A stretch of 64,000 bases of DNA, taken from positions 3,100,001-3,164,000 of the forward strand of contig NZ_CP048817.1 in assembly GCF_014171475.1 (NCBI RefSeq), in the 5' to 3' direction. How positions within the stretch are numbered: position 1 is the stretch's first letter; every line of letters starts with the position of its first letter. The translations under genes were made by a program, and so were the position numbers. Of the stretch, positions 1 to 64,000 are shown one piece after another. The DNA comes from Sphingomonas sp. So64.6b. GTDB lineage: Bacteria; Pseudomonadota; Alphaproteobacteria; Sphingomonadales; Sphingomonadaceae. Under the pieces are notes generated by a model. It did not search any database, was not told the DNA's origin, and saw nothing but the letters and a program-made list of their open reading frames with translations.

Positions 1-342
1 CAATGCCGCGACCGTGCCGCCGAACCGGTCGAGATCCGCCGCAAACGCGGTGTCGGCCTGTGCCTGAGTCCATACCAGCCCGAGCCGGATGCCGGGACCG
101 GTCGTGCCCCAGCCGATCGTCGGCACATCGTCGGGCGTCGGCAGATAGGCGGTCAGCCGGCATTGCTCGAAGCCCTTGATCAGGCGGGCGCAAGCGGCGG
201 AGGGGGCGAGCGCGGGCTGGCCAGCGGGTGGCGGTAGCGGAACACTGGCCAGCACGGTATTCACCGCGGTCACGTCCGCCGCGGTCAGGGCCTTGCCCTT
301 GATCTGGCGGATCGCGTCGAACAGCAGCTTTGCGGCGGTCAT
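1..342 (-). CDS. Phage endolysin, GH24 lysozyme (partial, 3' end beyond window)
   Basis: This is the N-terminal 114 residues of a muramidase; the rest lies left of position 1. After about 54 leading residues comes the GH24 signature: IKGFEQCRLTAY then TIGWG, with catalytic Glu59, Asp71 or Asp72 and Thr75. It would cleave peptidoglycan to release particles. The start ATG at 342 overlaps the stop of the holin-like gene (ATGA), so the two form a lysis cassette. The lysozyme call is secure from the motif; the length and C-terminus cannot be seen. Confidence 0.85.
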   Translation of the reverse strand, partial: MTAAKLLFDAIRQIKGKALTAADVTAVNTVLASVPLPPPAGQPALAPSAACARLIKGFEQCRLTAYLPTPDDVPTIGWGTTGPGIRLGLVWTQAQADTAFAADLDRFGGTVAAL

Positions 343-647
343 GGCGTCACCTTTCCGGAGAGCAGCGCCCAGGCGGTGACGGCGGCGCCGACCAGCCAGC
401 CGAGCGCGGGCGATTTGAGCAGCATCCGGCCGATCGTCCTGGCCCCTTCGCTGCGGTTATTGGCCGCCTCGAGCGTCGCGAGGCGGATCTTGAGATCGGC
501 GATGTCGGAGGCGAGCGGCCCGAGCCCGACCACCTCGCGCGTCAGCCCATCGAGTTTGGCGGAGAGATTATTGACCGAATGCACGACCTCCCGCAGCTGC
601 CCGCGCATTTCGCCCAGGATCATGCTGTTTTCATTGAGGGTCGGCAT
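339..647 (-). CDS. Holin-like small phage membrane protein
   Basis: The protein has 102 residues. The N-terminal two thirds is a helical, probably coiled-coil region (NENSMILGEMRGQL, then DIADLKIRLATLEAAN). One hydrophobic segment near the C-terminus (ALGWLVGAAVTAWALL) ends in a short charged tail. This is the layout of small holin-like proteins encoded just before endolysins, and its stop overlaps the endolysin start. I chose ATG 647 because upstream codons look non-coding; the Shine-Dalgarno is weak, and an ATG eight codons later is possible. The family was not identified by search. A truncated second copy lies at 1996-2205. Confidence 0.6.
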   Translation of the reverse strand: MPTLNENSMILGEMRGQLREVVHSVNNLSAKLDGLTREVVGLGPLASDIADLKIRLATLEAANNRSEGARTIGRMLLKSPALGWLVGAAVTAWALLSGKVTP

Positions 648-708
648 GGGGTGTTCGGTGGTGGCGCGCGGCGGACTCAAAGCGGATACTCCCGTTGCTG
701 GAGTTTCG

Positions 709-738
709 CGATAACGCCACCGCAACACGGGTTGAATC
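709..738 (-). promoter_or_regulatory. GATTCAAC module box upstream of lysis genes
   Basis: On the minus strand GATTCAAC (738-731) is followed 14 bases later by CGTTATCG (716-709), about 60 bases before the holin-like start. The same bipartite arrangement precedes the tailspike, head, tail and fibre modules. The spacing resembles a -35/-10 promoter. That it is a promoter or activator site is inferred. Confidence 0.5.
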
Positions 739-843
739 GACGGTGGCCAGAGCATCGAGCGCTATTTCAAACGCATGGCAGCGGCTCTGGTCAGGCGCGA
801 GGCCCGGATGCTCTCAGCCGAGCGGCAATCCCGTTTGGGTCGG

Positions 844-955
844 AGATATGGGACACCGGTCGGTGCATATCTTCGCCCGGGATCGGGAGCGATCGAGTCA
901 CGCCGGGCCGAATGGGCGGTCGAGAGAGATATGGGACACCCCTGGTTGTATATCT
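844..955. repeat. Two 29-base imperfect palindromes in tandem
   Basis: The units 844-872 and 927-955 both begin AGATATGGGACACC and end in ATATCT, so each can fold into a hairpin with AGATAT/ATATCT arms. They are 83 bases apart in direct orientation. No gene overlaps them convincingly. They may be remnants of an intergenic repeat family or binding sites; the function is unknown. Confidence 0.5.
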
Positions 956-1374
956 CCGGAGGTGAGATGGCCGTATTATTCCTTATTAATCAACGACTTA
1001 TATAGATTTCAACATTGCCACATCGTGGCGGGATCAGAGGAATCCACAGCCAGCATCACGCTGATGCGATCGGGCCGAAACGTGATTGCATTGATAGCAT
1101 TGATTGCATTTGGTCACGGCCATCGTCACCGGTCAGCCGAAATCAACACCGCCGTTTGTTCGAGATGAAGTTCGGGCCGGCTACGAACCAGCGAACCGCC
1201 AGAGCAGCTATGATTTGGGTGGCTTCACTACCACTTCCAGCGGTCTCCCTGCGGGACCTCTTCCGTCATGGTACCGTAGGCCATAAACCCAACAAACAAC
1301 GCCAGGGTACGCCGAGCATGATCGCCGCACCGTAGCGCACCCATCAATGCGATGCTCCCGTTGCTGGAGCAGCG

Positions 1375-1404
1375 TGATGGCGCTACGGCGGCGCAGGTTG
1401 AGTC
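1375..1404 (-). promoter_or_regulatory. Degenerate module box, second copy of lysis leader
   Basis: On the minus strand GACTCAAC (1404-1397) is followed by CGCCATCA (1382-1375). It lies in a stretch of about 65 bases that matches the region upstream of the holin-like gene, including TCCAGCAACGGGAG. One base differs from the core box, and no phage gene follows directly, so it is probably a relic. Confidence 0.35.
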
Positions 1405-1421
1405 GATTGGTAAGGCGAAAG

Positions 1422-1568
1422 ATGAAACGCAGCTTCTGGGATCGCTTTGGTGCGGCCATCATTCTGGGCGGCATTCTGGCGCTGTTCGCGGGCCTGATGA
1501 TCTATGGCAACGCAACACAGGAAATCGAGCGAGGGAACGATCGGCCTATGGGCGGCGCACATCAGTAG
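1422..1568 (+). CDS. Small single-span membrane protein, hypothetical
   Basis: The ORF encodes 48 residues. A short basic N-terminus (MKRSFWDRFG) is followed by one hydrophobic segment (AAIILGGILALFAGLMIYG) and a polar tail. An AAGG lies about ten bases before the ATG. It overlaps no other credible gene and faces away from the phage modules. I do not recognise the family. The membrane segment is clear, but a 48-residue ORF in decaying DNA could be fortuitous. Confidence 0.35.
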   Translation: MKRSFWDRFGAAIILGGILALFAGLMIYGNATQEIERGNDRPMGGAHQ

Positions 1569-1699
1569 TTGCGCCACATTCCCGGTCTCGATGCGATTCG
1601 ATTCGCATGTGCAGCGATCGTCGCCCTCGGTCATTATTATGTCGACTGGGCAGCTCAACTTGCCTTTTTAGGCGCGACGCCCGCAAGGCTGATAGGTGA

Positions 1700-1960
1700 C
1701 AGGGATCAAAACGCAATCGGCTGATCAAGAAGGCGATCAATGCTGTTGGCCTGTGGCAATTGTTCGATCTCGCGATGACGCGCGGCAAGGGATACCATTT
1801 CTCCCCCGGCGACGGCATCTTCTACAGCTATTCGGTCTTCAATGACGTGCCGGTCGTGCGCGCGAAGTTCCCGGCACTGCGCTTCATGAGCACGATGACG
1901 ACCGAAGGCCCAAGCCTTTACCGGCAAGCACCTCACGTCGCGGTATTCGGGCAGCGCTGA
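1700..1960 (+). pseudogene. Probable C-terminal remnant of an unidentified gene
   Basis: An open frame directly after a TGA runs to a TGA at 1960 and encodes protein-like sequence (LINK..LMTRGKGYHFSPGD style hydrophobic/aromatic pattern, then PVVRAKFPALRFMS). No good start codon or ribosome site exists at its beginning; only an internal TTG at 1760. It reads like the tail of a longer enzyme whose front has been lost. I cannot name the parent family. It sits immediately before the truncated holin copy, consistent with rearranged DNA. Confidence 0.3.
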
Positions 1961-1995
1961 TCCGCACACGTCCCGACATTCCGGAAACCAGCGCT

Positions 1996-2205
1996 AGGCC
2001 GTAACGGCCGCGCCGACCAGCCAGCCGAGCGCGGGCGATCTGAGCGGCATCCAGCCGATCGTCCTGGCCCCTTCTCTGCGGTTATTGGCTGCCCCGAGCG
2101 TCGCGAGTCGGCCCTTAAGATCGGCGATGTCAGAGGCGAGTGGCCCAAGCCCGACCACCTCCCGCGTCAGCCCGTCGAGTTTGGCGGAGAGATTGTTGAC
2201 CGAGC
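1996..2205 (-). pseudogene. Truncated second copy of the holin-like gene
   Basis: These 210 bases match 371-580 at roughly 90 percent by eye, in the same orientation. The minus-strand frame is still open through the region matching SVNNLSAKLDGLTREVVGLG and the membrane segment, then hits TAG just before the original C-terminus. The N-terminal codons and the adjoining endolysin are absent. It is a decayed duplicate, either from recombination between related phages or from a local duplication. Confidence 0.75.
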
Positions 2206-2280
2206 GACTGCCGCGACGCCAATAGCACCTTGTCTAAATGCACTCGAAGCGCGAGAAGGCCCACAGGGATGGAGCGACTT

Positions 2281-3015
2281 ATGAAAGCATGGCAATTTGC
2301 GAGCAAGGTGGGAGCTCGCATTTCAACGAAAATGCCTAGGCTTGGAGCCCCACTTCAACTGATGGCCCACCGTCGCATTGGTGAGCTTGAACTCAACCAC
2401 ATGCGCGAGCTGGCTGATCGGGAAAAGATCGCGCTCGATATTGGCGCAAACTGGGGGCCTTATACGGGCGCTCTTCGCGGACATTGCAAGGCGGTGATCG
2501 CCTTCGAGCCCAATCCCAACTTGGCTAAAATGCTCGCGCGCGCATGGCCTGGCATTCGGGTGGAGCGATGCGCCTTGAGTGATCGTGACGGTGTCGCCAT
2601 TCTACGCATGCCAGTTACTGCAACAGGCCAGATGCTGCCCGGTTTCGCGTCCATCGTCGATGACCCAGCGTTCACTAACTTCGTGGAACAGCAGGTTCCG
2701 ATGCACAAGCTCGACGATTTCAAGCTGGAGAATGTCGGTTTCATCAAAATTGATATCGAAGGGCACGAGATCGCTGCAGTTCGAGGCGGCTGGGATACGA
2801 TCTCCCGTGATCGGCCGGTCATGCTGATCGAGAGCCAGTCCGAACACGCAGTTGGCTGCCCCGACGCGCTTGTCGATCTACTGGCGACGCTCGGTTACGA
2901 GGCGTCGTTCCTACACGAAGGCAAGTTCAAACCGTTCTCGGATTGGTCGCCCAACCTTCGTGCAACAAACTATGATGGCCCAATCAACAATTTTATTTTT
3001 CGAGCTAACCGATAA
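2281..3015 (+). CDS. FkbM-family SAM-dependent methyltransferase
   Basis: The protein of 244 residues has the FkbM layout. A SAM-binding motif (ALDIGANWGPYTGAL) lies near residue 55, AFEPNP follows as the acidic end of strand 2, and the family signature KIDIEGHEIAAVRGG lies near residue 160. FkbM enzymes commonly O-methylate sugars of surface polysaccharides or secondary metabolites; the substrate cannot be read here. I chose ATG 2281, which has GGAG at good spacing; ATG 2269 is an alternative. It heads a plus-strand group with a second FkbM gene, a carbamoyltransferase and a flippase, which points to glycan decoration. Confidence 0.8.
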   Translation: MKAWQFASKVGARISTKMPRLGAPLQLMAHRRIGELELNHMRELADREKIALDIGANWGPYTGALRGHCKAVIAFEPNPNLAKMLARAWPGIRVERCALSDRDGVAILRMPVTATGQMLPGFASIVDDPAFTNFVEQQVPMHKLDDFKLENVGFIKIDIEGHEIAAVRGGWDTISRDRPVMLIESQSEHAVGCPDALVDLLATLGYEASFLHEGKFKPFSDWSPNLRATNYDGPINNFIFRANR

Positions 3016-3181
3016 GTTAGCAGAGAAAAAGGTCTGCGGCAAAGATCATCCAATATTTAACTTGTAGCGGAGAAAGAACTTGGAAGCACATCGACCAATG
3101 CCGATGAAGATACTCCCACAGGTCCTTCGCAGCTCTGTCTATAGCCGTTACTACGCAAAGCGACACCGCCAATAGCCGCAA

Positions 3182-3874
3182 TTGTTCGACCGAGCAACGT
3201 TGCGTCATGCGCCTTCCGTTGCGATGGTAAACCTAGTTCCCGGCGATATTATTTCCGGCTACATTGCTTTCACGGGTGAATATGAACCCGATCTTTCCGG
3301 CCGCATTTCCACTCTTGCCCGGGATGGCGGGCTGTTCGTGGATGTTGGCGCCAACATGGGATATTTCTCGCTGCTTTGGGCGGGCGCCCGACGCGATAAT
3401 CATGTCATTGCGTTTGAAGCCTCGCCAGGAGTCTATACCAAGCTAATCGGTAACGTCGCAGCCAACGGCTTGGGCGATCAAATCGAGACGTTGGCAAAGG
3501 CCGCGCTCGACAGCACGGGAGAAATCACCTTTGCAGTCGGACCGCCAGACCAGACCGGGTGGGGCGGCCTCGCGCCCGAAGGCGGCGAGGGTGTGACCGT
3601 CCCTGCCGTGCGCCTCGACGACGTTGTCGGCGACCGAACCGTCGCTGTTATGAAGGTTGATGTGGAAGGCGCGGATTTACTCGTATTGCGCGGCTGCGAA
3701 CGCCTGCTCAAAGAGAAGCGCGTTAATCGGATATTTTACGAGTGTAACCCTACCCGTATGGCTGAACTCGGCCTTGCAGTTGACGATGCCGAGCGATACC
3801 TTTCCGAGGTCGGTTACAGGACATCGCCGATCAACAGTCTGAGAACCGAATGGATGGCCGTGCCGCGCGAGTAA
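3182..3874 (+). CDS. FkbM-family methyltransferase with in-frame amber upstream
   Basis: The open frame of about 230 residues contains FVDVGANMGYFSLLWAG (SAM motif), AFEASP, and the FkbM signature KVDVEGADLLVLRG. The only start in the open part is TTG 3182. Reading upstream in the same frame, ATG 3098 begins a plausible N-terminus (MPMKILPQVLRSS), which ends at TAG 3173-3175 three codons before the TTG. The natural protein therefore probably began at 3098 or 3104 and is now interrupted, unless the amber is suppressed or the TTG works. Function otherwise as for its neighbour. Confidence 0.65.
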   Translation: MFDRATLRHAPSVAMVNLVPGDIISGYIAFTGEYEPDLSGRISTLARDGGLFVDVGANMGYFSLLWAGARRDNHVIAFEASPGVYTKLIGNVAANGLGDQIETLAKAALDSTGEITFAVGPPDQTGWGGLAPEGGEGVTVPAVRLDDVVGDRTVAVMKVDVEGADLLVLRGCERLLKEKRVNRIFYECNPTRMAELGLAVDDAERYLSEVGYRTSPINSLRTEWMAVPRE

Positions 3875-3987
3875 GGCCCTAAGAATACGTCGCGTAAGCC
3901 GCATTCCTTCGTTTCGTCTTGGCAACAGCATTTCCAACGTTATGAGACGTTCCCGAAGAAAGTTCAGGCGGGGGCAGGTGGAATTTA

Positions 3988-5670
3988 ATGATCGTTCTTG
4001 GCATCAATCATAGCTCTTATCACGATTCCTCCGCGGCAATTGTCAAAGACGGTCTCCCAATTTTTGCCATAGCCGAAGAGCGGCTGAGCAAGGTCAAGCA
4101 TGACGCCGCCTTTCCCGACCTGGCGATCAGGGCTTGCTTAGACCATGCCGGCATCACCCTCGGGGAAGTCGATGAAATCGTCATCGGCTGGCAGGAATAT
4201 GCGCAAAGTCTCAAGCGGACCGTCGGCAACGTCCTGTCACGCAAAGATCCTATGCCGTTCAAGGCGCTCCCCGGGTTCATCGTTCGCGATTCTTTGGCCC
4301 AATATCAACGAAAAACCGAGCGAATGATGAAACGTCATTTCACGGGTAAGTTCGTCGCCCCGCGCCGCATCGATCACCATTATGCGCATGCGCTGAGCGC
4401 CTATGTGCCGTCGGGAATGGATGAAGCAACGGTCGTGGTAATCGATGGTCGTGGCGCATGGGAAGCGTCGAGCATCTGGCACGGAAAAGGCACCCGGCTG
4501 GAGCATGTCGAAACGATCAATTTTCCAAATTCACTTGGGCTATTCTACGCGACGTTCACCGGATTCCTCGGCTTCGAGAAATATGCCGATGAGTGGAAGG
4601 TCATGGGGCTGGCGCCTTATGGCACGCCAGGCGCGGTCGATCTTTCGCCGTTCGTGTCCTATGGCGACGGCCGATACGAGGTGCGTTCCGACCTGCTGCT
4701 GTTGCGCGAGGGGGACCGCGAATATGCCGGCGTGGAACGCTATCTCGGCGCGGCACGCGACCCTGATGCCGAACTGACCCAGGCGGACCGCGATCTGGCC
4801 TGGGCGGTGCAGGACATGTGCGAACGCGTCGAGTGCGACTTCATCGCCAAGGCGATCGAACGCGCCGGCAGCCGCAACCTGTGCATTGCCGGCGGCGTCG
4901 GCCTCAATTCCAAGGCGAACGGCCTGTTCCTGCAAAAGGAACTGTGCGACGAGATTTTCGTCCAGCCCGCGGCCGGCGATGATGGCGTTGCACTGGGCGC
5001 GGCGCTGGCCCCCTCGTTCGAGGCGGGCGTGCGCGAGATGACGCAGATGTCGGCTTATCTCGGGCCGAGCTTTACGCGCGAACAGGTCAGGGCGGACCTG
5101 ATCAAGTTCAAGCTGCCTTTCCGCGAAGTCGAATCGCCGGCCAAGGCCGCGGCCGAACTGCTCGCCAAGGGCGCGCTGGTCGGCTGGTTTCAGGGGCGTG
5201 AGGAATTCGGTCCGCGCGCGCTCGGCCACCGGTCGATCATCGCCGATCCGAAGCCGATCGAAAATCGCGACCGGGTCAACAATGCGGTGAAATTCCGCGA
5301 GGAGTGGCGGCCGTTCGCGCCGTCGGTCCTGGAGGCGCATTGCGACGAGCTGTTCGAAAGCTATCAGGACAGCCCGTTCATGATCCTGACCTTCCCGGCC
5401 AAGCCGCTCGCCAAGGAGAAGCTGGCAGCGGCGATCCATGTCGATGGCAGCGCGCGCGTGCAGACGGTGCGCGAAGGCCGCAACGATGTGTATTTCGACA
5501 TGATCAGCGAGTTCCACAAGCTGACCGGAACACCGGGCGTGATGAACACCAGTTTCAACCTGAAGGGTGAAGTGATCGTCAACACCCCGTTCGACGCGGT
5601 TCGCACCTTCTATACCTCCGGGCTGGACGCGCTGGTGATCGAGAACTTCGTGGTTGAAAAAGGCGTTTGA
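3988..5670 (+). CDS. NodU/CmcH-type carbamoyltransferase
   Basis: This 560-residue protein is full length for the family. The N-terminal ASKHA-like domain begins MIVLGINHSSYHDSSAA and holds the metal-binding DHHYAHALSAY near residue 130. The C-terminal domain carries GPRALGHRSI near residue 407 and a late NTSFN. These enzymes transfer the carbamoyl group of carbamoyl phosphate to hydroxyls of sugars, nodulation factors or antibiotics. Its place between FkbM methyltransferases and a flippase suggests it decorates an exported polysaccharide. Its stop overlaps the flippase start. The acceptor is unknown. Confidence 0.88.
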   Translation: MIVLGINHSSYHDSSAAIVKDGLPIFAIAEERLSKVKHDAAFPDLAIRACLDHAGITLGEVDEIVIGWQEYAQSLKRTVGNVLSRKDPMPFKALPGFIVRDSLAQYQRKTERMMKRHFTGKFVAPRRIDHHYAHALSAYVPSGMDEATVVVIDGRGAWEASSIWHGKGTRLEHVETINFPNSLGLFYATFTGFLGFEKYADEWKVMGLAPYGTPGAVDLSPFVSYGDGRYEVRSDLLLLREGDREYAGVERYLGAARDPDAELTQADRDLAWAVQDMCERVECDFIAKAIERAGSRNLCIAGGVGLNSKANGLFLQKELCDEIFVQPAAGDDGVALGAALAPSFEAGVREMTQMSAYLGPSFTREQVRADLIKFKLPFREVESPAKAAAELLAKGALVGWFQGREEFGPRALGHRSIIADPKPIENRDRVNNAVKFREEWRPFAPSVLEAHCDELFESYQDSPFMILTFPAKPLAKEKLAAAIHVDGSARVQTVREGRNDVYFDMISEFHKLTGTPGVMNTSFNLKGEVIVNTPFDAVRTFYTSGLDALVIENFVVEKGV

Positions 5671-6968
5671 TCAATCGCGCCAAATCGCGATTGGTGCGCC
5701 TGTTTCCGTCCCCGCGCCTGCTCCTTCAGATCGTCGAACAGTCATTCGCGACGATCGCGGTGCAGGCGTTGGGCGCGATCACCACGCTGTCGTTCGTCCA
5801 TCTTTTGCCGCAGTCCGAATATGCGTTGTTCGGGCTGTGCATCGTCAGCCTCAATTTCATCGTCGTCAGCAGCGATCTCGGCCTGGGCGCGTCGATGCAG
5901 TTCTTCTGGCGCGAGGCGGTGCGCGGCGGAGTGGCATTTCCGATCCGCTATCGGGCGATCCTGCGGCTGCGGATCTGGTTCTTTGGCCTGTCGTCGCTGA
6001 TCGGCCTGTCGATCCTTGGCGTGATGATCGCGCGCCATGGCGGCACGACCGCGACGATCGCGACGTTGCTCGCGCTTGTCGCGGTGACCGGCTGGCTGCA
6101 GGTCAAGAGCGGCATGACGGTGTCGCTCGCGCGGCTCGGGATGCAGTTGCGGCATGCCTATTCCGCCGAGCTGATGGGATCGCTGGCGCGCGCCGCGTTG
6201 GCCGGGCTGGGGTTTTTCCTCCTGATCCGCGGCGCCTGGTTTCCGCTTGCCACGATGGGCGCGACCACACTCATCACGATCATGATCGCGCGGCGCAGCG
6301 TCGATCCGGCGGTGTACCGCGCGACGAATGCCCAGGCCGAGATGAAACCGGTGCTTGGTTATGTGCTGAGCACGATGCTGGGCACGATCATCTTCACGAC
6401 GCAGGACATATTGGTCTATTCCCTGGCGTCGCTGCACGGCAGTTCGCAAGTGATCGCGCAGACCTTTGCACTGGGCCGTCTGGCCGCGATCTTCGTCGTG
6501 ATCAGCGGCGTGATGGCGAACGTGATCATCCCGCGCATCGCCAATTTGAGCAGTGACGGCCATGCGATCCGCAACGGATTGCTACCGCCCGCGATCGTGG
6601 CGCTTGGCTGCGCAATGCTGACCGCATTGGCAGCGGGTTTTTCGGACCAGACGCTGCTCCTGCTGGGCAGTGCCTATGGCGGCCTCCGTCTCGAGCTCAT
6701 CCTTGCGCTGTCGGCTGCGTCGCTCTCGCTCGTGGCGCAGATGCTGGGCCGCTTCAACCGCGCCATGGGTTGGGTGAAGATCGAAACCATGGTCTATCTG
6801 GTGCACATCGTCGCCATTGTCGGCGTCGGTTATTTTTCCAGCTTTACCAACACGAGAGCGGTCCTGACCTTCAACCTGATTCTTTCGACCTTTTCATTCG
6901 TCGAGATGCTGTTCATCACCTGCGTCGGTTTGCGCACGCTCAGGCAACGGGCGAAGGGTGAAGGGTGA
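5667..6968 (+). CDS. Polysaccharide flippase (Wzx/MATE-like membrane protein)
   Basis: The protein has 433 residues and about twelve to fourteen hydrophobic segments, with a basic, amphipathic N-terminus and a charged loop every 20-30 residues. This is typical of polysaccharide biosynthesis flippases that move lipid-linked repeat units across the inner membrane. The start TTG 5667 overlaps the carbamoyltransferase stop, so translation is probably coupled. The family assignment rests on topology and neighbours, not on a diagnostic motif. It ends about 60 bases before the convergent phage fibre gene. Confidence 0.75.
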   Translation: MINRAKSRLVRLFPSPRLLLQIVEQSFATIAVQALGAITTLSFVHLLPQSEYALFGLCIVSLNFIVVSSDLGLGASMQFFWREAVRGGVAFPIRYRAILRLRIWFFGLSSLIGLSILGVMIARHGGTTATIATLLALVAVTGWLQVKSGMTVSLARLGMQLRHAYSAELMGSLARAALAGLGFFLLIRGAWFPLATMGATTLITIMIARRSVDPAVYRATNAQAEMKPVLGYVLSTMLGTIIFTTQDILVYSLASLHGSSQVIAQTFALGRLAAIFVVISGVMANVIIPRIANLSSDGHAIRNGLLPPAIVALGCAMLTALAAGFSDQTLLLLGSAYGGLRLELILALSAASLSLVAQMLGRFNRAMGWVKIETMVYLVHIVAIVGVGYFSSFTNTRAVLTFNLILSTFSFVEMLFITCVGLRTLRQRAKGEG

Positions 6969-7027
6969 AGGGGGAAGGCTGGGCAGCGCCGGGCTGGGCT
7001 GATCGCCCCTCCCCGCGGGTGCCGCCT

Positions 7028-9430
7028 TTAGTCGGTGGTGATCGACCAGCCCTTGGCGATCAGGCTCGCCTTTGCGGTCGCGCCGGCGCCGGATGGTGCC
7101 GCCTGCGGATACACACCGACCAGATATTGCGAAAGGCTGGCCGATCCGCCGCTCTTGCCATTCGCATCGAGCGCGACAAGGCGCGCGTTCACCTGCGCGA
7201 CGGTCAGGCCCGACACGCTGTGTGCGTAGGTGACGAGATTCGGGGTGAGCGTGAGGTCAAGGTTCGCGGCGATCGCGGGACAGCGGGAGAGGCTCAATCC
7301 GGTGAGGCCATTCAGCTTCGCCAACAGCGGATTGCCTAGTGTTGCCGCGGTGAAGCCGGCGGTCGGCCCGATGCCGAGCGCCCGCATCCTGGCGCCGGAA
7401 AGGCGATACAGGTCGGCGTCGGTGATGATGATGCCGCTGACCGTCTCGTTCGTGCCGTTGATGTTCAGGCCGTTCAGCGGAAAACCTTCGTCGATCACCG
7501 AAACCGCGGAAATCCGGGCGTTGCCGGTAAATGCATTGATCAACAGCGACGCGCCGGTCGACGCGTGAGCATAGAAAACGACCTCTTTCGGATTGGCGTT
7601 GGGGAAGGTCCAGGCGAGCGATTGGGTCGCATCGACCCGGTTGACGCCGCTCGTGTCGTACGCGGTGGTTGCATAGGGCGTTGTCGGGTCGTTGAAGACG
7701 CTGACATTGAAAGCGCCGTTCGCCACCGTCGTCAGCGCGAGACGATACCAGTTGTTGACCGGTGGCAGATGCGACAGGAGATCGGCATATTTGGTGCCGT
7801 CGGGAACGGCAAACAGGCCGTTCGACCGCGTAAAGGCCAGGCCGGCGGTCGCCATGTCGACGCCGAGCAGATTATATCCGGTCTGATCGTAATGCAGCGT
7901 GTCGCTGAAATAACCCAGGCCCGAAAAAGTCTGCGCCAGATTGGAGCCGACCTTCATCCAGCTCGAAAAGGCCGGATCGGCGGCGACCGCCGCCTGCGAC
8001 GCCCTGATCTTCGCCGAAGCGACCGCATTGCCGCCCGACTGATTGGTGCCGAGATTTTCGGTCAGCCACCAAATGTCGGGGAAGTCGGACTTCACGCGCG
8101 CGGCGAATGGCCGAAGCGACGCCTCATGGGCCGCCTGTGATGCACCGCCAAGGGCATCCTGCTCGCCCTGCGAATGATAGATGATCTTCTTTTTGACGGC
8201 GAATCCGAAGCGCTCGATCTCGCGAAGCGCGCGCTGCATATGGTCGCGCATATAATTGTCGTAGAGATTGGCGGGATCGGACAAATCCCAAGTGCCGCCC
8301 GACAGCGATGCGATGTCGGTCGTGCCGGCCAGAGCGGCTTTATAGGCGGCGACCATCGAAGACCCGCCGACCGCGCAATCGACGAAGATGACCGCGCCAC
8401 CTCCGCCCGCCGCCCAGGTCTGTGCGAAAGCCGATTGCGGCCCGCCAAAGGTGCGGCCGAGGCGGCACGGCCCGAGCGGCAGCACAGCGCCAAAGCCGCC
8501 GTTATTATAATGATATTCATAACCGTAACCGGCGCTGAGGGCAGTCGTGGTGGCATAGTTGGTCGAAAAGCCATCGGCGTTCGACTGGCCGACCATGAAC
8601 ACCACCGTCACCGGCTCATAGCCGGAGCCAGGGATTCCGAGCAGCACAAATCGCGTCGGCCATACGCCGCCCGCCCTCGGTCCGTACTGACGGCCGGAGC
8701 TGGTATCGATGTAAGTCGCACCGTCGGGACCCCCCGTCAGGGCGTTTGGTGCGCCGCGCCCGTACATGATCGGGGTAATCGACGCATTGACGGTAGCCGC
8801 AGCGGCGGTTGCGATCGCGGCCTGCGCCGTGGCTTGCGTTGCGGCCGCCGGCGCCGCGATGATCGCAGCGATATTGGCTGCGGCCACGTCGATTGTTGCG
8901 ACATGGGGCGCCACCGTCGAGACCGCCGCCGCGTGAGGCGCGACCTGCGCGACCTGAAGGGCGATGCCGGCGACGTCGCCGATGGTATCCGGGCCGGTGA
9001 GATCCGCGGCGACCGCAGCGATTGACGGCAAGCCGGGCACGATTGCGGCGATCTCGCTTACATGCGGCGCGACGGCGGCGATAGATGTGACGGCGCCCGC
9101 GACCGTTGAAATATCGCTGCCCGCCAGCAAATTCTCGCCCACTGCGACGATCGATGCCACATCGGACAGGGGAATCTCGAGCCCCTCCTCCCCGAGCGGT
9201 ACTTTCAGCGCGCGGCTCGCCTTGTCCTCGGTGACGAGAGCCTTGACCGCGGTGACCGTGCCGCCGGTGGCGGTGAATTCCACGGTGTAGGACAGGGCCG
9301 GGACGGCCGTGCCGTCGACCTCGACCAGGATATCGGCCGCGCCGACGATCGAGAAATCGAAGCTGAACGCGGTTTGCGTTCCGTTCGCGGTATAGGGTCC
9401 GGTGAATATTGTTGGGCTGATTGCTGCCAC
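7028..9430 (-). CDS. Phage tail fibre with SGNH (sialate O-acetylesterase-like) domain
   Basis: The N-terminus of this 800-residue protein resembles the T7-type fibre attachment domain (TGPYTANGTQTAFSFDFSI). A long alanine-rich region with recurrent IAAVAPH-type repeats follows (about residues 115-220). A GDSL/SGNH esterase then has its nucleophile in FMVGQSNADG near residue 280, block III-like HSQGEQDA near 421, and the Asp/His pair in SDTLHYDQTG near 510. It probably deacetylates a surface glycan during adsorption. The start is GTG 9430, preceded by AGGAGG. It lies directly downstream of the internal-virion genes and has its own module box. Confidence 0.8.
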   Translation of the reverse strand: MAAISPTIFTGPYTANGTQTAFSFDFSIVGAADILVEVDGTAVPALSYTVEFTATGGTVTAVKALVTEDKASRALKVPLGEEGLEIPLSDVASIVAVGENLLAGSDISTVAGAVTSIAAVAPHVSEIAAIVPGLPSIAAVAADLTGPDTIGDVAGIALQVAQVAPHAAAVSTVAPHVATIDVAAANIAAIIAAPAAATQATAQAAIATAAAATVNASITPIMYGRGAPNALTGGPDGATYIDTSSGRQYGPRAGGVWPTRFVLLGIPGSGYEPVTVVFMVGQSNADGFSTNYATTTALSAGYGYEYHYNNGGFGAVLPLGPCRLGRTFGGPQSAFAQTWAAGGGGAVIFVDCAVGGSSMVAAYKAALAGTTDIASLSGGTWDLSDPANLYDNYMRDHMQRALREIERFGFAVKKKIIYHSQGEQDALGGASQAAHEASLRPFAARVKSDFPDIWWLTENLGTNQSGGNAVASAKIRASQAAVAADPAFSSWMKVGSNLAQTFSGLGYFSDTLHYDQTGYNLLGVDMATAGLAFTRSNGLFAVPDGTKYADLLSHLPPVNNWYRLALTTVANGAFNVSVFNDPTTPYATTAYDTSGVNRVDATQSLAWTFPNANPKEVVFYAHASTGASLLINAFTGNARISAVSVIDEGFPLNGLNINGTNETVSGIIITDADLYRLSGARMRALGIGPTAGFTAATLGNPLLAKLNGLTGLSLSRCPAIAANLDLTLTPNLVTYAHSVSGLTVAQVNARLVALDANGKSGGSASLSQYLVGVYPQAAPSGAGATAKASLIAKGWSITTD

Positions 9431-9454
9431 ATGCGCCTCCTGATGAGAGGCGCG

Positions 9455-9484
9455 GGGTAATGGGGTTGGCGAGGGGTTTGAATC
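9455..9484 (-). promoter_or_regulatory. GATTCAAA module box upstream of tail fibre
   Basis: On the minus strand GATTCAAA (9484-9477) is followed 14 bases later by CATTACCC (9462-9455), which ends 25 bases before the GTG start of the fibre gene. The sequence GCGCCCGATTCAA is shared exactly with the box upstream of tail tubular protein A. Confidence 0.5.
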
Positions 9485-9541
9485 GGGCGCGGGGACATCG
9501 CGCCGGGCAGGAGCATTTAAATGTTCAGCGTTGTGGTCCCA

Positions 9542-9853
9542 TTAGTTATATTTCGGGTCGTTCATGAGACACCAATCCTTATTATATCCGCATAAATTGC
9601 AGGGCCGCAAAACATCCAGCGTATCCAAGTGTTTGTTATTAGATGCTTTAGTTATCGTAAGCACGGCACGCTCCCCTGCGACCAGCATGTCCTTTTGTAT
9701 CATGACGGCAATTCCCCGAACACGAATAAACTCAGGGCAATCGGCCAGCTTCCCCCGATTAACCCGATCAATCGCCGCCGAAAGCCACGGCGCGGCCTCC
9801 GGCCAGTTGGGAACGAAATATTCGACAAAGCGGATGATACCGGCTGTGCGCAC
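9542..9853 (-). CDS. Small cysteine-containing protein of unknown function in tail module
   Basis: The 103-residue ORF starts at GTG 9853 with a purine-rich stretch before it, 32 bases after the internal virion protein. Near the C-terminus is a compact cysteine cluster, PCNLCGYNKDWCLM, that could bind a metal. The rest contains VPNWPEAAPWLSAAIDRVN and a mixed beta/alpha pattern. I do not recognise a family. Its position suggests co-transcription with the tail genes, but composition is a little more AT-rich than theirs, so it may be a late passenger. Confidence 0.55.
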   Translation of the reverse strand: MRTAGIIRFVEYFVPNWPEAAPWLSAAIDRVNRGKLADCPEFIRVRGIAVMIQKDMLVAGERAVLTITKASNNKHLDTLDVLRPCNLCGYNKDWCLMNDPKYN

Positions 9854-9885
9854 GGGGCTAACCTTACCCTCGTTCTCATCGCTGG

Positions 9886-11334
9886 TTAAGGCGGCAATTC
9901 CATCACCGGCACCGACCGGGACATCGCCGCATTGAGCCTCAGCGCCATCGCGCTTTGCTGCACCCCCTCCCAGACACGTTGCCGCATGATCACGTCATTG
10001 GCGGGCGGATCACTGCGCCAACCCCGCTGCGCGGCGTTCAGTGCATCATAATCCTCCGGCGTCATTCGGTCACGATCAAGCCGCAGGTCGCGTTCGACAA
10101 AGGCTTGGCGATCGGTCGAGGCGAGCATGGTGAGGTCATACGCCGCCTTGCTGTGCAGCTTGACCGGTTCAGGCCTGGCATTGTGCCGCGCCTGACGCGT
10201 GAGCGCCTCAAGCGCCTCGGGATCGAGGTTGCGGCGCATGGCAGGCGGCAGTTGCGCGACCGAAGTGAATCCCTCGCCGAGCCGGTCGGTCAGTTCGAAC
10301 GCGGTATCGCGCGCGGCGCGCTGGTCCTGCGCGATCCGGCGTTCATTCTGTGCCGCGCGCGCGGCGGCGTCGTTCAGCGCCGCTTCCTCCACCTCAGGAG
10401 GCAGGTCTTGCTCAGCCAGATACGAATAGATCGCAGGCAGGTCGGCATTTCGCGGCGCATAGGGTTCGGCCGGGCCGGCGCGGTCGCCGGCGGCCGATGC
10501 GCCATAGGTATCGATCACCGCCGCCGCGCGACGCTCGAGCAATGGCTGGCGCAGGCTTTCCTCGATCTCCGCCCGGTCCCGTGCCGTCATCTCGTTTTGA
10601 TGCGCGCGATAATATGCATCCGCCGCGATCGCATCTCCAACGGTCAGCCCGTCGACCGCCTGTTTGTGGATGTTCGAGACATAGTCGTGCTCGGCGGCAA
10701 TCTTACGCGCCGGGTCCCAGCCCTCGACCAGCGCCCGGTTGTCCAACGCCCTGAGACCCGTTGCAACATGATCGACGAACTGCGGCATGCCGACATGGTC
10801 AAGTGCGTTGGCGGCACTTGCCTCCATCACATGTCCCGACTGCTCACCCTGCCACACCCGCTTCTGTTCATTGGCATAGGTTTGGATGCCCGCGATATCC
10901 TGATCGATGCGCGGTACGATCATGCGATCGAACATCGCCGCCACATGCGGATCCAATCGCTGACGCGCCTCGTCGCGGTACCGCCCCAGTTCCACCGCCA
11001 TGCTCCCGGCGGCATCGACTGCCGCCTGGCCCGTGCGGTTGAAATAGGCCTGGTCGCCGCTGCGCAGGATTTCGCGCGCGCGTGTGTCATACAGCGTATA
11101 GCTCTGCTTCAGCGCGGCATCGGCCGCTGCCGCATCATCGCTTTCGCGCTGCGCCGCAATCAGCTGCTGCTTTTTCTGCAGGTCCTTTGAAACGCCGCCC
11201 AGCGCCTCGCCAAGCGTCGCAAGGCCGGATCCCACCGCCTGCAAGCCCGTGCCCGTATAATCGCCGGGGCGAAATTTGGCATCCGTCACGGCGGCGAGGC
11301 CAACGCGGTTCTCTTCGATTGGGACAGTCGGCAT
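9886..11334 (-). CDS. Internal virion (ejection) protein, T7 gp15-like position
   Basis: This 482-residue protein is mostly helical and rich in Ala, Arg, Glu and Gln, with coiled-coil-like stretches (KDLQKKQQLIAAQRESDDAA near residue 55) and no membrane segment. It lies after the gp14-like gene, where podoviruses encode large internal core proteins that are ejected with the DNA to form a channel in the cell envelope. It is shorter than T7 gp15 (747 residues), and there is no gp16-sized partner. Assignment is mainly by gene order and composition. Confidence 0.6.
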   Translation of the reverse strand: MPTVPIEENRVGLAAVTDAKFRPGDYTGTGLQAVGSGLATLGEALGGVSKDLQKKQQLIAAQRESDDAAAADAALKQSYTLYDTRAREILRSGDQAYFNRTGQAAVDAAGSMAVELGRYRDEARQRLDPHVAAMFDRMIVPRIDQDIAGIQTYANEQKRVWQGEQSGHVMEASAANALDHVGMPQFVDHVATGLRALDNRALVEGWDPARKIAAEHDYVSNIHKQAVDGLTVGDAIAADAYYRAHQNEMTARDRAEIEESLRQPLLERRAAAVIDTYGASAAGDRAGPAEPYAPRNADLPAIYSYLAEQDLPPEVEEAALNDAAARAAQNERRIAQDQRAARDTAFELTDRLGEGFTSVAQLPPAMRRNLDPEALEALTRQARHNARPEPVKLHSKAAYDLTMLASTDRQAFVERDLRLDRDRMTPEDYDALNAAQRGWRSDPPANDVIMRQRVWEGVQQSAMALRLNAAMSRSVPVMELPP

Positions 11335-11371
11335 CAGTGCGCTCCGTTCCGGCGTGAACTGTCACGCATGT

Positions 11372-11881
11372 TCAATATCCCTGCTTCTTCATCACCGAGA
11401 CATTCGACGCGCCGCCCAGTGCGGTGGACACCGCGCTGAACCCCGCATTGATCAGCGCGCCGCTCGCCTTGGCGCGATTGGCGGCGGCCTCGGAGCGATA
11501 GTTGAACGCGCTGATCTCGAACCCACGGGTACGCTGGTTGCCGCCCTTGTAGATCTGCGCGAGATCCTCCGCGCCGATCATCGCGGTGTCTTTCTGCACA
11601 TCGACCGCACTGCCGAAATTCAGGTCGACGCCGTTCGCCGCCATCGCGGCCTGTTGCGCGCCCTTGATCTGCGCCAGTGCGCGACCGCGGCGCTGTGCCT
11701 CCAGATTGGTGTTCTCGATCGAATCCTTCGCCTGTTCATTGGCCAGGCGGTTGTTCTGGTCGGCGATCGACGCCTGATAGCGATATTGCTGCGCCTGGCC
11801 GATGCCGGACATGATCGCCCCACCGGTGGCCATCACGGTCGAAGCGATGGCCAGCGGGATGGCGAGTGCGGGCGGGCACAT
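11372..11881 (-). CDS. Internal virion protein, gp14-like
   Basis: The protein has 169 residues. A hydrophobic N-terminus (ALAIPLAIASTVMATGGAIM) leads into a long helix with QYRYQASIADQNNRLANEQA, and the tail is glycine/serine-rich. Small internal core proteins of podoviruses show this pattern, typically annotated internal virion protein B. ATG 11881 overlaps the stop of the gp13-like gene (TGATG), so translation is coupled. A longer upstream reading of the same frame overlaps that gene and is not credible. Confidence 0.7.
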   Translation of the reverse strand: MCPPALAIPLAIASTVMATGGAIMSGIGQAQQYRYQASIADQNNRLANEQAKDSIENTNLEAQRRGRALAQIKGAQQAAMAANGVDLNFGSAVDVQKDTAMIGAEDLAQIYKGGNQRTRGFEISAFNYRSEAAANRAKASGALINAGFSAVSTALGGASNVSVMKKQGY

Positions 11882-12339
11882 CAGCGGCGCTCCAGCGTGA
11901 AAGCGATGAATTCGACCTGGTTGTGCACGACCGTTTCCTTTCCAAAGGCAAAGCCCATGCGCGCCAGAAAGCGGATCGCGCGAGCGTTCCGGCATGCGAC
12001 TAGGTTGGATAGGCGCGGGGTTGAATCGAGCATCGCCCCGATCGCGCGGGGCCCGTGATGCAGCAGCGCGCGCGGCTGGCGATAAACAATATCGGTGCCG
12101 AGCAGCCAGGGCCGCCCCTCGCCATATAATGCATTGGTGACGACCAGGCCGAACATCGCCTCCGGCCGACCATCGACCAGCGCGGTCAGGCACAGGGACG
12201 AGGCCGTGAGACCAGCGCGCAGGGCCTGTTTGGGGGTATGGCCCAGCGCGGCGCATTCGATCCGGTCATGCTCGCGCAGGCGATGGGCGATCGGGCCGAT
12301 ATGCGTTGCGCGCGCGGGGACGAGGGTCACTTCAGACAT
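11881..12339 (-). CDS. Phage gp13-like protein (DUF2833, GNAT-like fold)
   Basis: The protein has 152 residues. It contains a GNAT-like core: LTALVDGRPEAMFGLVV, then GRPWLLGTDIVYRQPRALL, and late LVACRNARAIRFLARMGF. T7 gp13 and its relatives (DUF2833) have this acetyltransferase-like pattern and are needed for assembling the internal core. ATG 12339 was chosen; the next in-frame start lies upstream in repeat DNA. It precedes the gp14-like gene with overlap. Whether it retains acetyltransferase activity cannot be told. Confidence 0.7.
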   Translation of the reverse strand: MSEVTLVPARATHIGPIAHRLREHDRIECAALGHTPKQALRAGLTASSLCLTALVDGRPEAMFGLVVTNALYGEGRPWLLGTDIVYRQPRALLHHGPRAIGAMLDSTPRLSNLVACRNARAIRFLARMGFAFGKETVVHNQVEFIAFTLERR

Positions 12340-12356
12340 GCGGTCGAGCATTCTTT

Positions 12357-12511
12357 AATCCTCCCCTCTGGGGGGGGGACCATGAGCCAAAGGCGAATGG
12401 TGGAGGGGCGCGAGCAAAGCGAGCGTCCCGGACCCGGCCAAGCCCCCTCCACCATTTTGCTGAAGGAGCAAAACGGTCCCCTCCCCGGTTCCGGGGGAGG
12501 AATAAGGCTAT
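12357..12511. repeat. Intergenic palindromic repeat element A
   Basis: Outer arms CCTCCCC...GGGGGGACC and GGTCCCCTCCCCGG...GGGGGAGG pair, and inner arms AATGGTGGAGGGG and CCCCCTCCACCATT pair, giving a nested stem of about 155 bases. It fits exactly between the stop of the tail gene C-half (12508) and the gp13-like start. Elements of this look are typical chromosomal intergenic repeats of sphingomonads, from memory. Confidence 0.65.
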
Positions 12512-14289
12512 TCCGAAACACTGGGATCGAGATAGATCGCGCTGATCGTCATCGGCAGCGGGTCGTCCGACCGCACCACAACCCGCGCGCCACCGTTCAG
12601 ATCGGGGCGCAAATAGGTTTCGAGTAGTCCGGTCTGCAGCGCGTTCGGCTGACCCGGCACCTCGTGCGTGCGCCCGCGCAGCGGCTCGAGCGTCGCATCG
12701 GTCGGCCCGGCCTTTAGCGCGCGGCTATCGACCACGCGGATCACTGCCTTGGCCTGGCTCTGCACCTTGGCGACGGTCCAGCCGCTCTGTCCCTGCACCG
12801 CGAGCGGCAATGTCTCGACCGTCGCCGAATAAGGCAGTCCCGCCGTCACCTTGTTTGCGGCGAAGGGCAGTGTGACCATGCCGTCCGCCACCACCAGCCC
12901 CGCCACGACATTGCCATCGGCCAGCGCGGAGATCGTCATCCCTTCGAGATGCCCGAGGTTGCGCAGCACCGCCGCCGGTTCCTCGAAGATATAAGTCACC
13001 GCGCTGTCGAGGAAGCAGCAGTCCGCCACCTCGGCCCAGCGCGTCGCGGCCATGCGTTCGATCAACAATTTGCCGCCCCGCCTGACCGTCAGATAGAGCC
13101 GGTCCTCATTCCCTTCGGACACGACGCACACGCTTTCGACCAGGCCGTTCGTCTCGCACAAGGTCCAGCCCCAGACTTGCTGTTCCTGTTCCCAGGTGAA
13201 GCACAACAGCTTGCCGTCATCGCGCACCGCCCAGACGATCGATCGCGGTTCCTGCGCATAGGCCCAGGCCTTGATGGTGAAGCCACGGAACAGGTGGGCT
13301 GAGAAGATCGTCACGTCGTTGGAATCGATCGAGTCGGTCTGGAACTGATAACCCAGGGTTCGCACGCCATTGCCGACGCTGGTCTGGTAAAAACACACGC
13401 TGTCGATGACGAGTGGTGACAAGCGCGACGATCCGCGCCCGTTCTGACGCCGCACGGCAAAGTCGGTCGCGCTGAGCACGCCGCCCTGCCCGCCCTCGAT
13501 CTTGAAGATGCTGTCCGACGTCAGCGCGAGCAGCGTGTTCATTGACACAAGCTGGTTGACCGCATTCACCCGTCCCGCGACGAGCGCGAAGCTCAGCGCA
13601 TCCGACGCCTTGAGCGGCCGGGAGATATCCATGATTTCGAAGCTGCCCGATCGCGACCCGTACAGCGCATTGGGATGGTTCGCCGTCCGCGCCCAGAGCA
13701 GCCTTTGTTCGAAGAATGTGACGGTCGATGGCCAGTTGCCGAGCACATCGAACGGGTTGGCGCCGACCGGCGGGCCGTCGGAATAATCCGGCCCGATATT
13801 GTCGTCGATGAAGGATGTCGTGGTAGTCGTGCCGATATAGCCGAATTCCTGCGTATTGTCGGCCTTGAACACGCGGAAACGCAGGTCCGTGCCCGGCGGC
13901 GCGGTCCAGCTGATCGCGTTGTAATTGCGCTTCAGCGTCAGGTCATTGCTCGCGCTCTGGGGCAGCGATGCGCGGCTCTCCATGCCCGACACATCGTCGA
14001 CCGCGGTCACGATATAAGTGGCGGTCTGGGGGAAATAGGCATCACCGCTATTGGCCGCATCGGTGTTCGGCGAATGCGCCGACGCGCTCAGGATGACCGG
14101 CTCGCCAAGCGTCGGCGTGAAGGCGATGGTGGAAAAGGTCCAGTCGGTGTGGTCCGTGCGCACGAGCTTGGTCGGCGCATGGTTGAGGTGCGCGAGATAC
14201 ATGGTGTCGGCCGACTGTTCGAAGTCGACCTCGGGCAATTCGGCACCATTATAGGGCGAGCCGACGCGGTAGATGCGTGCGACGCTCAT
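12508..14289 (-). CDS. Tail tube protein B-like, C-terminal half (separate cistron)
   Basis: This 593-residue protein starts MSVARIYRVGSPY and continues with ELPEVDFEQSADTMYLAH. In relatives known to me this block lies inside a single long tail protein, directly after a small beta domain. Here that N-terminal portion is the separate upstream gene. ATG 14289 has a good Shine-Dalgarno (GGAGG, six-base spacer) and overlaps the stop of the Hint segment (ATGA), so this half is translated on its own. It should form the main body of the nozzle/tube. No stop or frameshift is seen inside. Confidence 0.75.
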   Translation of the reverse strand: MSVARIYRVGSPYNGAELPEVDFEQSADTMYLAHLNHAPTKLVRTDHTDWTFSTIAFTPTLGEPVILSASAHSPNTDAANSGDAYFPQTATYIVTAVDDVSGMESRASLPQSASNDLTLKRNYNAISWTAPPGTDLRFRVFKADNTQEFGYIGTTTTTSFIDDNIGPDYSDGPPVGANPFDVLGNWPSTVTFFEQRLLWARTANHPNALYGSRSGSFEIMDISRPLKASDALSFALVAGRVNAVNQLVSMNTLLALTSDSIFKIEGGQGGVLSATDFAVRRQNGRGSSRLSPLVIDSVCFYQTSVGNGVRTLGYQFQTDSIDSNDVTIFSAHLFRGFTIKAWAYAQEPRSIVWAVRDDGKLLCFTWEQEQQVWGWTLCETNGLVESVCVVSEGNEDRLYLTVRRGGKLLIERMAATRWAEVADCCFLDSAVTYIFEEPAAVLRNLGHLEGMTISALADGNVVAGLVVADGMVTLPFAANKVTAGLPYSATVETLPLAVQGQSGWTVAKVQSQAKAVIRVVDSRALKAGPTDATLEPLRGRTHEVPGQPNALQTGLLETYLRPDLNGGARVVVRSDDPLPMTISAIYLDPSVSE

Positions 14290-14828
14290 GCATAACCTCC
14301 ATCGAGTTGCTGGTCGGCCCGCTTATTGTGGCTCAGGATGCCGTTCGAGACGTAAGTATGAGCATCGGTAACGGTGATCCTGGCGACCCATGCCGAACCG
14401 GCCGAAGTGCCGATGTCGCGCATCCTGACCCACGCGCCATCGATCCACACCGGGTGCTCGCCCGTCGCGCGTAACGCGTTCCCATCGATTGTCGCGGCAT
14501 AGACCGGCTTCCACGCCATCTCGATCGCTTCGACTGGATAGTCGCCCTCCTCCATCGTGTCGGCATGGCGGGTCCGCAGCAGCATCCCGATCTTGAGGAA
14601 ACGTGCTTCGATCGTCTTGCCCGACGACAACAGGATCGGCGTGTCGTCAACGACGCAGAAGCCGCCTGAGCCGCCGCCGCCACCGACATCGGGCGGCGGC
14701 GGAGGCGGTGGTGGGGAGGAACCGGCGGCGGAGGGGGGGGGGGGGCGCCGCGACCCGCGTCGTGCCGTCATTGTCCGCCGTGAAAGCACCGAACCCGGTC
14801 GAATCGACATCGATCGTGAAATGCGCAC
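14286..14828 (-). CDS. Hint (intein-like/BIL) domain with Pro/Gly linker, out-of-frame end of tail gene
   Basis: Downstream of a proline run and GGGGGSGG linker, the frame encodes a Hint domain of about 125 residues. It starts FCVVDDTPIL (splicing block A, N-terminal Cys), has the TGEHPVWI TxxH block B, and ends AHTYVSNGILSHNK (blocks F/G with His-Asn). The residue after Asn is Lys, not Cys/Ser/Thr, so cleavage rather than splicing is expected, as in bacterial intein-like domains. The nominal ATG 14828 is in antisense-like sequence; the natural entry is from 14647-15276 through the 13-C tract, which shifts frame by one. Confidence 0.75.
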   Translation of the reverse strand: MRISRSMSIRPGSVLSRRTMTARRGSRRPPPPSAAGSSPPPPPPPPDVGGGGGSGGFCVVDDTPILLSSGKTIEARFLKIGMLLRTRHADTMEEGDYPVEAIEMAWKPVYAATIDGNALRATGEHPVWIDGAWVRMRDIGTSAGSAWVARITVTDAHTYVSNGILSHNKRADQQLDGGYA

Positions 14829-15276
14829 TATCGCCGACGCTCAGCACACGGGCGACGCGGCCATTCAACTCGGTCGTGCCCTCGATCCCATCGAAATAGA
14901 CCTGATCGCCGACCACATATTCGTGATAGGCCGCCTGGATCATGGTCGTGGCGCCCAGGGTGATCGCCTCGATCGTCAGCTTTTCCTCGATCACCAGACC
15001 ACCACCAGCGGCCGGGCGCATATAGCCCTGCCCCATTTCGAGCGCGTAGGTCTGTGTCAGCGAGAATTGGAACGGCGTTAGCCGCACGCCCTGATCGGCA
15101 TAGACTTCCGCCACCAGCCGGGTACCCGGCCGTTTGGTGACGCCACCATATTTCAGGATCGTCACGTTGTGCGCGCGGCGCAAGCCAACCTGATAGGCGC
15201 CGACATCGACGCGCGCGAGCAGGTCTTCGCTGATCTCGCCTTTGCTGAAATTGGGCTGACCGGTGCGCAATGCCAT
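14647..15276 (-). CDS. Tail tube protein B-like, N-terminal half
   Basis: The N-terminal 175 or so residues are a recognisable start of a podoviral tail tube protein: MALRTGQPNFSKGEISEDLL, NVTILKYGGVTKRPGTR, FQFSLTQTYALEMGQGYMR and a small beta domain ending FTADNDGTTRVAA. After the 13-C tract the frame runs into arginine-rich nonsense (RRRFLPTTASAAARC) and stops. Removing one C would instead continue into the Pro/Gly linker and Hint domain. ATG 15276 overlaps the stop of tail tubular protein A (TGATG). The remaining half is the next cistron. Confidence 0.75.
   Translation of the reverse strand: MALRTGQPNFSKGEISEDLLARVDVGAYQVGLRRAHNVTILKYGGVTKRPGTRLVAEVYADQGVRLTPFQFSLTQTYALEMGQGYMRPAAGGGLVIEEKLTIEAITLGATTMIQAAYHEYVVGDQVYFDGIEGTTELNGRVARVLSVGDSAHFTIDVDSTGFGAFTADNDGTTRVAAPPPPLRRRFLPTTASAAARCRWRRRLRRLLRR
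14733..14745. repeat. 13-base G/C homopolymer within tail-Hint gene
   Basis: Thirteen G on the plus strand (13 C on the coding strand) separate the tail N-half frame from the linker-Hint frame. Twelve or fifteen C would join them. Such tracts slip readily during replication and are also error-prone in sequencing, so this may be a phase switch or a base-calling artefact. Confidence 0.8.
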
Positions 15277-15893
15277 CAGATATCCCCGCCGGTGATGGTC
15301 CGCGCGATCAGCACCTGGTCGGTGAAGGTCCCGTCATATTGTGCATCACGCTGTGGCTGGCGATTGCGGTCATCGGCGATCGCGCGCTGTGCGGCGACTT
15401 CGGCCTGTTGCAGCAATTGCGCCTTCATCTCACGGCTGTCGCGCACCGGCACGGCAAGCCGCGCGGCCAGCGCGAAGGCAAGCGCATCGACGAACATTGC
15501 GGGCATCGCCGCCTCGGCAACCTGATTGGGCGAATATTCGAGTACCGCATTCGCGGTCTGAGCATACAGCACTCCCGCCTCGACGATGAAGCATTGTCCT
15601 GCGGCCGGCACCCATTCACCAACCGCAGGTACCAGCCGCTTGGCGGTGCCGAGATCGGCCGGCAGGCCGTAAGCATGCGCCCATTCGCTTGCCCGTGGAT
15701 TGAGAGTCAGCGCGGGCAGCGCCGCGATCTTCGTCGCAAAGCTCCATTCGTGCCGCTCAAGCAGCAGCGTCAGGCATTGCGGATAATATCGCGCGCACTC
15801 GCGTGCCTCGATACTATTCTCATCGATATCGGCGATCGGCGGCGCGCGAAGCTCCCCCAGTGCCAGGTTACAAACGGTGATGCTGATGGTCAT
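15276..15893 (-). CDS. Tail tubular protein A (gp11-like)
   Basis: The 205-residue protein begins ITVCNLALGELRAPPI and contains a conserved ARYYPQCLTLLLERHEWSFA block, the classic head of podoviral tail tubular protein A, which forms the ring between portal and nozzle. The C-terminus (QPQRDAQYDG) also fits. It is the first gene of the tail module and is immediately preceded by the module box. In an intact phage it would follow the small gene at 51197-51406, which here is 35 kb away across host genes. Confidence 0.85.
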   Translation of the reverse strand: MTISITVCNLALGELRAPPIADIDENSIEARECARYYPQCLTLLLERHEWSFATKIAALPALTLNPRASEWAHAYGLPADLGTAKRLVPAVGEWVPAAGQCFIVEAGVLYAQTANAVLEYSPNQVAEAAMPAMFVDALAFALAARLAVPVRDSREMKAQLLQQAEVAAQRAIADDRNRQPQRDAQYDGTFTDQVLIARTITGGDI

Positions 15894-15900
15894 AACCCGG

Positions 15901-15930
15901 CGCTAGGGCAAGTGGCACCATGGTTGAATC
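15901..15930 (-). promoter_or_regulatory. GATTCAAC module box upstream of tail module
   Basis: On the minus strand GATTCAAC (15930-15923) is followed 14 bases later by CCCTAGCG (15908-15901), ending just seven bases before the ATG of tail tubular protein A. If it is a promoter, the transcript would be almost leaderless. Only 26 bases separate it from the end of the host pit gene. Confidence 0.5.
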
Positions 15931-15956
15931 GGGCGCGAATGCTGCGCCAGCGCGCC

Positions 15957-16961
15957 CTACAGCAGGGCGACCAGCCAGTAGAAGATCGCGCCGACGATCG
16001 CCGAGGCCGGAATGGTGATCAGCCAGGCGACCACCACCCGGCCAGCGACGCTCCAGCGCACCGCCGAGGCGCGCCGCGCCGCGCCGACACCGACCACGCA
16101 GCCGGTAATGGTGTGAGTGGTCGACACCGGAATGCCGAAGGCGGAGGCCGCGAACAACATCACCGATCCGCCGGCCGACGCGCAAAAACCCTGCTGGTGC
16201 GACAATTTGGTGATCCGCGTGCCCATCGTCTCGATGATCTTCCACCCGCCCGACAAGGTGCCGAGCCCGATCGCGATATAACAACTCAACACGACCCAGC
16301 CGGGAACATGGAATTCGCCGCCCAGCATGCCCTGCGAATAGAGCAGCACGGTGATCAGCCCCATCGTCTTCTGCGCGTCATTGGCGCCGTGGCCGAGCGA
16401 ATAGGCAGCGGCGGAAAACAGATGCAGCTTCTTGAACACACCCTCGGCCCGGCCCGCCGTCGCGCGCATGAAGATCCATGCGGTGGCGAGCATCAGCAGC
16501 ATCGACAGGATCAGGCCGGTGACCGGCGACACGACGATCGCCGAAGCGGTCTTGGCGACCCCCGACCAGACGATGCCGTCAAGTCCCGCACGCGCGGTGC
16601 CGGCGCCGATCAGCCCACCGACCAGCGCATGGCTGGACGAGGATGGAATGCCTTTCCACCAGGTCACGACATTCCAGAACATCGCGCCGACCAGTGCGCC
16701 GAAGATCACTTGCGGATTGACGATATCCTTGTCGATGATGCCCTTGCCGATCGTCTCCGCGACCTTGAGCCCGAACACGAAATAGGCCGCGAAGTTGAAA
16801 AAGGCGGCGAACAGCACCGCCTGGACCGGCGATAAGAGCCGCGTCGAGACCACCGTGGCGATCGAGTTGGCCGCGTCGTGCAGGCCGTTGAGGAAATCGA
16901 ACGCCAGCGCCAGCGCGATCAGCGCGAACAGCAGCGGCAGGGCGATGATGGTCGTGGTCAT
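15957..16961 (-). CDS. pit: Inorganic phosphate transporter, PiT family
   Basis: This 334-residue membrane protein has the two PiT signatures. The N-terminal repeat is FDFLNGLHDAANSIATVVST and the later repeat is SLGHGANDAQKTMGLI, each with GxxDAA/NDAQ-type cores. About ten hydrophobic segments are visible. It imports phosphate (as metal-phosphate) driven by the proton gradient at the inner membrane. It lies 20 bases downstream of the Nudix-PhoU-like gene, on the same strand. PiT and DUF47/PhoU-like proteins are usual operon partners. This is the first host gene after the phage tail module. Confidence 0.92.
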   Translation of the reverse strand: MTTTIIALPLLFALIALALAFDFLNGLHDAANSIATVVSTRLLSPVQAVLFAAFFNFAAYFVFGLKVAETIGKGIIDKDIVNPQVIFGALVGAMFWNVVTWWKGIPSSSSHALVGGLIGAGTARAGLDGIVWSGVAKTASAIVVSPVTGLILSMLLMLATAWIFMRATAGRAEGVFKKLHLFSAAAYSLGHGANDAQKTMGLITVLLYSQGMLGGEFHVPGWVVLSCYIAIGLGTLSGGWKIIETMGTRITKLSHQQGFCASAGGSVMLFAASAFGIPVSTTHTITGCVVGVGAARRASAVRWSVAGRVVVAWLITIPASAIVGAIFYWLVALL

Positions 16962-16981
16962 GGTTAGATCTGGCCCCGCCC

Positions 16982-18034
16982 TTACGCGTGATCGATCACG
17001 AGGCCGTCTATCTCGTTGGCGACATCCTCGAACCGATCGACGACCTTTTCGAGATGGCTGTAGATTTCGCGCGCGACGATGAATTGCAGCGTGTTGGTCT
17101 TGCCATGCGCCTTGAACGCGGCCTTCAGACCGGCAGCATGGATCTCGTCGGCCTGGCCCTCCATGCGCACCAGCCGCTCGGTCAGTTCGTGCAGGCGCGT
17201 CGCATTGGCGTGGATGTTGCGGAGCAAGGGCAGCGCTTCGGCGATCAGGCGCGCGGCGTCGACGATGATCGCCGCCATGTCCTTCATCTCCTGCTCGAAC
17301 TCGGTCACCTCATACAGGCTGATCGCACCGGCGGTCTGCTGCATCTGATCGATCGAATCGTCCATCGCGCCGATCAGGCTGGTGATCGCGCTGCGGTCGA
17401 ACGGCGTCAGGAAAGTACGGCGCACGGTGACCAATACTTCGCGGGTGATGTCGTCGGCCTGATGCTCGCGCTCAATGATCTCCATGATATGGTCGGCCAT
17501 GCCCGACCCGCCCTGCAGCAGCCGCGCCAGCGCGTCGCTGCCCGCGATCAGCGTGACCGCATGTGCCTCGAACAGGCCGAAGAAATTGCCTTGCTTGGGC
17601 AACAGCGCCTGAAACCAGTGAAACATTCTGAACCCCTGTGTGATTTCCCTGGCATTGGCCAGCCGCATGCCGCTGCGTACGATATCGCTCGACCGGAAGC
17701 TGCGCAGCAGGTCGCCCAGATCGGGCTCGTTGACCGCATTGGCGGCATCGGCGAGCGAGAACCAGCGCCGCTCACGCTCGTCCTGCTCTTCCCATTCGTC
17801 GAGTTCTTTCGTCACCGCGATCGGGAAGACATCGACCTCGACCATCAGCGACGCGCCGTTACGCAGTTTCTTGCGATAGGCATAGCTGCCGATCTTGGTC
17901 GGGCAGGCCGCGCCGATCACGCCCGCCTCTTCTTCCGCCTCATGCGCCGCCGAAGCGTGCGGCGACAGGCCGGTGACGAGATTGCCCTTGGGCAGCACCC
18001 AGCGCTTGGTCTCACGCGAAGTGACCATCAGCAC
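16982..18034 (-). CDS. Nudix hydrolase fused to DUF47 (PhoU-like) Pit accessory protein
   Basis: One open frame of 350 residues joins a Nudix domain (residues 1-130) to a DUF47/PhoU-like helical domain (about 137-350, beginning MFHWFQALLPKQGNFFGLFE). The Nudix box GLSPHASAAHEAEEEAGVIG keeps HEAEEEAG but lacks the first Glu and has His for Arg. DUF47 proteins regulate the neighbouring Pit transporter. An internal ATG at MFHWF has AGGGG before it, so the second domain may also be made alone. Upstream of 18034 the same frame encodes conserved-looking IRQIAALPYR but offers no standard start before a TAA, apart from GTG 18040. Confidence 0.8.
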   Translation of the reverse strand: MLMVTSRETKRWVLPKGNLVTGLSPHASAAHEAEEEAGVIGAACPTKIGSYAYRKKLRNGASLMVEVDVFPIAVTKELDEWEEQDERERRWFSLADAANAVNEPDLGDLLRSFRSSDIVRSGMRLANAREITQGFRMFHWFQALLPKQGNFFGLFEAHAVTLIAGSDALARLLQGGSGMADHIMEIIEREHQADDITREVLVTVRRTFLTPFDRSAITSLIGAMDDSIDQMQQTAGAISLYEVTEFEQEMKDMAAIIVDAARLIAEALPLLRNIHANATRLHELTERLVRMEGQADEIHAAGLKAAFKAHGKTNTLQFIVAREIYSHLEKVVDRFEDVANEIDGLVIDHA

Positions 18035-18301
18035 GCTGATCGGCGCGTCGAGCGCATCGCCACTGGTGCGATAGGGTAGAGCGGCGATCTGGCGAATGGC
18101 CCGGGCCTTGATTTATGACGATTGTGTGACACGCTTTGCCCCGCCGCGCGGCAAGCGTCAAACATTCAAAGCCCCATCCGAAGGCGTCCCCCTGCACCGT
18201 TCCTGCACGACAATTCCTCCACCCGTAGATGGTGCGCGGATCGCCCGCGCATGCCGATCTGCCAGTCAGGTGTCACTCACTCGCCGTCTGGAGCCGTCGC
18301 C

Positions 18302-20686
18302 ATGTCCTATCGCGAAAAATCATCATTCCCCGGCATGCTGGCGCTGATCGCCGGCACGATCTTTCCCGCATTGGTCATCCTGATCGAATTGCTCAGCGGA
18401 TTTTGCGCCGGTGCGTTCTTCGACCCGATCCCGACGCCGGCGCATGTCCTGCTGGTGGCGAGCGTCCCGGCGATCAATTTCCTGCTGTGGCGCGCTGCTC
18501 GACGCGAGGACGCGCCCCAGCCAGCGCTGATCATCTTCGGCGGCGCGGCGATGGGCATCGCGGCGGGTTATGTCCTGGTCTTCCTGCCGATGCTGCCCGT
18601 CGCCCTGATCGCGATCATCTTCTTCGGCTTCGGCTTGCTCCCTTATGCGCCGGTCGCCGCGCTGCTGATGGCGATCAGATTGACCAATAATTTGGCTGGC
18701 TGGGTCGAGCATAGCGGGCGCCGCATCGCGATTGGCGTGATGATCGGCCTGACTGCGCTATTCGCGGTCGATGTGCCCGCCACCGCGACCTATATCGCGG
18801 TCGGCCGGTGGCAGGGCGATGCGGCCAGCCAGCGCAGCGCCGTGACGACGATGCGCTGGATCGGCGATCGGGGCATCCTCTTGCGGCTGGGCAATGGCGA
18901 TGCCGGGCGGGCGCCGGGCGTGTTGAGTTTTCTTGCGACAAGCTGGCAAGCGGGCGGCCTTGGTTCGCCACAGGTATCGAGCACGGCGGCGCGCGAACTC
19001 TATTATCGCGTCACCGGAATCGCGTTCAATGCGGTCGATCCCGCCACCCTGTCGGGCGCGGCGCGGCGTGAGGGCCTTTTCAATTGGGATGAGGACCAGG
19101 GCGGCACGTCGGTCGGCGGCCGGGTCAAGGGTCTTGCGCTGACCGGATCGCGGATCGATGGGTCGATCAGCGGCGCCGACAGTCTGGCTTATGTCGAATG
19201 GACCGGTACGGTCAGCAATACCGGCCGGAGGCAGGCCGAGGCACGCCTGACCCTCGCGCTGCCGGAGGGCTCGGTCGCATCGCGCGCCACCCTATGGGTC
19301 AATGGCGAGCCGCGCGAGGCGAGCATCGGCGGACGGGCGGAAACGCGCGCGGCCTATACCGCGATCGTGCAACGCCAGCGCGACCCATTACTGGTCACCA
19401 CCGATGGCGCCGGACGGCTGCTGATCCAGGCTTTCCCGATCGATCCGAACAAATCGATGCAGTTCCGCATCGGTATTTCCGCCCCGCTGGTCACCGCGCG
19501 CGACGGAGCACGCAGCCTGACCCTGCCGGCGATCGTCGAGCGTAATTTCGATATCGCCGCCGATCAGCCGCACAGCATCTGGATCGAAGCCGATACCCCG
19601 ATCACCGCGCCGCCCGCGCTGACGCGATCGACGATTAAGGGCAAAACCGGCGTGACCGGGAAGATACGCGACGCCGATTACGCCCGCTTGCGCCCGCACC
19701 TCGACATCGCGCCGGTCACAAGTCCGAACGTGCGCAGCGCGACGATCGCCGCCGAGGGCAAGCAACCCGCGATCACCATCGTCCAGCATATCGCACGGAC
19801 GCCGGTTGCTCGCCCAGGCGCGCTGGCGATCGTCGTCGATGGTTCGGTCGGCAACAAGGCCGCCGCCGATGCTTTGCTCGGCGCGCTCGACGCACTGCCG
19901 CGCGGTTTGCCGGTATCATTGCGTATTGCCGCGGAAACACCAGTGACAATTGCGCTCGCGCCATGGGGATCGGCGCAGCGCGAGCTGGTGCGCAAGGCGC
20001 TGACCGATACCGACTTTATCGGTGGACAGGATAATGTGCCGGCGGTCGCCGATGCGATTGCCGAAACGCACGCTGCCGATGCGGTATTGCTGTGGGTGCA
20101 TGGCGCCCAGCCGGTCGCATTCGAACGCGCCAATGCCGGACTGGAGCAGGTGCTGGAGCGTTCGGGCACACTTCCGCGGCTGGTGCGCTATCAGGCGGAT
20201 GCGGGTGCGGCCTTTGCGATCGATGGCCAGCCCTGGTTCGAAAATGCACGCTTCGTGTCGCCCTCCGCCGATCCGGCGCGCGACGTCAGCGAGTTGCTCG
20301 GCGATATCGCACAAAGCGGCGCTGCATGGCGGACCATCCGGATCGCGGAAGCCCCTGATACGGCCACGCCGGGATCGATCCATATCGCGCGGCTCTGGGC
20401 GGCGGATGAGGCGATCCGCGCGCTCAGCGGCAAGAAGGACCAGCGCGCGGCGGCGGTCCAGCTCGCACGACGCGCCAATGTCGTCACACCGGTCAGTGGC
20501 GCGGTGGTGCTGGCGACCGACGCCGAATATAAGGCGAATGGCCTGGCGATCCCCGATGCCGACGCAGTGCCGACCATTCCCGAGCCGCATGAATGGGCGT
20601 TGCTGGCGATCGTCGCAGCCCTGCTGGTATGGCTGTGGCGCCGACGCCGCGCGCTGTCCGCCATGCCGACACCGGCATTCACCTGA
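18302..20686 (+). CDS. VIT-domain membrane protein with PEP-CTERM-like tail (exosortase substrate)
   Basis: This 794-residue protein has about six N-terminal membrane segments (to residue 165). A VIT-like domain follows around residues 300-420 (WTGTVSNTGRRQAEARLTLA, then RDPLLVTTDGAGRLLIQAFP), then a von Willebrand A-like region. The tail is a sorting signal: IPEPHEWALL, a hydrophobic stretch and WRRRR. The next gene is an exosortase, with TGATG overlap, so this is probably its single dedicated substrate. ATG 18302 was chosen over an upstream frame with no coding character. Its own task in the envelope is unknown. Confidence 0.75.
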   Translation: MSYREKSSFPGMLALIAGTIFPALVILIELLSGFCAGAFFDPIPTPAHVLLVASVPAINFLLWRAARREDAPQPALIIFGGAAMGIAAGYVLVFLPMLPVALIAIIFFGFGLLPYAPVAALLMAIRLTNNLAGWVEHSGRRIAIGVMIGLTALFAVDVPATATYIAVGRWQGDAASQRSAVTTMRWIGDRGILLRLGNGDAGRAPGVLSFLATSWQAGGLGSPQVSSTAARELYYRVTGIAFNAVDPATLSGAARREGLFNWDEDQGGTSVGGRVKGLALTGSRIDGSISGADSLAYVEWTGTVSNTGRRQAEARLTLALPEGSVASRATLWVNGEPREASIGGRAETRAAYTAIVQRQRDPLLVTTDGAGRLLIQAFPIDPNKSMQFRIGISAPLVTARDGARSLTLPAIVERNFDIAADQPHSIWIEADTPITAPPALTRSTIKGKTGVTGKIRDADYARLRPHLDIAPVTSPNVRSATIAAEGKQPAITIVQHIARTPVARPGALAIVVDGSVGNKAAADALLGALDALPRGLPVSLRIAAETPVTIALAPWGSAQRELVRKALTDTDFIGGQDNVPAVADAIAETHAADAVLLWVHGAQPVAFERANAGLEQVLERSGTLPRLVRYQADAGAAFAIDGQPWFENARFVSPSADPARDVSELLGDIAQSGAAWRTIRIAEAPDTATPGSIHIARLWAADEAIRALSGKKDQRAAAVQLARRANVVTPVSGAVVLATDAEYKANGLAIPDADAVPTIPEPHEWALLAIVAALLVWLWRRRRALSAMPTPAFT

Positions 20687-21465
20687 TGCATCCGGCTTTC
20701 GCGCTGGCACTTGCCGCACTCGCTTTTTGGGATGCGGTGCGGCTGCTTGCCGGGCGGCTCGGGGATGGGCTGACCTGGCTGCCGCTTAGCGCGGTCGCGG
20801 TCGCGCTGGCCTGGCCGGTCGTGCGCAAGCTTGCCGTCGGCCAGGCGCGCCCGGTCTCACCCGCTCTGCCGTGCGTGATCTTCGCGAGCTATGGCCTTGC
20901 CGCATTGACCGCCCCGCCGCTGGTGCGGATGGGGATTACGGTGGTGGGTCTGGTGCTGATCCTGCGCGACGCGGCGGGTGATGATCTGCCCGCCGCACCC
21001 GCGATCGGGCTTGGCCTGCTCGCGCTGCCGGTGTTGCCAAGCCTCGAATTCTTCCTCGCTTATCCGCTGCGGCTGGTGTCGGCGACGCTCACCGCCGGGC
21101 TGCTTGCCATGAACGGCATCAATGTCGGGGTCGACGGGGTCGCGCTCGACTGGAACGGCGATCGGCTGTTGTTCGATGCCGCGTGCGCGGGCGTGAAGAT
21201 GCTATGGGCCGCGCTGCTGCTGGTCAGTGCGATCGCGCTGGTCGCGCGCTTCGGCCCGCTGAAATATGCCCGCGCCATGGCGCTGGCGGTCATCCTGACC
21301 ATCGCCGCCAACGCGCTGCGCGCCGCCAGCCTTTTCTATCTCGAGAATGGCTTCGTGCCCCGGTTGAGCGGACCGGTCGCGCACGAGGCGGTCGGGATTG
21401 CAGCCTTCATGATGGTCGCCGGATTGCTCGCCGCGATGGTCGCGCCACGGAGGATGACGGTATGA
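20686..21465 (+). CDS. Exosortase (transmembrane transpeptidase-like)
   Basis: The 259-residue polytopic protein has the exosortase triad: Cys in DAACAGVKML (near residue 167), Arg in NALRAASLFY (near 212) and His in VAHEAVGIAAF (near 232). Exosortases recognise PEP-CTERM-type tails at the inner membrane and cleave them. ATG 20686 overlaps the stop of the substrate gene. The following small gene and two-component system overlap it or lie within a few bases, so all five genes look like one operon. The subfamily was not assigned. Confidence 0.85.
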   Translation: MHPAFALALAALAFWDAVRLLAGRLGDGLTWLPLSAVAVALAWPVVRKLAVGQARPVSPALPCVIFASYGLAALTAPPLVRMGITVVGLVLILRDAAGDDLPAAPAIGLGLLALPVLPSLEFFLAYPLRLVSATLTAGLLAMNGINVGVDGVALDWNGDRLLFDAACAGVKMLWAALLLVSAIALVARFGPLKYARAMALAVILTIAANALRAASLFYLENGFVPRLSGPVAHEAVGIAAFMMVAGLLAAMVAPRRMTV

Positions 21466-21995
21466 ATAGCCTGTCTTTCTCAGCCATCCTGCTCGCATTT
21501 GCTGCTGCAGCGATACCTTTTTTCTCCCCCGCAACCATCGCCGCGCCCACGCAATCAACGCCTTGGCCCACAAGCTTCGAAGGTCGTCCGATCAAGCGCA
21601 TCGCCCCCGCCCCCGCCGACCGTTTCCTCGCGCGGCAATTTCCCGGGCAAGTCGCGCGCTTCAGCGACGGCCGCCGCCAGATCGTGCTGCGCCGCGTCGC
21701 CGTCGCCACCCGCGCGCTGCATCCGGCGAGCGATTGCTTCCGCGCGATCGGCTATACGATCGAACCGGTCGCGATGCGCATCGCGACCGACGGCAAGCCC
21801 GCCTCCTGCTTCACCGCGACACGCGATGGCCGCATCTTGATCGCCTGCGAACAGGTGCGCGGCGCCAATGCCGATGAAGCATGGCCCGACGTCTCGTCCT
21901 GGTATTGGGCCGCGCTGCTCGGCCGGTCGGCGGGACCGTGGACCGCCTCGCTAACGGTCGAGCAAGCGCCGTTGACGCAACCTACCCCGGAGTGA
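21462..21995 (+). CDS. Exosortase-associated exported protein
   Basis: The 177-residue protein has a signal-like N-terminus (MNSLSFSAILLAFAAAAIPF) and a mature part with ALHPASDCFRAIGYTIEP and two further cysteines. Position and pattern (CxRxxGY after a HPxxDC motif) recall small proteins encoded next to exosortases, some of the EpsI type. ATG 21462 overlaps the exosortase stop (ATGA). It may help substrate handling in the periplasm. Family membership is a guess from context and the HPASDC motif. Confidence 0.6.
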   Translation: MNSLSFSAILLAFAAAAIPFFSPATIAAPTQSTPWPTSFEGRPIKRIAPAPADRFLARQFPGQVARFSDGRRQIVLRRVAVATRALHPASDCFRAIGYTIEPVAMRIATDGKPASCFTATRDGRILIACEQVRGANADEAWPDVSSWYWAALLGRSAGPWTASLTVEQAPLTQPTPE

Positions 21996-22000
21996 CAGAC

Positions 22001-22726
22001 ATGCGCGCAATGGCCCATCATATCCTCGTCGTCGATGACGACCCCCATATCCGCGACCTGCTGAGCTTCGCGCTGGCCAAGGCGGGCATGCGGGTGACCG
22101 AAGCGGCGGATGGCGAGGACGCGTTTACCGCGCTGCAGGCCAATCCGGGCGACGCGCCGATCGACCTGATGGTACTCGACATCAATATGCCGCGCCTGAA
22201 CGGGCTCGACCTGTGCCGCCGTTTGCGTGGGTCGGGCTTGCCCCAGGCCGAATTGCCGATCCTGTTCCTGTCCTCGCGCGATGACGAGATCGACCGCATC
22301 GTCGGGATCGAGGTCGGCGGTGATGATTATGTCGTTAAACCCTTCTCGCCGCGCGAAGTGGTCGCGCGGGTCGGCGCGATCCTCAAGCGTCAGGGCGGGT
22401 CGAACGGTGCGGCCGGCGCAAGCAAGGCGATCGCCCATCGTCGCCTCGCGCTCGACCCCGAAGCATGGGAAGCGCGCTGGGACGGGCAGCCGGTGCCAAC
22501 CACCGCGACCGAATTCCAGCTCCTGCTGCTGCTCGCCTCGCTGCCCTCGCGCGTCTTCTCGCGCGACGCGATCATCGACCGATTGCACGGGCCGGGCTTC
22601 GCAGTCACCGACCGGACGATCGACAGCCATGTCCGTAATCTGCGCGCGAAATTCGTGACGGCCGGGTGCGGCGACCTGATCGAGACCCGCGCCGGGATCG
22701 GTTATCGTATCGGCGCGTGCGGCTGA
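22001..22726 (+). CDS. OmpR-family response regulator of the exosortase operon
   Basis: The protein has 241 residues. The receiver domain has acidic DDD near residue 13, the phospho-acceptor in DLMVLDINMP (Asp near 57) and the Lys in DDYVVKPFSP near 111. The C-terminal winged helix ends VTDRTIDSHVRNLRAKF and IETRAGIGYR, as in the OmpR family. It starts five bases after the previous stop and overlaps the kinase gene. Proteobacterial dedicated sortase systems pair a VIT-domain target with such a regulator; here the processing enzyme is an exosortase. Confidence 0.85.
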   Translation: MRAMAHHILVVDDDPHIRDLLSFALAKAGMRVTEAADGEDAFTALQANPGDAPIDLMVLDINMPRLNGLDLCRRLRGSGLPQAELPILFLSSRDDEIDRIVGIEVGGDDYVVKPFSPREVVARVGAILKRQGGSNGAAGASKAIAHRRLALDPEAWEARWDGQPVPTTATEFQLLLLLASLPSRVFSRDAIIDRLHGPGFAVTDRTIDSHVRNLRAKFVTAGCGDLIETRAGIGYRIGACG

Positions 22727-24297
22727 TCCGGTCGCTCAAGGAATCGGTCAAGCGACATTGGCCGGCGCTGCCGCTGCGCACGATCCTGTTCGGCACGTTG
22801 CTGTTCACCGCCGCGCTGCCCGGCTTCGGCGCGGTATTCCTGCGCGTCTATGAAAACACGATTGTACAACAAACCGAGGCTGAGCTGATCGCGCAGGGCG
22901 CGGTGCTCGCCGCAGCGTACAAAGCGGCGTGGAACGAGGGCAAGCGTGAAACCGGCACTCCGCCGCTGGCGCCCGAACCGCCGCAGATCGACTTGCGCAC
23001 GATGCGGGTTCTGCCACCCGGCACGACCAATCCGGCAGAGCATCGTGCCGATCCCGCCGCTATCGCGGTCGCACGACAGTTGCAGCCGATCGCGAACGAT
23101 TCAGCCGCGGTAACGCTTGCCGCGGTGCGCTTGCTCGACCGCGACGGCATTGTCGTACTCGGCAAGCACGATATCGGACAAAGCTATGCCGGCGACGCCG
23201 AAGTCGGGTTGGCGCTGAAAGGACGCAGCGCGACGGTGCTGCGCCAGCGACAGGAATTTCGCGACGGCATCTTCTGGGAATCGATCAGCCGTGCCGCGAC
23301 GATCCGCGTCCATCACGCGCGACCGGTGATCGCACAAGGAAAGATCGTCGGCGTGGTCCTGCTGTCACGCAGCCCGCGCGGCCTGTTGCTCGGCATCTAT
23401 CAGGATCGCGGCAAGATCGCGCTCGGCGTGGCGCTGATCTTCGGCACTTTGCTCGTGCTGGTCGCATTGCTCTCGCGTGGCATCGCCCGGCCGATCATCG
23501 CGCTGACCCGCGCGACCGAGCGTGTCGCGCAAGGGTCGGCCGAGATGGGCTCGGCCGATATGCCCGAAACGCCGACCACCGCGGCGATCGAGATCCAGGA
23601 ACTGTTCGACAATTTCCGTATCATGGCTGACCGCATCGCGGTGCGATCGCGCTATCTGCGCGATTTCGCAACGGCGGTCAGCCACGAATTCAAGACACCG
23701 ATCGCCGGCATTCGCGGCGCGCTCGAACTACTCGACGATCATTGGGTGACCATGGACGCGGACGAACGCCGCCGCTTCATCGCCAATGCCAACGCCGACG
23801 CCGAGCGATTGCAGCGTCTGACCGACCGGCTGCTCGACCTGGCGCGCGCCGATATGGCGAAGGGCGATAGCGATGCACAGGCAGATTTGACCACCATCGC
23901 CCGGCGTGTCGCGACACGCTTCGATGCGCTAGAGGTATCGGTTACCGCCGAACCGGACGAGATCGCCGCACGTATCGCGTCTCAGGTGTTCGAGACGGTG
24001 CTCGACACGCTGGTCACCAACAGCCTGCAGGCGGGCGCGCGCAAGGTCGGAATCGCGATCCGCCCGGTCGGCGATGGCATTGCGGTCACCGTGCGCGATG
24101 ACGGCCCCGGCATTCCGGCGGCCGATGCGGAACGCGTATTCGAACCCTTCTTCACGGGTCGTCGCGACACCGGTGGCACTGGCCTCGGCTTGTCGATCGC
24201 CCGCTCGCTCCTTGCCGCGACCGGCGGCACAATCGCGATGCTGCCATCCACTCAAGGTGCGGCGGTCGAGATACGATTGGCGCGCGGTGCCGGCTGA
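22717..24297 (+). CDS. Sensor histidine kinase of the exosortase operon
   Basis: The 526-residue protein has an N-terminal membrane segment (TILFGTLLFTAALPGFGAVF) and a periplasmic sensor of about 200 residues (VRLLDRDGIVVLGKHDIGQS). A second membrane segment and HAMP-like linker follow, then the dimerisation helix with phospho-His in AVSHEFKTPIAGIRG near residue 322. The ATPase has N (LVTNSLQAG), DDGPGIP and GGTGLGLSIARS boxes. The start is GTG 22717, overlapping the regulator stop. The signal is unknown but the operon suggests envelope or surface-protein status. Confidence 0.88.
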   Translation: MRLIRSLKESVKRHWPALPLRTILFGTLLFTAALPGFGAVFLRVYENTIVQQTEAELIAQGAVLAAAYKAAWNEGKRETGTPPLAPEPPQIDLRTMRVLPPGTTNPAEHRADPAAIAVARQLQPIANDSAAVTLAAVRLLDRDGIVVLGKHDIGQSYAGDAEVGLALKGRSATVLRQRQEFRDGIFWESISRAATIRVHHARPVIAQGKIVGVVLLSRSPRGLLLGIYQDRGKIALGVALIFGTLLVLVALLSRGIARPIIALTRATERVAQGSAEMGSADMPETPTTAAIEIQELFDNFRIMADRIAVRSRYLRDFATAVSHEFKTPIAGIRGALELLDDHWVTMDADERRRFIANANADAERLQRLTDRLLDLARADMAKGDSDAQADLTTIARRVATRFDALEVSVTAEPDEIAARIASQVFETVLDTLVTNSLQAGARKVGIAIRPVGDGIAVTVRDDGPGIPAADAERVFEPFFTGRRDTGGTGLGLSIARSLLAATGGTIAMLPSTQGAAVEIRLARGAG

Positions 24298-24357
24298 GGC
24301 CACAGGTGCTTGATCGATACAGGCAAATATTGTCGGTTCATGCCATCCCGCAGTTCA

Positions 24358-24380
24358 TGTCACATGACAAGAATGTCATG
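24358..24380. promoter_or_regulatory. TGTCA palindromes upstream of GH18-deacetylase-GT2 gene
   Basis: TGTCACATGACA (24358-24369) is an inverted repeat, and the overlapping CATGACA-AGAA-TGTCATG (24363-24380) is a perfect 7-base inverted repeat. They lie 55-77 bases before the ATG at 24435. Similar TGTCAC sequence occurs at 18271, just before the exosortase operon. A site for the nearby response regulator is possible but not shown. Confidence 0.4.
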
Positions 24381-24434
24381 CCCACGCCATGATTCGAGAG
24401 ATCTTCGTGGCCTAGACGTCGGCCACCGGTGACC

Positions 24435-27400
24435 ATGTCAAAACCCATTTTCTTCGATGCCCGCGGAACGCGGAAGCGCTGGTCGTTTCGCGCGGCCTTT
24501 TCGATGATCGCGCTGATCGTCGCGGTCGCCGGCATCTTCGCGGTCACGATCATCGATGTGCCGGCGGGCGATCCATTGCCGATCCGCTACGAGCGCGCTC
24601 AGGCATTGCCGCTCGGCGCGCAGGTCGCCGCGATCCGGCACAAGCTCAATTCCGAACTCCGCTCGCTCGGCTGGCTACCGCGCCGTGTCACTGCCCCGCG
24701 ACCCGGCGGCAAACCGCTGACCGTGGGTTTCTACGTGCCATGGGACGAAGCGAGCAAGGTATCGCTGCGTACGCATCTCGACGATCTGGACTGGGTCGTA
24801 CCGGCCACCTTCGCTGTCGCGGGCAAGGATCACCAACTCGGTCAGGTCACCGATCCCAATTTCGACGCGATCCTCGACAGCGCGGTGCATCGGCCGACCG
24901 TGTTGCCGATGGTGCAGAATATCTCCGGCGGCGTGTGGGACGGTACCGGCGCCGCGGCCCTGTTCCATGATCGCAAGGCCCGTGGTGTATTGATCACCAA
25001 ACTCGCCACGATCCTGGCGCAACGTCACGCCGGCGGCGTGGTATTCGATTTCGAGAATCTACCGGCCTCGTCGCTCGCCGATTATCGCATCTTCCTGAGC
25101 GAAGCGCGTGCCGTATTTACGCCGCGCCACCTGATCGTTTCGCTGACCGTACCCGCCGGCGACGCGGCATGGGATTTGCGCGCGTTCGGGCGCGTCGCCG
25201 ACCGGGTGTTCCTGATGAATTACGATGAACATTGGCAGGGCGGCACCGCCGGGCCGATCGCGTCGCAGCCCTGGTTCGCGCAGCAAGTGCGCGACGCGGT
25301 GAAGGCGGTCGGCGCGGACCGGCTGATCGTCGCGTTCGGCAGCTATGCTTATGACTGGCATGCACGCGACGGTCAGGACGGAAAGGTCGACGCGCTGTCG
25401 ATGGAGGAGGCGTGGCTCGCCGCGCATGACAGCAGCGCCACGATCCGCTTCGATTCCGTCAGCGGCAACAGTTCCTTCGCTTATACCGATGGCGGCGAGA
25501 CGCATCAGGTGTGGATGCTCGACGCCGCATCCGCCTGGAACCAATTGCGCGTGACCCGTGCGCTGGGCGTCAACTCGGTCGCGTTGTGGCGGCTCGGCAG
25601 CGAAGATCCCGGCGTGTGGTCCGATCTGGATAACTGGCAGGGCAAGGGCACGCCCGATTTGTCGCGTATCCGCCCGATCGCCAATGTCGATGTCGAGGGC
25701 AATGGCGAGATTCTGCGCGTTGCCGCCTCGCCGACCGATGGCGCGCGCCGCGTCACGCTCGATTCCCGGCGCCTGATCCGCGACGAATTATTCGACGCCT
25801 TGCCCACGCCGTTCGTCGTTCAGCGCACCGGCGCGCTGCCGAAACAGGTCGCGCTGACCTTCGACGACGGTCCCGATCCGACCTGGACGCCGCGCATCCT
25901 CGATATTCTCGCGCAGCGGCACGTCGCGGGCACCTTCTTCGTGATCGGCGAGAATGCCCTGCCCCACCCACTGCTGCTGCGCCGGATCGTCGCGCAAGGC
26001 GGCGAGATCGGCAACCACAGCTACACTCACCCCAATATGGCGCTGGCGAGCAACAATAGCATCGCGGTTGAGCTCAACGCGACCGAGCGGCTGATCGAAG
26101 CCTATACCGGCCGCGCGACGCGCCTGTTCCGAGCACCCTATTTCGGCGATGCGGAACCGACGACGGCCGACGAACTCGGCCCGGCGCTGCAGGCGCAGGA
26201 GCGTGGCTATACGGTGGTCGGATTGCACGTCGATCCCAATGACTGGCAGCGGCCGGGCGCCGACGCGATCGTCGATCAGGTCATCAAACAGGTGCTGGCG
26301 GGAAACGACGACCGGTCGGGTAATATCATCCTGCTGCATGACGGCGGCGGCGACCGCGCGCAGACTGTGGCCGCACTGCCGCGGATCATCGATGGGTTGC
26401 GCGCGCGCGGCTATCGCTTCGTGCCCGTCTCGACGCTCGCCGGCCTGTCGCGCGACCAGGTCATGCCGCGCATCACCGGCAGCGATCTGCTTGCGATGCG
26501 CGCCGATGTCGGGGTGTTCGCGGTGATCGCGGCGATCGTATGGTCGCTCGACTGGCTGTTCGTGCTGGCGATCTCGCTTGGCATCGGCCGCGCGGTGATC
26601 ATGGCCGGCCTCGCGCTGCGGAGCAAGCGCGCGTCACGCCACATCGTGCCCCCGCCGTTCGACCCCGATCGGCTGGTCTCGATCGTCATCCCGGCCTGGA
26701 ACGAGGAACGCGTGATCGTCGCATCGATCGAGCGCGTGCTGGCCAGCACCGGCGCCGCGATCGAGGTGATCGTTGCCGATGACGGATCGACCGACCGCAC
26801 CAGCGCCGTGGTAACCGAGGCATTCGGCAACGACCCCCGAGTGAAGCTGCTGACTTTGGTCAATGGCGGCAAGGCCGACGCACTCAACCGTGCGCTGCTT
26901 CACGCGAAGGGCGAGATCATCGTCGCACTCGATGCCGACACCCAGTTCGAGGCCGAGACCGTCGCGCGGCTGGTGCGCTGGTTCGCCGACCCGACGATCG
27001 GCGCGGTCGCGGGCAATGCCAAGGTCGGCAATCGCGTCAACCTCGTCACGCGCTGGCAAGCGGTCGAATATGTCACCGCGCAGAATGTCGAACGCCGCGC
27101 GCTGGCGCAGTTCGACGCGATGATGGTCGTGCCCGGCGCGGTTGGCGCATGGCGACGCGCAGCGCTCGACGCGGTCGGTGGTTATCCGGTCGATACGCTG
27201 GCCGAAGACCAGGACCTGACCATCGCGATCCAGCGTGCCGGCTGGCGCGTCGGTTACGATATCGACGCGGTCGCCTGGACCGAATCCCCGGAAAAGTTCG
27301 GCGCGCTTGCCAAGCAGCGTTTCCGCTGGGCGTTCGGCACGCTGCAATGCCTGTGGAAACACCGTGCGATCTTCCGCAAACGCCGTCCGCTCGGGCTCGC

Positions 27401-27794
27401 GCTGATCGGCATGCCGCAGGCCTGGCTGTTCCAGATATTCTTCGCCGCGGTCTCGCCGGTGATCGACCTTGCCCTGCTGCTCGCGATCGTGCGCACCTGG
27501 GTTCGCGTGTCGCAGCATGGCTGGGCACAGACGCAAAGCGACGTGCTGACGATGGGTGCATACTGGATCGCATTCGTCGGGATCGACATTCTTTGCGGCT
27601 GGATCGCCTATCGCCTCGAACCGCGCGAGCGGCGTTACCCCGCGCACCTGCTCGTCGCGCAACGCTTCGTCTATCGCCAGTTGATGTACTGGGTCGTGCT
27701 GAAGGCGATCGGATCCGCGATCGCCGGGCTCGGCGTTGGCTGGGGCAAGCTTGAACGCACCGGATCTGTTGCCGGCAACACTGCGCCGGCCTGA
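24435..27794 (+). CDS. GH18-like / polysaccharide deacetylase / family 2 glycosyltransferase fusion
   Basis: This protein of about 1119 residues has one N-terminal membrane anchor and then three enzyme domains. The GH18-like domain (80-400) retains only the DxE end of the signature (GGVVFDFENL). The NodB deacetylase (about 460-680) has TFDDGPD and GNHSYTHP metal-binding motifs. The GT2 synthase (about 745-1000) has DDGSTD, DADTQ, EDQDL and QRFRW, flanked by membrane segments. All point to synthesis and trimming of an N-acetylhexosamine-type polysaccharide at the inner membrane. GTG 24429 is an alternative start. The polymer is not known. Confidence 0.85.
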   Translation: MSKPIFFDARGTRKRWSFRAAFSMIALIVAVAGIFAVTIIDVPAGDPLPIRYERAQALPLGAQVAAIRHKLNSELRSLGWLPRRVTAPRPGGKPLTVGFYVPWDEASKVSLRTHLDDLDWVVPATFAVAGKDHQLGQVTDPNFDAILDSAVHRPTVLPMVQNISGGVWDGTGAAALFHDRKARGVLITKLATILAQRHAGGVVFDFENLPASSLADYRIFLSEARAVFTPRHLIVSLTVPAGDAAWDLRAFGRVADRVFLMNYDEHWQGGTAGPIASQPWFAQQVRDAVKAVGADRLIVAFGSYAYDWHARDGQDGKVDALSMEEAWLAAHDSSATIRFDSVSGNSSFAYTDGGETHQVWMLDAASAWNQLRVTRALGVNSVALWRLGSEDPGVWSDLDNWQGKGTPDLSRIRPIANVDVEGNGEILRVAASPTDGARRVTLDSRRLIRDELFDALPTPFVVQRTGALPKQVALTFDDGPDPTWTPRILDILAQRHVAGTFFVIGENALPHPLLLRRIVAQGGEIGNHSYTHPNMALASNNSIAVELNATERLIEAYTGRATRLFRAPYFGDAEPTTADELGPALQAQERGYTVVGLHVDPNDWQRPGADAIVDQVIKQVLAGNDDRSGNIILLHDGGGDRAQTVAALPRIIDGLRARGYRFVPVSTLAGLSRDQVMPRITGSDLLAMRADVGVFAVIAAIVWSLDWLFVLAISLGIGRAVIMAGLALRSKRASRHIVPPPFDPDRLVSIVIPAWNEERVIVASIERVLASTGAAIEVIVADDGSTDRTSAVVTEAFGNDPRVKLLTLVNGGKADALNRALLHAKGEIIVALDADTQFEAETVARLVRWFADPTIGAVAGNAKVGNRVNLVTRWQAVEYVTAQNVERRALAQFDAMMVVPGAVGAWRRAALDAVGGYPVDTLAEDQDLTIAIQRAGWRVGYDIDAVAWTESPEKFGALAKQRFRWAFGTLQCLWKHRAIFRKRRPLGLALIGMPQAWLFQIFFAAVSPVIDLALLLAIVRTWVRVSQHGWAQTQSDVLTMGAYWIAFVGIDILCGWIAYRLEPRERRYPAHLLVAQRFVYRQLMYWVVLKAIGSAIAGLGVGWGKLERTGSVAGNTAPA

Positions 27795-27806
27795 TCTATC
27801 GCCCCC

Positions 27807-28295
27807 TCAAGCCTGCCGTTCGACCAGCGCCGCAAGCTGCGCGGCGACCGTGCCCCAACCATCGGCAAAGCCCAGATTCTGATGCATGGTGCGATCGGCG
27901 CCATTCTTGTGCATCACATGCGCACTATATTCCGTACCCAGCGGATGGTCCGCCAACGTGATGATCGCGGTCATGAACGGTTGTTCGGCGGGGCGCCATC
28001 CCGCCAGCAACGAGTTGGTGAAGACAATCCGTTCGCCCATATCGACCGCAAGGAAACAGCCGCTGAGATGCGGGCCGAAATCGCCCCCATCCTCGCTCAT
28101 CCGCGTCTCCAGCGCGCCGCCGGGGGTCAAGTCCAGCGCCACCACCTGACATCGGGCCGGCGCCGGTATCCACCAACGTTCGAAATTCGCCGGTTCAGCC
28201 CATGCCCGCCACACTGCCGACCGCGGCGCCTTGATGATGCGCGAGATAGTCAGGTCGAGTTCGGGATCGATCGGCAAGGTCGGCCGGACGGTCAT
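27807..28295 (-). CDS. SRPBCC (AHSA1-like) domain protein
   Basis: The 162-residue protein shows the START/Bet v1-like pattern of the AHSA1 group: ISRIIKAPRSAVWRAWAEP at the N-terminus, FERWWIPAP, and a C-terminal GFADGWGTVAAQLAALVE helix. Members bind small hydrophobic ligands; many are encoded with an ArsR regulator, as here. Its start overlaps the stop of the ArsR gene (ATGA). It converges with the GH18 fusion gene. The ligand is unknown. Confidence 0.85.
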   Translation of the reverse strand: MTVRPTLPIDPELDLTISRIIKAPRSAVWRAWAEPANFERWWIPAPARCQVVALDLTPGGALETRMSEDGGDFGPHLSGCFLAVDMGERIVFTNSLLAGWRPAEQPFMTAIITLADHPLGTEYSAHVMHKNGADRTMHQNLGFADGWGTVAAQLAALVERQA

Positions 28296-28633
28296 GATTT
28301 ATCCTCTTTATGCAATGCGATGGCGAACGCCTCGAGCCGGTCGGTACGGCCTTCCCACACCGCGCGCTGTGTCGCGAGCCAGCCGTCGATCGCGGCGAAG
28401 CGCTGCTGATCGATCGTGCAGGTGCGCACCCGGCCTTGTTTGCGCGTGTGGATCAGCCCGCTCCCTTCGAGGAAGCGGATGTGTTTCATGAACGACGGCA
28501 ACGCCATGTCGAACGGCTGCGCCAGATCGCTGATGCTCGCCGGTCCACGTCCCAGCCGTCCCAGCACCGCGCGGCGAGTGGGGTCGGCAAGCGCCTGGAA
28601 AATGCCGTCGAGCTGCGCTTCATACTGTTCCAT
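28292..28633 (-). CDS. ArsR-family transcriptional regulator
   Basis: This 113-residue winged-helix protein has FQALADPTRRAVLGRLGRGP near the start, then the recognition helix region ISDLAQPFDMALPSFMKHIR and the wing GLIHTRKQGRVRTC. These are standard for ArsR repressors of the SRPBCC-linked type. No metal-binding cysteine box (CxC) is present, so it is unlikely to be an arsenic sensor. It is the first gene of a two-gene operon and an inverted repeat in front of it suggests autoregulation. Confidence 0.88.
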   Translation of the reverse strand: MEQYEAQLDGIFQALADPTRRAVLGRLGRGPASISDLAQPFDMALPSFMKHIRFLEGSGLIHTRKQGRVRTCTIDQQRFAAIDGWLATQRAVWEGRTDRLEAFAIALHKEDKS

Positions 28634-28638
28634 AAGGC

Positions 28639-28661
28639 TAAGTATCTCAGCGCAATACTTA
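28639..28661. promoter_or_regulatory. Candidate ArsR operator
   Basis: TAAGTAT and ATACTTA form a perfect 7-base inverted repeat separated by nine bases, starting six bases upstream of the regulator ATG. A related half-site (GATAAGTGTTTA) follows at 28669. Placement and symmetry fit self-repression by the ArsR protein; this is inferred. Confidence 0.5.
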
Positions 28662-28798
28662 GTGCAAGAGATAAGTGTTTAGAAAGCCGCCGGCAGCCCG
28701 CCATTGGCTGGCCCGACTTTTCCGCCTTATATGTTGCGATGACGGTGACCCAACGGCTTGGCGCGATGACGCGCGATCTGATCGCCGCCCCAAAAACA

Positions 28799-28850
28799 AC
28801 GGGGACACAATAGCCGATCCCTTGTCGGAATCGGATATCATGTCCCCGGA
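28799..28850. repeat. REP-like palindrome (GGGGACA...TGTCCCC)
   Basis: Arms GGGGACACAATAGCCGATCC and GGAATCGGATATCATGTCCCC pair with a few mismatches around a short loop. The outer GGGGACA/TGTCCCC ends match the palindrome at 51981-52031, so both likely belong to one dispersed repeat family. It sits between the ArsR operon and the downstream end of the beta-barrel gene and could also terminate transcription. Confidence 0.55.
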
Positions 28851-28931
28851 ATTTCCTGACCCGCCACGACGACGATTCGTCACCGCGACCGGCAAGATGC
28901 GGGAAGCGGCGAACCGCCTCCCGCAGTTTGA

Positions 28932-29507
28932 TCAGAAGCGGAAGCCGACGCCGACCAGGCCCTGATGGCGCTGAAGATCGACATTGGAACCGAGCGTGTC
29001 GCCAACGCTGTAGTTGGTGTAGACGTATTCCGCCTTCACATAGGTGTTCGCGCTGACATTGACTTCATAGCCCGCACCGAGGTGGAAGCCGTCGGCATTC
29101 GCGCCGAGATCGGTATCTTCGATCTCGAGACGGCCATTGCTGTAACCGCCCTTGACGTACAGCAGGCCCTTGCCGACGACGCCACCAGCGCGAACGCCGA
29201 CGGTGATGTTACGGCCGGCCTTGACGCAGTCGCTCGAGTCGCACAGCTTCGCGGTCGAACCTTCGATGCCGGCATAGGCGCCGACAACGACGCCCGAGAA
29301 CGTGCCGTCATAGCCAGCTTCGACGCCATAGCCGAAGCCCGTACGGCTGGCATCGCCGAGGCCGTCGACGCTGAACTTGACGTGATCGAGCACGGCACGT
29401 GCTTCGATGCGGGCGCCGCCCTTGAATTCTTCAACGGTATCCTGCGCCATCGCCGGCGTTGCGACTGCGAGCATGGCAACGGATGCCAGCAAAAACTTGA
29501 TTTTCAT
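28932..29507 (-). CDS. Outer membrane beta-barrel protein (porin-like)
   Basis: The protein has 191 residues. A clear signal peptide (MKIKFLLASVAMLAVATPA, cut after AMA) is followed by alternating strands such as FGYGVEAGYDGTF, LLYVKGGYSNGRLEI and TYVKAEYVYTNYSV. It ends GLVGVGFRF with the terminal Phe expected for BAM-assembled barrels. Two cysteines (CDSSDC) may form an extracellular disulfide. ATG 29507 has GAGGA upstream. It resembles small opacity-type barrels common in sphingomonads; its function is unknown. Confidence 0.85.
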   Translation of the reverse strand: MKIKFLLASVAMLAVATPAMAQDTVEEFKGGARIEARAVLDHVKFSVDGLGDASRTGFGYGVEAGYDGTFSGVVVGAYAGIEGSTAKLCDSSDCVKAGRNITVGVRAGGVVGKGLLYVKGGYSNGRLEIEDTDLGANADGFHLGAGYEVNVSANTYVKAEYVYTNYSVGDTLGSNVDLQRHQGLVGVGFRF

Positions 29508-29584
29508 TATATTCCTCGTCATCGGATTCGCTGCCTATGCAGACGGGGCGTGCATTTACCGCGTCGAATGGCAAATGCAATTGG

Positions 29585-29635
29585 GTTGTTGCAATGCAGC
29601 AATCAATTCTTTGCAGTGTGTTGCAAGTGTGCAAC
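29585..29635. promoter_or_regulatory. Cluster of TTGCA half-sites upstream of beta-barrel gene
   Basis: GTTGCAAGTGTGCAAC (29620-29635) is a perfect 6-base inverted repeat with a 4-base spacer. Similar TTGCAATGCAGCAA and TTGCAGTG lie at 29589-29617. They stand about 80-130 bases before the barrel gene start, in a locally AT-richer stretch. A regulator binding cooperatively is plausible. Confidence 0.35.
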
Positions 29636-29688
29636 GGTAGCAATTCGCGCCACTTGAAACCAGCCCCCGCAATCGCCACTGGGCCGCG

Positions 29689-30783
29689 CTAAAGTTTGAG
29701 CAGCCACCCGCGTTGCCGCAGCAACAAGGTGATCGCGATCGACACACCGCCGGCAATCAGAGCAAAAAATAATGAGGCCCAGCCCGGTGACAGGCCGATG
29801 CGGCCCAGTGTGTCATATCCCGTTGCCCACAGGGTTTCCCCGCCGATCTGCTGGATCAGCACTGCGGCGAGCAACGCCTGGACGACGTAGAGCGTCAGCG
29901 CCGTCTGGCCGAGCACGACGGTGAAGCGCGCGACCCCCGACGCCCCGAACCACGACCAGCCGCCACGCAGCGCGACCCAGAGCACCAGCCCGAGTCCGGC
30001 GGTGAGCAGCGCGAAGCTGGGCGTCCACAGCGCCTTGTTGAGCGGCCACCATAAAGTCGCGACGCCCGCCAGCAAGAGACAGACGATCGCCGCGGCACCG
30101 ATGATCCGCAGCGGTGTCGCACTCCCTTGCACGGCGCGTTGCACCGCCACCCCGATCATCCCGCTGGCGATCGCCGACAGCGTCGAGAGCAGGCCTTCGG
30201 GATCATAGTCAGGTCGGAACGGTCGGCCGGGCAGCGCGACGCGGTCGAGCCACGCGGTGATTCCCGCGCCGCGCGCGAAACTCGCGCTCGCCTCGCCCTG
30301 TGCCGGCAGCAGCAACAGGATGCCATGGGCGACCAGCAGCAGCAGCGCCACGATCAGCGCCACCCGCCACCCTTTGACCGACAAACACAACCATGCACAG
30401 GCGAGATAGACGATCGCGATCCGCTGCAGCACGCCGGCGACGCGCAATTGATGCAGATCGAGATCCGGCCGGTACAACCAGTTGATCGCGGCGCCGATCA
30501 GGAACAGCAGCACCGCGCGGCGCAGCACCGCCACGAAAACACCGGCGGGCACACCGTGATGCGCGCGCTGGTCGAGCGCCAATGGCACGGCAAGCCCGGC
30601 GGCAAGCAGGAAGAACGGAAAGACCAGGTCGGCAAAGCTCACCCCGTCCCATGCCGCATGCTCGAACATGCCGAACGCGACCGGGCCGGAACCCTGCAGA
30701 TTGACCAGCACCATGCCCAGCACGGCAAGCCCGCGAAACGCATCGAGCGCAAGGTCGCGTCGGCCGGTCGATGCTGTTGCCAC
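29689..30783 (-). CDS. Membrane acyltransferase, HGSNAT/NagX-like (DUF5009)
   Basis: The 364-residue protein has about ten hydrophobic segments. The N-terminus reads LDAFRGLAVLGMVLVN, with the conserved early Arg-Gly and Asn, followed by DLVFPFFLLAAGLAVPLAL. This matches bacterial relatives of heparan-alpha-glucosaminide N-acetyltransferase, which acetylate amino sugars across the inner membrane. It is transcribed divergently from an AraC regulator. The substrate is inferred from the family only. Confidence 0.8.
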   Translation of the reverse strand: MATASTGRRDLALDAFRGLAVLGMVLVNLQGSGPVAFGMFEHAAWDGVSFADLVFPFFLLAAGLAVPLALDQRAHHGVPAGVFVAVLRRAVLLFLIGAAINWLYRPDLDLHQLRVAGVLQRIAIVYLACAWLCLSVKGWRVALIVALLLLVAHGILLLLPAQGEASASFARGAGITAWLDRVALPGRPFRPDYDPEGLLSTLSAIASGMIGVAVQRAVQGSATPLRIIGAAAIVCLLLAGVATLWWPLNKALWTPSFALLTAGLGLVLWVALRGGWSWFGASGVARFTVVLGQTALTLYVVQALLAAVLIQQIGGETLWATGYDTLGRIGLSPGWASLFFALIAGGVSIAITLLLRQRGWLLKL

Positions 30784-30917
30784 GGCGCTGCCCCCTTATC
30801 GTCCCCCAATCGACGCGAAGCCACCCTAACTCGCGGCGTCGGGCGATCAAGCGGCGCCACGAAATACTCGAATTTCCACCCGAGCTCGACTAAGGCGATG
30901 ATCATCCGAATTCCGTC

Positions 30918-31760
30918 ATGGAACCCGAATTGACCGAAGTCGCCGTCAATATCCTGCTGAAAACCCCGGTCGTCACGGTGCGTGACATCGTGTGTCGTGG
31001 CACGTGCCGGCATAGCAGCGCGGAGGAATGCGCGACGGCGACCGAGTTGGTCTTCCCCTATCGCGGCGTTTTTGCGCGGCATCTCGGTCGCAACCAGGCG
31101 ATCGGCGAGGCCAATCAGATGGTCTTTTTCAACGCCGGCGACGGTTACCGCATCAGCCATCCGATCTCTGGCGGCGACGCCTGCCTGTCGCTGGCGATCG
31201 ACGAAGCGTTTCTGGCCGAACTGGCGCCGAAATCGCTGTTGCGCGACGGCGGCGGGCTCGCTTTCGACCATCACCGCCTGCGCATCGACCCGCAGGCGCA
31301 GACGCTGCTCGCCATGCTCCGCCACGGCCTGAACCGCGGGAACGCCGATCCGCTTGAGGCCGAAAGCCTCGCACTGGCGCTGGTCGAGCATACGCTCGGC
31401 GCGCGGAACATCCACACCGCCGGCGGCAGCGCCGGACGACAACGGCTCGCCGACCGCGCGAAAGTCGTGCTGGCAAGCGACCTCGGGCGACGCTGGACGC
31501 TGGCCGAGATCGCCGCCGAAGTCGGCGGGTCGCCGGTCTACCTCACTCAGGTCTTCCAGCAGGTCGAAGGGATCCCGCTCTATCGGTATCAGCTGCGGCT
31601 GAGACTGGCGCGCGCACTCGATTTGCTGCCGGATTATGAGGACCTGACCGCGCTTGGCCTCGACCTCGGCTTTTCGAGCCACAGCCATTTCAGCGCCGCG
31701 TTCCGCGAAACCTATGGACAATCTCCTTCGGCTTTTCGGCGATCGGCTCTTCTCAGCTGA
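30918..31760 (+). CDS. AraC-family transcriptional regulator
   Basis: The protein has 280 residues. The N-terminal ligand domain (about 1-160) carries VTVRDIVCRGTCRHSSAEEC, with three cysteines close together. The C-terminal pair of helix-turn-helices has WTLAEIAAEVGGSPVYLTQV and the family signature LDLGFSSHSHFSAAFRETYG. It lies divergently beside the acyltransferase gene and convergently against a hydrolase, with which it overlaps by a few bases. Its targets are unknown. Confidence 0.85.
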   Translation: MEPELTEVAVNILLKTPVVTVRDIVCRGTCRHSSAEECATATELVFPYRGVFARHLGRNQAIGEANQMVFFNAGDGYRISHPISGGDACLSLAIDEAFLAELAPKSLLRDGGGLAFDHHRLRIDPQAQTLLAMLRHGLNRGNADPLEAESLALALVEHTLGARNIHTAGGSAGRQRLADRAKVVLASDLGRRWTLAEIAAEVGGSPVYLTQVFQQVEGIPLYRYQLRLRLARALDLLPDYEDLTALGLDLGFSSHSHFSAAFRETYGQSPSAFRRSALLS

Positions 31761-32802
31761 TCAGTTGATCCCCGGTTCTTGGCGCGTCGCATTGCGCCTC
31801 CGCACAGAGTAGCGACGTATTCCATAGCGCGGCGGCTTCCTCGGCGAGGATGTCGGGATATTCCTCGGGCCAGAATAATTTGCCGACACTCAGCCGCCGC
31901 ACGCCGCGCGACTGGCCAAAGGCACGGTCGAGATGCTCGGCCCCCTTTGCTTCGAAGATCGTATCCTGCATGCCCCACACGATGCGTGTCGGTATCGTGC
32001 TGCGCTTGAGCTTTGGCCCGATCCCGGCCAGCGCATTGCGTTCCTGCGCGACCGCATAGGCATGGACCAGCGCCTTGTTGCGTGGCGCGGAAAGCAACGG
32101 CGCGAAATACATCTCGATCGCCGCGTCGCTTGGTTGCGTGGGGACCGAATAACACATTCCGCCAATGCCCTGCGCCGACCGCGCCAAAGCCTTGTCGGCG
32201 CGCCATGGCGCGAGCCATTTGTCGACGAACTGACCCTGTTTCGATAGCTCGATCACGGGCAGCAGCGCAGGCGGCGGACTGTCGATCTCGCTATCGCAAT
32301 TGGTCAGCAGCAAAGTCCGTACCCGCTCCGGATGCCGCGCGACCAGCAATTGCGCGACTGCCCCGCCACTGTCGCTCGCGACCAGGTCGACCGTCTTTAT
32401 CTTCAGCGTGTCGAGCAGCGATATGAGCATCGCCGCCTGCGCATCGGGATCGACCGATTGGCCCGGCGCGACCCTGGTATATCCCAAGGAGAGAAAGTCC
32501 GGCGCGACGCAGCGCCGGTACATCGACAGGCGGTCGATCGCGCCGCGCCACTGGAAGCTGTTGAGTGGAAAGCCGTGCAGGAACAGCGCGACGCTGAGCG
32601 GCCGGCCCTCGTCGATATAGGCGATCTCGCCGAATGGTGTTTTGGCGAAGCGGCGCACCTTGTTGAAGTGGCGATAATGCAGGGCATCGACCACGCCGGC
32701 ATCCGCCCCGACATTCCCGGTGCCGCTCGCGATGCCGCGTCCGGCAAGTGCGGTGGCCGCCAATGCGCCGGCGGTCATCTTGATGAATTCTCTGCGATAC
32801 AT
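31753..32802 (-). CDS. Tat-exported alpha/beta hydrolase (epoxide hydrolase/dehalogenase-like)
   Basis: The 349-residue protein starts MYRREFIKMTAGALAATALA, a twin-arginine signal. The fold follows: FLHGFPLNSFQWRG (oxyanion HG), the nucleophile elbow VASDSGGAVA, where Asp occupies the position used by epoxide hydrolases and haloalkane dehalogenases, and late IVWGMQDTIFEAKGAEHL for the acid. The His would lie near the C-terminus but is not obvious. ATG 32802 was chosen because upstream sequence is not coding-like. The substrate is unknown. Confidence 0.8.
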   Translation of the reverse strand: MYRREFIKMTAGALAATALAGRGIASGTGNVGADAGVVDALHYRHFNKVRRFAKTPFGEIAYIDEGRPLSVALFLHGFPLNSFQWRGAIDRLSMYRRCVAPDFLSLGYTRVAPGQSVDPDAQAAMLISLLDTLKIKTVDLVASDSGGAVAQLLVARHPERVRTLLLTNCDSEIDSPPPALLPVIELSKQGQFVDKWLAPWRADKALARSAQGIGGMCYSVPTQPSDAAIEMYFAPLLSAPRNKALVHAYAVAQERNALAGIGPKLKRSTIPTRIVWGMQDTIFEAKGAEHLDRAFGQSRGVRRLSVGKLFWPEEYPDILAEEAAALWNTSLLCAEAQCDAPRTGDQLIS

Positions 32803-33003
32803 GGCTTTCTTCCGTCTGCGCCCTGGATCGGGCGAGGCGGATCTCAACCATGTTGCCGGCACCGACCGCTATCAGGATCTTTAGCGATCTCGCGCCGCCG
32901 CCGGGGCGGCCTGCATTTGACTAAAGAATCCGACAGCGGGGCGGCGTGCATCGCGCCTAACGCCGGGTTCGACATCAACAGCAACCCGAATGGCTTCCCC
33001 GAA

Positions 33004-34260
33004 ATGGCTCCCATATCCCGAACCAGCATCCAGCTCCGGTGGATCGTCGCGACCGCGATCGCATCGGCCTCGATCATCGCGATGTCCGGCATCGCCCGGG
33101 CGTCCGATCATCTCGACACGCCATCGGTGATCGCCGACCCTCGCGCCGATATCGGCGATCTCTACGCCTGGACCTCGACCGATGGCCACCGTCTCAACCT
33201 GGTGATGACAGTGGTCGGGCACAGTTTCTCCGACAAGCTCGCTTATGAATTCCATATCGATAGCGGCAAAGACTTCGGCCAGACCAACGCGACCGCCATG
33301 ATCAGTTGCCGCTTCAGCGCGATGACGGCGGCCGATTGCCGGGTCGGAACCGAGGACCGGGCGATCGGCGATGCGAGCGGGCCGCAGGGCATCGCAGGCC
33401 GCAATCACCGCTTCCGCGTCTTTGCCGGACTGCGCGATGACCCGTTCTTCAATAATGTGCGCGGATCGCGCGCGGCATTCGATGTCGCCAGCGCCGCGCT
33501 GCACGCCGGAACCCGTTACGACAGCGCGGGATGCGCGCAATTCGACGCCGCCACCTCACGCAACATCCTCGATCAGTGGCGGCACACCGATGGCGGCCCG
33601 GCCAAGAACTTCCTCGCCGGATGGACCCCGGCATCGATCGTCATCTCGGTCGATCTCGATCTCGTTGCGAAGGGCGGTAAGCTGCTCGCGGTGTGGAGCG
33701 ACACCGTGTCGCCCGAACGGCGCATCGATCGCGCCGGCCGCCCGCTGACCGGCAATGCACTGCTCTCGCCGCTCGACTCCGACCGGGGCGACATACTCAA
33801 AGAGGCCTATAATGCGGCAACGCCAGCCAGTTCGGCGGTGTTCGTTGCCGAAATCCAGAAATCGCTCGGCCTTTATGACGGGTATGACGGCATCTGCGGC
33901 AACCAGCTGCTGATCGATCGCAAGGCACCGCCGCCGCAGCGCTACCGCGCGCTCGCCGCTTTGCTTGCCGACGATCGGCTTTGGGTGAACAGCGCAGCGA
34001 CGACCTGCACCCAATTATTCGCGATCGAACGCGCCAGCCTGGCCGGCGAAACCGCCCTGGCCGGCGATTGTGGCGGCCGCACGCCCAATTACAGCGCGGT
34101 CAACGCCTATCGCTCATTGCTCGCGAACGGCACGCCGACCGGCATCAACGACGGTGTGGATCGGGACGAGCGCGCGCATTCCGTCACGACATTCCCGTTC
34201 CTCGCGGCACCCGAGACGGCACCTCATGTTGCTCCCGGCGCGGAGCCTTACAAGGAATGA
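33004..34260 (+). CDS. DUF4331 family exported protein
   Basis: The protein has 418 residues. A signal peptide ends SGIARA, followed directly by the DUF4331 hallmark SDHLDTPSVIADPRADIGDL. Later segments DPFFNN and TPSSIVISVD-like strands also fit that family. DUF4331 proteins are exported and often occur beside HupE/UreJ-type and DUF4198 genes, as here, suggesting a shared envelope task, perhaps in metal uptake. The stop overlaps the HupE-like start (ATGA). The biochemical role is unknown. Confidence 0.85.
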   Translation: MAPISRTSIQLRWIVATAIASASIIAMSGIARASDHLDTPSVIADPRADIGDLYAWTSTDGHRLNLVMTVVGHSFSDKLAYEFHIDSGKDFGQTNATAMISCRFSAMTAADCRVGTEDRAIGDASGPQGIAGRNHRFRVFAGLRDDPFFNNVRGSRAAFDVASAALHAGTRYDSAGCAQFDAATSRNILDQWRHTDGGPAKNFLAGWTPASIVISVDLDLVAKGGKLLAVWSDTVSPERRIDRAGRPLTGNALLSPLDSDRGDILKEAYNAATPASSAVFVAEIQKSLGLYDGYDGICGNQLLIDRKAPPPQRYRALAALLADDRLWVNSAATTCTQLFAIERASLAGETALAGDCGGRTPNYSAVNAYRSLLANGTPTGINDGVDRDERAHSVTTFPFLAAPETAPHVAPGAEPYKE

Positions 34261-34871
34261 CCCGGGTTTCGACACGGTCGCGGGCGATCGTCGCGCTGAT
34301 CGCCATTGTCGGCGGCTCGCTGCTCGCCGGCCCGGCGGCAGCGCATGACGGGACCGGCCTTGCCGGCGGATTCCTGTCCGGTTTCGGCCATCCGCTCAGC
34401 GGGTTCGATCATCTGCTGGCAATGGTCGCGGTCGGGCTATGGGGCGCCCATCTCGGCCGGCCGCTGATTTACGCATTACCGGTCGCTTTCCCCGGCGTCA
34501 TGGTTGCCGGCGCGGTGATCGGCATGATCGGTCTGCCGATACCGCCGGTCGAGATCGGCATCGCCGCCTCCGTGTTGGTACTGGGTGGCTGTATCGCGCT
34601 GGCGCTGCGCGCGCCGGTCTGGCTCGCCGTGCCGATCGTTGCCTTGTTCGCGCTGTTCCACGGCTATGCGCATGGCCGCGAATTGCCTTCGGCCGCCGAT
34701 CCGGTCGGTTATAGTCTCGGCTTCGTGCTCGCCACCGGACTGCTTCACGTCGCCGGCATCGGTATCGGCACGCTCAATCGCTGGCCAATCGGCATCAAGA
34801 TCACGCGCGGCATGGGCGGCCTCATCGCCGCGACCGGCGTCTGGTTCCTGTATCGGGCGCTTGGCGCATGA
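34257..34871 (+). CDS. HupE/UreJ-family membrane protein
   Basis: The protein has 204 residues. A signal-like N-terminus ends in AAAHDG, then SGFGHPLSGFDHLLAMVAVG, the HupE/UreJ signature with conserved histidines. Five or six membrane segments follow, with HGYAHGRELP in a later helix. Family members are thought to import nickel or cobalt. It overlaps both neighbours (ATGA on each side), so translation is coupled. The metal is inferred from the family. Confidence 0.88.
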   Translation: MTRVSTRSRAIVALIAIVGGSLLAGPAAAHDGTGLAGGFLSGFGHPLSGFDHLLAMVAVGLWGAHLGRPLIYALPVAFPGVMVAGAVIGMIGLPIPPVEIGIAASVLVLGGCIALALRAPVWLAVPIVALFALFHGYAHGRELPSAADPVGYSLGFVLATGLLHVAGIGIGTLNRWPIGIKITRGMGGLIAATGVWFLYRALGA

Positions 34872-35344
34872 GGAGCGCAGCGGCGGCATTGCTGTTCGCT
34901 ACGCTCGGCCTGACGCTGGCATTCGCGCCACGGTGGATCCGCGTGCCGGGCCTGGCCGCCGCCGTGATCGGGGCAGCCATAGTCTCAGTCTCGGGTTTTC
35001 CCGTGGCCATGCAAGGCACCGCCTTTCTCGGTTGCTGGGCAAGCCTCATCGTCACGGCAGCTTGTGTCCACCTGCGCGGAGGCCCCGGACCATGTGCCGT
35101 GCTGGCGCTATCGGGCAATGCGGGCCTGTGGGCCGGGGCGGTCATCGCCACGACCGGACCGCCGTCCGATCTGCTGCGCGCGCTGCCCGGTGCGCTGATC
35201 ATCCTGCCTGCCGCAATCATTCACCGCCACGCGCCGATCGCGCTCAAGATCGCCTCAAGCTGGCTGATCGCGGTCGCGATGCTCGCCGCGTCGCTCAACT
35301 TCCTGCCCGTCACACCGGGCTATCAGCCCGATCATCTCGAATAG
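34868..35344 (+). CDS. Polytopic membrane protein of unknown function
   Basis: The 158-residue protein has about five hydrophobic segments separated by short basic loops (APRWIRV, HLRGGPG, IHRHAPIALK). I do not recognise it. Its start overlaps the HupE-like stop (ATGA), and the DUF4198 gene follows 11 bases later, so it belongs to the same four-gene operon and may form part of the same transporter. Confidence 0.7.
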   Translation: MRSAAAALLFATLGLTLAFAPRWIRVPGLAAAVIGAAIVSVSGFPVAMQGTAFLGCWASLIVTAACVHLRGGPGPCAVLALSGNAGLWAGAVIATTGPPSDLLRALPGALIILPAAIIHRHAPIALKIASSWLIAVAMLAASLNFLPVTPGYQPDHLE

Positions 35345-35355
35345 GAAACAAGCCG

Positions 35356-36192
35356 GTGCCCGTCGCCACTCCCTCACGGAAAATGCTCGGCCTCGCAGCC
35401 GCGCTGACCTGTACCACCTCGGTCGCTGCGCATGATTTCTGGGTTCAGCCCAATGCCTTCTGGCTACGTCCCGGCGCGGCGATGCCGGTCACGCTGCAGG
35501 TCGGTCATGGTCCCTTGCGGCAACGCTCGCCGATACCGCTGCGCCGAATCACGCGCTTCGCCGCGATCACCCCGGCGGGCAGCGCCATCGACCTGCGCGC
35601 GAGCCTGCATCCCGGCGGCGCGGATGATAGCACGATCGGTTTCCGGAACCCCGGCACCTATATGCTGGTGCTCGAAACCGACACGACCGCACAAAGCCAT
35701 CTGCCCGCGATCCGCTACAACGACTATCTGAAGGTCGAAGGCCTGACCCCCGCACTCACCCTCCGCGCACGTACCGGCCGGACCGGCACCGATGGATCGG
35801 AGAATTACGGCCGGATCGCCAAGGCGATCGTGCAGGTCGGACCGCCCGGCGGTTCGCAGGCGCAGGTCACCAAACCACTCGGCCTGGCACTCGAGATCGT
35901 GCCCGAGATCAGCCCCTATGCGATGCCGCGCTCAGCGCTTCTGCCGGTCCGCGTGATCTATCACGGCCGTCCGCTGGCGGGCGCGCTGATCAAGCTCACC
36001 GATCTCGACCATGACGAAGCGCCGTTCGAAACGCACCGCACCGACGCCGCCGGACGCGCTCGCTTTGCAATGCCGCGACGCGGATCCTGGCTGATCAATG
36101 TGATTTGGACCAGGCCGCTCCCCGCCGCGCGCGAGACGGATTTCGAAACCGTCTTTTCTAGCCTGAGCTTCGGATTCCCGGCGCGCCGCTAG
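35356..36192 (+). CDS. DUF4198 family exported protein (metal-uptake associated)
   Basis: The 278-residue protein has a signal peptide ending SVAAHDFWVQPNAFWLRPG; HDFW immediately after cleavage is the DUF4198 hallmark. The remainder looks like Ig-like beta domains (GRPLAGALIKLTDLD, then RTDAAGRARFAMPRRGSW). The family is linked to cobalt/nickel uptake systems, in keeping with the HupE gene upstream. The start is GTG 35356 with AGGAA before it. It faces the convergent TPR gene. Confidence 0.8.
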   Translation: MPVATPSRKMLGLAAALTCTTSVAAHDFWVQPNAFWLRPGAAMPVTLQVGHGPLRQRSPIPLRRITRFAAITPAGSAIDLRASLHPGGADDSTIGFRNPGTYMLVLETDTTAQSHLPAIRYNDYLKVEGLTPALTLRARTGRTGTDGSENYGRIAKAIVQVGPPGGSQAQVTKPLGLALEIVPEISPYAMPRSALLPVRVIYHGRPLAGALIKLTDLDHDEAPFETHRTDAAGRARFAMPRRGSWLINVIWTRPLPAARETDFETVFSSLSFGFPARR

Positions 36193-36235
36193 CCATGTCG
36201 CCAGCCGCGCCAGTTCGGGCTGTTCGCACTACGCT

Positions 36236-37936
36236 TTACCGGGCCGCGCCGAACCCGCCCAGCATCGCCCGATCACCGCGCCATCCCGCCAGCGCCGCTC
36301 TTCGGTCGAGCCCCGCGCTCCTGGCCGAACCAATCGCCGCCTCCGCCTCGGCGCGCACCGACAGCGTGACCGGATCCCTGGGCCGGCCGGCCAGCGCGGC
36401 GTCGGCCATGCGGATCGCCTCGGCCGGCTTGCCCATCGCAAGCAAAGCAGCGGCCATGTCGCGGCGCACCGGATACCACCAAGCCGGTGGGTCGGCGAAC
36501 CCGGCCATGATCTTCGACTCCTGCAATTTGCTCGCCACGCCGAATGCCTTCAGCGCCGCCTTTGGCTGGTGATCGAGCATCGCCGCGCGCCCGACCAGCA
36601 CGGCCCTGGCGATGGCCGCCATGCGCGATGCCGCCATGGCTGGGCTATTATTCCCGGGCGCGGCGATCGGCTTGATCGCTGCGGCCTCCGCCAGGACCCT
36701 CTTCACATCGCCGAGCCGCGCATAAGCCTCACCGCGCGCATAATGCCAATAAGCCTTCATATAGGGCAGCTTCGGTTCGGGCAGCGCGAGCACGATTTTC
36801 GGATCGGCGAAGCGCGCCTGCGCGAAATAACCGGTGCCGGCGACGATCTGCGCATAGGCCGACCCATCGGCACGGCCAGCCGCGATGCGGACCAGCGGAT
36901 CGCTCAGCGCCAGCGCGGTCTTCGCATCGCCGGAGATCAGCGCGCTGCCGACACCGAACTGCACATTGTGCGGATGATAGGGCAATTGCCACACGCCATC
37001 GGGCATCGTCATGCCAAGTCGTTTGGCATTGGCCATGCCGATCTCCACCGCGCGCATATTCGTGTCGGCCGCATCCTGATAGCGCCCGATCCAATAATAA
37101 GTATGCGACGGCATATGGACGAGATGGCTCGCCGCCGGCGCCAGCGCGGCGAGCCGGTCGGCATAGGGTTCGGCGCGCTTGGGGAAACCGCTGATCTCGG
37201 TCGCATGAATATAGAAATGGATCGCCGGGGTGTAATCCGGATGCCGTTTCAGCACGCGTTCGAGCAACACGACCGATCGCGGCATATAGCGCATCCTGTC
37301 GCTGTGCGCGGTCAGGATCATCCATGCATCGGCGGTGAGCGTCGCGATCGCATCGTCATCGGGATAACGCTCGGCCAGCACGTCCATCGCGCGCGCGAAC
37401 GCCAGGTCGCCCGGCCCCTTCCCGCCGCCCCTGACATAACGCAGCCGAAGCGCGGCGAGCAGCTCGCGCTCCTTTGCCGGCCCGCTTGCCGCCAGCCGCT
37501 CCGCGGTCAGCACCTTCGCCTCGAGCTTGACCATCGCCGCCGCATCGATCGGATAGTTGATCGTCGGCCCGGATGCCCATGCTTCACCCCATCGGCACAT
37601 CGCGCAATTCGGATCGAGCCGCACCGCTTCGGCGAACGCCGCGATCGACGCCTTGTGCGCAAAGGCCTGGCCAAGCTGCATGCCGTTGTCGAAGAACGCC
37701 TGCGCTTCGGGGACCATGGTGCGCACCACGAACCCGCCACCGCCGTAGCCGGGCAACAAGGTCGGGATCTTCGGCACGGCGCCATCGCCGCCGCACATTG
37801 CCGATCCAGTCACCGGGGCGGCCGGGGCCGATCCAGCCGCCGGTGCGGGCGGGTTCGCCGGCGCAGACGGCACGTCCTGCGCGACGGCGCCGGGAAAGAA
37901 TAACAGCGCCATACCCGCGATGATTGGCCGCAACAT
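36236..37936 (-). CDS. Exported TPR-repeat protein
   Basis: The protein of 566 residues has a signal peptide (MLRPIIAGMALLFFPGAVAQ), a Pro/Ala linker and a domain of helical repeats. One early helix pair reads FDNGMQLGQAFAHKASIAAF, with a WGEA segment just after CAMCRW. Later TPR-like units include HFYIHATE and HMPSHTYYWIGRYQDA. It resembles a family of predicted periplasmic TPR proteins seen in alphaproteobacteria. The protein probably mediates contacts; the function is unknown. ATG 37936 was chosen as the start of the signal peptide. Confidence 0.8.
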   Translation of the reverse strand: MLRPIIAGMALLFFPGAVAQDVPSAPANPPAPAAGSAPAAPVTGSAMCGGDGAVPKIPTLLPGYGGGGFVVRTMVPEAQAFFDNGMQLGQAFAHKASIAAFAEAVRLDPNCAMCRWGEAWASGPTINYPIDAAAMVKLEAKVLTAERLAASGPAKERELLAALRLRYVRGGGKGPGDLAFARAMDVLAERYPDDDAIATLTADAWMILTAHSDRMRYMPRSVVLLERVLKRHPDYTPAIHFYIHATEISGFPKRAEPYADRLAALAPAASHLVHMPSHTYYWIGRYQDAADTNMRAVEIGMANAKRLGMTMPDGVWQLPYHPHNVQFGVGSALISGDAKTALALSDPLVRIAAGRADGSAYAQIVAGTGYFAQARFADPKIVLALPEPKLPYMKAYWHYARGEAYARLGDVKRVLAEAAAIKPIAAPGNNSPAMAASRMAAIARAVLVGRAAMLDHQPKAALKAFGVASKLQESKIMAGFADPPAWWYPVRRDMAAALLAMGKPAEAIRMADAALAGRPRDPVTLSVRAEAEAAIGSARSAGLDRRAALAGWRGDRAMLGGFGAAR

Positions 37937-38029
37937 TCGCGCTTTCCCCGATTCCCCGTCGTCAATGCCAGGATGACGGTTTTTGCGTCCTGATGCCATC
38001 CGCGATTTCGTCGGCGGTGAGCGGGGAGA

Positions 38030-38494
38030 TCATCGCGTCGGTTCGGGCGTTTCCGTGCTGCCATCGCGACGCGTGACGAACCGCGCCTCGCCGATATTCG
38101 CCGCGTTGACCGAGGCGAAACGATAGACGAACCAGGCGACGACAAGGGTAAGCGGCACCACAAGAGCCGGAACGATCAGGTCGGACCAATGCTCAAACCC
38201 TCTGGTCAGCGCGATCGCCGCGAAGAGCCCGGTGAAAAGCACGACGGTCACGCCGCTGCGTGCCGGCGAAATGGTCAGCCCCTTTCGGTCCTGTGCAGGG
38301 CTTTGGGGCGACAGAATGAGCAAGAGCAAGCCCAACCCAAATAGCAGGTTGGCGAGTCGATCGATCTCCGGCGCAGGCGTATCGAGCGTCAACGTCAGAT
38401 ACCTACACACCGCATATGCGCCCAAGACAATGGGAAACAGACCCTTAGCCGCGCGTCTCACCGCCGCTTTGATCTCTGACCAATTCAATCTCAT
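38030..38494 (-). CDS. Hypothetical membrane protein
   Basis: The 154-residue protein has four likely membrane segments (FPIVLGAYAVCRYLTL, LANLLFGLGLLLLIL, VTVVLFTGLFAAIALT and VVPLTLVVAWFVYRF) and a polar C-terminus. No family is recognised. It stands alone between the TPR gene and the efflux operon. Coding is supported by length, membrane periodicity and lack of a better ORF. Confidence 0.65.
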   Translation of the reverse strand: MRLNWSEIKAAVRRAAKGLFPIVLGAYAVCRYLTLTLDTPAPEIDRLANLLFGLGLLLLILSPQSPAQDRKGLTISPARSGVTVVLFTGLFAAIALTRGFEHWSDLIVPALVVPLTLVVAWFVYRFASVNAANIGEARFVTRRDGSTETPEPTR

Positions 38495-38585
38495 TTCTTA
38501 TGCTGGACGCGGCCCGCCACAAAGGCAAGATGATCGATGCCAGCGACAAAGGTCCGCGCGACATGTGTTGGGTCCAGCCCTAGCC

Positions 38586-39971
38586 CTAGCGCGCTGCCCC
38601 CGCCACGTCCCGTTCCGCCCACCCCCCGCCGAACGCCTGATACAGCGCGACGTAAGCTGTCAGCCGGTCCGCGCGTGCCTGGACCAAAGCGAGTTCGGCG
38701 GTGAGTAGCCCGCGCTGCGTGTCGAGCTGGTCGAGATAGGAGGAATAACCCGCGCGGTAGCGGTTGCTGGCGTTGCGCAACGCTGCGGCGAGGGCGTTGC
38801 GCTGGCCGGCGATCGCCACCGCCTGTTCGCCCGAACGCTGCACCCCGGCGAGGCTGTCGTCGACTTCGCGGAACGCGGTCAGCGCGGCCTTGCGATACGC
38901 GAACGCCGCCTGGTCGCGCCGCGCCGCGCTGGCGCCGGCCTGAGCGCGCAACCGGCCGCCGTCGAAGATCGGCGACAGGATGCTGCCGCCGAGCGAGAAG
39001 ACGCCGACCGGGTTGGACAAGGCGGTCGACAGGATCAGCCCGGCCGATCCGGTCAGGCTGACATTGGGCAGCAGCGCAGCGCGCGAACTGTCGAGCGAGC
39101 GATCCGCCGCGACCAATGTCTGTTCCGCCTGGAACAGGTCGGGCCGGCGGCGCAGCAAATCGGCGGGCAAGCCATCGGGCACCGCCGGTGCGACCAAGGC
39201 GGTCAGCGGCACGCCACGCTGGATCGCGGCGGGCGTGGCGCCGAGCAAAAGGCTCAGCGCATTCTCCTGCCGGCTGATCGCCAGTTCGGCTTGCGGCACG
39301 AGCTGTTCGGTCGCGCGATATTCACCCTCCGCCTGATGCAGTTCGAGGTTGGAGGTATAACCCGTCTCCGCGCGCCGCCGCGCGATGCGCAATGCCTCGC
39401 CCCGCGACCCCAGCGTGTCGCGCGCCACCGCGAGCCGCGCGTCGAGCGCGCGCAAGGTTATATAACCGCTCGCCACGCTGCTCGCGATGCCGAGTCGCAC
39501 CGTGTCGCGCGCGCCTTCACTCGCGAGCAATTGCGCGCGTACCGCCGCACTGGCCTGCCGCAAGCGGCCGAACAGGTCGAGGTCGTAACTCGCCGTCACC
39601 GTCGGCTGCGCGCCGAAATTGGTGCTTGGCGTGCCGAATGCGCTGAGCGTGCGCGCATCGGATGCCGCCGCGCCGACATTGACCTGCGGCGCGAGTTGCG
39701 CACGCGACAGCCGCTCCTGCGCGCGTGCTTCCTCGACCCGCGCCGCCGCCGCCCCGAGATCGGGATTATTGGCCAGCGCGCGATCGACCAGTCCGGTCAG
39801 CACCGGATCGCCGAACGCCGCCCACCAGTCGGCACGGATCGGCTCGCCCGGGCCAAGCGCGGTACGCCAGCCCGGCGGCGCGACCACCGCGCTCGCCGCC
39901 GGCGCCTCGGGTCGCGGCCCGGCACAGCCGCCGGCCAGAACCGCCAGCATCAAGATCACACGCGCCTTCAT
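38586..39971 (-). CDS. NodT-family outer membrane efflux lipoprotein
   Basis: The 461-residue protein has a lipobox (LMLAVLAGGC), then the two outer-membrane-factor repeats. These show ALANNPDLGAAAARVEEARA and a late TAYVALYQAFGGGW, which is standard for NodT/OprM channels. It gives the efflux pump its outer membrane exit duct. Its start overlaps the stop of the adaptor gene (ATGA), and adaptor and transporter overlap similarly, making a three-gene tripartite pump. Confidence 0.9.
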   Translation of the reverse strand: MKARVILMLAVLAGGCAGPRPEAPAASAVVAPPGWRTALGPGEPIRADWWAAFGDPVLTGLVDRALANNPDLGAAAARVEEARAQERLSRAQLAPQVNVGAAASDARTLSAFGTPSTNFGAQPTVTASYDLDLFGRLRQASAAVRAQLLASEGARDTVRLGIASSVASGYITLRALDARLAVARDTLGSRGEALRIARRRAETGYTSNLELHQAEGEYRATEQLVPQAELAISRQENALSLLLGATPAAIQRGVPLTALVAPAVPDGLPADLLRRRPDLFQAEQTLVAADRSLDSSRAALLPNVSLTGSAGLILSTALSNPVGVFSLGGSILSPIFDGGRLRAQAGASAARRDQAAFAYRKAALTAFREVDDSLAGVQRSGEQAVAIAGQRNALAAALRNASNRYRAGYSSYLDQLDTQRGLLTAELALVQARADRLTAYVALYQAFGGGWAERDVAGAAR

Positions 39972-41074
39972 CGGATCTTCGGCGCGCCGGTGGTATCGAC
40001 GCGCGCCTGCACCGACATGCCGGGCCTGAGTTGCAAGGCGAGCGACTGCCCCGGATCGACCCGGATGCGCACTGCGATACGCTGCGGCACCTTGGTGAAA
40101 TTGCCCGTCGCATTGTCCGATTTGAGTACCGCGAATTCCGAACCAGCGGCGGGGGAAAGCCGCTCGACCCGGCCGGTCAGCCGCGCATTGGCGAGCCCGT
40201 CGACGGTGAAGCTGGCGGGCTGGCCGACCCGGATGCGCGCAGTCTGGGCTTCCTTGAAATTGGCGATCACCCAGGTTTCCGGCGGCACCAGGAACATGAG
40301 TTGCGATCCCGAGGTAACATATTGGCCAAGGCGCACCCCGACCTCGCTCAGCCGCCCGGCTTCGGGTGCGCGGATCACCGTATTGTCGAGGTCGATCTGC
40401 GCCAGGCGCCGCGCCGCCTCGGCGCCGCTGACGCCGGCCTGTTGCCCGCCCTTGCCGACTTCGACGGTGCGAATGTCTTGCCGCGCGATCTCACGCGCCG
40501 CGCGTGCCTGCAACACGCCGGCCTGCGCCTGGCGCAGCGCCGCCAGCGTCTGGTCGCGCTCGCGCAAGCTGACCGACCCGTCGGTAACCAGATCGTTGAC
40601 ACGGTTCATATCGGCCTGTGCACGGAGCAATTGCGCTTGCGCATTGGCGACTGCGGCATCCTGTGCCTGCAGGCTCGCCGCGCGCGACCGCGCTGCCTGT
40701 TCGCTGTTGGCGAGCGTCGCTTGCTGCCCGGCGACTTGCGCGCCGGCTTGTTCGACGCGCTGGCGATAGATGCGATCGTCGATCTTCGCCAGCGGCTGCC
40801 CCGCCTTCACCATATCGAAATCGCGCACATAGACTTGCGTTACATAACCGCTGACCTGCGGGCTGATCACCGTGGTGCGGCCGCGGACATAGGCATTATC
40901 GGTCGACTGGAAGCTGCTCGCGAACGGCGGCAGCCGCCACGCCGCGAGCACCGCGAGGACCCCGGCGACCGCGATCACCGCGATCACGATCAAAACGGTG
41001 CGCGAATCACGCGGCGGCTTCCAACCCGATCCAACCGGCGCGGCCGGTGCCTCGGCGGCGCGTTCCTCGGTCAC
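39968..41074 (-). CDS. EmrA/HlyD-type efflux adaptor, N-terminus probably frameshifted
   Basis: The 368-residue open part has one membrane segment (TVLIVIAVIAVAGVLAVLAA), the HlyD biotinyl-lipoyl strands (TDNAYVRGRTTVISPQVSGYV), a long coiled-coil hairpin and a closing barrel. It links the inner-membrane MFS pump to the NodT channel. The nominal start is GTG 41074. The transporter stop at 41177 overlaps an ATG at 41180 that begins MTDTKTPPPS in another frame, so a one-base slip within the proline-rich leader seems likely. Confidence 0.85.
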   Translation of the reverse strand: MTEERAAEAPAAPVGSGWKPPRDSRTVLIVIAVIAVAGVLAVLAAWRLPPFASSFQSTDNAYVRGRTTVISPQVSGYVTQVYVRDFDMVKAGQPLAKIDDRIYRQRVEQAGAQVAGQQATLANSEQAARSRAASLQAQDAAVANAQAQLLRAQADMNRVNDLVTDGSVSLRERDQTLAALRQAQAGVLQARAAREIARQDIRTVEVGKGGQQAGVSGAEAARRLAQIDLDNTVIRAPEAGRLSEVGVRLGQYVTSGSQLMFLVPPETWVIANFKEAQTARIRVGQPASFTVDGLANARLTGRVERLSPAAGSEFAVLKSDNATGNFTKVPQRIAVRIRVDPGQSLALQLRPGMSVQARVDTTGAPKIR

Positions 41075-41176
41075 CGGCCCAGTGGCGACCGGAGTGGCGG
41101 CGACCGGAGTGGCTGGCGGAGTGGCTGGGGTGTGGCTGGTGGAGTCGGGGGCTCGGGGGCGGAGTCTTGGTGTCGG

Positions 41177-42841
41177 TCATGTCGCGGCCTCGGTCATCGC
41201 CCGCCGTCGTGCGCGCCAGTTGCGGCGTGCAAGCAGGAAGGCGAGGTACAATGTGGTGAGCGCGGCAAGCACCGCGATCAACCGGAATGTGTCGTTATAG
41301 GCAAGCACATTGGCCTCGCGCGTCGCGGTTTGCGACAGCAGTGCGCCGCCCTCCGCCGCACGCAATGCGGGGTCGCCGACGACCCGCGCCACCCCCGCGC
41401 CGCCTGCCGCGATCCGTGCGGTGACTTGCGGATCGGTCGGGCTGATCGACTGGACGATCGCCGCGCTATGCATCTTTTCCGCGATCGTTTGATACGTGCC
41501 GAGCAACGCCGCACCGCCCAGCCCGCCGATCGAATTGACGATGCCGAACAGCGCGATGAAGCTGATGATGTGTCCCGCACCCTGCTGCAACGCGCGGGTC
41601 ATGCCGAACAGCAAGGCCGGGCCGAGGAAGAAGGTTGCGGCAAACGCGATCACCGCCTGAGTCAGATAGAGTTGCGGCGCGCGCGTCAGGCTGGTCGAGA
41701 AGGAATCCGCGAATGCCGCGACCGCGACCAGCCCGATCGCAAGCATGATCGGATGCGTCAGCCGCTCGACATTGAGCGTCACCGCGCTCGCCACCACCCC
41801 CGCAACCGAGGCAAGGAAGATGATCGCGAACAGCGGCCCGAGCTGATCGTTATTCTGCCCCAGCGTATTGAGCAGCCCGACCGCCACGAAGGTCTGTTCG
41901 GACAGCACGATGCGCGCCATGATCGTGACGACCGCGAAGCGCAGAATATCGGCACTACCCAGCCAGCGCGTGTTGAGCAGCGGATTGGCCCGGCTATGCT
42001 CGATCGCCAGCGCGGCGGCGAACATTGGAATCGCACCGATCAGCGCCCAGCCGACCCACGGCGCCTCGGTCCACCACACGATCCGCCCGAGCCCGAGCAC
42101 CGCCGCGAACAGCGCGACGCTGCCGCCGAACAGGATGAAAGTGACGAAATCGAGCGGTTCGAAGGCTTTTTTTCGTTCGGTCGGCGGGAGTCTCAGCAGC
42201 GCCACCGCCGCAAACGAAGTCAGCGCCAGGCCGAGTTCGAACAGGTACAGCGCACGCCACTGCGACATCGCCAGCAAATCGGGCGAGAACAGCCGCGCCA
42301 GCGGCACCGCGCATTGCGGAATGCCGATGCCCAGCACCACCGCCTTCAGCCGCCACTTCGCCGGCAATGCCTGCATGATGTAATAGAGCGACAGGGTGGA
42401 CAGCGCCGCCGCCGCCATGCCGCTCGCGGCGCGCACTGCAATCGCCGACCAGAAATCATGCACGAACAAATGCGCGAAGGTCAGCAGGACATAAAGGCCG
42501 AGAAAGATCATCGTGAACGGCCGGAGGCCATATTGCTGACGGAACTTGATCAGCAGCAAATTGATCGACGTGTTGGTCATTACATAGACCGTCGGCAACC
42601 AGGCGATCTCCGCCGGATCGAGCCCGAGCGAGCCCTGCAAGGTCGTGGTGTTAACCGAAATCAGCGCATTGCCGAGACCGCCAGTCAGCCCGACCAGCAC
42701 CGCGATCGCGCCATAAGCGATACGCCGCCCGGTCGGATGCTCCGGCGACGCCGGCGACCCCGGCATCATCGCGCGTTCGTGGGGCGCGAAACTCCATTGC
42801 TCCTCAGTGAAGAAATTGCGGAGACGGCGCGCGAACATCAT
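41177..42841 (-). CDS. DHA2-family MFS multidrug transporter (EmrB-like)
   Basis: This 554-residue protein with about fourteen hydrophobic segments is the right size for drug:H+ antiporter family 2. An early segment reads ALISVNTTTLQGSLGLDPAE, followed by AWLPTVYVMTNTSINLLLIK. A long extracytoplasmic loop (QSISPTDPQVTARIAAGG) lies before the last segment. It pumps hydrophobic compounds through the adaptor and NodT channel encoded directly downstream. A palindrome upstream (42928-42944) suggests repression by an unlinked or nearby regulator. Confidence 0.88.
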   Translation of the reverse strand: MMFARRLRNFFTEEQWSFAPHERAMMPGSPASPEHPTGRRIAYGAIAVLVGLTGGLGNALISVNTTTLQGSLGLDPAEIAWLPTVYVMTNTSINLLLIKFRQQYGLRPFTMIFLGLYVLLTFAHLFVHDFWSAIAVRAASGMAAAALSTLSLYYIMQALPAKWRLKAVVLGIGIPQCAVPLARLFSPDLLAMSQWRALYLFELGLALTSFAAVALLRLPPTERKKAFEPLDFVTFILFGGSVALFAAVLGLGRIVWWTEAPWVGWALIGAIPMFAAALAIEHSRANPLLNTRWLGSADILRFAVVTIMARIVLSEQTFVAVGLLNTLGQNNDQLGPLFAIIFLASVAGVVASAVTLNVERLTHPIMLAIGLVAVAAFADSFSTSLTRAPQLYLTQAVIAFAATFFLGPALLFGMTRALQQGAGHIISFIALFGIVNSIGGLGGAALLGTYQTIAEKMHSAAIVQSISPTDPQVTARIAAGGAGVARVVGDPALRAAEGGALLSQTATREANVLAYNDTFRLIAVLAALTTLYLAFLLARRNWRARRRAMTEAAT

Positions 42842-42927
42842 TACGTTATACGCACGATCGCGCGAAAAGGTCAGGGTCGGCAGATAACGCGACGGCTTGC
42901 CGCCGGATCGTACAGCGCATTGCGCTT

Positions 42928-42944
42928 ATTGTATGCCATACAAT
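42928..42944. promoter_or_regulatory. Candidate operator ATTGTAT-GCC-ATACAAT
   Basis: This perfect 7-base inverted repeat lies 87 bases upstream of the EmrB-like start in the divergent region shared with the DUF983 gene. A related ATGTATGGCTACAAT occurs at 43075-43089, just before that gene. The pair looks like binding sites of one regulator serving both directions; the regulator is not identified. Confidence 0.45.
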
Positions 42945-43114
42945 GGTGAAACAGCTTTAAATGACTTTGCGAGACCTTCGGTCGCGCTGCGCTAGCGAGG
43001 ATGACAGACAGAGGAACGGACGCTGAAGGCGACCTGACTCGACAAACCATCACGCTCTCCTTATGTACGGAATTATGTATGGCTACAATATAGCCCGTCG
43101 CCAAGGACAAAACC

Positions 43115-43564
43115 GTGACTCATCAACTCGAAGGTCGGGAAGCGTTTCGCTGGATCGTCCATGCCGGATGGAAGGGACTGTGCCCGCGCTGCGGCAAGGG
43201 GCACATGTTCAGATCCTGGCTGAAGGTCGTCGATAAATGCGACTCATGCGGTCTCGATTACCGCTTCGCTGCGCCGGACGACGGGCCGGCCTTCTTCTCG
43301 CTGTGCTTCGTCGCGTTCCCGCTGCTCTTCTTCGTCGTCTGGCTGCAGGTCGCCCTTGACCCGCCGGTCTGGGTCCATGCGGTCACATCATTGCCGCTGA
43401 TGGCGATCGGCTGCACCATCGTGCTGCGGCCGATCAAGGGCTGGCTGGTCGCGTCGCAATATGTCAACCGCGCTCAGGAGGCCGGGACGCAAGCGCTCTG
43501 GGCGCAATTGCACGGCGAAGCGCCGCGCGGGGGGCCGGCCAGGTTGGATGGGCAAGCTGAATGA
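43115..43564 (+). CDS. DUF983 family protein
   Basis: The 149-residue protein has an N-terminal zinc-ribbon pattern (GLCPRCGKGHMFRSWLKV, then DKCDSCGLDYRF) and two membrane segments in the C-terminal half. Both features define DUF983, a conserved alphaproteobacterial family of unknown role, sometimes encoded near respiratory genes. The start is GTG 43115. Its stop overlaps the MocR start (ATGA). Confidence 0.88.
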   Translation: MTHQLEGREAFRWIVHAGWKGLCPRCGKGHMFRSWLKVVDKCDSCGLDYRFAAPDDGPAFFSLCFVAFPLLFFVVWLQVALDPPVWVHAVTSLPLMAIGCTIVLRPIKGWLVASQYVNRAQEAGTQALWAQLHGEAPRGGPARLDGQAE

Positions 43565-44928
43565 CTGACGACTGGATCCCCGACCTCGGCCTGGCGACGG
43601 GCGCCAAATATCGCGCGATCGCCGAAGCGCTCGGCGCGGCGATTCAGTCCGGCATGTTGCGACCCGGCGCGCGACTGCCCGCGCAACGCGATCTTGCCGC
43701 GACGCTGCGGGTCGACCTGACGACCATCACCAAGGCCTATGACACCGCGCGCGCGCAGGGCCTGATCGAAGCGCGCGGCCGCGCCGGCAGCTTCGTGATC
43801 GACCGCGTGGGCACGCCGTCGGCGGACAGCGCGCCGGTCGATACCGGCATGAACATGCCGCCCGAGATCGCCAATGGCTCGCTCGCCACGGCATGGGAAC
43901 GCGGCACCGCGGCGTTGCTGCGCGGTCCCGGCGCGGCCGCCCGGCTGCACTATCAGCCCGCCGGCGGCGCCGCGCAGGACCGTGCCACCGGCGTTCGGCT
44001 GCTCGCCGGCCGTGGTATCGCCTCGGTCGAGGAACAGGTGATCGTCACCGCCGGCGGCCAGAACGCGCTGCATGCGATCGTCGCCGCCACATTGCAGGCC
44101 GGCGATACCGTCGCTTGTGGGCGCTATATCTATCCCGGATTCCTTGGCCTCGCGTTGCGCTACGGCCTGAAGCTCGTGCCTTTGCCGCGCATCGACGCCG
44201 CGTCGATCGAAGCGGCATGTGCGCGAACACCGATCCGCGCGCTCTATGTCGTGCCAACCAACGACAATCCCACCGCCGCGACGATCGAACCCGAGGAACG
44301 GCGCGCGATCGCCGCGCTCGCCGACCGGCATGGCTTCCACATCATCGAGGACGACGCTTATGGCCCGCTCGCCGATCGTCCGCAGATTTCTTTCGCCGAG
44401 TTGGTGCCCGATCGCTGCTGGCATATCGCCAGCCTGTCGAAGATCATCTCGCCGGCACTGCGCATCGCCCATGTCCGCGCGCCCTCGGTGCGCGATGCGC
44501 TGCGCCTCGCCGCCGATTGCCATGAGACGAGCGTGATGGCCCCGCCGCTCAACGCCGCACTGGTCAGCCTGTGGGTGCAGGACGGCAGCTTTGCGCGGCT
44601 CGTCGCCGAAACACGCGCCGAGGCGGCATGGCGACTATCGCTGGCGCACAATATCCTGGCGAACTTCGATCATGCCGCACACCGCCAGGGCTATCACCTA
44701 TGGCTCCCGCTCCCGCCGGGCATCGCCGCCGCCGACCTGGTCAATCTGGTACGGCCACAAGGCCTGTCGGTCGTCGCCTCGAGCGCGTTCGCGGTCGAAC
44801 CTGACGCACCCCAGGCGCTACGCGTCTCGCTCGGCGGGATCATCGACCGTGATCGCCTCGGCCGGACCTTGCGCGTGCTGGAAGCGCATCTCGCATCAGT
44901 CGCGGGGCGCGGGTCGCCGCTGGTTTGA
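43561..44928 (+). CDS. MocR-type regulator (GntR helix-turn-helix fused to aminotransferase)
   Basis: The protein has 455 residues. An N-terminal GntR winged helix (YRAIAEALGAAIQSGMLRPG, RLPAQRDLAATLRVD) is followed by a fold-type I aminotransferase domain with the PLP lysine in IASLSKIISPALRI near residue 292 and TNDNPTAATI upstream. MocR proteins sense PLP-linked amino compounds to control nearby genes. Overlap with the DUF983 gene suggests co-expression. Its targets may include the palindromes upstream, but that is speculative. Confidence 0.88.
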   Translation: MTDDWIPDLGLATGAKYRAIAEALGAAIQSGMLRPGARLPAQRDLAATLRVDLTTITKAYDTARAQGLIEARGRAGSFVIDRVGTPSADSAPVDTGMNMPPEIANGSLATAWERGTAALLRGPGAAARLHYQPAGGAAQDRATGVRLLAGRGIASVEEQVIVTAGGQNALHAIVAATLQAGDTVACGRYIYPGFLGLALRYGLKLVPLPRIDAASIEAACARTPIRALYVVPTNDNPTAATIEPEERRAIAALADRHGFHIIEDDAYGPLADRPQISFAELVPDRCWHIASLSKIISPALRIAHVRAPSVRDALRLAADCHETSVMAPPLNAALVSLWVQDGSFARLVAETRAEAAWRLSLAHNILANFDHAAHRQGYHLWLPLPPGIAAADLVNLVRPQGLSVVASSAFAVEPDAPQALRVSLGGIIDRDRLGRTLRVLEAHLASVAGRGSPLV

Positions 44929-44935
44929 ACCGCCG

Positions 44936-45436
44936 TCAGCTGGCGCTTGGCGCCCTATTCCCTGATCGTCCGCGTGTCGGAAATCGGGAAAGCTGCTGCC
45001 GCAACCGAGCCGCCGCGTCGGCGAGTTGTGGACCAATCGGCACGACGAAGCCGTGCTTGATCCAGTCGTCACCGCGCTTCGCCCAGGGCGGCGCGGATTC
45101 CAGTGCGAAGCTGACCCTGATCTCGCCGTTCGGTTGGCGCCGAAAGTCGAGGTTCGGTTCGGTGAAGTCGCAAAATTGCGGTGAATCCTCGCCTCGGGCG
45201 ACCGCATCCAGCCAATCGGCGAGCCGCCTCGCTTCTGCCGTCGTCAGGCATGGGTCAACGAACTGCCATTCCCGGCCAAGCAACGACACTTGGCCGCACA
45301 CCATCAACCAGTCCGAATCCCACTCTTCATCATCATCGCTATCATTGTCGGGGATTTGATAGCTCACTATCGAGAGATGGGCGAACGACGTCTCGTTTTG
45401 GAGGGTCATCGCGATGGAATTGACGGTTGCTGTCAT
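44936..45436 (-). CDS. WapI-like immunity family protein (tentative)
   Basis: The 166-residue acidic protein has an SDWLMVCGQVSLLGREWQF strand pattern, then DPCLTTAEARRLADWLDAVA and CDFTEPNLDFR. This order (short beta, DPCL, helix with LxxWL, EPNL strand) matches my memory of the WapI immunity family. No polymorphic toxin is visible in the window. It lies convergently against the MocR gene. The family call is moderate; a role in immunity is inferred. Confidence 0.55.
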   Translation of the reverse strand: MTATVNSIAMTLQNETSFAHLSIVSYQIPDNDSDDDEEWDSDWLMVCGQVSLLGREWQFVDPCLTTAEARRLADWLDAVARGEDSPQFCDFTEPNLDFRRQPNGEIRVSFALESAPPWAKRGDDWIKHGFVVPIGPQLADAAARLRQQLSRFPTRGRSGNRAPSAS

Positions 45437-45528
45437 ATCACCACTTTAATCACCGTTGACGCCAGCACAAAAACAATCACGCCGACATGGCCGATCCGAA
45501 CCCGGCTTCCTACATCCTCGTTTCGGAT

Positions 45529-45543
45529 GGGACATCCTGTCCC
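45529..45543. repeat. GGGACA-TCC-TGTCCC palindrome
   Basis: A perfect 6-base inverted repeat with a 3-base loop lies 25 bases before the YghU-type gene start. Its ends match the GGGGACA/TGTCCCC termini of the larger palindromes at 28799 and 51981. It may be a relic of that family or a regulatory site. Confidence 0.4.
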
Positions 45544-45567
45544 CAACGCGACCGGAGTCCCCCTTCG

Positions 45568-46443
45568 ATGACCGACACCCCCGAATACACCCCGCCGCCC
45601 GTCTGGATCTGGAACAAGGAGAATGGCGGGCAATTCGCCAATATCAACCGGCCGATCGCCGGCGCGACGCACGACAAGGAATTGCCGGTCGGCAAACATC
45701 CGCTGCAGCTTTATTCGCTCGGCACGCCCAATGGCGTAAAGGTGACGGTGATGCTCGAGGAACTGCTCGAACTCGGTCACACCGGTGCGGAATATGACGC
45801 CTGGCTGATCCGCATCAGTGAAGGCGATCAGTTCGGCAGCGGCTTTGTCGCGGTGAACCCCAATTCGAAGATCCCGGCCTTGCTGGACCGCAGCGGCCCC
45901 GAGCCGATCCGCGTGTTCGAATCCGGCGCGATCCTGATGCACCTGGCGGAGAAGTTCGGCGAATTCCTGCCGACCGAGCCCGCCGCCCGCGCGGAAACCC
46001 TGTCCTGGCTATTCTGGCAGATGGGCAGCGCGCCCTTTGTTGGCGGTGGCTTCGGTCACTTCTACGCCTATGCGCCGTTCAAGATCGAATATGCGATCGA
46101 CCGCTATGCGATGGAGGCGAAGCGGCAGCTCGACGTGCTCGACCGCCGGCTGGGCGAAAGCGAATATCTCGCCGGCAAGGATTACAGCATCGCCGATATC
46201 GCGGCCTGGCCGTGGTACGGCTCGCTGGCGCTGGGCGTGGCTTATAATGCGGGCGAATTCCTGCAAGTGCAGGATTACAGGAACGTCCAGCGCTGGACCG
46301 CCGCGATCGCCGAGCGCCCCGCCGTGCAGCGCGGCCGGATGGTCAACCGCGTGATGGGCGATCCGGCGAGCCAGCTGCACGAACGCCACGACGCGGGCGA
46401 TTTCCTGACCCGGACGCAGGACAAGCTGCAGCCGGCCGGCTAG
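45568..46443 (+). CDS. yghU: YghU-type glutathione S-transferase (disulfide-bond oxidoreductase)
   Basis: This 291-residue protein starts with the YghU-type leader (YTPPPVWIWNKENGG, INRPIAGATHDKELPVGKHP). The thioredoxin-like domain has YSLGTPNGVKVTVMLEELLE and NPNSKIPALLDRSG, and the helical domain has SWLFWQMGSAPFVGGGFGHF. Family members use glutathione to reduce disulfides. The length matches E. coli YghU (288). ATG 45568 was chosen because the longer frame lacks coding character. Confidence 0.9.
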   Translation: MTDTPEYTPPPVWIWNKENGGQFANINRPIAGATHDKELPVGKHPLQLYSLGTPNGVKVTVMLEELLELGHTGAEYDAWLIRISEGDQFGSGFVAVNPNSKIPALLDRSGPEPIRVFESGAILMHLAEKFGEFLPTEPAARAETLSWLFWQMGSAPFVGGGFGHFYAYAPFKIEYAIDRYAMEAKRQLDVLDRRLGESEYLAGKDYSIADIAAWPWYGSLALGVAYNAGEFLQVQDYRNVQRWTAAIAERPAVQRGRMVNRVMGDPASQLHERHDAGDFLTRTQDKLQPAG

Positions 46444-46472
46444 AATCCGCGCCCGCGCTTTCGGAGAACGCA

Positions 46473-46865
46473 ATGCGACAGGCACAATGCCGCTGCGGCC
46501 AGCTCAGCGCGACCGTCGCGGGCGATCCGGTGCGTGTATCAGTATGCCATTGCTTGGCATGCCAGCGGCGCACCGGCAGCGCCTTCGCGGCGCAGGCCCG
46601 GTTCGCTGCGGCGAATGTGACCATCACCGGCGATACGCGCAGCTATGTCCGGCGCGCCGATAGCGGGCGCCAGGTGATCTATCGCTTCTGTCCCGAGTGC
46701 GGTTCGACCATGGCTTATGAAAATCCGGACATGCCCGGCCTGATCGCCATACCTCTCGGCAATTTTGCCGACCCGGCTTTCCCTGCGCCGACTTTTTCCT
46801 TCTACGAATCGCGCAAGCATCACTGGACCGCGATACTTGGCGAAGACGTTTTTCACGAAGATTAA
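46473..46865 (+). CDS. GFA/CENP-V zinc-binding domain protein
   Basis: The 130-residue protein has the GFA pattern of zinc cysteines: CRCGQ near the start, VCHCLACQRRTGSAF, and FCPECGS. The late ALGN-like region reads AIPLGNFADP. Members bind zinc and may handle glutathione-linked compounds; the founding function as a formaldehyde-activating enzyme is doubtful for most. It follows the YghU-type gene by 29 bases, so the two may be co-transcribed. Confidence 0.88.
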   Translation: MRQAQCRCGQLSATVAGDPVRVSVCHCLACQRRTGSAFAAQARFAAANVTITGDTRSYVRRADSGRQVIYRFCPECGSTMAYENPDMPGLIAIPLGNFADPAFPAPTFSFYESRKHHWTAILGEDVFHED

Positions 46866-46888
46866 TTCCGCTGCTCGCTTCAGCGGAA
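46866..46888 (+). terminator. Hairpin after GFA gene
   Basis: TTCCGCTG and CAGCGGAA form an 8-base perfect stem around a 7-base loop, starting one base after the GFA stop codon. It lacks a strong T-run, so it may be a weak or factor-assisted terminator insulating the flagellin gene. Confidence 0.5.
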
Positions 46889-46977
46889 GATAGTTAATTG
46901 TTAACCATATCGACTTAACCCGGCACTGAGCCCGATCCCGCACCAAGGGGTAGCGATGGCGGCTCCGGGGACTAGAG

Positions 46978-47793
46978 ATGACTGTCATTGGAACCAATAT
47001 CGGCGCACTGCGCGCCTCGAATTCGACCACGGCGGCGAACCTGTCGCTGCAAACCAGCATCGAACGCCTGTCGACCGGCAAGCGCATCAATTCGGCCAAG
47101 GACGACGCCGCTGGCCTCGCCATCGCTTCGTCGATGACCTCGCAGATCCGCGGCATGAGCCAGGCGGTGCGCAACGCCAATGACGGCATCTCGATGGCGC
47201 AGACCACGGAAGGGGCGCTCGGCGAAATCACCAACATGCTGCAGCGAATCCGCGAACTCGCCGTTCAGGCGTCGAGCGGCACCTATTCGGCCGACGACAA
47301 GACCAATATCGGCGTCGAAGTGACCGAGTTGCAGACGCAGATCGGCGAGATCCTGACCAAGAGTGAATTCAACGGCATCAAGATGTTCGACGGCACCGCC
47401 GGCGGCGGATCCGGCACGATCGTCATTCAGGCCGGCTCCGAGTCCGGCGAAACGGTGACGATGGACATGTCGGACATCGACCTCAGCGCCGCGACCGCCG
47501 GGACGCTGTTCAGCGACCCGTCCGCCGCCCTGACCACCTTGTCCGATGCGCTCAAGACGATCGACACCAAGCGTGCCGGGCTCGGCGCGGCGCAGAATCG
47601 CCTGCAGTCGGTGGTCAACAACCTGACCTCGAACGTCACCAACCTGACCGACGCGCGCAGCCGCATCGAGGACGCCGACTTCTCGGCCGAAACGACCGCG
47701 CTCGCCAAGGCGCAGATCCTGAGCCAGGCCTCGACCGCGATGCTCGCCCAGGCGAACCAGAGCCAGCAAGGCGTCCTGTCGCTGCTGAAATAA
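46978..47793 (+). CDS. Flagellin
   Basis: The 271-residue protein has the conserved N-terminal D0/D1 region ([20 protein letters not shown], then [20 protein letters not shown]). The C-terminal D1/D0 region has [20 protein letters not shown] and ends QGVLSLLK. The variable centre is short, typical of alphaproteobacterial flagellins. It polymerises into the filament after export by the flagellar type III system. No other flagellar gene is nearby. The leader holds two TTAAC elements (TTAATTGTTAACC and CTTAACC) reminiscent of CtrA half-sites; this is weak. Confidence 0.95.
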
Positions 47794-47862
47794 ACCCGAC
47801 GCAAGAGATGGTGCAGCTCGGCCACGACGGATAGATTGCCGCTTCAGACAAGCGGATCGACC

Positions 47863-48042
47863 ATGGCCGAGATCATCAACCTCCGAACGGCACGCAAGGC
47901 GAAAGCGCGCGCGGATGCGGCGGCCCATGCCGACCGCAACCGCGCCGTGTTCGGCCGGACCAAGGCGGACAAGGTCGCCGCCGCACGCGAGCAGGACGTG
48001 CTCGCCCGCTCGCTCGACGGGGCGAAGCTTTCGGAGGACTGA
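47863..48042 (+). CDS. DUF4169 family small protein
   Basis: The 59-residue protein begins MAEIINLRTARKAKARADAA and continues with a charged helix (ANRAVFGRTK-like, then DVLARSLDGAKL). The start motif INLRxxRK and the length are those of DUF4169, a short basic alphaproteobacterial family of unknown function. It lies 69 bases after flagellin on the same strand. Confidence 0.8.
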   Translation: MAEIINLRTARKAKARADAAAHADRNRAVFGRTKADKVAAAREQDVLARSLDGAKLSED

Positions 48043-48063
48043 AGCCGCGTTTCCGGTCATCAT

Positions 48064-48113
48064 CCGGCCATCGCAACATCGGCCATTTGTGCTAGACCCG
48101 GACAAGGGCGGGG
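48064..48113 (+). repeat. Direct repeat, left copy, flanking inserted gene
   Basis: The sequence from CCGGCCATCGCAACATCGG to GACAAGGGCGGGG recurs at 48932-48985 in the same orientation, with roughly 80 percent identity by eye. The two copies bracket the lower-GC gene at 48245-48832. Confidence 0.6.
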
Positions 48114-48244
48114 CCTCCCGCCGTTTTGACCAAAACCGCGGTTGGCATGCAGGTCTCTGTGGACGTTCGTACCGGGCGTCGCAGCATCTTGAGCTACCTT
48201 TTGAGCCCGATTGACCAAGCGGCGCGGGAAGCGGGAAGAGAGCG

Positions 48245-48832
48245 ATGATGGAAAAGAGTAATTACGATCCACGCGACACGGCTTCAAGCAAAGTGTTAGC
48301 CATGACACCCGAGGAAATGGAAAACATCAAGGAATACGCTGCGGTCTATCTGTCGGGAGACAGTAAAATAGTCGAAGTCATAGTCACCGATCGCATGTTT
48401 CAACTCGAGGGAATCCCACCCTTGAGGGTCGACCGGGTCATCGCCCGAACAGATCGTTTGATATTCAATTATTTGGAGCAAAATGCGGGGTGTGCGGTGG
48501 CTGTAAAGCATCGGAACGGTCCTCGGGATTTTACCAGCGGCTTCCCAGGTAAAGGGGGTATTGGATATAAAAAACTGCCTCCTGGAACGGTGTATTTGAC
48601 CTTATTTTCTGGGGAGATGGGTGCATTAATCGAGTCTCCACGCGTCTACACCGAGCCGCGGCTACAATTGGCTGGCAGTCCAGACGATCTGGGCTCGATG
48701 TTTTTAGATCTCAACGTGATCGCACCGGGGGATATCGCGGCACGTGAAGATATCCCAGAGCCGGAAGATCTGTTTCTTACAGTGCGTGGTCGATTGAATG
48801 CGTTAATAGCTCGTCTCTCACGGGGGAAATAA
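48245..48832 (+). CDS. Hypothetical protein in lower-GC inserted segment
   Basis: The 195-residue protein has no signal or membrane segment. It is acidic at the start (TPEEMENIKEYAAVYL) with later FSGEMGALIESPRVYT and ENP-type turns, ending in a helix (LTVRGRLNALIARLSRG). Its DNA uses more A/T at third positions than any neighbour (for example TTATTTTCTGGGG). I do not recognise the family. Flanking direct repeats suggest it arrived by insertion. It could be an accessory or immunity-type protein, but nothing proves it. Confidence 0.65.
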   Translation: MMEKSNYDPRDTASSKVLAMTPEEMENIKEYAAVYLSGDSKIVEVIVTDRMFQLEGIPPLRVDRVIARTDRLIFNYLEQNAGCAVAVKHRNGPRDFTSGFPGKGGIGYKKLPPGTVYLTLFSGEMGALIESPRVYTEPRLQLAGSPDDLGSMFLDLNVIAPGDIAAREDIPEPEDLFLTVRGRLNALIARLSRGK

Positions 48833-48931
48833 TTGTGTCCGAGTCCGGCATCGATACCGTTCCGGTGATGGATCCCATCGCTCCGCCTGAGCCACCGACC
48901 CCCCGATCAGCCGCTCGATAGCGGGACTCTT

Positions 48932-48985
48932 TCCGACCATCGCAATATCGGCCGTTGATGCTAAACCCCTCGACAAAGGGTGGGG
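48932..48985 (+). repeat. Direct repeat, right copy, flanking inserted gene
   Basis: This copy (CCGACCATCGCAATATCGG to CGACAAAGGGTGGGG) matches 48064-48113 and ends 13 bases before the MFS gene start. It probably represents the original leader of that gene, duplicated when the segment between was gained. Confidence 0.6.
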
Positions 48986-48998
48986 GATCGACAGACAT

Positions 48999-50558
48999 AT
49001 GACCGGGATCAGCGCGACCATGTCCGATCGGCGCGCGGTGTGGGCGTTCGCGCTCGGCTGTTTGATGGTAACGGGCGGCGTGCTGCTCCATCTGCCGATG
49101 TTCCTGATGGCGCGCGGCATGCATTATCATCTGTCGGGCATGACGATGGGCGGCGACATGATCTTTGGCATGGGCCTGATCATCGCCGGTATGGGCGTCG
49201 CCGCTTACGGCCTGTTGCCGCGCAATGTCGCGGCGCAGCGCGCAGCAGCGGCGTCGATCACCATCTCGGCACCGGAGGATGCCGAGCTCGGCCCGGCGCA
49301 CTGGAAACTGATGTCCGTGCTGGTCGTCGCGCTGGTCATCGACGTCATGAAACCCGCCTCGCTAGGCTTTACCGTGCCCGGCATGATCGGCGAATATGGC
49401 GTGCCCAAGGCGACCGTTTCGCTGGTCCCGTTCTTCGCGCTGATGGGCACGGTGGTCGGCTCCGTGCTGTGGGGCGTGATCGCCGATATCTATGGTCGCA
49501 AGGCGTCGATCCTGTTGTCGGCGGTGATGTTCGTCGGCACCTCGATCTGCGGCGCGATGCCCAGCCTCGCCTGGAATATCGGCATGTGTTTCATGATGGG
49601 CGCGGCGGCCGGCGGCATGCTGCCCGTGACCTATGCGCTGCTCGCCGAGATGATGCCCAATCGCCATCGCGGCTGGAGCCTGGTGCTGGTCGGCGGGCTC
49701 GGCGCGGTCGGCGGCTATTTCGCGGCGAGCGGGATTTCCGCGCTGCTGCAGCCGGTGTTCGGCTGGCGTATCCTGTGGCTGGCCAATTTACCCACCGGGT
49801 TGCTGCTCGTGCTGCTCGGCGCATTCATCCCGGAATCGGCCAAATTCCTGCTCGCCCGCGGCCGGGCGCATGAGGCCGAGGCGGTGATGCGCCGCTTCGG
49901 CGCGGTCGTTGCGCGTACGGTGAAGCCCGTATCGAGCGAGCCAAGAGCCCATCTGAGCGGCGCAAAACTGATCGGCAAGACCGCCGCGCTGAGCATCGCC
50001 GCGCTCGCCTGGGGCTTCGTCAATTTCGGGCTGTTGCTGTGGCTACCGGCGGATCTGGTCGCCAAGGGGTATTCGGTCGAATTGTCGAGCCGGCTGCTCG
50101 CGGAATCGGCGCTGATCGCCTTCCCCACCGTGTTCGTCGCCGCGTTGCTGTACAGCCGATGGAGTACCAAATGGTCGCTCGTCACCATGCTCGGCGTGAC
50201 CTTGCTAGGCCTGTTCGGCGTGCTCTGGCTGGAGACGATTGGCCAGGGCAGCCCGGTGCTTCCCGTCGCACTGCTGATCATCGGATCGAACGGCGTGCTC
50301 GCGGTGCTCCTGCCCTATGTGGCGGAAAGCTTCCCGCTCGGCGTGCGTGGCCGCGCGACCGGCTGGGTCGCGGCCTGCACCAAGGCCGGCGGGCTGCTCG
50401 CCCAGACGCTGAGCATCGCCGCTTTGGTCCCGTCGATGGGCGTGGTCGCCGCGCTGATCATGCTGCCAACCGCGCTGGCGATCACCCTCGTCGCCTGGTT
50501 CGGGCGCGAAACCCGCAACGCCGACCTGCGCGACCTGGAGCCGGCCGGTACAAACTGA
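48999..50558 (+). CDS. MFS transporter (sugar-porter/SV2-like)
   Basis: The protein has 519 residues. An unusual N-terminal pair of membrane segments (GCLMVTGGVLLHLPMFLMA, GMGLIIAGMGVAAYGLL) precedes a 12-segment MFS core. The core shows the loop 2-3 motif GVIADIYGRKASILLSAVMF, and PESAKFLLARGRAHEAEAVM after segment six, as in sugar porters. ATG 49020 is an alternative start. The substrate cannot be told. It is followed 30 bases later by a small membrane protein. Confidence 0.82.
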   Translation: MTGISATMSDRRAVWAFALGCLMVTGGVLLHLPMFLMARGMHYHLSGMTMGGDMIFGMGLIIAGMGVAAYGLLPRNVAAQRAAAASITISAPEDAELGPAHWKLMSVLVVALVIDVMKPASLGFTVPGMIGEYGVPKATVSLVPFFALMGTVVGSVLWGVIADIYGRKASILLSAVMFVGTSICGAMPSLAWNIGMCFMMGAAAGGMLPVTYALLAEMMPNRHRGWSLVLVGGLGAVGGYFAASGISALLQPVFGWRILWLANLPTGLLLVLLGAFIPESAKFLLARGRAHEAEAVMRRFGAVVARTVKPVSSEPRAHLSGAKLIGKTAALSIAALAWGFVNFGLLLWLPADLVAKGYSVELSSRLLAESALIAFPTVFVAALLYSRWSTKWSLVTMLGVTLLGLFGVLWLETIGQGSPVLPVALLIIGSNGVLAVLLPYVAESFPLGVRGRATGWVAACTKAGGLLAQTLSIAALVPSMGVVAALIMLPTALAITLVAWFGRETRNADLRDLEPAGTN

Positions 50559-50588
50559 TATTCGCCATAACAACGCAGGGGACACATA

Positions 50589-51056
50589 ATGGGCAAGACG
50601 CAACACACGATCCCAGGGACAATATTGGCCGGCACGGCGGTTTCGGGGACACTTGACCTGCTCAGCGCCGTTGTATTCGCCGGCATGGCTGGAACGTCGC
50701 CGCTTGGCGTGCTGCGCAGCGTCGGGAGCGGCCCTTTTGGCGATTGGGCGGTGAATGCCGGCGCGCTCGGCGCGCTGGCCGGCCTGCTGACCCATTATGC
50801 GATCATGACCGTGATGGTCGCGACGTTCGTAATCGCGGCGAAGCGCTTGCCAAAGATCCTCGACGGTGCGGTTTTCGCCGGCCTGCTTTACGGCGTGGCG
50901 CTCTATATCATCATGTACTGGATCGTGCTGCCGCTACGCTTCCCGGCCTATGTGCCGAAGACCGACCTGTGGGGCATGGGCAATGCGCTATTCTCGCATT
51001 GCATCTGCGTCGGCCTGCCGATGGCATTGATCGCGCGAAAATATCTGCGTGGCTAA
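50589..51056 (+). CDS. Small polytopic membrane protein, hypothetical
   Basis: The 155-residue protein has four hydrophobic segments and reads ILAGTAVSGTLDLLSAVVFA, then THYAIMTVMVATFVIAAKRL. A late segment has SHCICVGLPMALIARKYL. Similar small proteins with two repeated DxxxH-like halves are widespread but uncharacterised. It ends the host block; the phage head module begins 141 bases later on the other strand. The function is unknown. Confidence 0.7.
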   Translation: MGKTQHTIPGTILAGTAVSGTLDLLSAVVFAGMAGTSPLGVLRSVGSGPFGDWAVNAGALGALAGLLTHYAIMTVMVATFVIAAKRLPKILDGAVFAGLLYGVALYIIMYWIVLPLRFPAYVPKTDLWGMGNALFSHCICVGLPMALIARKYLRG

Positions 51057-51196
51057 AAACATTGATCGGCCAAGCCGCGCTGATGAAAGGCAGCGAGCCG
51101 TGGCGCTTGAACCGGCGCGGGCATGCCTGGACGCGAGTGCCGCGGCGCTGACGGCACCGTCGATTGCCACGGCACAACGCGTCTGAGATCAGTTGG

Positions 51197-51406
51197 TTAT
51201 TGAGAAGTCACGCTTGCCCCGCTCATCGCCTCCCACATCGCTCCAGCGGGAACGCTCGTCACGAACACCTGGCCTGTCTCATAATAGATCCCGCCGGAAT
51301 AGACCGGATGCGGCGCGGTGAACGCCCCGGAGTGCCTTGAAGGCGCCTGCTGCTTCACCGGCGCCTTCGCCGCCACCCGTTTCGCCACCGCGCGCGCGTC
51401 AGCCAT
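51197..51406 (-). CDS. Small phage head-module protein, hypothetical
   Basis: The 69-residue protein starts MADARAVAKRVAAKAPVKQQ and continues with aromatic and glycine residues (HPVYSGGIYYETGQVFVTSV). ATG 51406 overlaps the end of the Bbp16-like gene. It is the last gene of the head module; the next gene expected in an intact phage is tail tubular protein A, found instead at 15893. No family is recognised. Confidence 0.65.
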   Translation of the reverse strand: MADARAVAKRVAAKAPVKQQAPSRHSGAFTAPHPVYSGGIYYETGQVFVTSVPAGAMWEAMSGASVTSQ

Positions 51407-51833
51407 TGGTCTGGTTGCCCATCGTGACGCCGGCGGTGATCTTGCCCAGCGTCGGGGCGGTGCCGGCAACGGTGTATTTCAGCCGCACATAACGCTCGTC
51501 GGTGCCGAGCGGGATCGAATCCGGCAGCAGCAGTCGCGCACCCGCCGCCAGATCGGCGAGCGGATAAGCGGGTGACGTCCATACCGTGCGCAGCGAGGCA
51601 AAGCCGGCATTGTCATCGGTCTCGACCGAGACGGTGAGCGAGGTGAGGTTGTTGAAGCTCTCCACCACCGACACTTTCAACGGCACGCTGGCGCCCTTGC
51701 CGATGTCGCGGGCGATCGCGGTCGCGGCGCCATAGACGGTGCCGGTCGCGCCCAGGTCGACGATATTGGCCGATGCCGCCGTCGCCGTCACGGCCTGGGC
51801 ATTGGAGAAGAGAGTGGTCGCGTCCATGATCAT
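51399..51833 (-). CDS. Bbp16-like capsid-associated protein
   Basis: The 144-residue protein is beta-rich: TLFSNAQAVTATAASANIVD at the N-terminus, VSVETDDNAGFASLRTVWTS, and RYVRLKYTVAGTAPTLGKIT. This matches the layout of Bordetella phage BPP-1 Bbp16-type proteins, which are encoded after the capsid gene and are thought to be cement or stabilising proteins. It is separated from the capsid gene by two chromosomal repeat elements. The family is recalled, not searched. Confidence 0.7.
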   Translation of the reverse strand: MIMDATTLFSNAQAVTATAASANIVDLGATGTVYGAATAIARDIGKGASVPLKVSVVESFNNLTSLTVSVETDDNAGFASLRTVWTSPAYPLADLAAGARLLLPDSIPLGTDERYVRLKYTVAGTAPTLGKITAGVTMGNQTNG

Positions 51834-51865
51834 TTTGGGTCTCCGGAAAGTTTTAGGTACCTTCT

Positions 51866-51955
51866 CCGTTCGCCCTGAGCTTGTCGAAGGGCGCGTGCCG
51901 CGAACTCGCGGCGCGTTGGCGGAGAGAGGGCTTCGACAGGCTCAGCCCGAACGGG
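51866..51955. repeat. Intergenic palindromic repeat element C
   Basis: Arms CCGTTCGCCCTGAGCTTGTCG and CTTCGACAGGCTCAGCCCGA (with AACGG) are inverted around a GC-rich centre. Sequences of this kind are scattered through many proteobacterial chromosomes. Here the element lies between capsid and Bbp16-like genes without touching either ORF. Confidence 0.7.
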
Positions 51956-51980
51956 GATATGTCGGCACTAATTCAGCGGC

Positions 51981-52031
51981 CTAATTCGGGGACACAATAC
52001 TTAACTAAATAAGTATTATGTCCCCGAATTA
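51981..52031. repeat. Palindrome D, REP-like, possible terminator after capsid gene
   Basis: CTAATTCGGGGACACAATAC and its complement with one mismatch form a stem of about 22 pairs around an 8-base loop (AACTAAAT). It ends 11 bases before the capsid stop. Such GGGGACA palindromes resemble repeats linked to REP-associated transposases. It could also act as a bidirectional terminator. Confidence 0.7.
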
Positions 52032-52042
52032 GGGGGCGCCGG

Positions 52043-53065
52043 TCAGACCACCCTTGCTTCGGCGTTGATCAGCGCGTCGGTCTCGCGAATGGGGATACCG
52101 CGATAGGACAGCACTTCCTGCCCCTGCAGCTCCATCGGTTTCAACATCAGCGCGCCATTGGCGCTGTTGGTGCCGATCGCATCGAGCGCGGCGATCACGT
52201 CGCGGTTCATGTACAGCACGGTGCGGCCCTGTGCGGCAACGTCGCCGCTCATCTTCGCCGCGCGCCGCCCCTGCAGCTTGTAATAGGCCAGCCGCATGAA
52301 CCTGTAGAGATCGACCGTGCCCGCCAGAATGTCGGAATAATCGACATTGGCGATACGCGCGTTGAAGCGCCAGTCGCGCACCGCGACGCCGATATGCTGA
52401 CGGAACAATTCCTCCTTCACATAATAGACATTGCCATTGGCGTCCGACGTGCGCTGCTCGCCCTTCTCGTCGCGCGTGATGTCGGCCTTGGTTCCCTTGG
52501 GGTGGATCAGTGTGGTGTAATTGTCGCCATGCGTGACGAACCAGATCGAGGTGTTATCCGAACCGGTGCCGCCGGCATCGACGATCTGGTTGCCCGCGCC
52601 CCCGCCGCCAAGCTTGCCGTAACGCGTGGCCAGCCCCTTGAACTTTTCCGGCGTGGTGGCGGTATCGTGATAGAAGAAACCGCGCTGCACTTCCTGCGCC
52701 ATCGCTTCCAGATACGCGCGGCCTTCCGAAAGACGGACTGCCGCGGGATTCGGCGAGATGTCGAGCAAGCGGGTATCGACGGTGGACAGCCCTTCGACGA
52801 AACCGGTCGTGTCATCGACTTGCTGCGTGGTCGATTTCGACTGCGGAATGCCCTGATAAAGCATGCCCCAGGTTACGGTGGGCAGGCCGGTGCGGATGGT
52901 GTGGCGATGCGACGTGCCCATATTGCACTCCGCGGTCACCGCATCCTCCATCAGCGGGTTGAGCTGCCGCAGCACCTCGATCACTTCGCCGGTCTGCGCA
53001 TCGGTGCCGCCGGCACCCTTGTACAGGTCGATAAGGTTGAGGAATGAATTACCGATCGTGGCCAT
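52043..53065 (-). CDS. Major capsid protein (BPP-1-like podovirus)
   Basis: The 340-residue protein begins ATIGNSFLNLIDLYKGAGG and has the typical podoviral N-arm EVIEVLRQLNPLMEDAVTAE, then HRHTIRTGLPTVTWGMLYQG. It later has VDLYRFMRLAYYKLQGRRAA and YMNRDVIAALDA. These blocks fit the major capsid family of BPP-1-type phages with the HK97 fold. It follows scaffold, Bbp19-like and portal genes in normal order; ATG 53065 has AGGAGG upstream. No stop, frameshift or truncation is seen. Confidence 0.85.
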   Translation of the reverse strand: MATIGNSFLNLIDLYKGAGGTDAQTGEVIEVLRQLNPLMEDAVTAECNMGTSHRHTIRTGLPTVTWGMLYQGIPQSKSTTQQVDDTTGFVEGLSTVDTRLLDISPNPAAVRLSEGRAYLEAMAQEVQRGFFYHDTATTPEKFKGLATRYGKLGGGGAGNQIVDAGGTGSDNTSIWFVTHGDNYTTLIHPKGTKADITRDEKGEQRTSDANGNVYYVKEELFRQHIGVAVRDWRFNARIANVDYSDILAGTVDLYRFMRLAYYKLQGRRAAKMSGDVAAQGRTVLYMNRDVIAALDAIGTNSANGALMLKPMELQGQEVLSYRGIPIRETDALINAEARVV

Positions 53066-53068
53066 GTC

Positions 53069-53713
53069 TTACTGCCCTCCTTTGGGTGCGTCGTCGGGAT
53101 AAAGCGTTTCCGCCGCACCCTTTCTGGTGATGGGTGCGCGGGATCCGCGCGTGAAATCATTGTCTTCGCCGATCGCCTGGCCGACCTTGGCAAAGGCGCG
53201 GATCATCTCCGGGTGATTGCCAAGGCCGCTTTCGTCGAGCAGCACGCGGAACGGCGAGCCGCGCGCCAGACCCAGCGTGTCGAGTGCCGAGGCCGCGGTC
53301 GCGATGGTGCGGTTCCAATGCGCGCCACCGATCTCCGGATCGGCCCGCGCGCTGTCGAGCCACGCCTTGCGTTCGGTCTGCACCTGAGTGACGATCTGCT
53401 GGTTGAACTTGTCGGTGATGCTTTGCGCAAACTGCGCCGCGACCGGCATCAACTTGTTCGCCGCATCGTTCGACAGGCCAAGCTCTCGGAACACCGGCGT
53501 CGCCGCCTCGACCGCTTGCGCATCGAGCGTAAGGCCTTCGGCTGGGGTCAGCTGATAGCTGTCGGGAATGCCCGACGACATATCGTCCGCGTCGCCATCG
53601 GACGCGCTGTCGCCATGGTCGAACTCGCCACCGCCAAGCGCGGTCGGATCAAGCTCAATCGCCGGTTCCATGCTCTGGTCCGAGGTCTGAATAAGGGTCG
53701 TTTCGTCTGCCAA
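53069..53713 (-). CDS. Scaffold-like phage protein
   Basis: The 214-residue acidic protein lies immediately upstream of the capsid gene. A disordered acidic start (DHGDSASDGDADDMSSG) is followed by helices (AATPVFRELGLSNDAANKLM, then FNQQIVTQVQTERKAW). Capsid scaffolds share these properties. It overlaps the Bbp19-like gene by 59 bases. A GATTCAAAC box lies about 45 bases before its start, inside that gene. No protease motif was seen. Scaffold is inferred from position and composition. Confidence 0.7.
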   Translation of the reverse strand: MADETTLIQTSDQSMEPAIELDPTALGGGEFDHGDSASDGDADDMSSGIPDSYQLTPAEGLTLDAQAVEAATPVFRELGLSNDAANKLMPVAAQFAQSITDKFNQQIVTQVQTERKAWLDSARADPEIGGAHWNRTIATAASALDTLGLARGSPFRVLLDESGLGNHPEMIRAFAKVGQAIGEDNDFTRGSRAPITRKGAAETLYPDDAPKGGQ

Positions 53714-53987
53714 GTTTTTTCTCCATGGGGGCTGACTGCACCTCTTCGCGCAGGGTTTGAATCAGCGTGTGGACAGGAATGCCGGAGGGCGATGGTTTGC
53801 CTTGTCCCTCCTCCAGTTCGCGCAGGACCTCGAGCGCGAGCCCGCGCCGGCCTTCGAGATAAAGCGCGCGGCCATCGCCGGCCGTGGCGCTGGTTTCGAA
53901 CACGCCGGCGGTGCGGATCAACGCGAACAGGAAGCGGCGAAACGCCGCGTTTTCCATCAGGGTGAGTTTGTCGGAAAGGTCGATCAT
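53655..53987 (-). CDS. Bbp19-like phage protein
   Basis: The 110-residue protein has FRRFLFALIRTAGVFETSAT then YLEGRRGLALEVLRELE. This helix-turn arrangement, with the EGRRxLALE block, is characteristic of Bbp19-type proteins encoded between portal and scaffold in BPP-1-like phages. ATG 53987 has GGAGG that actually belongs to the edge of repeat element B. Function in the phage is unknown. Confidence 0.75.
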   Translation of the reverse strand: MIDLSDKLTLMENAAFRRFLFALIRTAGVFETSATAGDGRALYLEGRRGLALEVLRELEEGQGKPSPSGIPVHTLIQTLREEVQSAPMEKKLGRRNDPYSDLGPEHGTGD

Positions 53988-53993
53988 CTCAAT

Positions 53994-54150
53994 TCCTCCC
54001 CCGGGAACCGAGGGAGGGGTTGGGGGTGGGTGAGCGGCGGACGGGGCTCGATGCCCCGTTCGGCGCTTCGAGCTTGACGCAACGAGTCTTTTTTTGAGCG
54101 CGCGGACGCGCGCACCCACCCCAACCCTCCCTTGAAAGGGAGGGGCTCAA
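53994..54150. repeat. Intergenic palindromic repeat element B
   Basis: GAGGGAGGGGTTGGGGGTGGG (near 54009) pairs with CCCACCCCAACCCTCCC (near 54115), with further CCTCCCCCGGGAACC and CTTGAAAGGGAGGGG edges. It fills the gap between portal and Bbp19-like genes, and its left edge supplies the latter's Shine-Dalgarno sequence. Confidence 0.7.
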
Positions 54151-54162
54151 TGAGGCACCCCC

Positions 54163-55821
54163 TCACGACCCCATCAACCCGGCCAGGCCATCTGGCCCCG
54201 CCATCTCGCCCAGCGACTTGACCGCCGCAGCGCCGTCCTTCGCCGGCCCGGCCATCGCCGCCAGCTTGGCCGCCTGCGCTTCCTGCGCCCGGCCTTCGCG
54301 CAATTCCTGCGCATCCTCGACCGATCGGATGATCCGCGGCGGCGCGCCCGCCCGGTCGGCGAAATCGTCCACCGCCGCATCGACATCGAGCCGGTCGCCG
54401 GCCTCCGGAAACTGCGCGGCGAGCGAGCCGATGAACGACACCGTCCGCTCGATCTGGCCGATCCCGACCATCCGCTGCATCTGCGCGAGGATCGACACGA
54501 AATCGACCTTGATCGGCTGTCCCTGCAGCGCCTCGGGCGCGGGCGGGAACAGTTTCTTGCGGCTCATGATGCCGAACGTGCGATCGATCGCCACCTCCAG
54601 CTTCTCATTATTGACGCGTTCGATCACCGGACCAAGCTGAGTCAGCTTCTCCTCGTTGCGGCTGGCGATCTCCTCGATATTGCGCGGCTGGATGCCGGCC
54701 ATGTTGGTGATCGCCATGAACAGATCGGCATAGGTCAGCCGCCCGACCGCATCGGCGCAGCGCTGCACATCCTCCATGATCGCGCCGATCGCCGCTGGAT
54801 TCATCTGGTACGGCACGATCACCCCGGCCGCGTCGACCGATGAGGCGGAGACGATATTGCCCGCTTGGCCGGTCAGCTTGACCGACGCGGGAACGATCTT
54901 CTCCGGCCTGATCAGGAATTCGGTCGCCTGGGTCTTGCGCCGGGTCTGCAACTGCAGCTCGCGCATATCGGGCAGCGCATCGAAACCCGGCGATGTGCCA
55001 TAGGTATCGCCGCCGATCGTGTCCCAGCGCGGCGCCCAGAAGGGCTGTTCCTCATAACCCTGCACGCGCAGCACACGCGCTGCGTTGCTGTCATTCTCGT
55101 CCCAATAGACCGACCGCCACGGCTTACCGCGCGCGGTCTTCGCGCCATGCGCCTGATCCTCATTGGGCTCGATCGCGTGCAGGACGTTGACCGTCTCGTC
55201 ATAGCGGCCATTGCCGTACGCGGTGCGCACAAAGTCGCTCGCCCCGTCCAGGCCGAACGACTGGACCAGCTGATGCACGGTCATCGGCACGCGACGGTAC
55301 AAAGTGTCGGGCACGCTCGCATCGGACAACGCGATCCAATATTCGCCGGCGGTCAGCGAATGGCACACCGCGCCTTCGCGCCAGTGATCGACCATCACGC
55401 AGGCCTCGGTGCCGAACATGCCCATTTCGGCGTAGCCGGATTTCACCGCGCCGTAGAAATTGGTGCCCGACAGGAACGCGTACATGCGCCGCTCGACCTC
55501 GGCGAGCCAGGTCTTCACCTCGCCATTGGCGGCCAGGTCGGCATCGAACGGCGCAAGCCGGAACCAGGGCCGCGACGGCGAGGAAAGGCCGCTGGTCATG
55601 CCACCGGTCAGCGTACGGAAACTGAGGATCGCGTGGCTGTTGTAGATCGCGCGATTGGCACGCTTGAAATTGCGATTCTGTTCCTCGTTGAGGAAACGCG
55701 AGCGCGACGGCTGTGCATATTGCGCGATTTCTTTCCACTCCGCCTCATAAGGCTGGCGTGCGGATTTCAGCGCGGACAGGCGGCGGCTGCACCGTTCCTT
55801 GATTGTCTGGCTCATGCTCAC
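54163..55821 (-). CDS. Portal (head-to-tail connecting) protein
   Basis: The 552-residue protein matches podoviral connectors: KERCSRRLSALKSARQPYEA, EWKEIAQYAQPSRSRFLNEE, IYNSHAILSFRTLTGGMTSG and LSSPSRPWFRLAPFD, then ELQLQTRRKTQATEFLIRPE and an Ala-rich C-terminus. The length is usual for the family (T7 gp8 is 536). Twelve copies would form the DNA portal. It is complete and follows two small paralogous proteins. Confidence 0.92.
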   Translation of the reverse strand: MSMSQTIKERCSRRLSALKSARQPYEAEWKEIAQYAQPSRSRFLNEEQNRNFKRANRAIYNSHAILSFRTLTGGMTSGLSSPSRPWFRLAPFDADLAANGEVKTWLAEVERRMYAFLSGTNFYGAVKSGYAEMGMFGTEACVMVDHWREGAVCHSLTAGEYWIALSDASVPDTLYRRVPMTVHQLVQSFGLDGASDFVRTAYGNGRYDETVNVLHAIEPNEDQAHGAKTARGKPWRSVYWDENDSNAARVLRVQGYEEQPFWAPRWDTIGGDTYGTSPGFDALPDMRELQLQTRRKTQATEFLIRPEKIVPASVKLTGQAGNIVSASSVDAAGVIVPYQMNPAAIGAIMEDVQRCADAVGRLTYADLFMAITNMAGIQPRNIEEIASRNEEKLTQLGPVIERVNNEKLEVAIDRTFGIMSRKKLFPPAPEALQGQPIKVDFVSILAQMQRMVGIGQIERTVSFIGSLAAQFPEAGDRLDVDAAVDDFADRAGAPPRIIRSVEDAQELREGRAQEAQAAKLAAMAGPAKDGAAAVKSLGEMAGPDGLAGLMGS

Positions 55822-56006
55822 CCCCCCAGGATCGTGGTGGTCGCGGCGCTGCCCAACCCGAGCGCGCCGCCATAGGCCGATGCCATCAGCGCGCGGCGGC
55901 GCCTGATCTCGTCATCGACACGCAGGCCGGTCGCGCCGCCATCGGGCAGCTTCAGTGCCTGGCGTTCGGGAATGGTCTGAACCTTGGGTGGTTTGGGCGA
56001 ACACAT
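55818..56006 (-). CDS. Small phage protein with GLGSAATTTILGG tail, copy 2
   Basis: The 62-residue protein starts MCSPKPPKVQTIPERQALKL and ends GLGSAATTTILGG. Beginning and end repeat those of the next gene upstream (56009-56233), so the two are paralogues. Its stop overlaps the portal start (ATGA). I recall similar short proteins beside podoviral portals but no function. Confidence 0.65.
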   Translation of the reverse strand: MCSPKPPKVQTIPERQALKLPDGGATGLRVDDEIRRRRALMASAYGGALGLGSAATTTILGG

Positions 56007-56008
56007 GA

Positions 56009-56233
56009 TCAGCCTCCCAGCACGGTGGTGGTAGTGGCCGACCCGAGTCCGAGCTGCGGGCTCATGGTCGGGGCGGGCGACATCGATTGAGCGCGCCGCG
56101 CGGCGGCATTGACCGGCGGCGGCGCGCTACTGCCGCCTGGCCGGTACAATTGCCCGGCGCGGTTACGCATCCCCATGCCGGCAATGATGCCGTTGAAGAT
56201 TCTGGTTTTTTTGGCGGGATCTGAACTGCACAT
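56009..56233 (-). CDS. Small phage protein with GLGSATTTTVLGG tail, copy 1
   Basis: The 74-residue protein starts MCSSDPAKKTRIFNGIIAGM, has a proline/alanine-rich middle and ends GLGSATTTTVLGG. It is the first gene of the head module, eight bases downstream of the module box, with two bases between its stop and the next paralogue. The conserved glycine-bracketed tail suggests a structural or export-like element; this is speculation. Confidence 0.65.
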   Translation of the reverse strand: MCSSDPAKKTRIFNGIIAGMGMRNRAGQLYRPGGSSAPPPVNAAARRAQSMSPAPTMSPQLGLGSATTTTVLGG

Positions 56234-56240
56234 GCAGGCG

Positions 56241-56271
56241 CAATAGGGCCGCCAAACTAGATGTTGAATCG
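56241..56271 (-). promoter_or_regulatory. GATTCAAC module box upstream of head module
   Basis: On the minus strand GATTCAAC (56271-56264) is followed 15 bases later by CCTATTGC, ending eight bases before the first ATG of the head module. The arrangement parallels the tail-module box, which also abuts its start codon. Confidence 0.5.
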
Positions 56272-56398
56272 GCCGGCTAGATCACATGCGAATGGCTAGG
56301 GAGAACCGATATTCAGGGCCGGTATGCCATTGTGAGAGAAGAAGATGGTTCGCGAGACGATCGCTGGATCGTCATGCGTCGACGCGCTAGGCTGAGCC

Positions 56399-56716
56399 AT
56401 GCGCGAGGGTGTCGGAGAAGGCCGCAAATGGTTCGCGATCGGCGCGATGCTGGTCTTGCAGATATTCCTGTGCTGGCTGAGTCTCGGCGAAGTCATGGCG
56501 ATGTCGATATTCTGCACCGTGCCCCGGCTGCCGTCGCTCGCCTGGTTCGGTTATATTCACATCGTGTTCGCAGGCATTTTCCTGCTCGGCCTGGCCTCGC
56601 TGCCATGGCCTCGCGCCCGCATCCCCTATGTCGTCCTGCTGCTGCTTACCCTGCCCGCTCTACCGCTGCAGATATGGCTGGTCGGTCAGGGCTATCTGGG
56701 TTGTGACGGCCCCTGA
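56399..56716 (+). CDS. Small membrane protein, hypothetical
   Basis: The 105-residue protein has three hydrophobic segments (FAIGAMLVLQIFLCWLSLG, FGYIHIVFAGIFLLGLASL and YVVLLLLTLPALPLQIWLVG). A Cys in LGCDGP ends the protein. It faces the GFA gene convergently and lies on the opposite strand from the head module. No family is recognised. Membrane periodicity and length support coding. Confidence 0.6.
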   Translation: MREGVGEGRKWFAIGAMLVLQIFLCWLSLGEVMAMSIFCTVPRLPSLAWFGYIHIVFAGIFLLGLASLPWPRARIPYVVLLLLTLPALPLQIWLVGQGYLGCDGP

Positions 56717-56755
56717 TTGGTCAACCGAAACCAAGGCTCCATCTGGTAACTCCCA

Positions 56756-57106
56756 TCACCGGCTCGCGCCGTCCACCTTCTGGATTGTCAGTGCGTCGAG
56801 GTCGATCGACGGCACGCAACGCAAATTGATCGCGCGCGTCTCGACGCCATCCGGACCGACGCCATAAGCAAAGGCCTGGGTACCACAGGTCGCGCAGAAG
56901 CGATGATCGATCTTGTGGGTATTGAATGTGTAGGACACGAGATCGTCTTCGCCCGATTCCAGGGTGAAGCTGCTCGCCGGGAAGAAGGACAACAACATCC
57001 CCTTGCGGCGGCAATGCGAACAATTGCAGCTCATCGCGGTGTCCGGCGCATCGGCATCGACCGAAAAATTCACCGCGCCGCACTGACAGCTTCCTTCGAA
57101 CGCCAT
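56756..57106 (-). CDS. GFA/CENP-V zinc-binding domain protein
   Basis: This 116-residue protein begins MAFEGSCQCGAVNFSVDADA and has SCNCSHCRRKGMLLSFFP and RFCATCGTQAFAYG, the zinc cysteine sets of the GFA family. It differs clearly from the other GFA protein in the window (46473-46865) in length and sequence, so it is not a recent duplicate. Role unknown beyond zinc binding. Confidence 0.88.
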   Translation of the reverse strand: MAFEGSCQCGAVNFSVDADAPDTAMSCNCSHCRRKGMLLSFFPASSFTLESGEDDLVSYTFNTHKIDHRFCATCGTQAFAYGVGPDGVETRAINLRCVPSIDLDALTIQKVDGASR

Positions 57107-57163
57107 TTATTCTCTCCTCTTTGCCGGCACGTTAGGCGCTAACCGATAGCAACCGCAACTCGC

Positions 57164-57850
57164 TCATTCCCTGCCCGGCAGCAGCGAGAACACAGCGGCC
57201 GGCTTGGTTCTCCCGGCCCCTCCATCACCGGTTTCGGCCACATCATAATCGGCGATCCGGTGCAGGCGCGCGCGCGGCAGATGGTCGCGCCATGGATCGC
57301 CGATCAATATTGCAATCCCTGCATCCAGACAGCGGTCGAGAAACGCCGTCACGCGCCGCGCCAGCGCCGCATCGTAAAACAGGTCACCGACCAGCACGAG
57401 ATCGACCGGCGGTGGCGGCCCAGTGGTGAGGTCGCCCGCGACGACCGTCACCGCGACCGAATTGGCCTCGGCATTCAGCCGCGCCGCGACGACCGCATAA
57501 CGATCCACATCGGCGGCGATGACCGCGCACGCACCGGCTTTCGCGGCGGCGATCGCGACGATGCCGGACCCCGTGCCGAGATCGAGCACGGATCGGCCGG
57601 CGACGGTTTCGGGCCGGTCGAGGACATGGCGCGCAAGCGCGAGGCCGCCGCCCCAATAATGCGCCCAATAAGGTGATTCGAAGCCTTGCTCATCGGCCTC
57701 GGCGAGCCGCCACAAACCGCTGCTCGGCCCGGCCTTGTGCAGCCGTAGCTCGGGAATCGACGGTACGGGCACGAGGGGCAGATTGGCCTGGATGAACGCC
57801 GCCACATTGGCATCGTTCGGTCCGGCCAATGCATCACTTGTATCGGACAA
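57164..57850 (-). CDS. Class I SAM-dependent methyltransferase (ETFB-lysine/PrmA-like)
   Basis: The 228-residue protein has the Rossmann start LDLGTGSGIVAIAAAKAGA and the acidic AADVDRYAV, then LVLVGDLFYDAAL as the motif IV equivalent. SPYWAHYWGGGLALARHVLD upstream is typical of the ETFB-lysine methyltransferase group. It may methylate protein lysines or similar. TTG 57850 with AGGAAG is the preferred start; no ATG lies closer, and the frame upstream lacks coding character. It sits between phage head and tailspike but looks like a host gene. Confidence 0.78.
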   Translation of the reverse strand: MSDTSDALAGPNDANVAAFIQANLPLVPVPSIPELRLHKAGPSSGLWRLAEADEQGFESPYWAHYWGGGLALARHVLDRPETVAGRSVLDLGTGSGIVAIAAAKAGACAVIAADVDRYAVVAARLNAEANSVAVTVVAGDLTTGPPPPVDLVLVGDLFYDAALARRVTAFLDRCLDAGIAILIGDPWRDHLPRARLHRIADYDVAETGDGGAGRTKPAAVFSLLPGRE

Positions 57851-58010
57851 TGGCTCTTCCTTACCGCAAAACCGGCGTCCGGTGTCGGGTGCGCATGGCA
57901 CCTGCCTGCCAAGTGGCTCGCGATCGCCAGTCTGTCCAGCCCGGTTCCCGACAACGAACAGCGTCAAGGCGCGGCGGCCTGTACGGGCCGCCGCGCCCAA
58001 CAACGATGTG

Positions 58011-60095
58011 TCAGACCCGCAACATCATCCAGGTGACATTGGTCGAACTTCCGGGAGCCGAACTGAAGTTGATGCGGAATCCGGTCGTGGTCTTGTTGGA
58101 AATCCACCACCGTGCATCCCACGACAATTCGACGCTTGGGATGGAGTAATTATTGTCTACTTCGGCCCGCGCTGGAATGGCAGCCAGCGCGGCAGGCGGC
58201 GCGCCTTTTGCGGTAAAGGCAACGCCTGTATCGGAGAACGTCGTGGTAGTCGCCGGGAACTCCCAATAGCCTTCGAAATATCCTTTGGAGACGCTGTAGC
58301 GATAGACCCGGCGTTTATAGCGCGCCGCATTCGGCAGGCTGTAAAAACCCATATCGACTCGGTTTCCCGCAGTGACCGTCAATCGCTTGATCGCGGTATT
58401 ATCGGCCGGCGCGACGAATGGCTTGACGCTCACGCCGGTTTCTCCACGTTTGCCGACGAGCGTCGAGCAATAGGCATATTCGTCCGCCGCAAGGGTCGAT
58501 GTACCATCCGTCACCGGCGCGGGAACCGACGCGTAACCCGCATGCCCGGTGGCGACGGCGACCGGAAAAACGACGTCGATATAGGTCGCGGCCGCGGCTA
58601 CCGGCTCGACACCGCCCAGGTTACGGGCGAATACGGGCGCATTGAGGAGATCGAGATCGGTCAGGCCGATCATCATCGTCTGGCTGTCTGCTGACAGGCT
58701 CGATCGATCGGCCGACAATGATCCTTGCGTCGCGGGATTGCTCTGTACGAACCGCCCGGCGAAGCGCGGCGTAGCGTTGGAGAACAGCGCGTTGCCGCCC
58801 TGCATGCCGCCACGCTGTACCTGATCGAGGATCGGCATGTCGTAGTTGAGCAGCTTCGCTCCCTCCGTGGTTGCGGAGATCGCGATGTTGCGCAGCGTAA
58901 CCGATGAATCGATCGTATCGCTGATCACCACGCCGTGCAGCACGGGACGTAACAGTGGCACAGCGGCCGCACCGGCGCCGGTGACCGTCACATTGCTGAT
59001 CGTGGCGCTGGTCGCGCGCGAAACGTAAACGCCGATGCGATTGCTTTCCGTCGTCACCGCATCGACCGTGCCGCTGAACGCCTGATCGCCGCCAAAATCC
59101 GTACCGTTCCAGGTGTCGACATGGAACGCTGGCGCACCCAGTCGCAATGCGCATTCTGCCACCTCAAGCCGTGCGCCGAGCAGCTCGACGCCCGCCCCTG
59201 CCAGTGCGACGCTTTGCCCCCAGCCGGTACCCGTCGCATTGACCACTACGGCGTGGCCGGAGGCATACAGGCCATAGGATTTCTGCCAGTCGGTGGCATA
59301 TTGTTCGGGACTACGGCCGGACACGAAATACAGGCCGGGAAAATGGCAGGTGTCGATCGTGGTGTTGAACGCGGTGACCATCAGGCCGCGATAGGCGCCG
59401 CCGATCTTGCAACGCGTGATCGCCGAATTGACGATATAGATGAACTGCACCGCCGTTGCATATTTGCCGAAGCCGGCATTGATCGTGAAATCGCTCCAAT
59501 CGACACCACGCCCAGCCGAGATCAGTACCGCGCCGGGCGCGCCATATGCCGGCGAGATGGAACCGTCCGGCTTGCGCAGGATATTGTCCGCGTCGATATA
59601 ACCTTCGGGCGCGCGAATGCACGGCGTGTTGTGGCTATCGTTGGTGTTGAAACGAATCAGCGAATTGAGATCGCCCTGGCCGACGATCTTGCTGGTGTTG
59701 GTGACGCCGGCCTTCCACGGAAAAAGCGGAATTGCCGGATCGCAGAAGATCGTCCCCTTGGGCAGCGAAAGAGGTCCGAAATAAAATGCGGCCTGCAATC
59801 GGGCGCTGTTCTGCGTCGGGATCGGGGCCGTCGAGTCGTCCAGCACGATCCCGAACGCGGTGGCGCAGGGCATGATCTCCGGGTCGAGGCGGAAACCCCG
59901 ACCATTGGACGACAGCGCCGCAGTGTAGGGGTTGGCTGCGACATAGGTCGCGTCAACCACCGCATCATAGATATACTGAGCAGCACCGGCCTTTCCGCCA
60001 AGCTTGTAGCTCGTCGTTTCGATTCGTTCGACGTCAGTCGCGATGCTGGTCGACGCGATGTCGAGGAAAGATCCGTAAATCGGGGTGGCAGTCAT
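58011..60095 (-). CDS. Phage tailspike, right-handed beta-helix (pectate-lyase-like)
   Basis: The 694-residue protein begins with a short head-binding part (TATPIYGSFLDIASTSIATD). A mid-region has beta-helix style repeats: ISAGRGVDWSDFTINAGFGK, YIVNSAITRCKIGGAYRG and ALRLGAPAFHVDTWNGTDFG. The C-terminal part is rich in beta strands. Such spikes bind and cut surface polysaccharides. Its module box is 24 bases upstream. It stands alone, separated from the head genes by three host genes. Confidence 0.75.
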   Translation of the reverse strand: MTATPIYGSFLDIASTSIATDVERIETTSYKLGGKAGAAQYIYDAVVDATYVAANPYTAALSSNGRGFRLDPEIMPCATAFGIVLDDSTAPIPTQNSARLQAAFYFGPLSLPKGTIFCDPAIPLFPWKAGVTNTSKIVGQGDLNSLIRFNTNDSHNTPCIRAPEGYIDADNILRKPDGSISPAYGAPGAVLISAGRGVDWSDFTINAGFGKYATAVQFIYIVNSAITRCKIGGAYRGLMVTAFNTTIDTCHFPGLYFVSGRSPEQYATDWQKSYGLYASGHAVVVNATGTGWGQSVALAGAGVELLGARLEVAECALRLGAPAFHVDTWNGTDFGGDQAFSGTVDAVTTESNRIGVYVSRATSATISNVTVTGAGAAAVPLLRPVLHGVVISDTIDSSVTLRNIAISATTEGAKLLNYDMPILDQVQRGGMQGGNALFSNATPRFAGRFVQSNPATQGSLSADRSSLSADSQTMMIGLTDLDLLNAPVFARNLGGVEPVAAAATYIDVVFPVAVATGHAGYASVPAPVTDGTSTLAADEYAYCSTLVGKRGETGVSVKPFVAPADNTAIKRLTVTAGNRVDMGFYSLPNAARYKRRVYRYSVSKGYFEGYWEFPATTTTFSDTGVAFTAKGAPPAALAAIPARAEVDNNYSIPSVELSWDARWWISNKTTTGFRINFSSAPGSSTNVTWMMLRV

Positions 60096-60118
60096 ACAAG
60101 TCTCCTATTGGGAGACGT

Positions 60119-60149
60119 CGTATTGAACACACCAGGATCGGTTTGAATC
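60119..60149 (-). promoter_or_regulatory. GATTCAAA module box upstream of tailspike
   Basis: On the minus strand GATTCAAA (60149-60142) is followed 15 bases later by TCAATACG (60126-60119), 24 bases before the tailspike ATG. An AGGAGA ribosome site lies between. This isolated copy in front of a single phage gene supports a role in phage transcription. Confidence 0.5.
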
Positions 60150-60188
60150 GATCGGCGACCAAATCCGCCGGGAAGCGGTTACGCCGGA

Positions 60189-60338
60189 TCAGTGATCGCG
60201 ATCGTGATCGCCGCGATGATGATCGCCGCGGTGGTGATGCCGGTCGCTATTATGGCCCGGCCGGCCCTCGCGGCAGGCGGACACGCCGAGCCCGGCCAGA
60301 ACCAGCACGGCGGCAAGAGTAAAGGTCTTGGTACGCAT
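60189..60338 (-). CDS. Small histidine-rich lipoprotein
   Basis: This 49-residue protein has a signal peptide with lipobox (MRTKTFTLAAVLVLAGLG then VSAC, Cys22). The mature part is nearly all His, Asp, Arg and Gly: DRHHHRGDHHRGDHDRDH at the end. An AGGAGA lies six bases before the ATG. It would be anchored in the envelope and could bind metal ions such as nickel, copper or zinc. It follows the adhesin gene on the same strand, after the terminator. The coding call rests on the lipobox, ribosome site and tail. Confidence 0.7.
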   Translation of the reverse strand: MRTKTFTLAAVLVLAGLGVSACREGRPGHNSDRHHHRGDHHRGDHDRDH

Positions 60339-60423
60339 CGACACTCTCCTGTGAAGGAGGGGTCAACGGCCGGTGACAGATCTCGTTCCGGACTATGGCG
60401 CAGGCCCAGCGATCAATCGCAAA

Positions 60424-60460
60424 CGAAAAAGGGACGCGCGACTGCCCGCCGCGCGCCCCT
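60424..60460 (-). terminator. Rho-independent terminator after adhesin gene
   Basis: On the minus strand GGGGCGCGCG and CGCGCGTCCC form a stem with one mismatch, followed directly by TTTTTCGTTT. It lies about 35 bases after the adhesin stop. It separates the adhesin from the His-rich lipoprotein gene. Confidence 0.7.
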
Positions 60461-60493
60461 TCCTTCATCGCCTGGATCTACCAGCCAATCATC

Positions 60494-63352
60494 TTACCAG
60501 CCAAAGGTCACGCCGACGCGGCCGCCGGTCGAACCCTTGACGGTCGATCCGGCGATACCGCCCGAGACATAGACCCGCTCGGTGACCTTCGCGACGGCGG
60601 CGGCGGAGAAGCCCTGTTCGCCGCGATAGGTCGCCAGGTTGAACGACATCGCCACCTTCATGTCCGCCGGCATCATCGTACCGCCCAGCGCCAGCGCCGC
60701 CGCGATCCCGCCTTCGGTCTGCCGTGCCTGCCGCGTCAGTGTCGCGGTGCGCGATTCCAGCGAGGCCGTGCGATTTTCGAGCATGCCAGTGCGGCCCTCG
60801 AGCGAGGTTGCGCGGTTCTCCAGGCTGGTGGTGCGGCCGTCGAGCCCGGCCAAGGTGCCGACGTCGAGCGTCGAGGTGGCGAGATTGCCGAGCCCGTCGC
60901 TGGTGATCAGGCTCAGTGCACCGCTTTGCGCGGCACGGCTCGCCGAGGACACGATGCCCGACAGGGTGACCGTGGAGGCGGCGTTGCCGACCGACACCTG
61001 GCCGACACGCGTCGTCGTCACCCCATCACCGATCGCCACGCTGCCCGCCATGTCGGCGACATTGTTGTTGCCCAGCGCAATCGAACCCTGTCCGCCGGCG
61101 CTATTCTGGTTGCCGATCGCGACCGCACCCTGGCCGATCGCGCTGTTGTTGTTGCCCATCGCGACCGCGCCCTGCCCGGTTGCGATGTTCGGATCGCCGA
61201 TCGCCACCGCGCCGTTGCCGGTCGCGATATTGCCCGCGCCGATCGACACCGCCCGGCCGCCGGCGGCCTGCGCACCATCGCCGATCGCCACCGATGACGG
61301 GCCGCTCGACACGCTCGACTGGCCCACCGCGATCGAATTGGTCCCGGTCGCCTGCGGGCCGGGGCCAGTGAAGTTGGTCCGGAAATAGGCCGTGTCGTCG
61401 GCCACCTGATCCGCCGTCGCCTGTGCCGTCGCGGCATTGGCGAGCGCGGTGTTGGCGGTGCCCTGTGCGGTCGCCGCATTGACCAGCGCCGTATCGGCGG
61501 TGCCCTGCGCGGCTGCGGCGCCGGCGAGTGCCGTGTCGGCAGTGCCCTGCGCGGCTGCGGCGCCGGCCAGCGCGGCATCGGCGGTGGCTTGCGCCGCCGC
61601 CCCGCTCGATCCCGCGGCCATCGCTGCGGCAAGGGCGGCGTCGGCAGTCGATTGTGCCGTTACCACGCGCGTGTCGAGCGCGTTGAGCTGGTTCATGTTG
61701 ACCGCATCATAGCCCTCGATGCCCCCCGCCACATTGGTGATGCGCCGCTCCGCCCCGATGCTGCCGACCGACACCGTGTTCGCCTGGTCGGCGACCGACC
61801 CGGCGCCCAGCGCGACCGAATTGGCCGCGGTCGCGGTCGCGCCGTTGCCCAGCGCGACCGACCCGGTGGCGCCCACCGCGACCGTCGCATTCGCGCCCAG
61901 CGCGGTCCCGCCGGTTGCCGCCGAATTGCTCGCCCGGCCGATCGCGATGCTCTCGTCTCCCGTCGCGGTCGATGCCGATCCGACCGCGAAGCTGTAATTG
62001 CCATCGGCCAGCGCGCCGGCGTCCCCCGCCGTGCCGTTGCCGCCCAGCGCGACCGCCGCGACGCCGCTCGCCTGGCTGTTCGAGCCGGCCGCCACCGCCC
62101 CGCTGCCCTGCGAGCGGGCATTATACCCGAGCGACGTGGCCAGCGCGCCATCGGCCGATGCCTGCATGCCGATCGCGGTCGAATTCGCCCCGTTGGTGAA
62201 GGCGAACATGCCGACCGCCGTGGTCCCGGCGCCGCTGCCGCCCGCGCCCTCGCCAAGCGCGACCGCGCCGCGCCCGGCGCCGGTCGCGTTGACGCCGATC
62301 GCGATCGCGCCATCGAAATAGGTATTCGCGTTGGCGCCGATCGCGATCGCGGAGATCCCGTCCGCGCCCGCCGAATTGCCCATCGCGATGCTGTCGATGC
62401 CGGTGGCGACCGTTGCATTGCCGACCGCGATCGACTCCGCGCCCACCGCCTGCGGCACCGGGCCACTGCTGTTGGCAACGAAATAGGCGTTGCCTGCGCC
62501 GAGCAGCGCGGCGTTGAGCTGCGCCAGATTGACCGCATCGGTGCCAAGCACGCCAGCGCCGACATTCATGATGCGGCGTTCGCTGCCCACCCGACCGACC
62601 GACACCGTATAGGCGACATCGGCGATCGCATCGGCGCCGATCGCGACGCTGTATTCGGCGAGCGCCTGCGACTGGGTGCCGAGGGCGGTGCCGAGGAATC
62701 CGCTCGCGGTCGAAAGCGCGCCGAGTGCGACACCCTGACGCCCGGTCGCGGTGACCTGGGCGCCGCTGCCCAGCGCGATCGACGACAGGCCGAGCGCGTT
62801 CGATCCATCGCCGATCGCGACATCGCCGGATTGCGCGGTCAGGCTCGAACGGCCAAGCGCGATGGCGCCGGTCCCGGTTGCGTTCGCCTGCGCGCCGATC
62901 GCGACGGCGAAGTTCCCCGTCGCGATGGTGATCCCCGGGGAGCTGCCCGAAGCCGCGCTGCCCAGTGCGATCGACGAGGTGCCGACCGCCGCCGCGCCAC
63001 CACCGATTGCAACCCCGAAGTCATTGGCGACTGTGTTGAGCTGTACCGGGAAAAGCGTGAACGGGTCGAAATAGACTGCGGGTCCGCCGATCGCGATCGC
63101 GGTGTCGCCGCTGGCCTGGGCCGTGTTGCCGACCGCAACGCCGCGCGGTCCGCCGGCATTGGCGAACGGGCCGCAAGCGATCGAGGCAGTCGTCGGGGTC
63201 AACGGGAAGACCCCCGGACTGCCGCCCGCGACCGCGCCCGTCGGCACGCCGTCTTCGGAGGCGCAGGTCACCTGCGCGCTGGCGGGCATCGCAAAGGCAA
63301 TGGCGAGAGCGAATGGCGCGGCGGTGGCGAGAAGTTTGTTGGTGATACGCAT
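60494..63352 (-). CDS. Trimeric autotransporter adhesin (YadA-like)
   Basis: This 952-residue protein has a signal peptide (LLATAAPFALAIAFAMPASA) and many YadA-head repeats of the AIGxxAxAxGxxAxAxG type. Two neck motifs precede the stalk (TVSVGRVGSERRIMNVGAG and TVSVGSIGAERRITNVAGG). A stalk segment has four 14-residue repeats (TADTALAGAAAAQG; DNA about 61415-61590). It ends with a short coiled coil and the membrane anchor ending GGRVGVTFGW. Three chains form one outer-membrane barrel and a surface fibre for attachment. ATG 63352 was chosen for the signal peptide. An ECF sigma gene is divergent from it. Confidence 0.92.
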   Translation of the reverse strand: MRITNKLLATAAPFALAIAFAMPASAQVTCASEDGVPTGAVAGGSPGVFPLTPTTASIACGPFANAGGPRGVAVGNTAQASGDTAIAIGGPAVYFDPFTLFPVQLNTVANDFGVAIGGGAAAVGTSSIALGSAASGSSPGITIATGNFAVAIGAQANATGTGAIALGRSSLTAQSGDVAIGDGSNALGLSSIALGSGAQVTATGRQGVALGALSTASGFLGTALGTQSQALAEYSVAIGADAIADVAYTVSVGRVGSERRIMNVGAGVLGTDAVNLAQLNAALLGAGNAYFVANSSGPVPQAVGAESIAVGNATVATGIDSIAMGNSAGADGISAIAIGANANTYFDGAIAIGVNATGAGRGAVALGEGAGGSGAGTTAVGMFAFTNGANSTAIGMQASADGALATSLGYNARSQGSGAVAAGSNSQASGVAAVALGGNGTAGDAGALADGNYSFAVGSASTATGDESIAIGRASNSAATGGTALGANATVAVGATGSVALGNGATATAANSVALGAGSVADQANTVSVGSIGAERRITNVAGGIEGYDAVNMNQLNALDTRVVTAQSTADAALAAAMAAGSSGAAAQATADAALAGAAAAQGTADTALAGAAAAQGTADTALVNAATAQGTANTALANAATAQATADQVADDTAYFRTNFTGPGPQATGTNSIAVGQSSVSSGPSSVAIGDGAQAAGGRAVSIGAGNIATGNGAVAIGDPNIATGQGAVAMGNNNSAIGQGAVAIGNQNSAGGQGSIALGNNNVADMAGSVAIGDGVTTTRVGQVSVGNAASTVTLSGIVSSASRAAQSGALSLITSDGLGNLATSTLDVGTLAGLDGRTTSLENRATSLEGRTGMLENRTASLESRTATLTRQARQTEGGIAAALALGGTMMPADMKVAMSFNLATYRGEQGFSAAAVAKVTERVYVSGGIAGSTVKGSTGGRVGVTFGW

Positions 63353-63563
63353 GGACAGTCCCCTTTTCGGCGGCATCGGCCGCGGTTGATCAGATGCTTC
63401 GACCCATGGGCTGGCGCATGGTTGGTCCTGCGCGATGCCCCACGCGTGCCCCGACGCCGCTGCGGCATCAGGTTGCGCTTGCCATCCGCCCGGCCACGCC
63501 GGTAAATCGGCGCGGCCAGTCTCGTGGCGCTGCATAAGACGTGAAAAGGCGACCGGACCGGCC

Positions 63564-64000
63564 ATGCCCGATCAAGAAAATTTTACCGGCGGCTCTGATG
63601 TGCTGGTCGAATCGCTGTATCGCGAGCTGAAGGAGATCGCGCGACGCGAACATTTCCGCGCCGGGGCACCACAGACGCTACAGCCGACCGCGCTGATCAA
63701 CGAAGCTTATGTCAAGCTGAGCAAGCATGACGGCTTTGTCAGCCAGCGCCATTTCCTTGCCTGCGCGGCGACCGCGATCCGCCATATCCTGATCGATGCG
63801 GCGCGCGCGCGCGCGGCGGGCAAGCGCGGCGGGACCAATGTGTCTTTCACCGAAAACCTGAATTCGATGGCGGCGATGGTGCCCGACGACGCCGATGTCA
63901 TGCGCCTCGGCGATGCGCTGAAAGCCTTGTCGACCGTCGACCCCAATCTCGCGCTGTTGGTCGATTGCCGTTTCTTCGCCGGGCTGGACGAGCAGGAAAC
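63564..64000 (+). CDS. ECF-type RNA polymerase sigma factor (partial, runs off window)
   Basis: The first 145 residues are visible. They show region 2 of a distinctive ECF group: LYRELKEIARREHFRAGAPQ, LQPTALINEAYVKLSKHD, then RHFLACAATAIRHILIDAAR and AGKRGGTNVSF. The LQPTALINEAY block is typical of the TIGR02999-type sigma factors often tied to a Ser/Thr kinase regulator. It is divergent from the adhesin, which could be one target. Region 4 lies beyond position 64000. Confidence 0.88.
   Translation, partial: MPDQENFTGGSDVLVESLYRELKEIARREHFRAGAPQTLQPTALINEAYVKLSKHDGFVSQRHFLACAATAIRHILIDAARARAAGKRGGTNVSFTENLNSMAAMVPDDADVMRLGDALKALSTVDPNLALLVDCRFFAGLDEQE

Follow-up and report, generated by a model that had tools for sequence, protein, structure and literature searches.

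Particle and lysis genes of the window

The window, which is the whole stretch of 64,000 nucleotides analysed here, belongs to the genome of Sphingomonas sp. So64.6b (G000, one contig), and all coordinates are given as window positions. According to PHROG and Pfam matches and to the gene order of the phages epsilon15, BPP-1 and Carin1, a head module (51399-56006) and a tail module (7028-15893) of the epsilon15/BPP-1 type were assigned, lying 35 kb apart with host genes between them and with every gene on the minus strand. The homologous structural genes follow the order of the epsilon15/BPP-1 group.

The head module begins with a small gene (55818-56006), matched at 65% and 81% at the same place in a compact element of genome G288 (G288:C101) and in G282, and continues with the portal or head-tail connector (54163-55821; PF12236, E 6.4e-143), a Bbp19-like protein (53655-54119; PF25181, E 2e-6), the head protease (53069-53713; PHROG 458, E 4.6e-46), the major capsid protein of the epsilon15 gp7 family (52043-53065; PF20911, E 1.3e-121), and the cement protein of the Bbp16 family (51399-51833; PF21190, E 2.3e-19). 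The E values of the portal and the major capsid protein exclude chance as the source of the module identity.

The tail module contains tail tubular protein A (TTA, the adaptor; 15276-15893; PHROG 394, E 9.2e-40), followed by a nozzle N-terminal ORF (14647-15276; PHROG 376 positions 2-103, E 2.7e-29) and the main part of the tail nozzle, tail tubular protein B (TTB; 12508-14289; PHROG 376, E 1.4e-140; 36.5% to Bbp13 of BPP-1). An out-of-frame continuation of the first nozzle ORF (14286-14828), Hint-like by eye and returning no family match, was 55-62% identical to the C-terminal parts of the first ORFs of G046, G170, G282 and G288:C101, in a different frame. A sequence-only reading of the window had described one frameshifted tail gene. 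The split of the nozzle into two ORFs was mostly rejected as decay, since it is the rule in the relatives compared, but a further frame break in the first ORF, at a Pro/Gly-rich linker, was found in G000 only. With this exception the caudoviricete-type particle genes are present and intact.

Downstream lie a gp13-like internal virion protein (11881-12351; PHROG 308, E 5.5e-32), a gp14-like internal virion protein (11372-11881; PHROG 418, E 5.9e-33 within ORF 11372-12256; 38% to epsilon15 gp14), and a short lysozyme-like ejection protein (9886-11334; PHROG 10475, E 1.2e-13) of 482 aa, compared with 740 aa in G046 and 690 aa in G042. A large ejection protein had no match in eight of the carrier genomes described below, its sole match lying in the G288 compact element; it is likewise missing from the compact element of G329, where a different type occurs. 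The tail spike (7028-9430) carries a SASA esterase domain (PF03629, E 1.7e-8), is 73% identical to that of G046 and shows N-terminal similarity to the other carriers' spikes, the spike genes being strongly divergent between species. The tailspike of the sequence-only reading was taken to be the beta-helix protein at 58011-60095, which matched nothing in the five compared regions and was not counted. The lysis cassette (about -676 to 755, minus strand) lies partly outside the window. Its small first gene (339-755), holin-like by position only, gave no family match and has orthologs in G046 (77%), G193 (86%), and G170 and G171 (43%); its endolysin (1-342, the ORF continuing to about -311) has a 70% ortholog in G046 that is a PHROG 7 endolysin (E 2.2e-52). 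A near-identity search of positions 1-16000 against phages gave no match.

Those genes that were scanned in the interval from the tail to the head module (15957-51056) are ordinary host genes, and their content varies by species; the first is a PHO4 ORF (15957-16961) whose stop lies 26 bp further upstream of the promoter-like motif before TTA. The description of particle genes broken into minus-strand modules with host genes between them was thus borne out. When gene order was compared across related sphingomonads, the same order, strand and break recurred in G046, G193, G170 and G171, with gaps of different length and content; this recurrence (G046, G170 and G171 being one contig each) rules out assembly error as its cause. 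In these four genomes and G000 the gaps were 20-59 kb and 25-58 kb, a contiguous phage genome of about 40 kb was not found, and the modules stand 20-60 kb apart. The particle genes are spread over about 78-106 kb, more than twice the epsilon15 genome, and lie at several loci. The tail side of G193 contains an inversion.

Terminase genes and the promoter-like motif

The sequence-only reading had found no terminase, which proved wrong for the genome: a large terminase (TerL) of the epsilon15 type lies at window coordinate 76056-77606 on the minus strand, 12 kb past the window edge and 20 kb beyond the portal, and three small terminase (TerS)-TerL pairs lie elsewhere in the chromosome. In the five genomes with both genes on one contig, TerL is on the same strand as the portal at a distance of 20-59 kb. 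TerL gave no match to solved structures. Beside it stand an HTH regulator (E 7.6e-9) and a DnaD-like helicase loader (E 5.1e-7), both weak matches and possibly remnants of early genes, so that the reported absence of repressor and replication genes holds within the window but possibly not outside it. The locus of G170 and G171 carries a different, BPP-1-type TerS-TerL; this is a mosaic swap as in phages and counts against a gene transfer agent (GTA). Degenerate TerL pieces were found near lepA in G046 and G193. A PF03237 search of G000 for an RcGTA-type terminase returned nothing, and epsilon15 and BPP-1 integrases had no match in the 20-244 kb regions of the carriers.

Dispersed small-terminase matches numbered 2-12 per carrier. 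They contain an HTH_23 domain (E 5.7e-9) and match Terminase_5 (E 3.1e-4), an N-terminal DNA-binding domain thus being present; solved structures gave short HTH-like matches only. Among the 17 matches in G000, G046 and G193, four damaged or partial ones (816k, 2863k, 2876k and G046 4868k) were omitted, and the 13 intact copies had a median dN/dS of 0.21 (range 0.06-0.35). TerS proteins of different subclades are only about 40-50% identical. The three TerS-TerL pairs of G000 are 2.14 kb units, 93-94% identical, whose shared boundaries fall about 20 bp beyond the genes. The units are possible insertion sequences, but no terminal inverted repeats were seen in their alignment. No integrase was seen beside the TerS loci inspected by eye. 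Several decayed prophages leaving TerS genes behind are disfavoured as their source because promoter and operator are common to the copies, of which the intact ones have the dN/dS given above.

A promoter-like motif, GATTCAA-N17-YTA, precedes the head, tail, gp14, spike and lysis modules as well as the dispersed TerS genes. Five sites were found in the window against 0.05 expected, 44 in G000, where the reversed control gave 3, and 18-44 per carrier genome against 0-2 in 12 genomes without particle genes. The window sites, all on the minus strand, lie before the portal operon (56244-56270), before TTA (15904-15930), 120 bp before gp14 within the gp13 gene (12001-12027), before the spike (9458-9484), and before the lysis cassette (712-738). 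These module motifs are conserved among carriers, the portal motif in eight of nine (absent from G282), and the compact relative G288:C101 retains one per module. No motif precedes the main TerL of G000, G046 or G193, and six of the 44 sites of G000 fall in none of the groups defined; like the missing portal motif of G282, these results weaken the picture. Before the lysis cassette, half of an operator-like palindrome, GTGTCCCATATCT, occurs twice on the minus strand (844-856 and 927-939); the same half site at five more places in the main regions of G000, G046 and G193, which were assigned to no module, weakens it further. The palindrome ahead of TerS differs between subclades, and many promoter-plus-operator remnants were seen. 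The family B repeats were rejected as a known RNA, Rfam giving nothing for 10 loci.

Distribution, inheritance and selection

The particle set was carried by nine of 295 Sphingomonas genomes and is kept in all nine. Together with one non-carrier (G215) these form one lepA clade with support 1.0, and since the carriers are one clade, the co-occurrences are not independent. A concatenated particle tree recovered the same three subclades as the lepA tree, as expected of vertical transmission with the host lineage; the deeper branching differs between the two. Single-gene trees were less clean: the compact elements fell inside the carriers' branch in the major capsid tree, and in the TTB tree the compact element of G288 grouped with the split copy of the same genome (0.85). 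Compact relatives (G288:C101, G329, G109, G292 and others) are different, more distant elements, G288 having both forms. Metagenomic relatives (portal 77-82%) have a cement-TTA gap near 1 kb and could be phages. Of 13 non-carriers, 10 had a TerL cluster presumed from a motif to be RcGTA-like, and none of the nine carriers had it.

Of 56 gene comparisons within subclades, with dS reaching 1-2, 54 gave a dN/dS of 0.02-0.39. Purifying selection acts on the terminase, portal, capsid, protease, cement, adaptor, nozzle, internal virion, spike and lysis genes.

Interpretation of the particle system

The set is probably a particle system of podovirus type (epsilon15/BPP-1 group), domesticated and inherited vertically, that would most likely work as a GTA. 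Between the two readings offered from the window, a domesticated locus and a rearranged old prophage, domestication is the better one because the break recurs, all nine carriers (one clade but for G215) retain the set, and the genes are under purifying selection. An old prophage in slow decay, broken up by host genes and rearrangements with the remainder not yet lost, is unlikely, although the nozzle frame break, the short lysozyme-like protein, the large ejection protein missing in eight of nine carriers outside the compact element, the inversion in G193 and the degenerate TerL pieces in G046 and G193 would suit it. Against it stand the low dN/dS in nearly all comparisons, the conserved module promoters in a set retained by every member sampled, and the nature of what remains, namely particle, packaging and lysis genes.

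Turnover of the gap contents between species, the TerL type swapped in one subclade, the three near-identical TerS-TerL units and the many promoter-plus-operator remnants could point instead to an element that still moves: either a very large phage-related island with the host genes as its cargo, or satellites, in the form of the TerS(-TerL) cassettes, that hijack the particles to spread. We regard this as improbable, since particle and host trees agree on three subclades, no integrase was seen beside the inspected TerS loci or matched by those of epsilon15 and BPP-1 in the main region, and the span exceeds twice the epsilon15 genome. A capsid and tail retained for killing or signalling rather than DNA transfer would accord with the lost large ejection protein and the strongly differing spikes, yet it is very improbable: a tail-only weapon would not need the terminase, portal, capsid and protease that are under purifying selection, and the TerS genes were multiplied, not lost.

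For the domesticated system, packaging of host DNA is perhaps the candidate function. The ancestral phage would already have had one promoter per module, so that host genes could enter between modules with expression unbroken, which is a likely route to the scattering. Switched on together, the regulon would build particles, the terminase would fill a head of roughly 40 kb with chromosomal DNA, the lysis cassette would free the particles, and the species-specific spike would bind related cells. If the head is of epsilon15 size (capacity assumed from its 39.7 kb genome), the particle genes cannot fit one head, given their span.

Alphaproteobacterial GTAs of the RcGTA type (Rhodogtaviriformidae) likewise have particle and lysis genes without lysogeny genes at several loci, inherited vertically and surrounded by host genes (PMC9662315). 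They derive from another phage type, whereas the particle genes found here belong to the epsilon15/BPP-1 type and are accompanied by several TerS copies that contain an HTH. RcGTA has one short TerS gene, which lacks the N-terminal DNA-binding domain (PMC6854486), and the HTH domain retained in the dispersed TerS genes counts against a GTA. So do the nozzle frame break and short lysozyme-like protein of G000, the missing large ejection protein, the less clean single-gene trees, the differing deeper branching of the lepA and particle trees, and the metagenomic relatives with a small cement-TTA gap. FpGTA of Faecalibacterium prausnitzii is podovirus-like but belongs to another phylum, and the section of its description drawn on here gives a TerS without an obvious DNA-binding domain and mentions no dispersed TerS copies (PMC12946183). 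Epsilon15, BPP-1 and Cobetia phage Carin1 agree with the set in gene order and have homologues of its portal (36-40%), capsid, cement, adaptor and nozzle, but have contiguous 40-42 kb genomes, with an integrase in epsilon15 and BPP-1, whereas the modules of G000 are scattered.

A tentative extension, doubtful as it stands, is that the many dispersed TerS genes, each with a phage promoter, an operator-like palindrome and its own packaging start, would let particles be filled from several chosen chromosomal places and not at random. This presumes a pac site within or next to terS, an arrangement known from some pac phages. The TerS site may be the palindrome ahead of these genes, which is not the same in subclades with such divergent TerS proteins. 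If the TerS copies are packaging starts, headful packaging would enter the neighbouring chromosome as in lateral transduction (PMC12946183). In lateral or generalised transduction by pac phages the start is one prophage, whereas the carriers would have many starts, each a TerS gene standing by itself.

If the domesticated reading is true, these genomes hold a podovirus-type GTA candidate in Alphaproteobacteria; the literature consulted gives one podovirus-like GTA, that of Faecalibacterium (PMC12946183). One GTA may have been replaced by another in the carriers, because they lack the presumably RcGTA-like terminase of most sampled non-carriers. The multiplied pac-type TerS bears on whether gene transfer can be directed to particular chromosomal regions.

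Organization of the particle modules

The genome of Sphingomonas sp. So64.6b (G000) is a single contig of 5,057,175 bases, in which the window occupies 3100001-3164000; module coordinates below are those of the window. The head module (51399-56006, minus strand) comprises a small gene (55818-56006) and the genes for portal, Bbp19-like protein, protease, major capsid protein (MCP) and cement protein, and the tail module (7028-15893, minus strand) comprises those for tail tubular protein A (TTA), nozzle (TTB; two ORFs and a frame break), two internal virion proteins, a lysozyme-like protein and an esterase spike. By portal, the closest named phages were Cobetia phage Carin1, epsilon15 and its relatives, and BPP-1 (identity 36-40%). 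The modules in sequence, head then tail, reproduce the gene order of this phage group, which bears out the sequence-only reading that removal of the intervening genes would restore normal podoviral order. The gap of about 35 kb of host genes was likewise as described there, and contains PHO4, PhoU-like, VIT-domain, exosortase, two-component system, glycosyltransferase, efflux and flagellin genes.

By eye, the C-terminal part of the first nozzle ORF (14286-14828) resembled a Hint/intein-like domain (starting with C and ending with HN); no family match was obtained for this part, and it is missing from the shorter first nozzle ORFs of G329 and G288:C119. Adjoining the spike (2230-6968) are genes for FkbM methyltransferases, a carbamoyltransferase and a flippase-like protein, which may change surface sugars met by a spike. 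A YadA-type trimeric autotransporter (60494-63565) and a beta-helix protein (58011-60095) are encoded near the head module, and neither had a match in five compared regions.

Distribution, inheritance and selection

With the portal as query (E 1e-20 or better), matches were obtained in 22 of 295 Sphingomonas genomes, with identities of 77-100% in nine genomes (termed carriers: G000, G046, G193, G170, G171, G042, G283, G288 and G282), 37-61% in six (G329, G109, G292, G160, G289 and G278) and 23-26% in seven further genomes. The module break recurred in the gene-order comparison with other gap lengths, the distance from cement to TTA being 35.5 kb in G000, 25 kb in G046, 26.5 kb in G193, 58 kb in G170 and 57 kb in G171; the assemblies of G042 and G283 are fragmented. 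The distance was short in G288:C119 (1.9 kb) and G282:C153 (1.2 kb), where the inserts are one or two genes, at least one of them on the opposite strand. G288 holds in one genome a compact prophage-like element (C101) and a split copy (C119) of the same particle type.

In the compact elements of G288:C101, G329, G109 and G292 the large terminase (TerL) gene adjoins the portal gene, and in G288:C119 no TerL was found within 36.8 kb before the portal. Among eight loci from Novosphingobium, Sphingobium and an unassigned bacterium, TerL lay at most 1.2 kb from the portal in all four with a TerL match, and the cement-TTA gap was 0.2-2.3 kb in the six having both genes. Both genes were present in 41 of 66 loci on viral contigs, with gaps of 0.17-4.5 kb, although short contigs or flanks would hide long gaps. 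A large ejection protein (query, 2,019 residues of the G288:C101 protein) was matched only in G288:C101 itself and G109, and in none of the other eight carriers; G329, with a compact element, also had no match and has a gp17-type protein in its place. If uptake takes place through competence proteins, as for the alphaproteobacterial gene transfer agent (GTA) RcGTA, such a protein might be dispensable.

Some gap genes are common to G000, G046 and G193 in changed order and orientation, and the gaps of G170 and G171 contain virtually none of the genes that lie between the G000 modules. In both G042 and G170, a host block of four genes (74-90% identity) follows gp14, ahead of the lysozyme-like protein or the spike. 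Insertions therefore occurred at several module borders. In G193, gp14 is instead followed by genes with matches to a PHROG protease and a tail protein, and an inversion was observed in C37:1-20322, with spike and lysis genes on the strand opposite the nozzle.

A lepA tree was built from the 30 genomes whose lepA best matched that of G000; in it, the nine carriers and G215 (a 94% complete draft without particle genes) formed one clade (support 1.0), with the subclades {G000,(G046,G193)}, {G170,G171,G042,G283} and {G288,G282}. The same three subclades (support 1.0) were recovered from seven concatenated particle proteins, although their joining differed between the two trees. Single-gene trees were less clean: TTB paired the split copy of G288 with its compact element (0.85), and MCP placed compact elements inside the group. 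The proposed dN/dS reading (Nei-Gojobori; 13 particle genes, five within-subclade pairs, 56 cells) gave values of at most 0.39 in 54 cells, the two above being gp13 (0.47, 0.54), in comparison with 0.006-0.084 for lepA.

Terminase genes and the shared motif

Proteins of epsilon15, BPP-1 and Carin1 were compared by tblastn with G000 3000001-3244000. Where the earlier reading saw no terminase, an epsilon15-type TerL was located beyond the window edge, on the minus strand at 76056-77606 and 20 kb before the portal. Three further pairs of small terminase (TerS) and TerL genes lie elsewhere in the chromosome. No epsilon15 or BPP-1 integrase was matched in any region examined (20-244 kb in carriers), consistent with the earlier reading; its statement that no repressor or replication gene is visible held within the window only, because the G000 TerL is adjoined by genes that weakly match an HTH regulator and a DnaD-like helicase loader. 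Most carriers and three compact elements have a counterpart of the regulator, and none of the other loci compared has one of the DnaD-like gene. In four further carriers TerL and portal also share a strand, separated by 59 kb (G046), 51 kb (G193), 21 kb (G170) and 20 kb (G171). Unlike G000, a BPP-1-type TerS-TerL is found at the split locus in G170 (C1:3273715-3275773), G171 (C1:5405141-5407184), G283 (C122) and probably G042 (C261), the terminase type being swapped in this subclade although its portal shares 82% identity with the G000 portal; the G000-G170 TerL dN/dS of 0.81 compares different TerL types and is without meaning.

The three G000 pairs (chromosomal positions 606949-609088, 1296776-1298918 and 1714464-1716593) are each preceded by the motif described below. 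The three share 93-94% identity across 2.14 kb; the G046 copy at the orthologous position is less similar to them (82%), a pattern suggestive of recent copying or gene conversion. TerL of this type was present in all nine carriers and adjoined by TerS in eight (the G288 copy is at a contig end); outside the carriers, only more distant single TerLs were found, in six genomes with compact elements. Among 18 genomes searched, TerS matches, some partial, numbered 8 in G000, 7 in G046, 2 in G193, 4 in G170, 4 in G171, 12 in G042, 10 in G283, 6 in G288 and 10 in G282; G329 had one, beside its TerL, and the other eight had none. TerS was assigned to the small terminase family PHROG 309 in G000, G046, G288 and G282 (E 3e-30 to 5e-35) and is 40-49% identical to annotated phage small terminases. 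The 13 intact copies in G000, G046 and G193 contain no internal stops and have a median dN/dS of 0.21 (78 pairs, 0.06-0.35). Several copies retain TerS with TerL in pieces. Chromosomal genes flank TerS in eight TerS-only loci inspected (two being one place in G170 and G171), and in six of these TerS ends within 60 bp of, or overlaps, the stop of a convergent gene.

Comparison of upstream regions revealed a promoter-like motif, GATTCAA followed by YTA after exactly 17 bases. The window contains five (0.05 expected; none of 100 shuffles reached five), preceding lysis, spike, gp14, TTA and the portal operon. The motif precedes TTA in 8/8 carriers with the upstream region examined and the portal in 8/9. 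It is probably the ancestral phage promoter, since in the compact element G288:C101 it likewise precedes TTA, gp14, the spike and the small gene of the portal. Among 25 genomes scanned, the nine carriers had 44 (G000; 3 for the reversed pattern), 26, 29, 18, 22, 40, 37, 33 and 23 matches (reversed control 0-3), 12 genomes without particle genes had 0-2, and four with compact elements had 3, 4, 2 and 0. GATTC matches GANTC, the recognition site of CcrM, and cell-cycle methylation could therefore matter.

The 44 sites of G000 consist of five at particle modules, 18 of family A, 15 of family B and six others. Family A, which has an operator-like palindrome, includes six nearly complete TerS (one frame-damaged at its start), two shortened TerS and ten remnants. 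The palindrome, near GATATGGGACA-N6-TGTCCCATATC or a variant, lies upstream of the motif in all 16 aligned TerS units of G000, G046 and G193; two further copies of its G000 half site precede the lysis cassette, and a few others are assigned to no module. A different palindrome, near ATGTCAG-N8-CTGACAT, was seen by eye in a similar place in three pairs of G170, G171 and G042. Family B is a dispersed non-coding repeat, some 300-500 bp long, that contains an iteron-like TCCCG(T/C) array (almost fixed spacing of 22, 22, 12 and 10), the motif and a CTCTTT(G/C)ACATGA end; no long common ORF follows it, and Rfam gave no match for 10 loci. Its G000 sites are at chromosomal positions 134662, 745716, 1031011, 1973697, 2236003, 2797864, 2891310, 2943936, 3330617, 3360336, 3846282, 4149094, 4391952, 4439175 and 4496590. 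Family B was also found in G193, and a small, unsystematic sample of G046, G170 and G171 motif sites contained none.

A candidate gene transfer agent

A TerL cluster that looks RcGTA-like by its motif occurred in 10 of 13 non-carriers and none of the nine carriers (22 genomes); G215 and G109 had no match in the cluster, and G060 had one unassigned match. Alphaproteobacterial GTAs are of the RcGTA or Bartonella type (PMC9662315), the TerS of RcGTA has no DNA-binding domain at its N terminus and DNA is packaged nearly at random (PMC6854486), and FpGTA, published in 2026, is podovirus-like (PMC12946183). A literature search covering mainly open-access journal papers returned neither a podovirus-type GTA in Sphingomonas nor dispersed TerS copies.

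The anatomy, conservation, selection and shared motif were demonstrated in the carriers. Taken alone, domestication of the particle system is very probable; a GTA function is a reasonably likely reading, and addressing of packaging by TerS is doubtful. Because host-DNA packaging is the defining trait, the system, known here from its genes, is a candidate for a new variant of the GTA kind. In such a system, one regulon would switch particle, lysis and terminase genes on together, particles would take up chromosomal DNA, cells would lyse, and the spikes would attach the particles to relatives.
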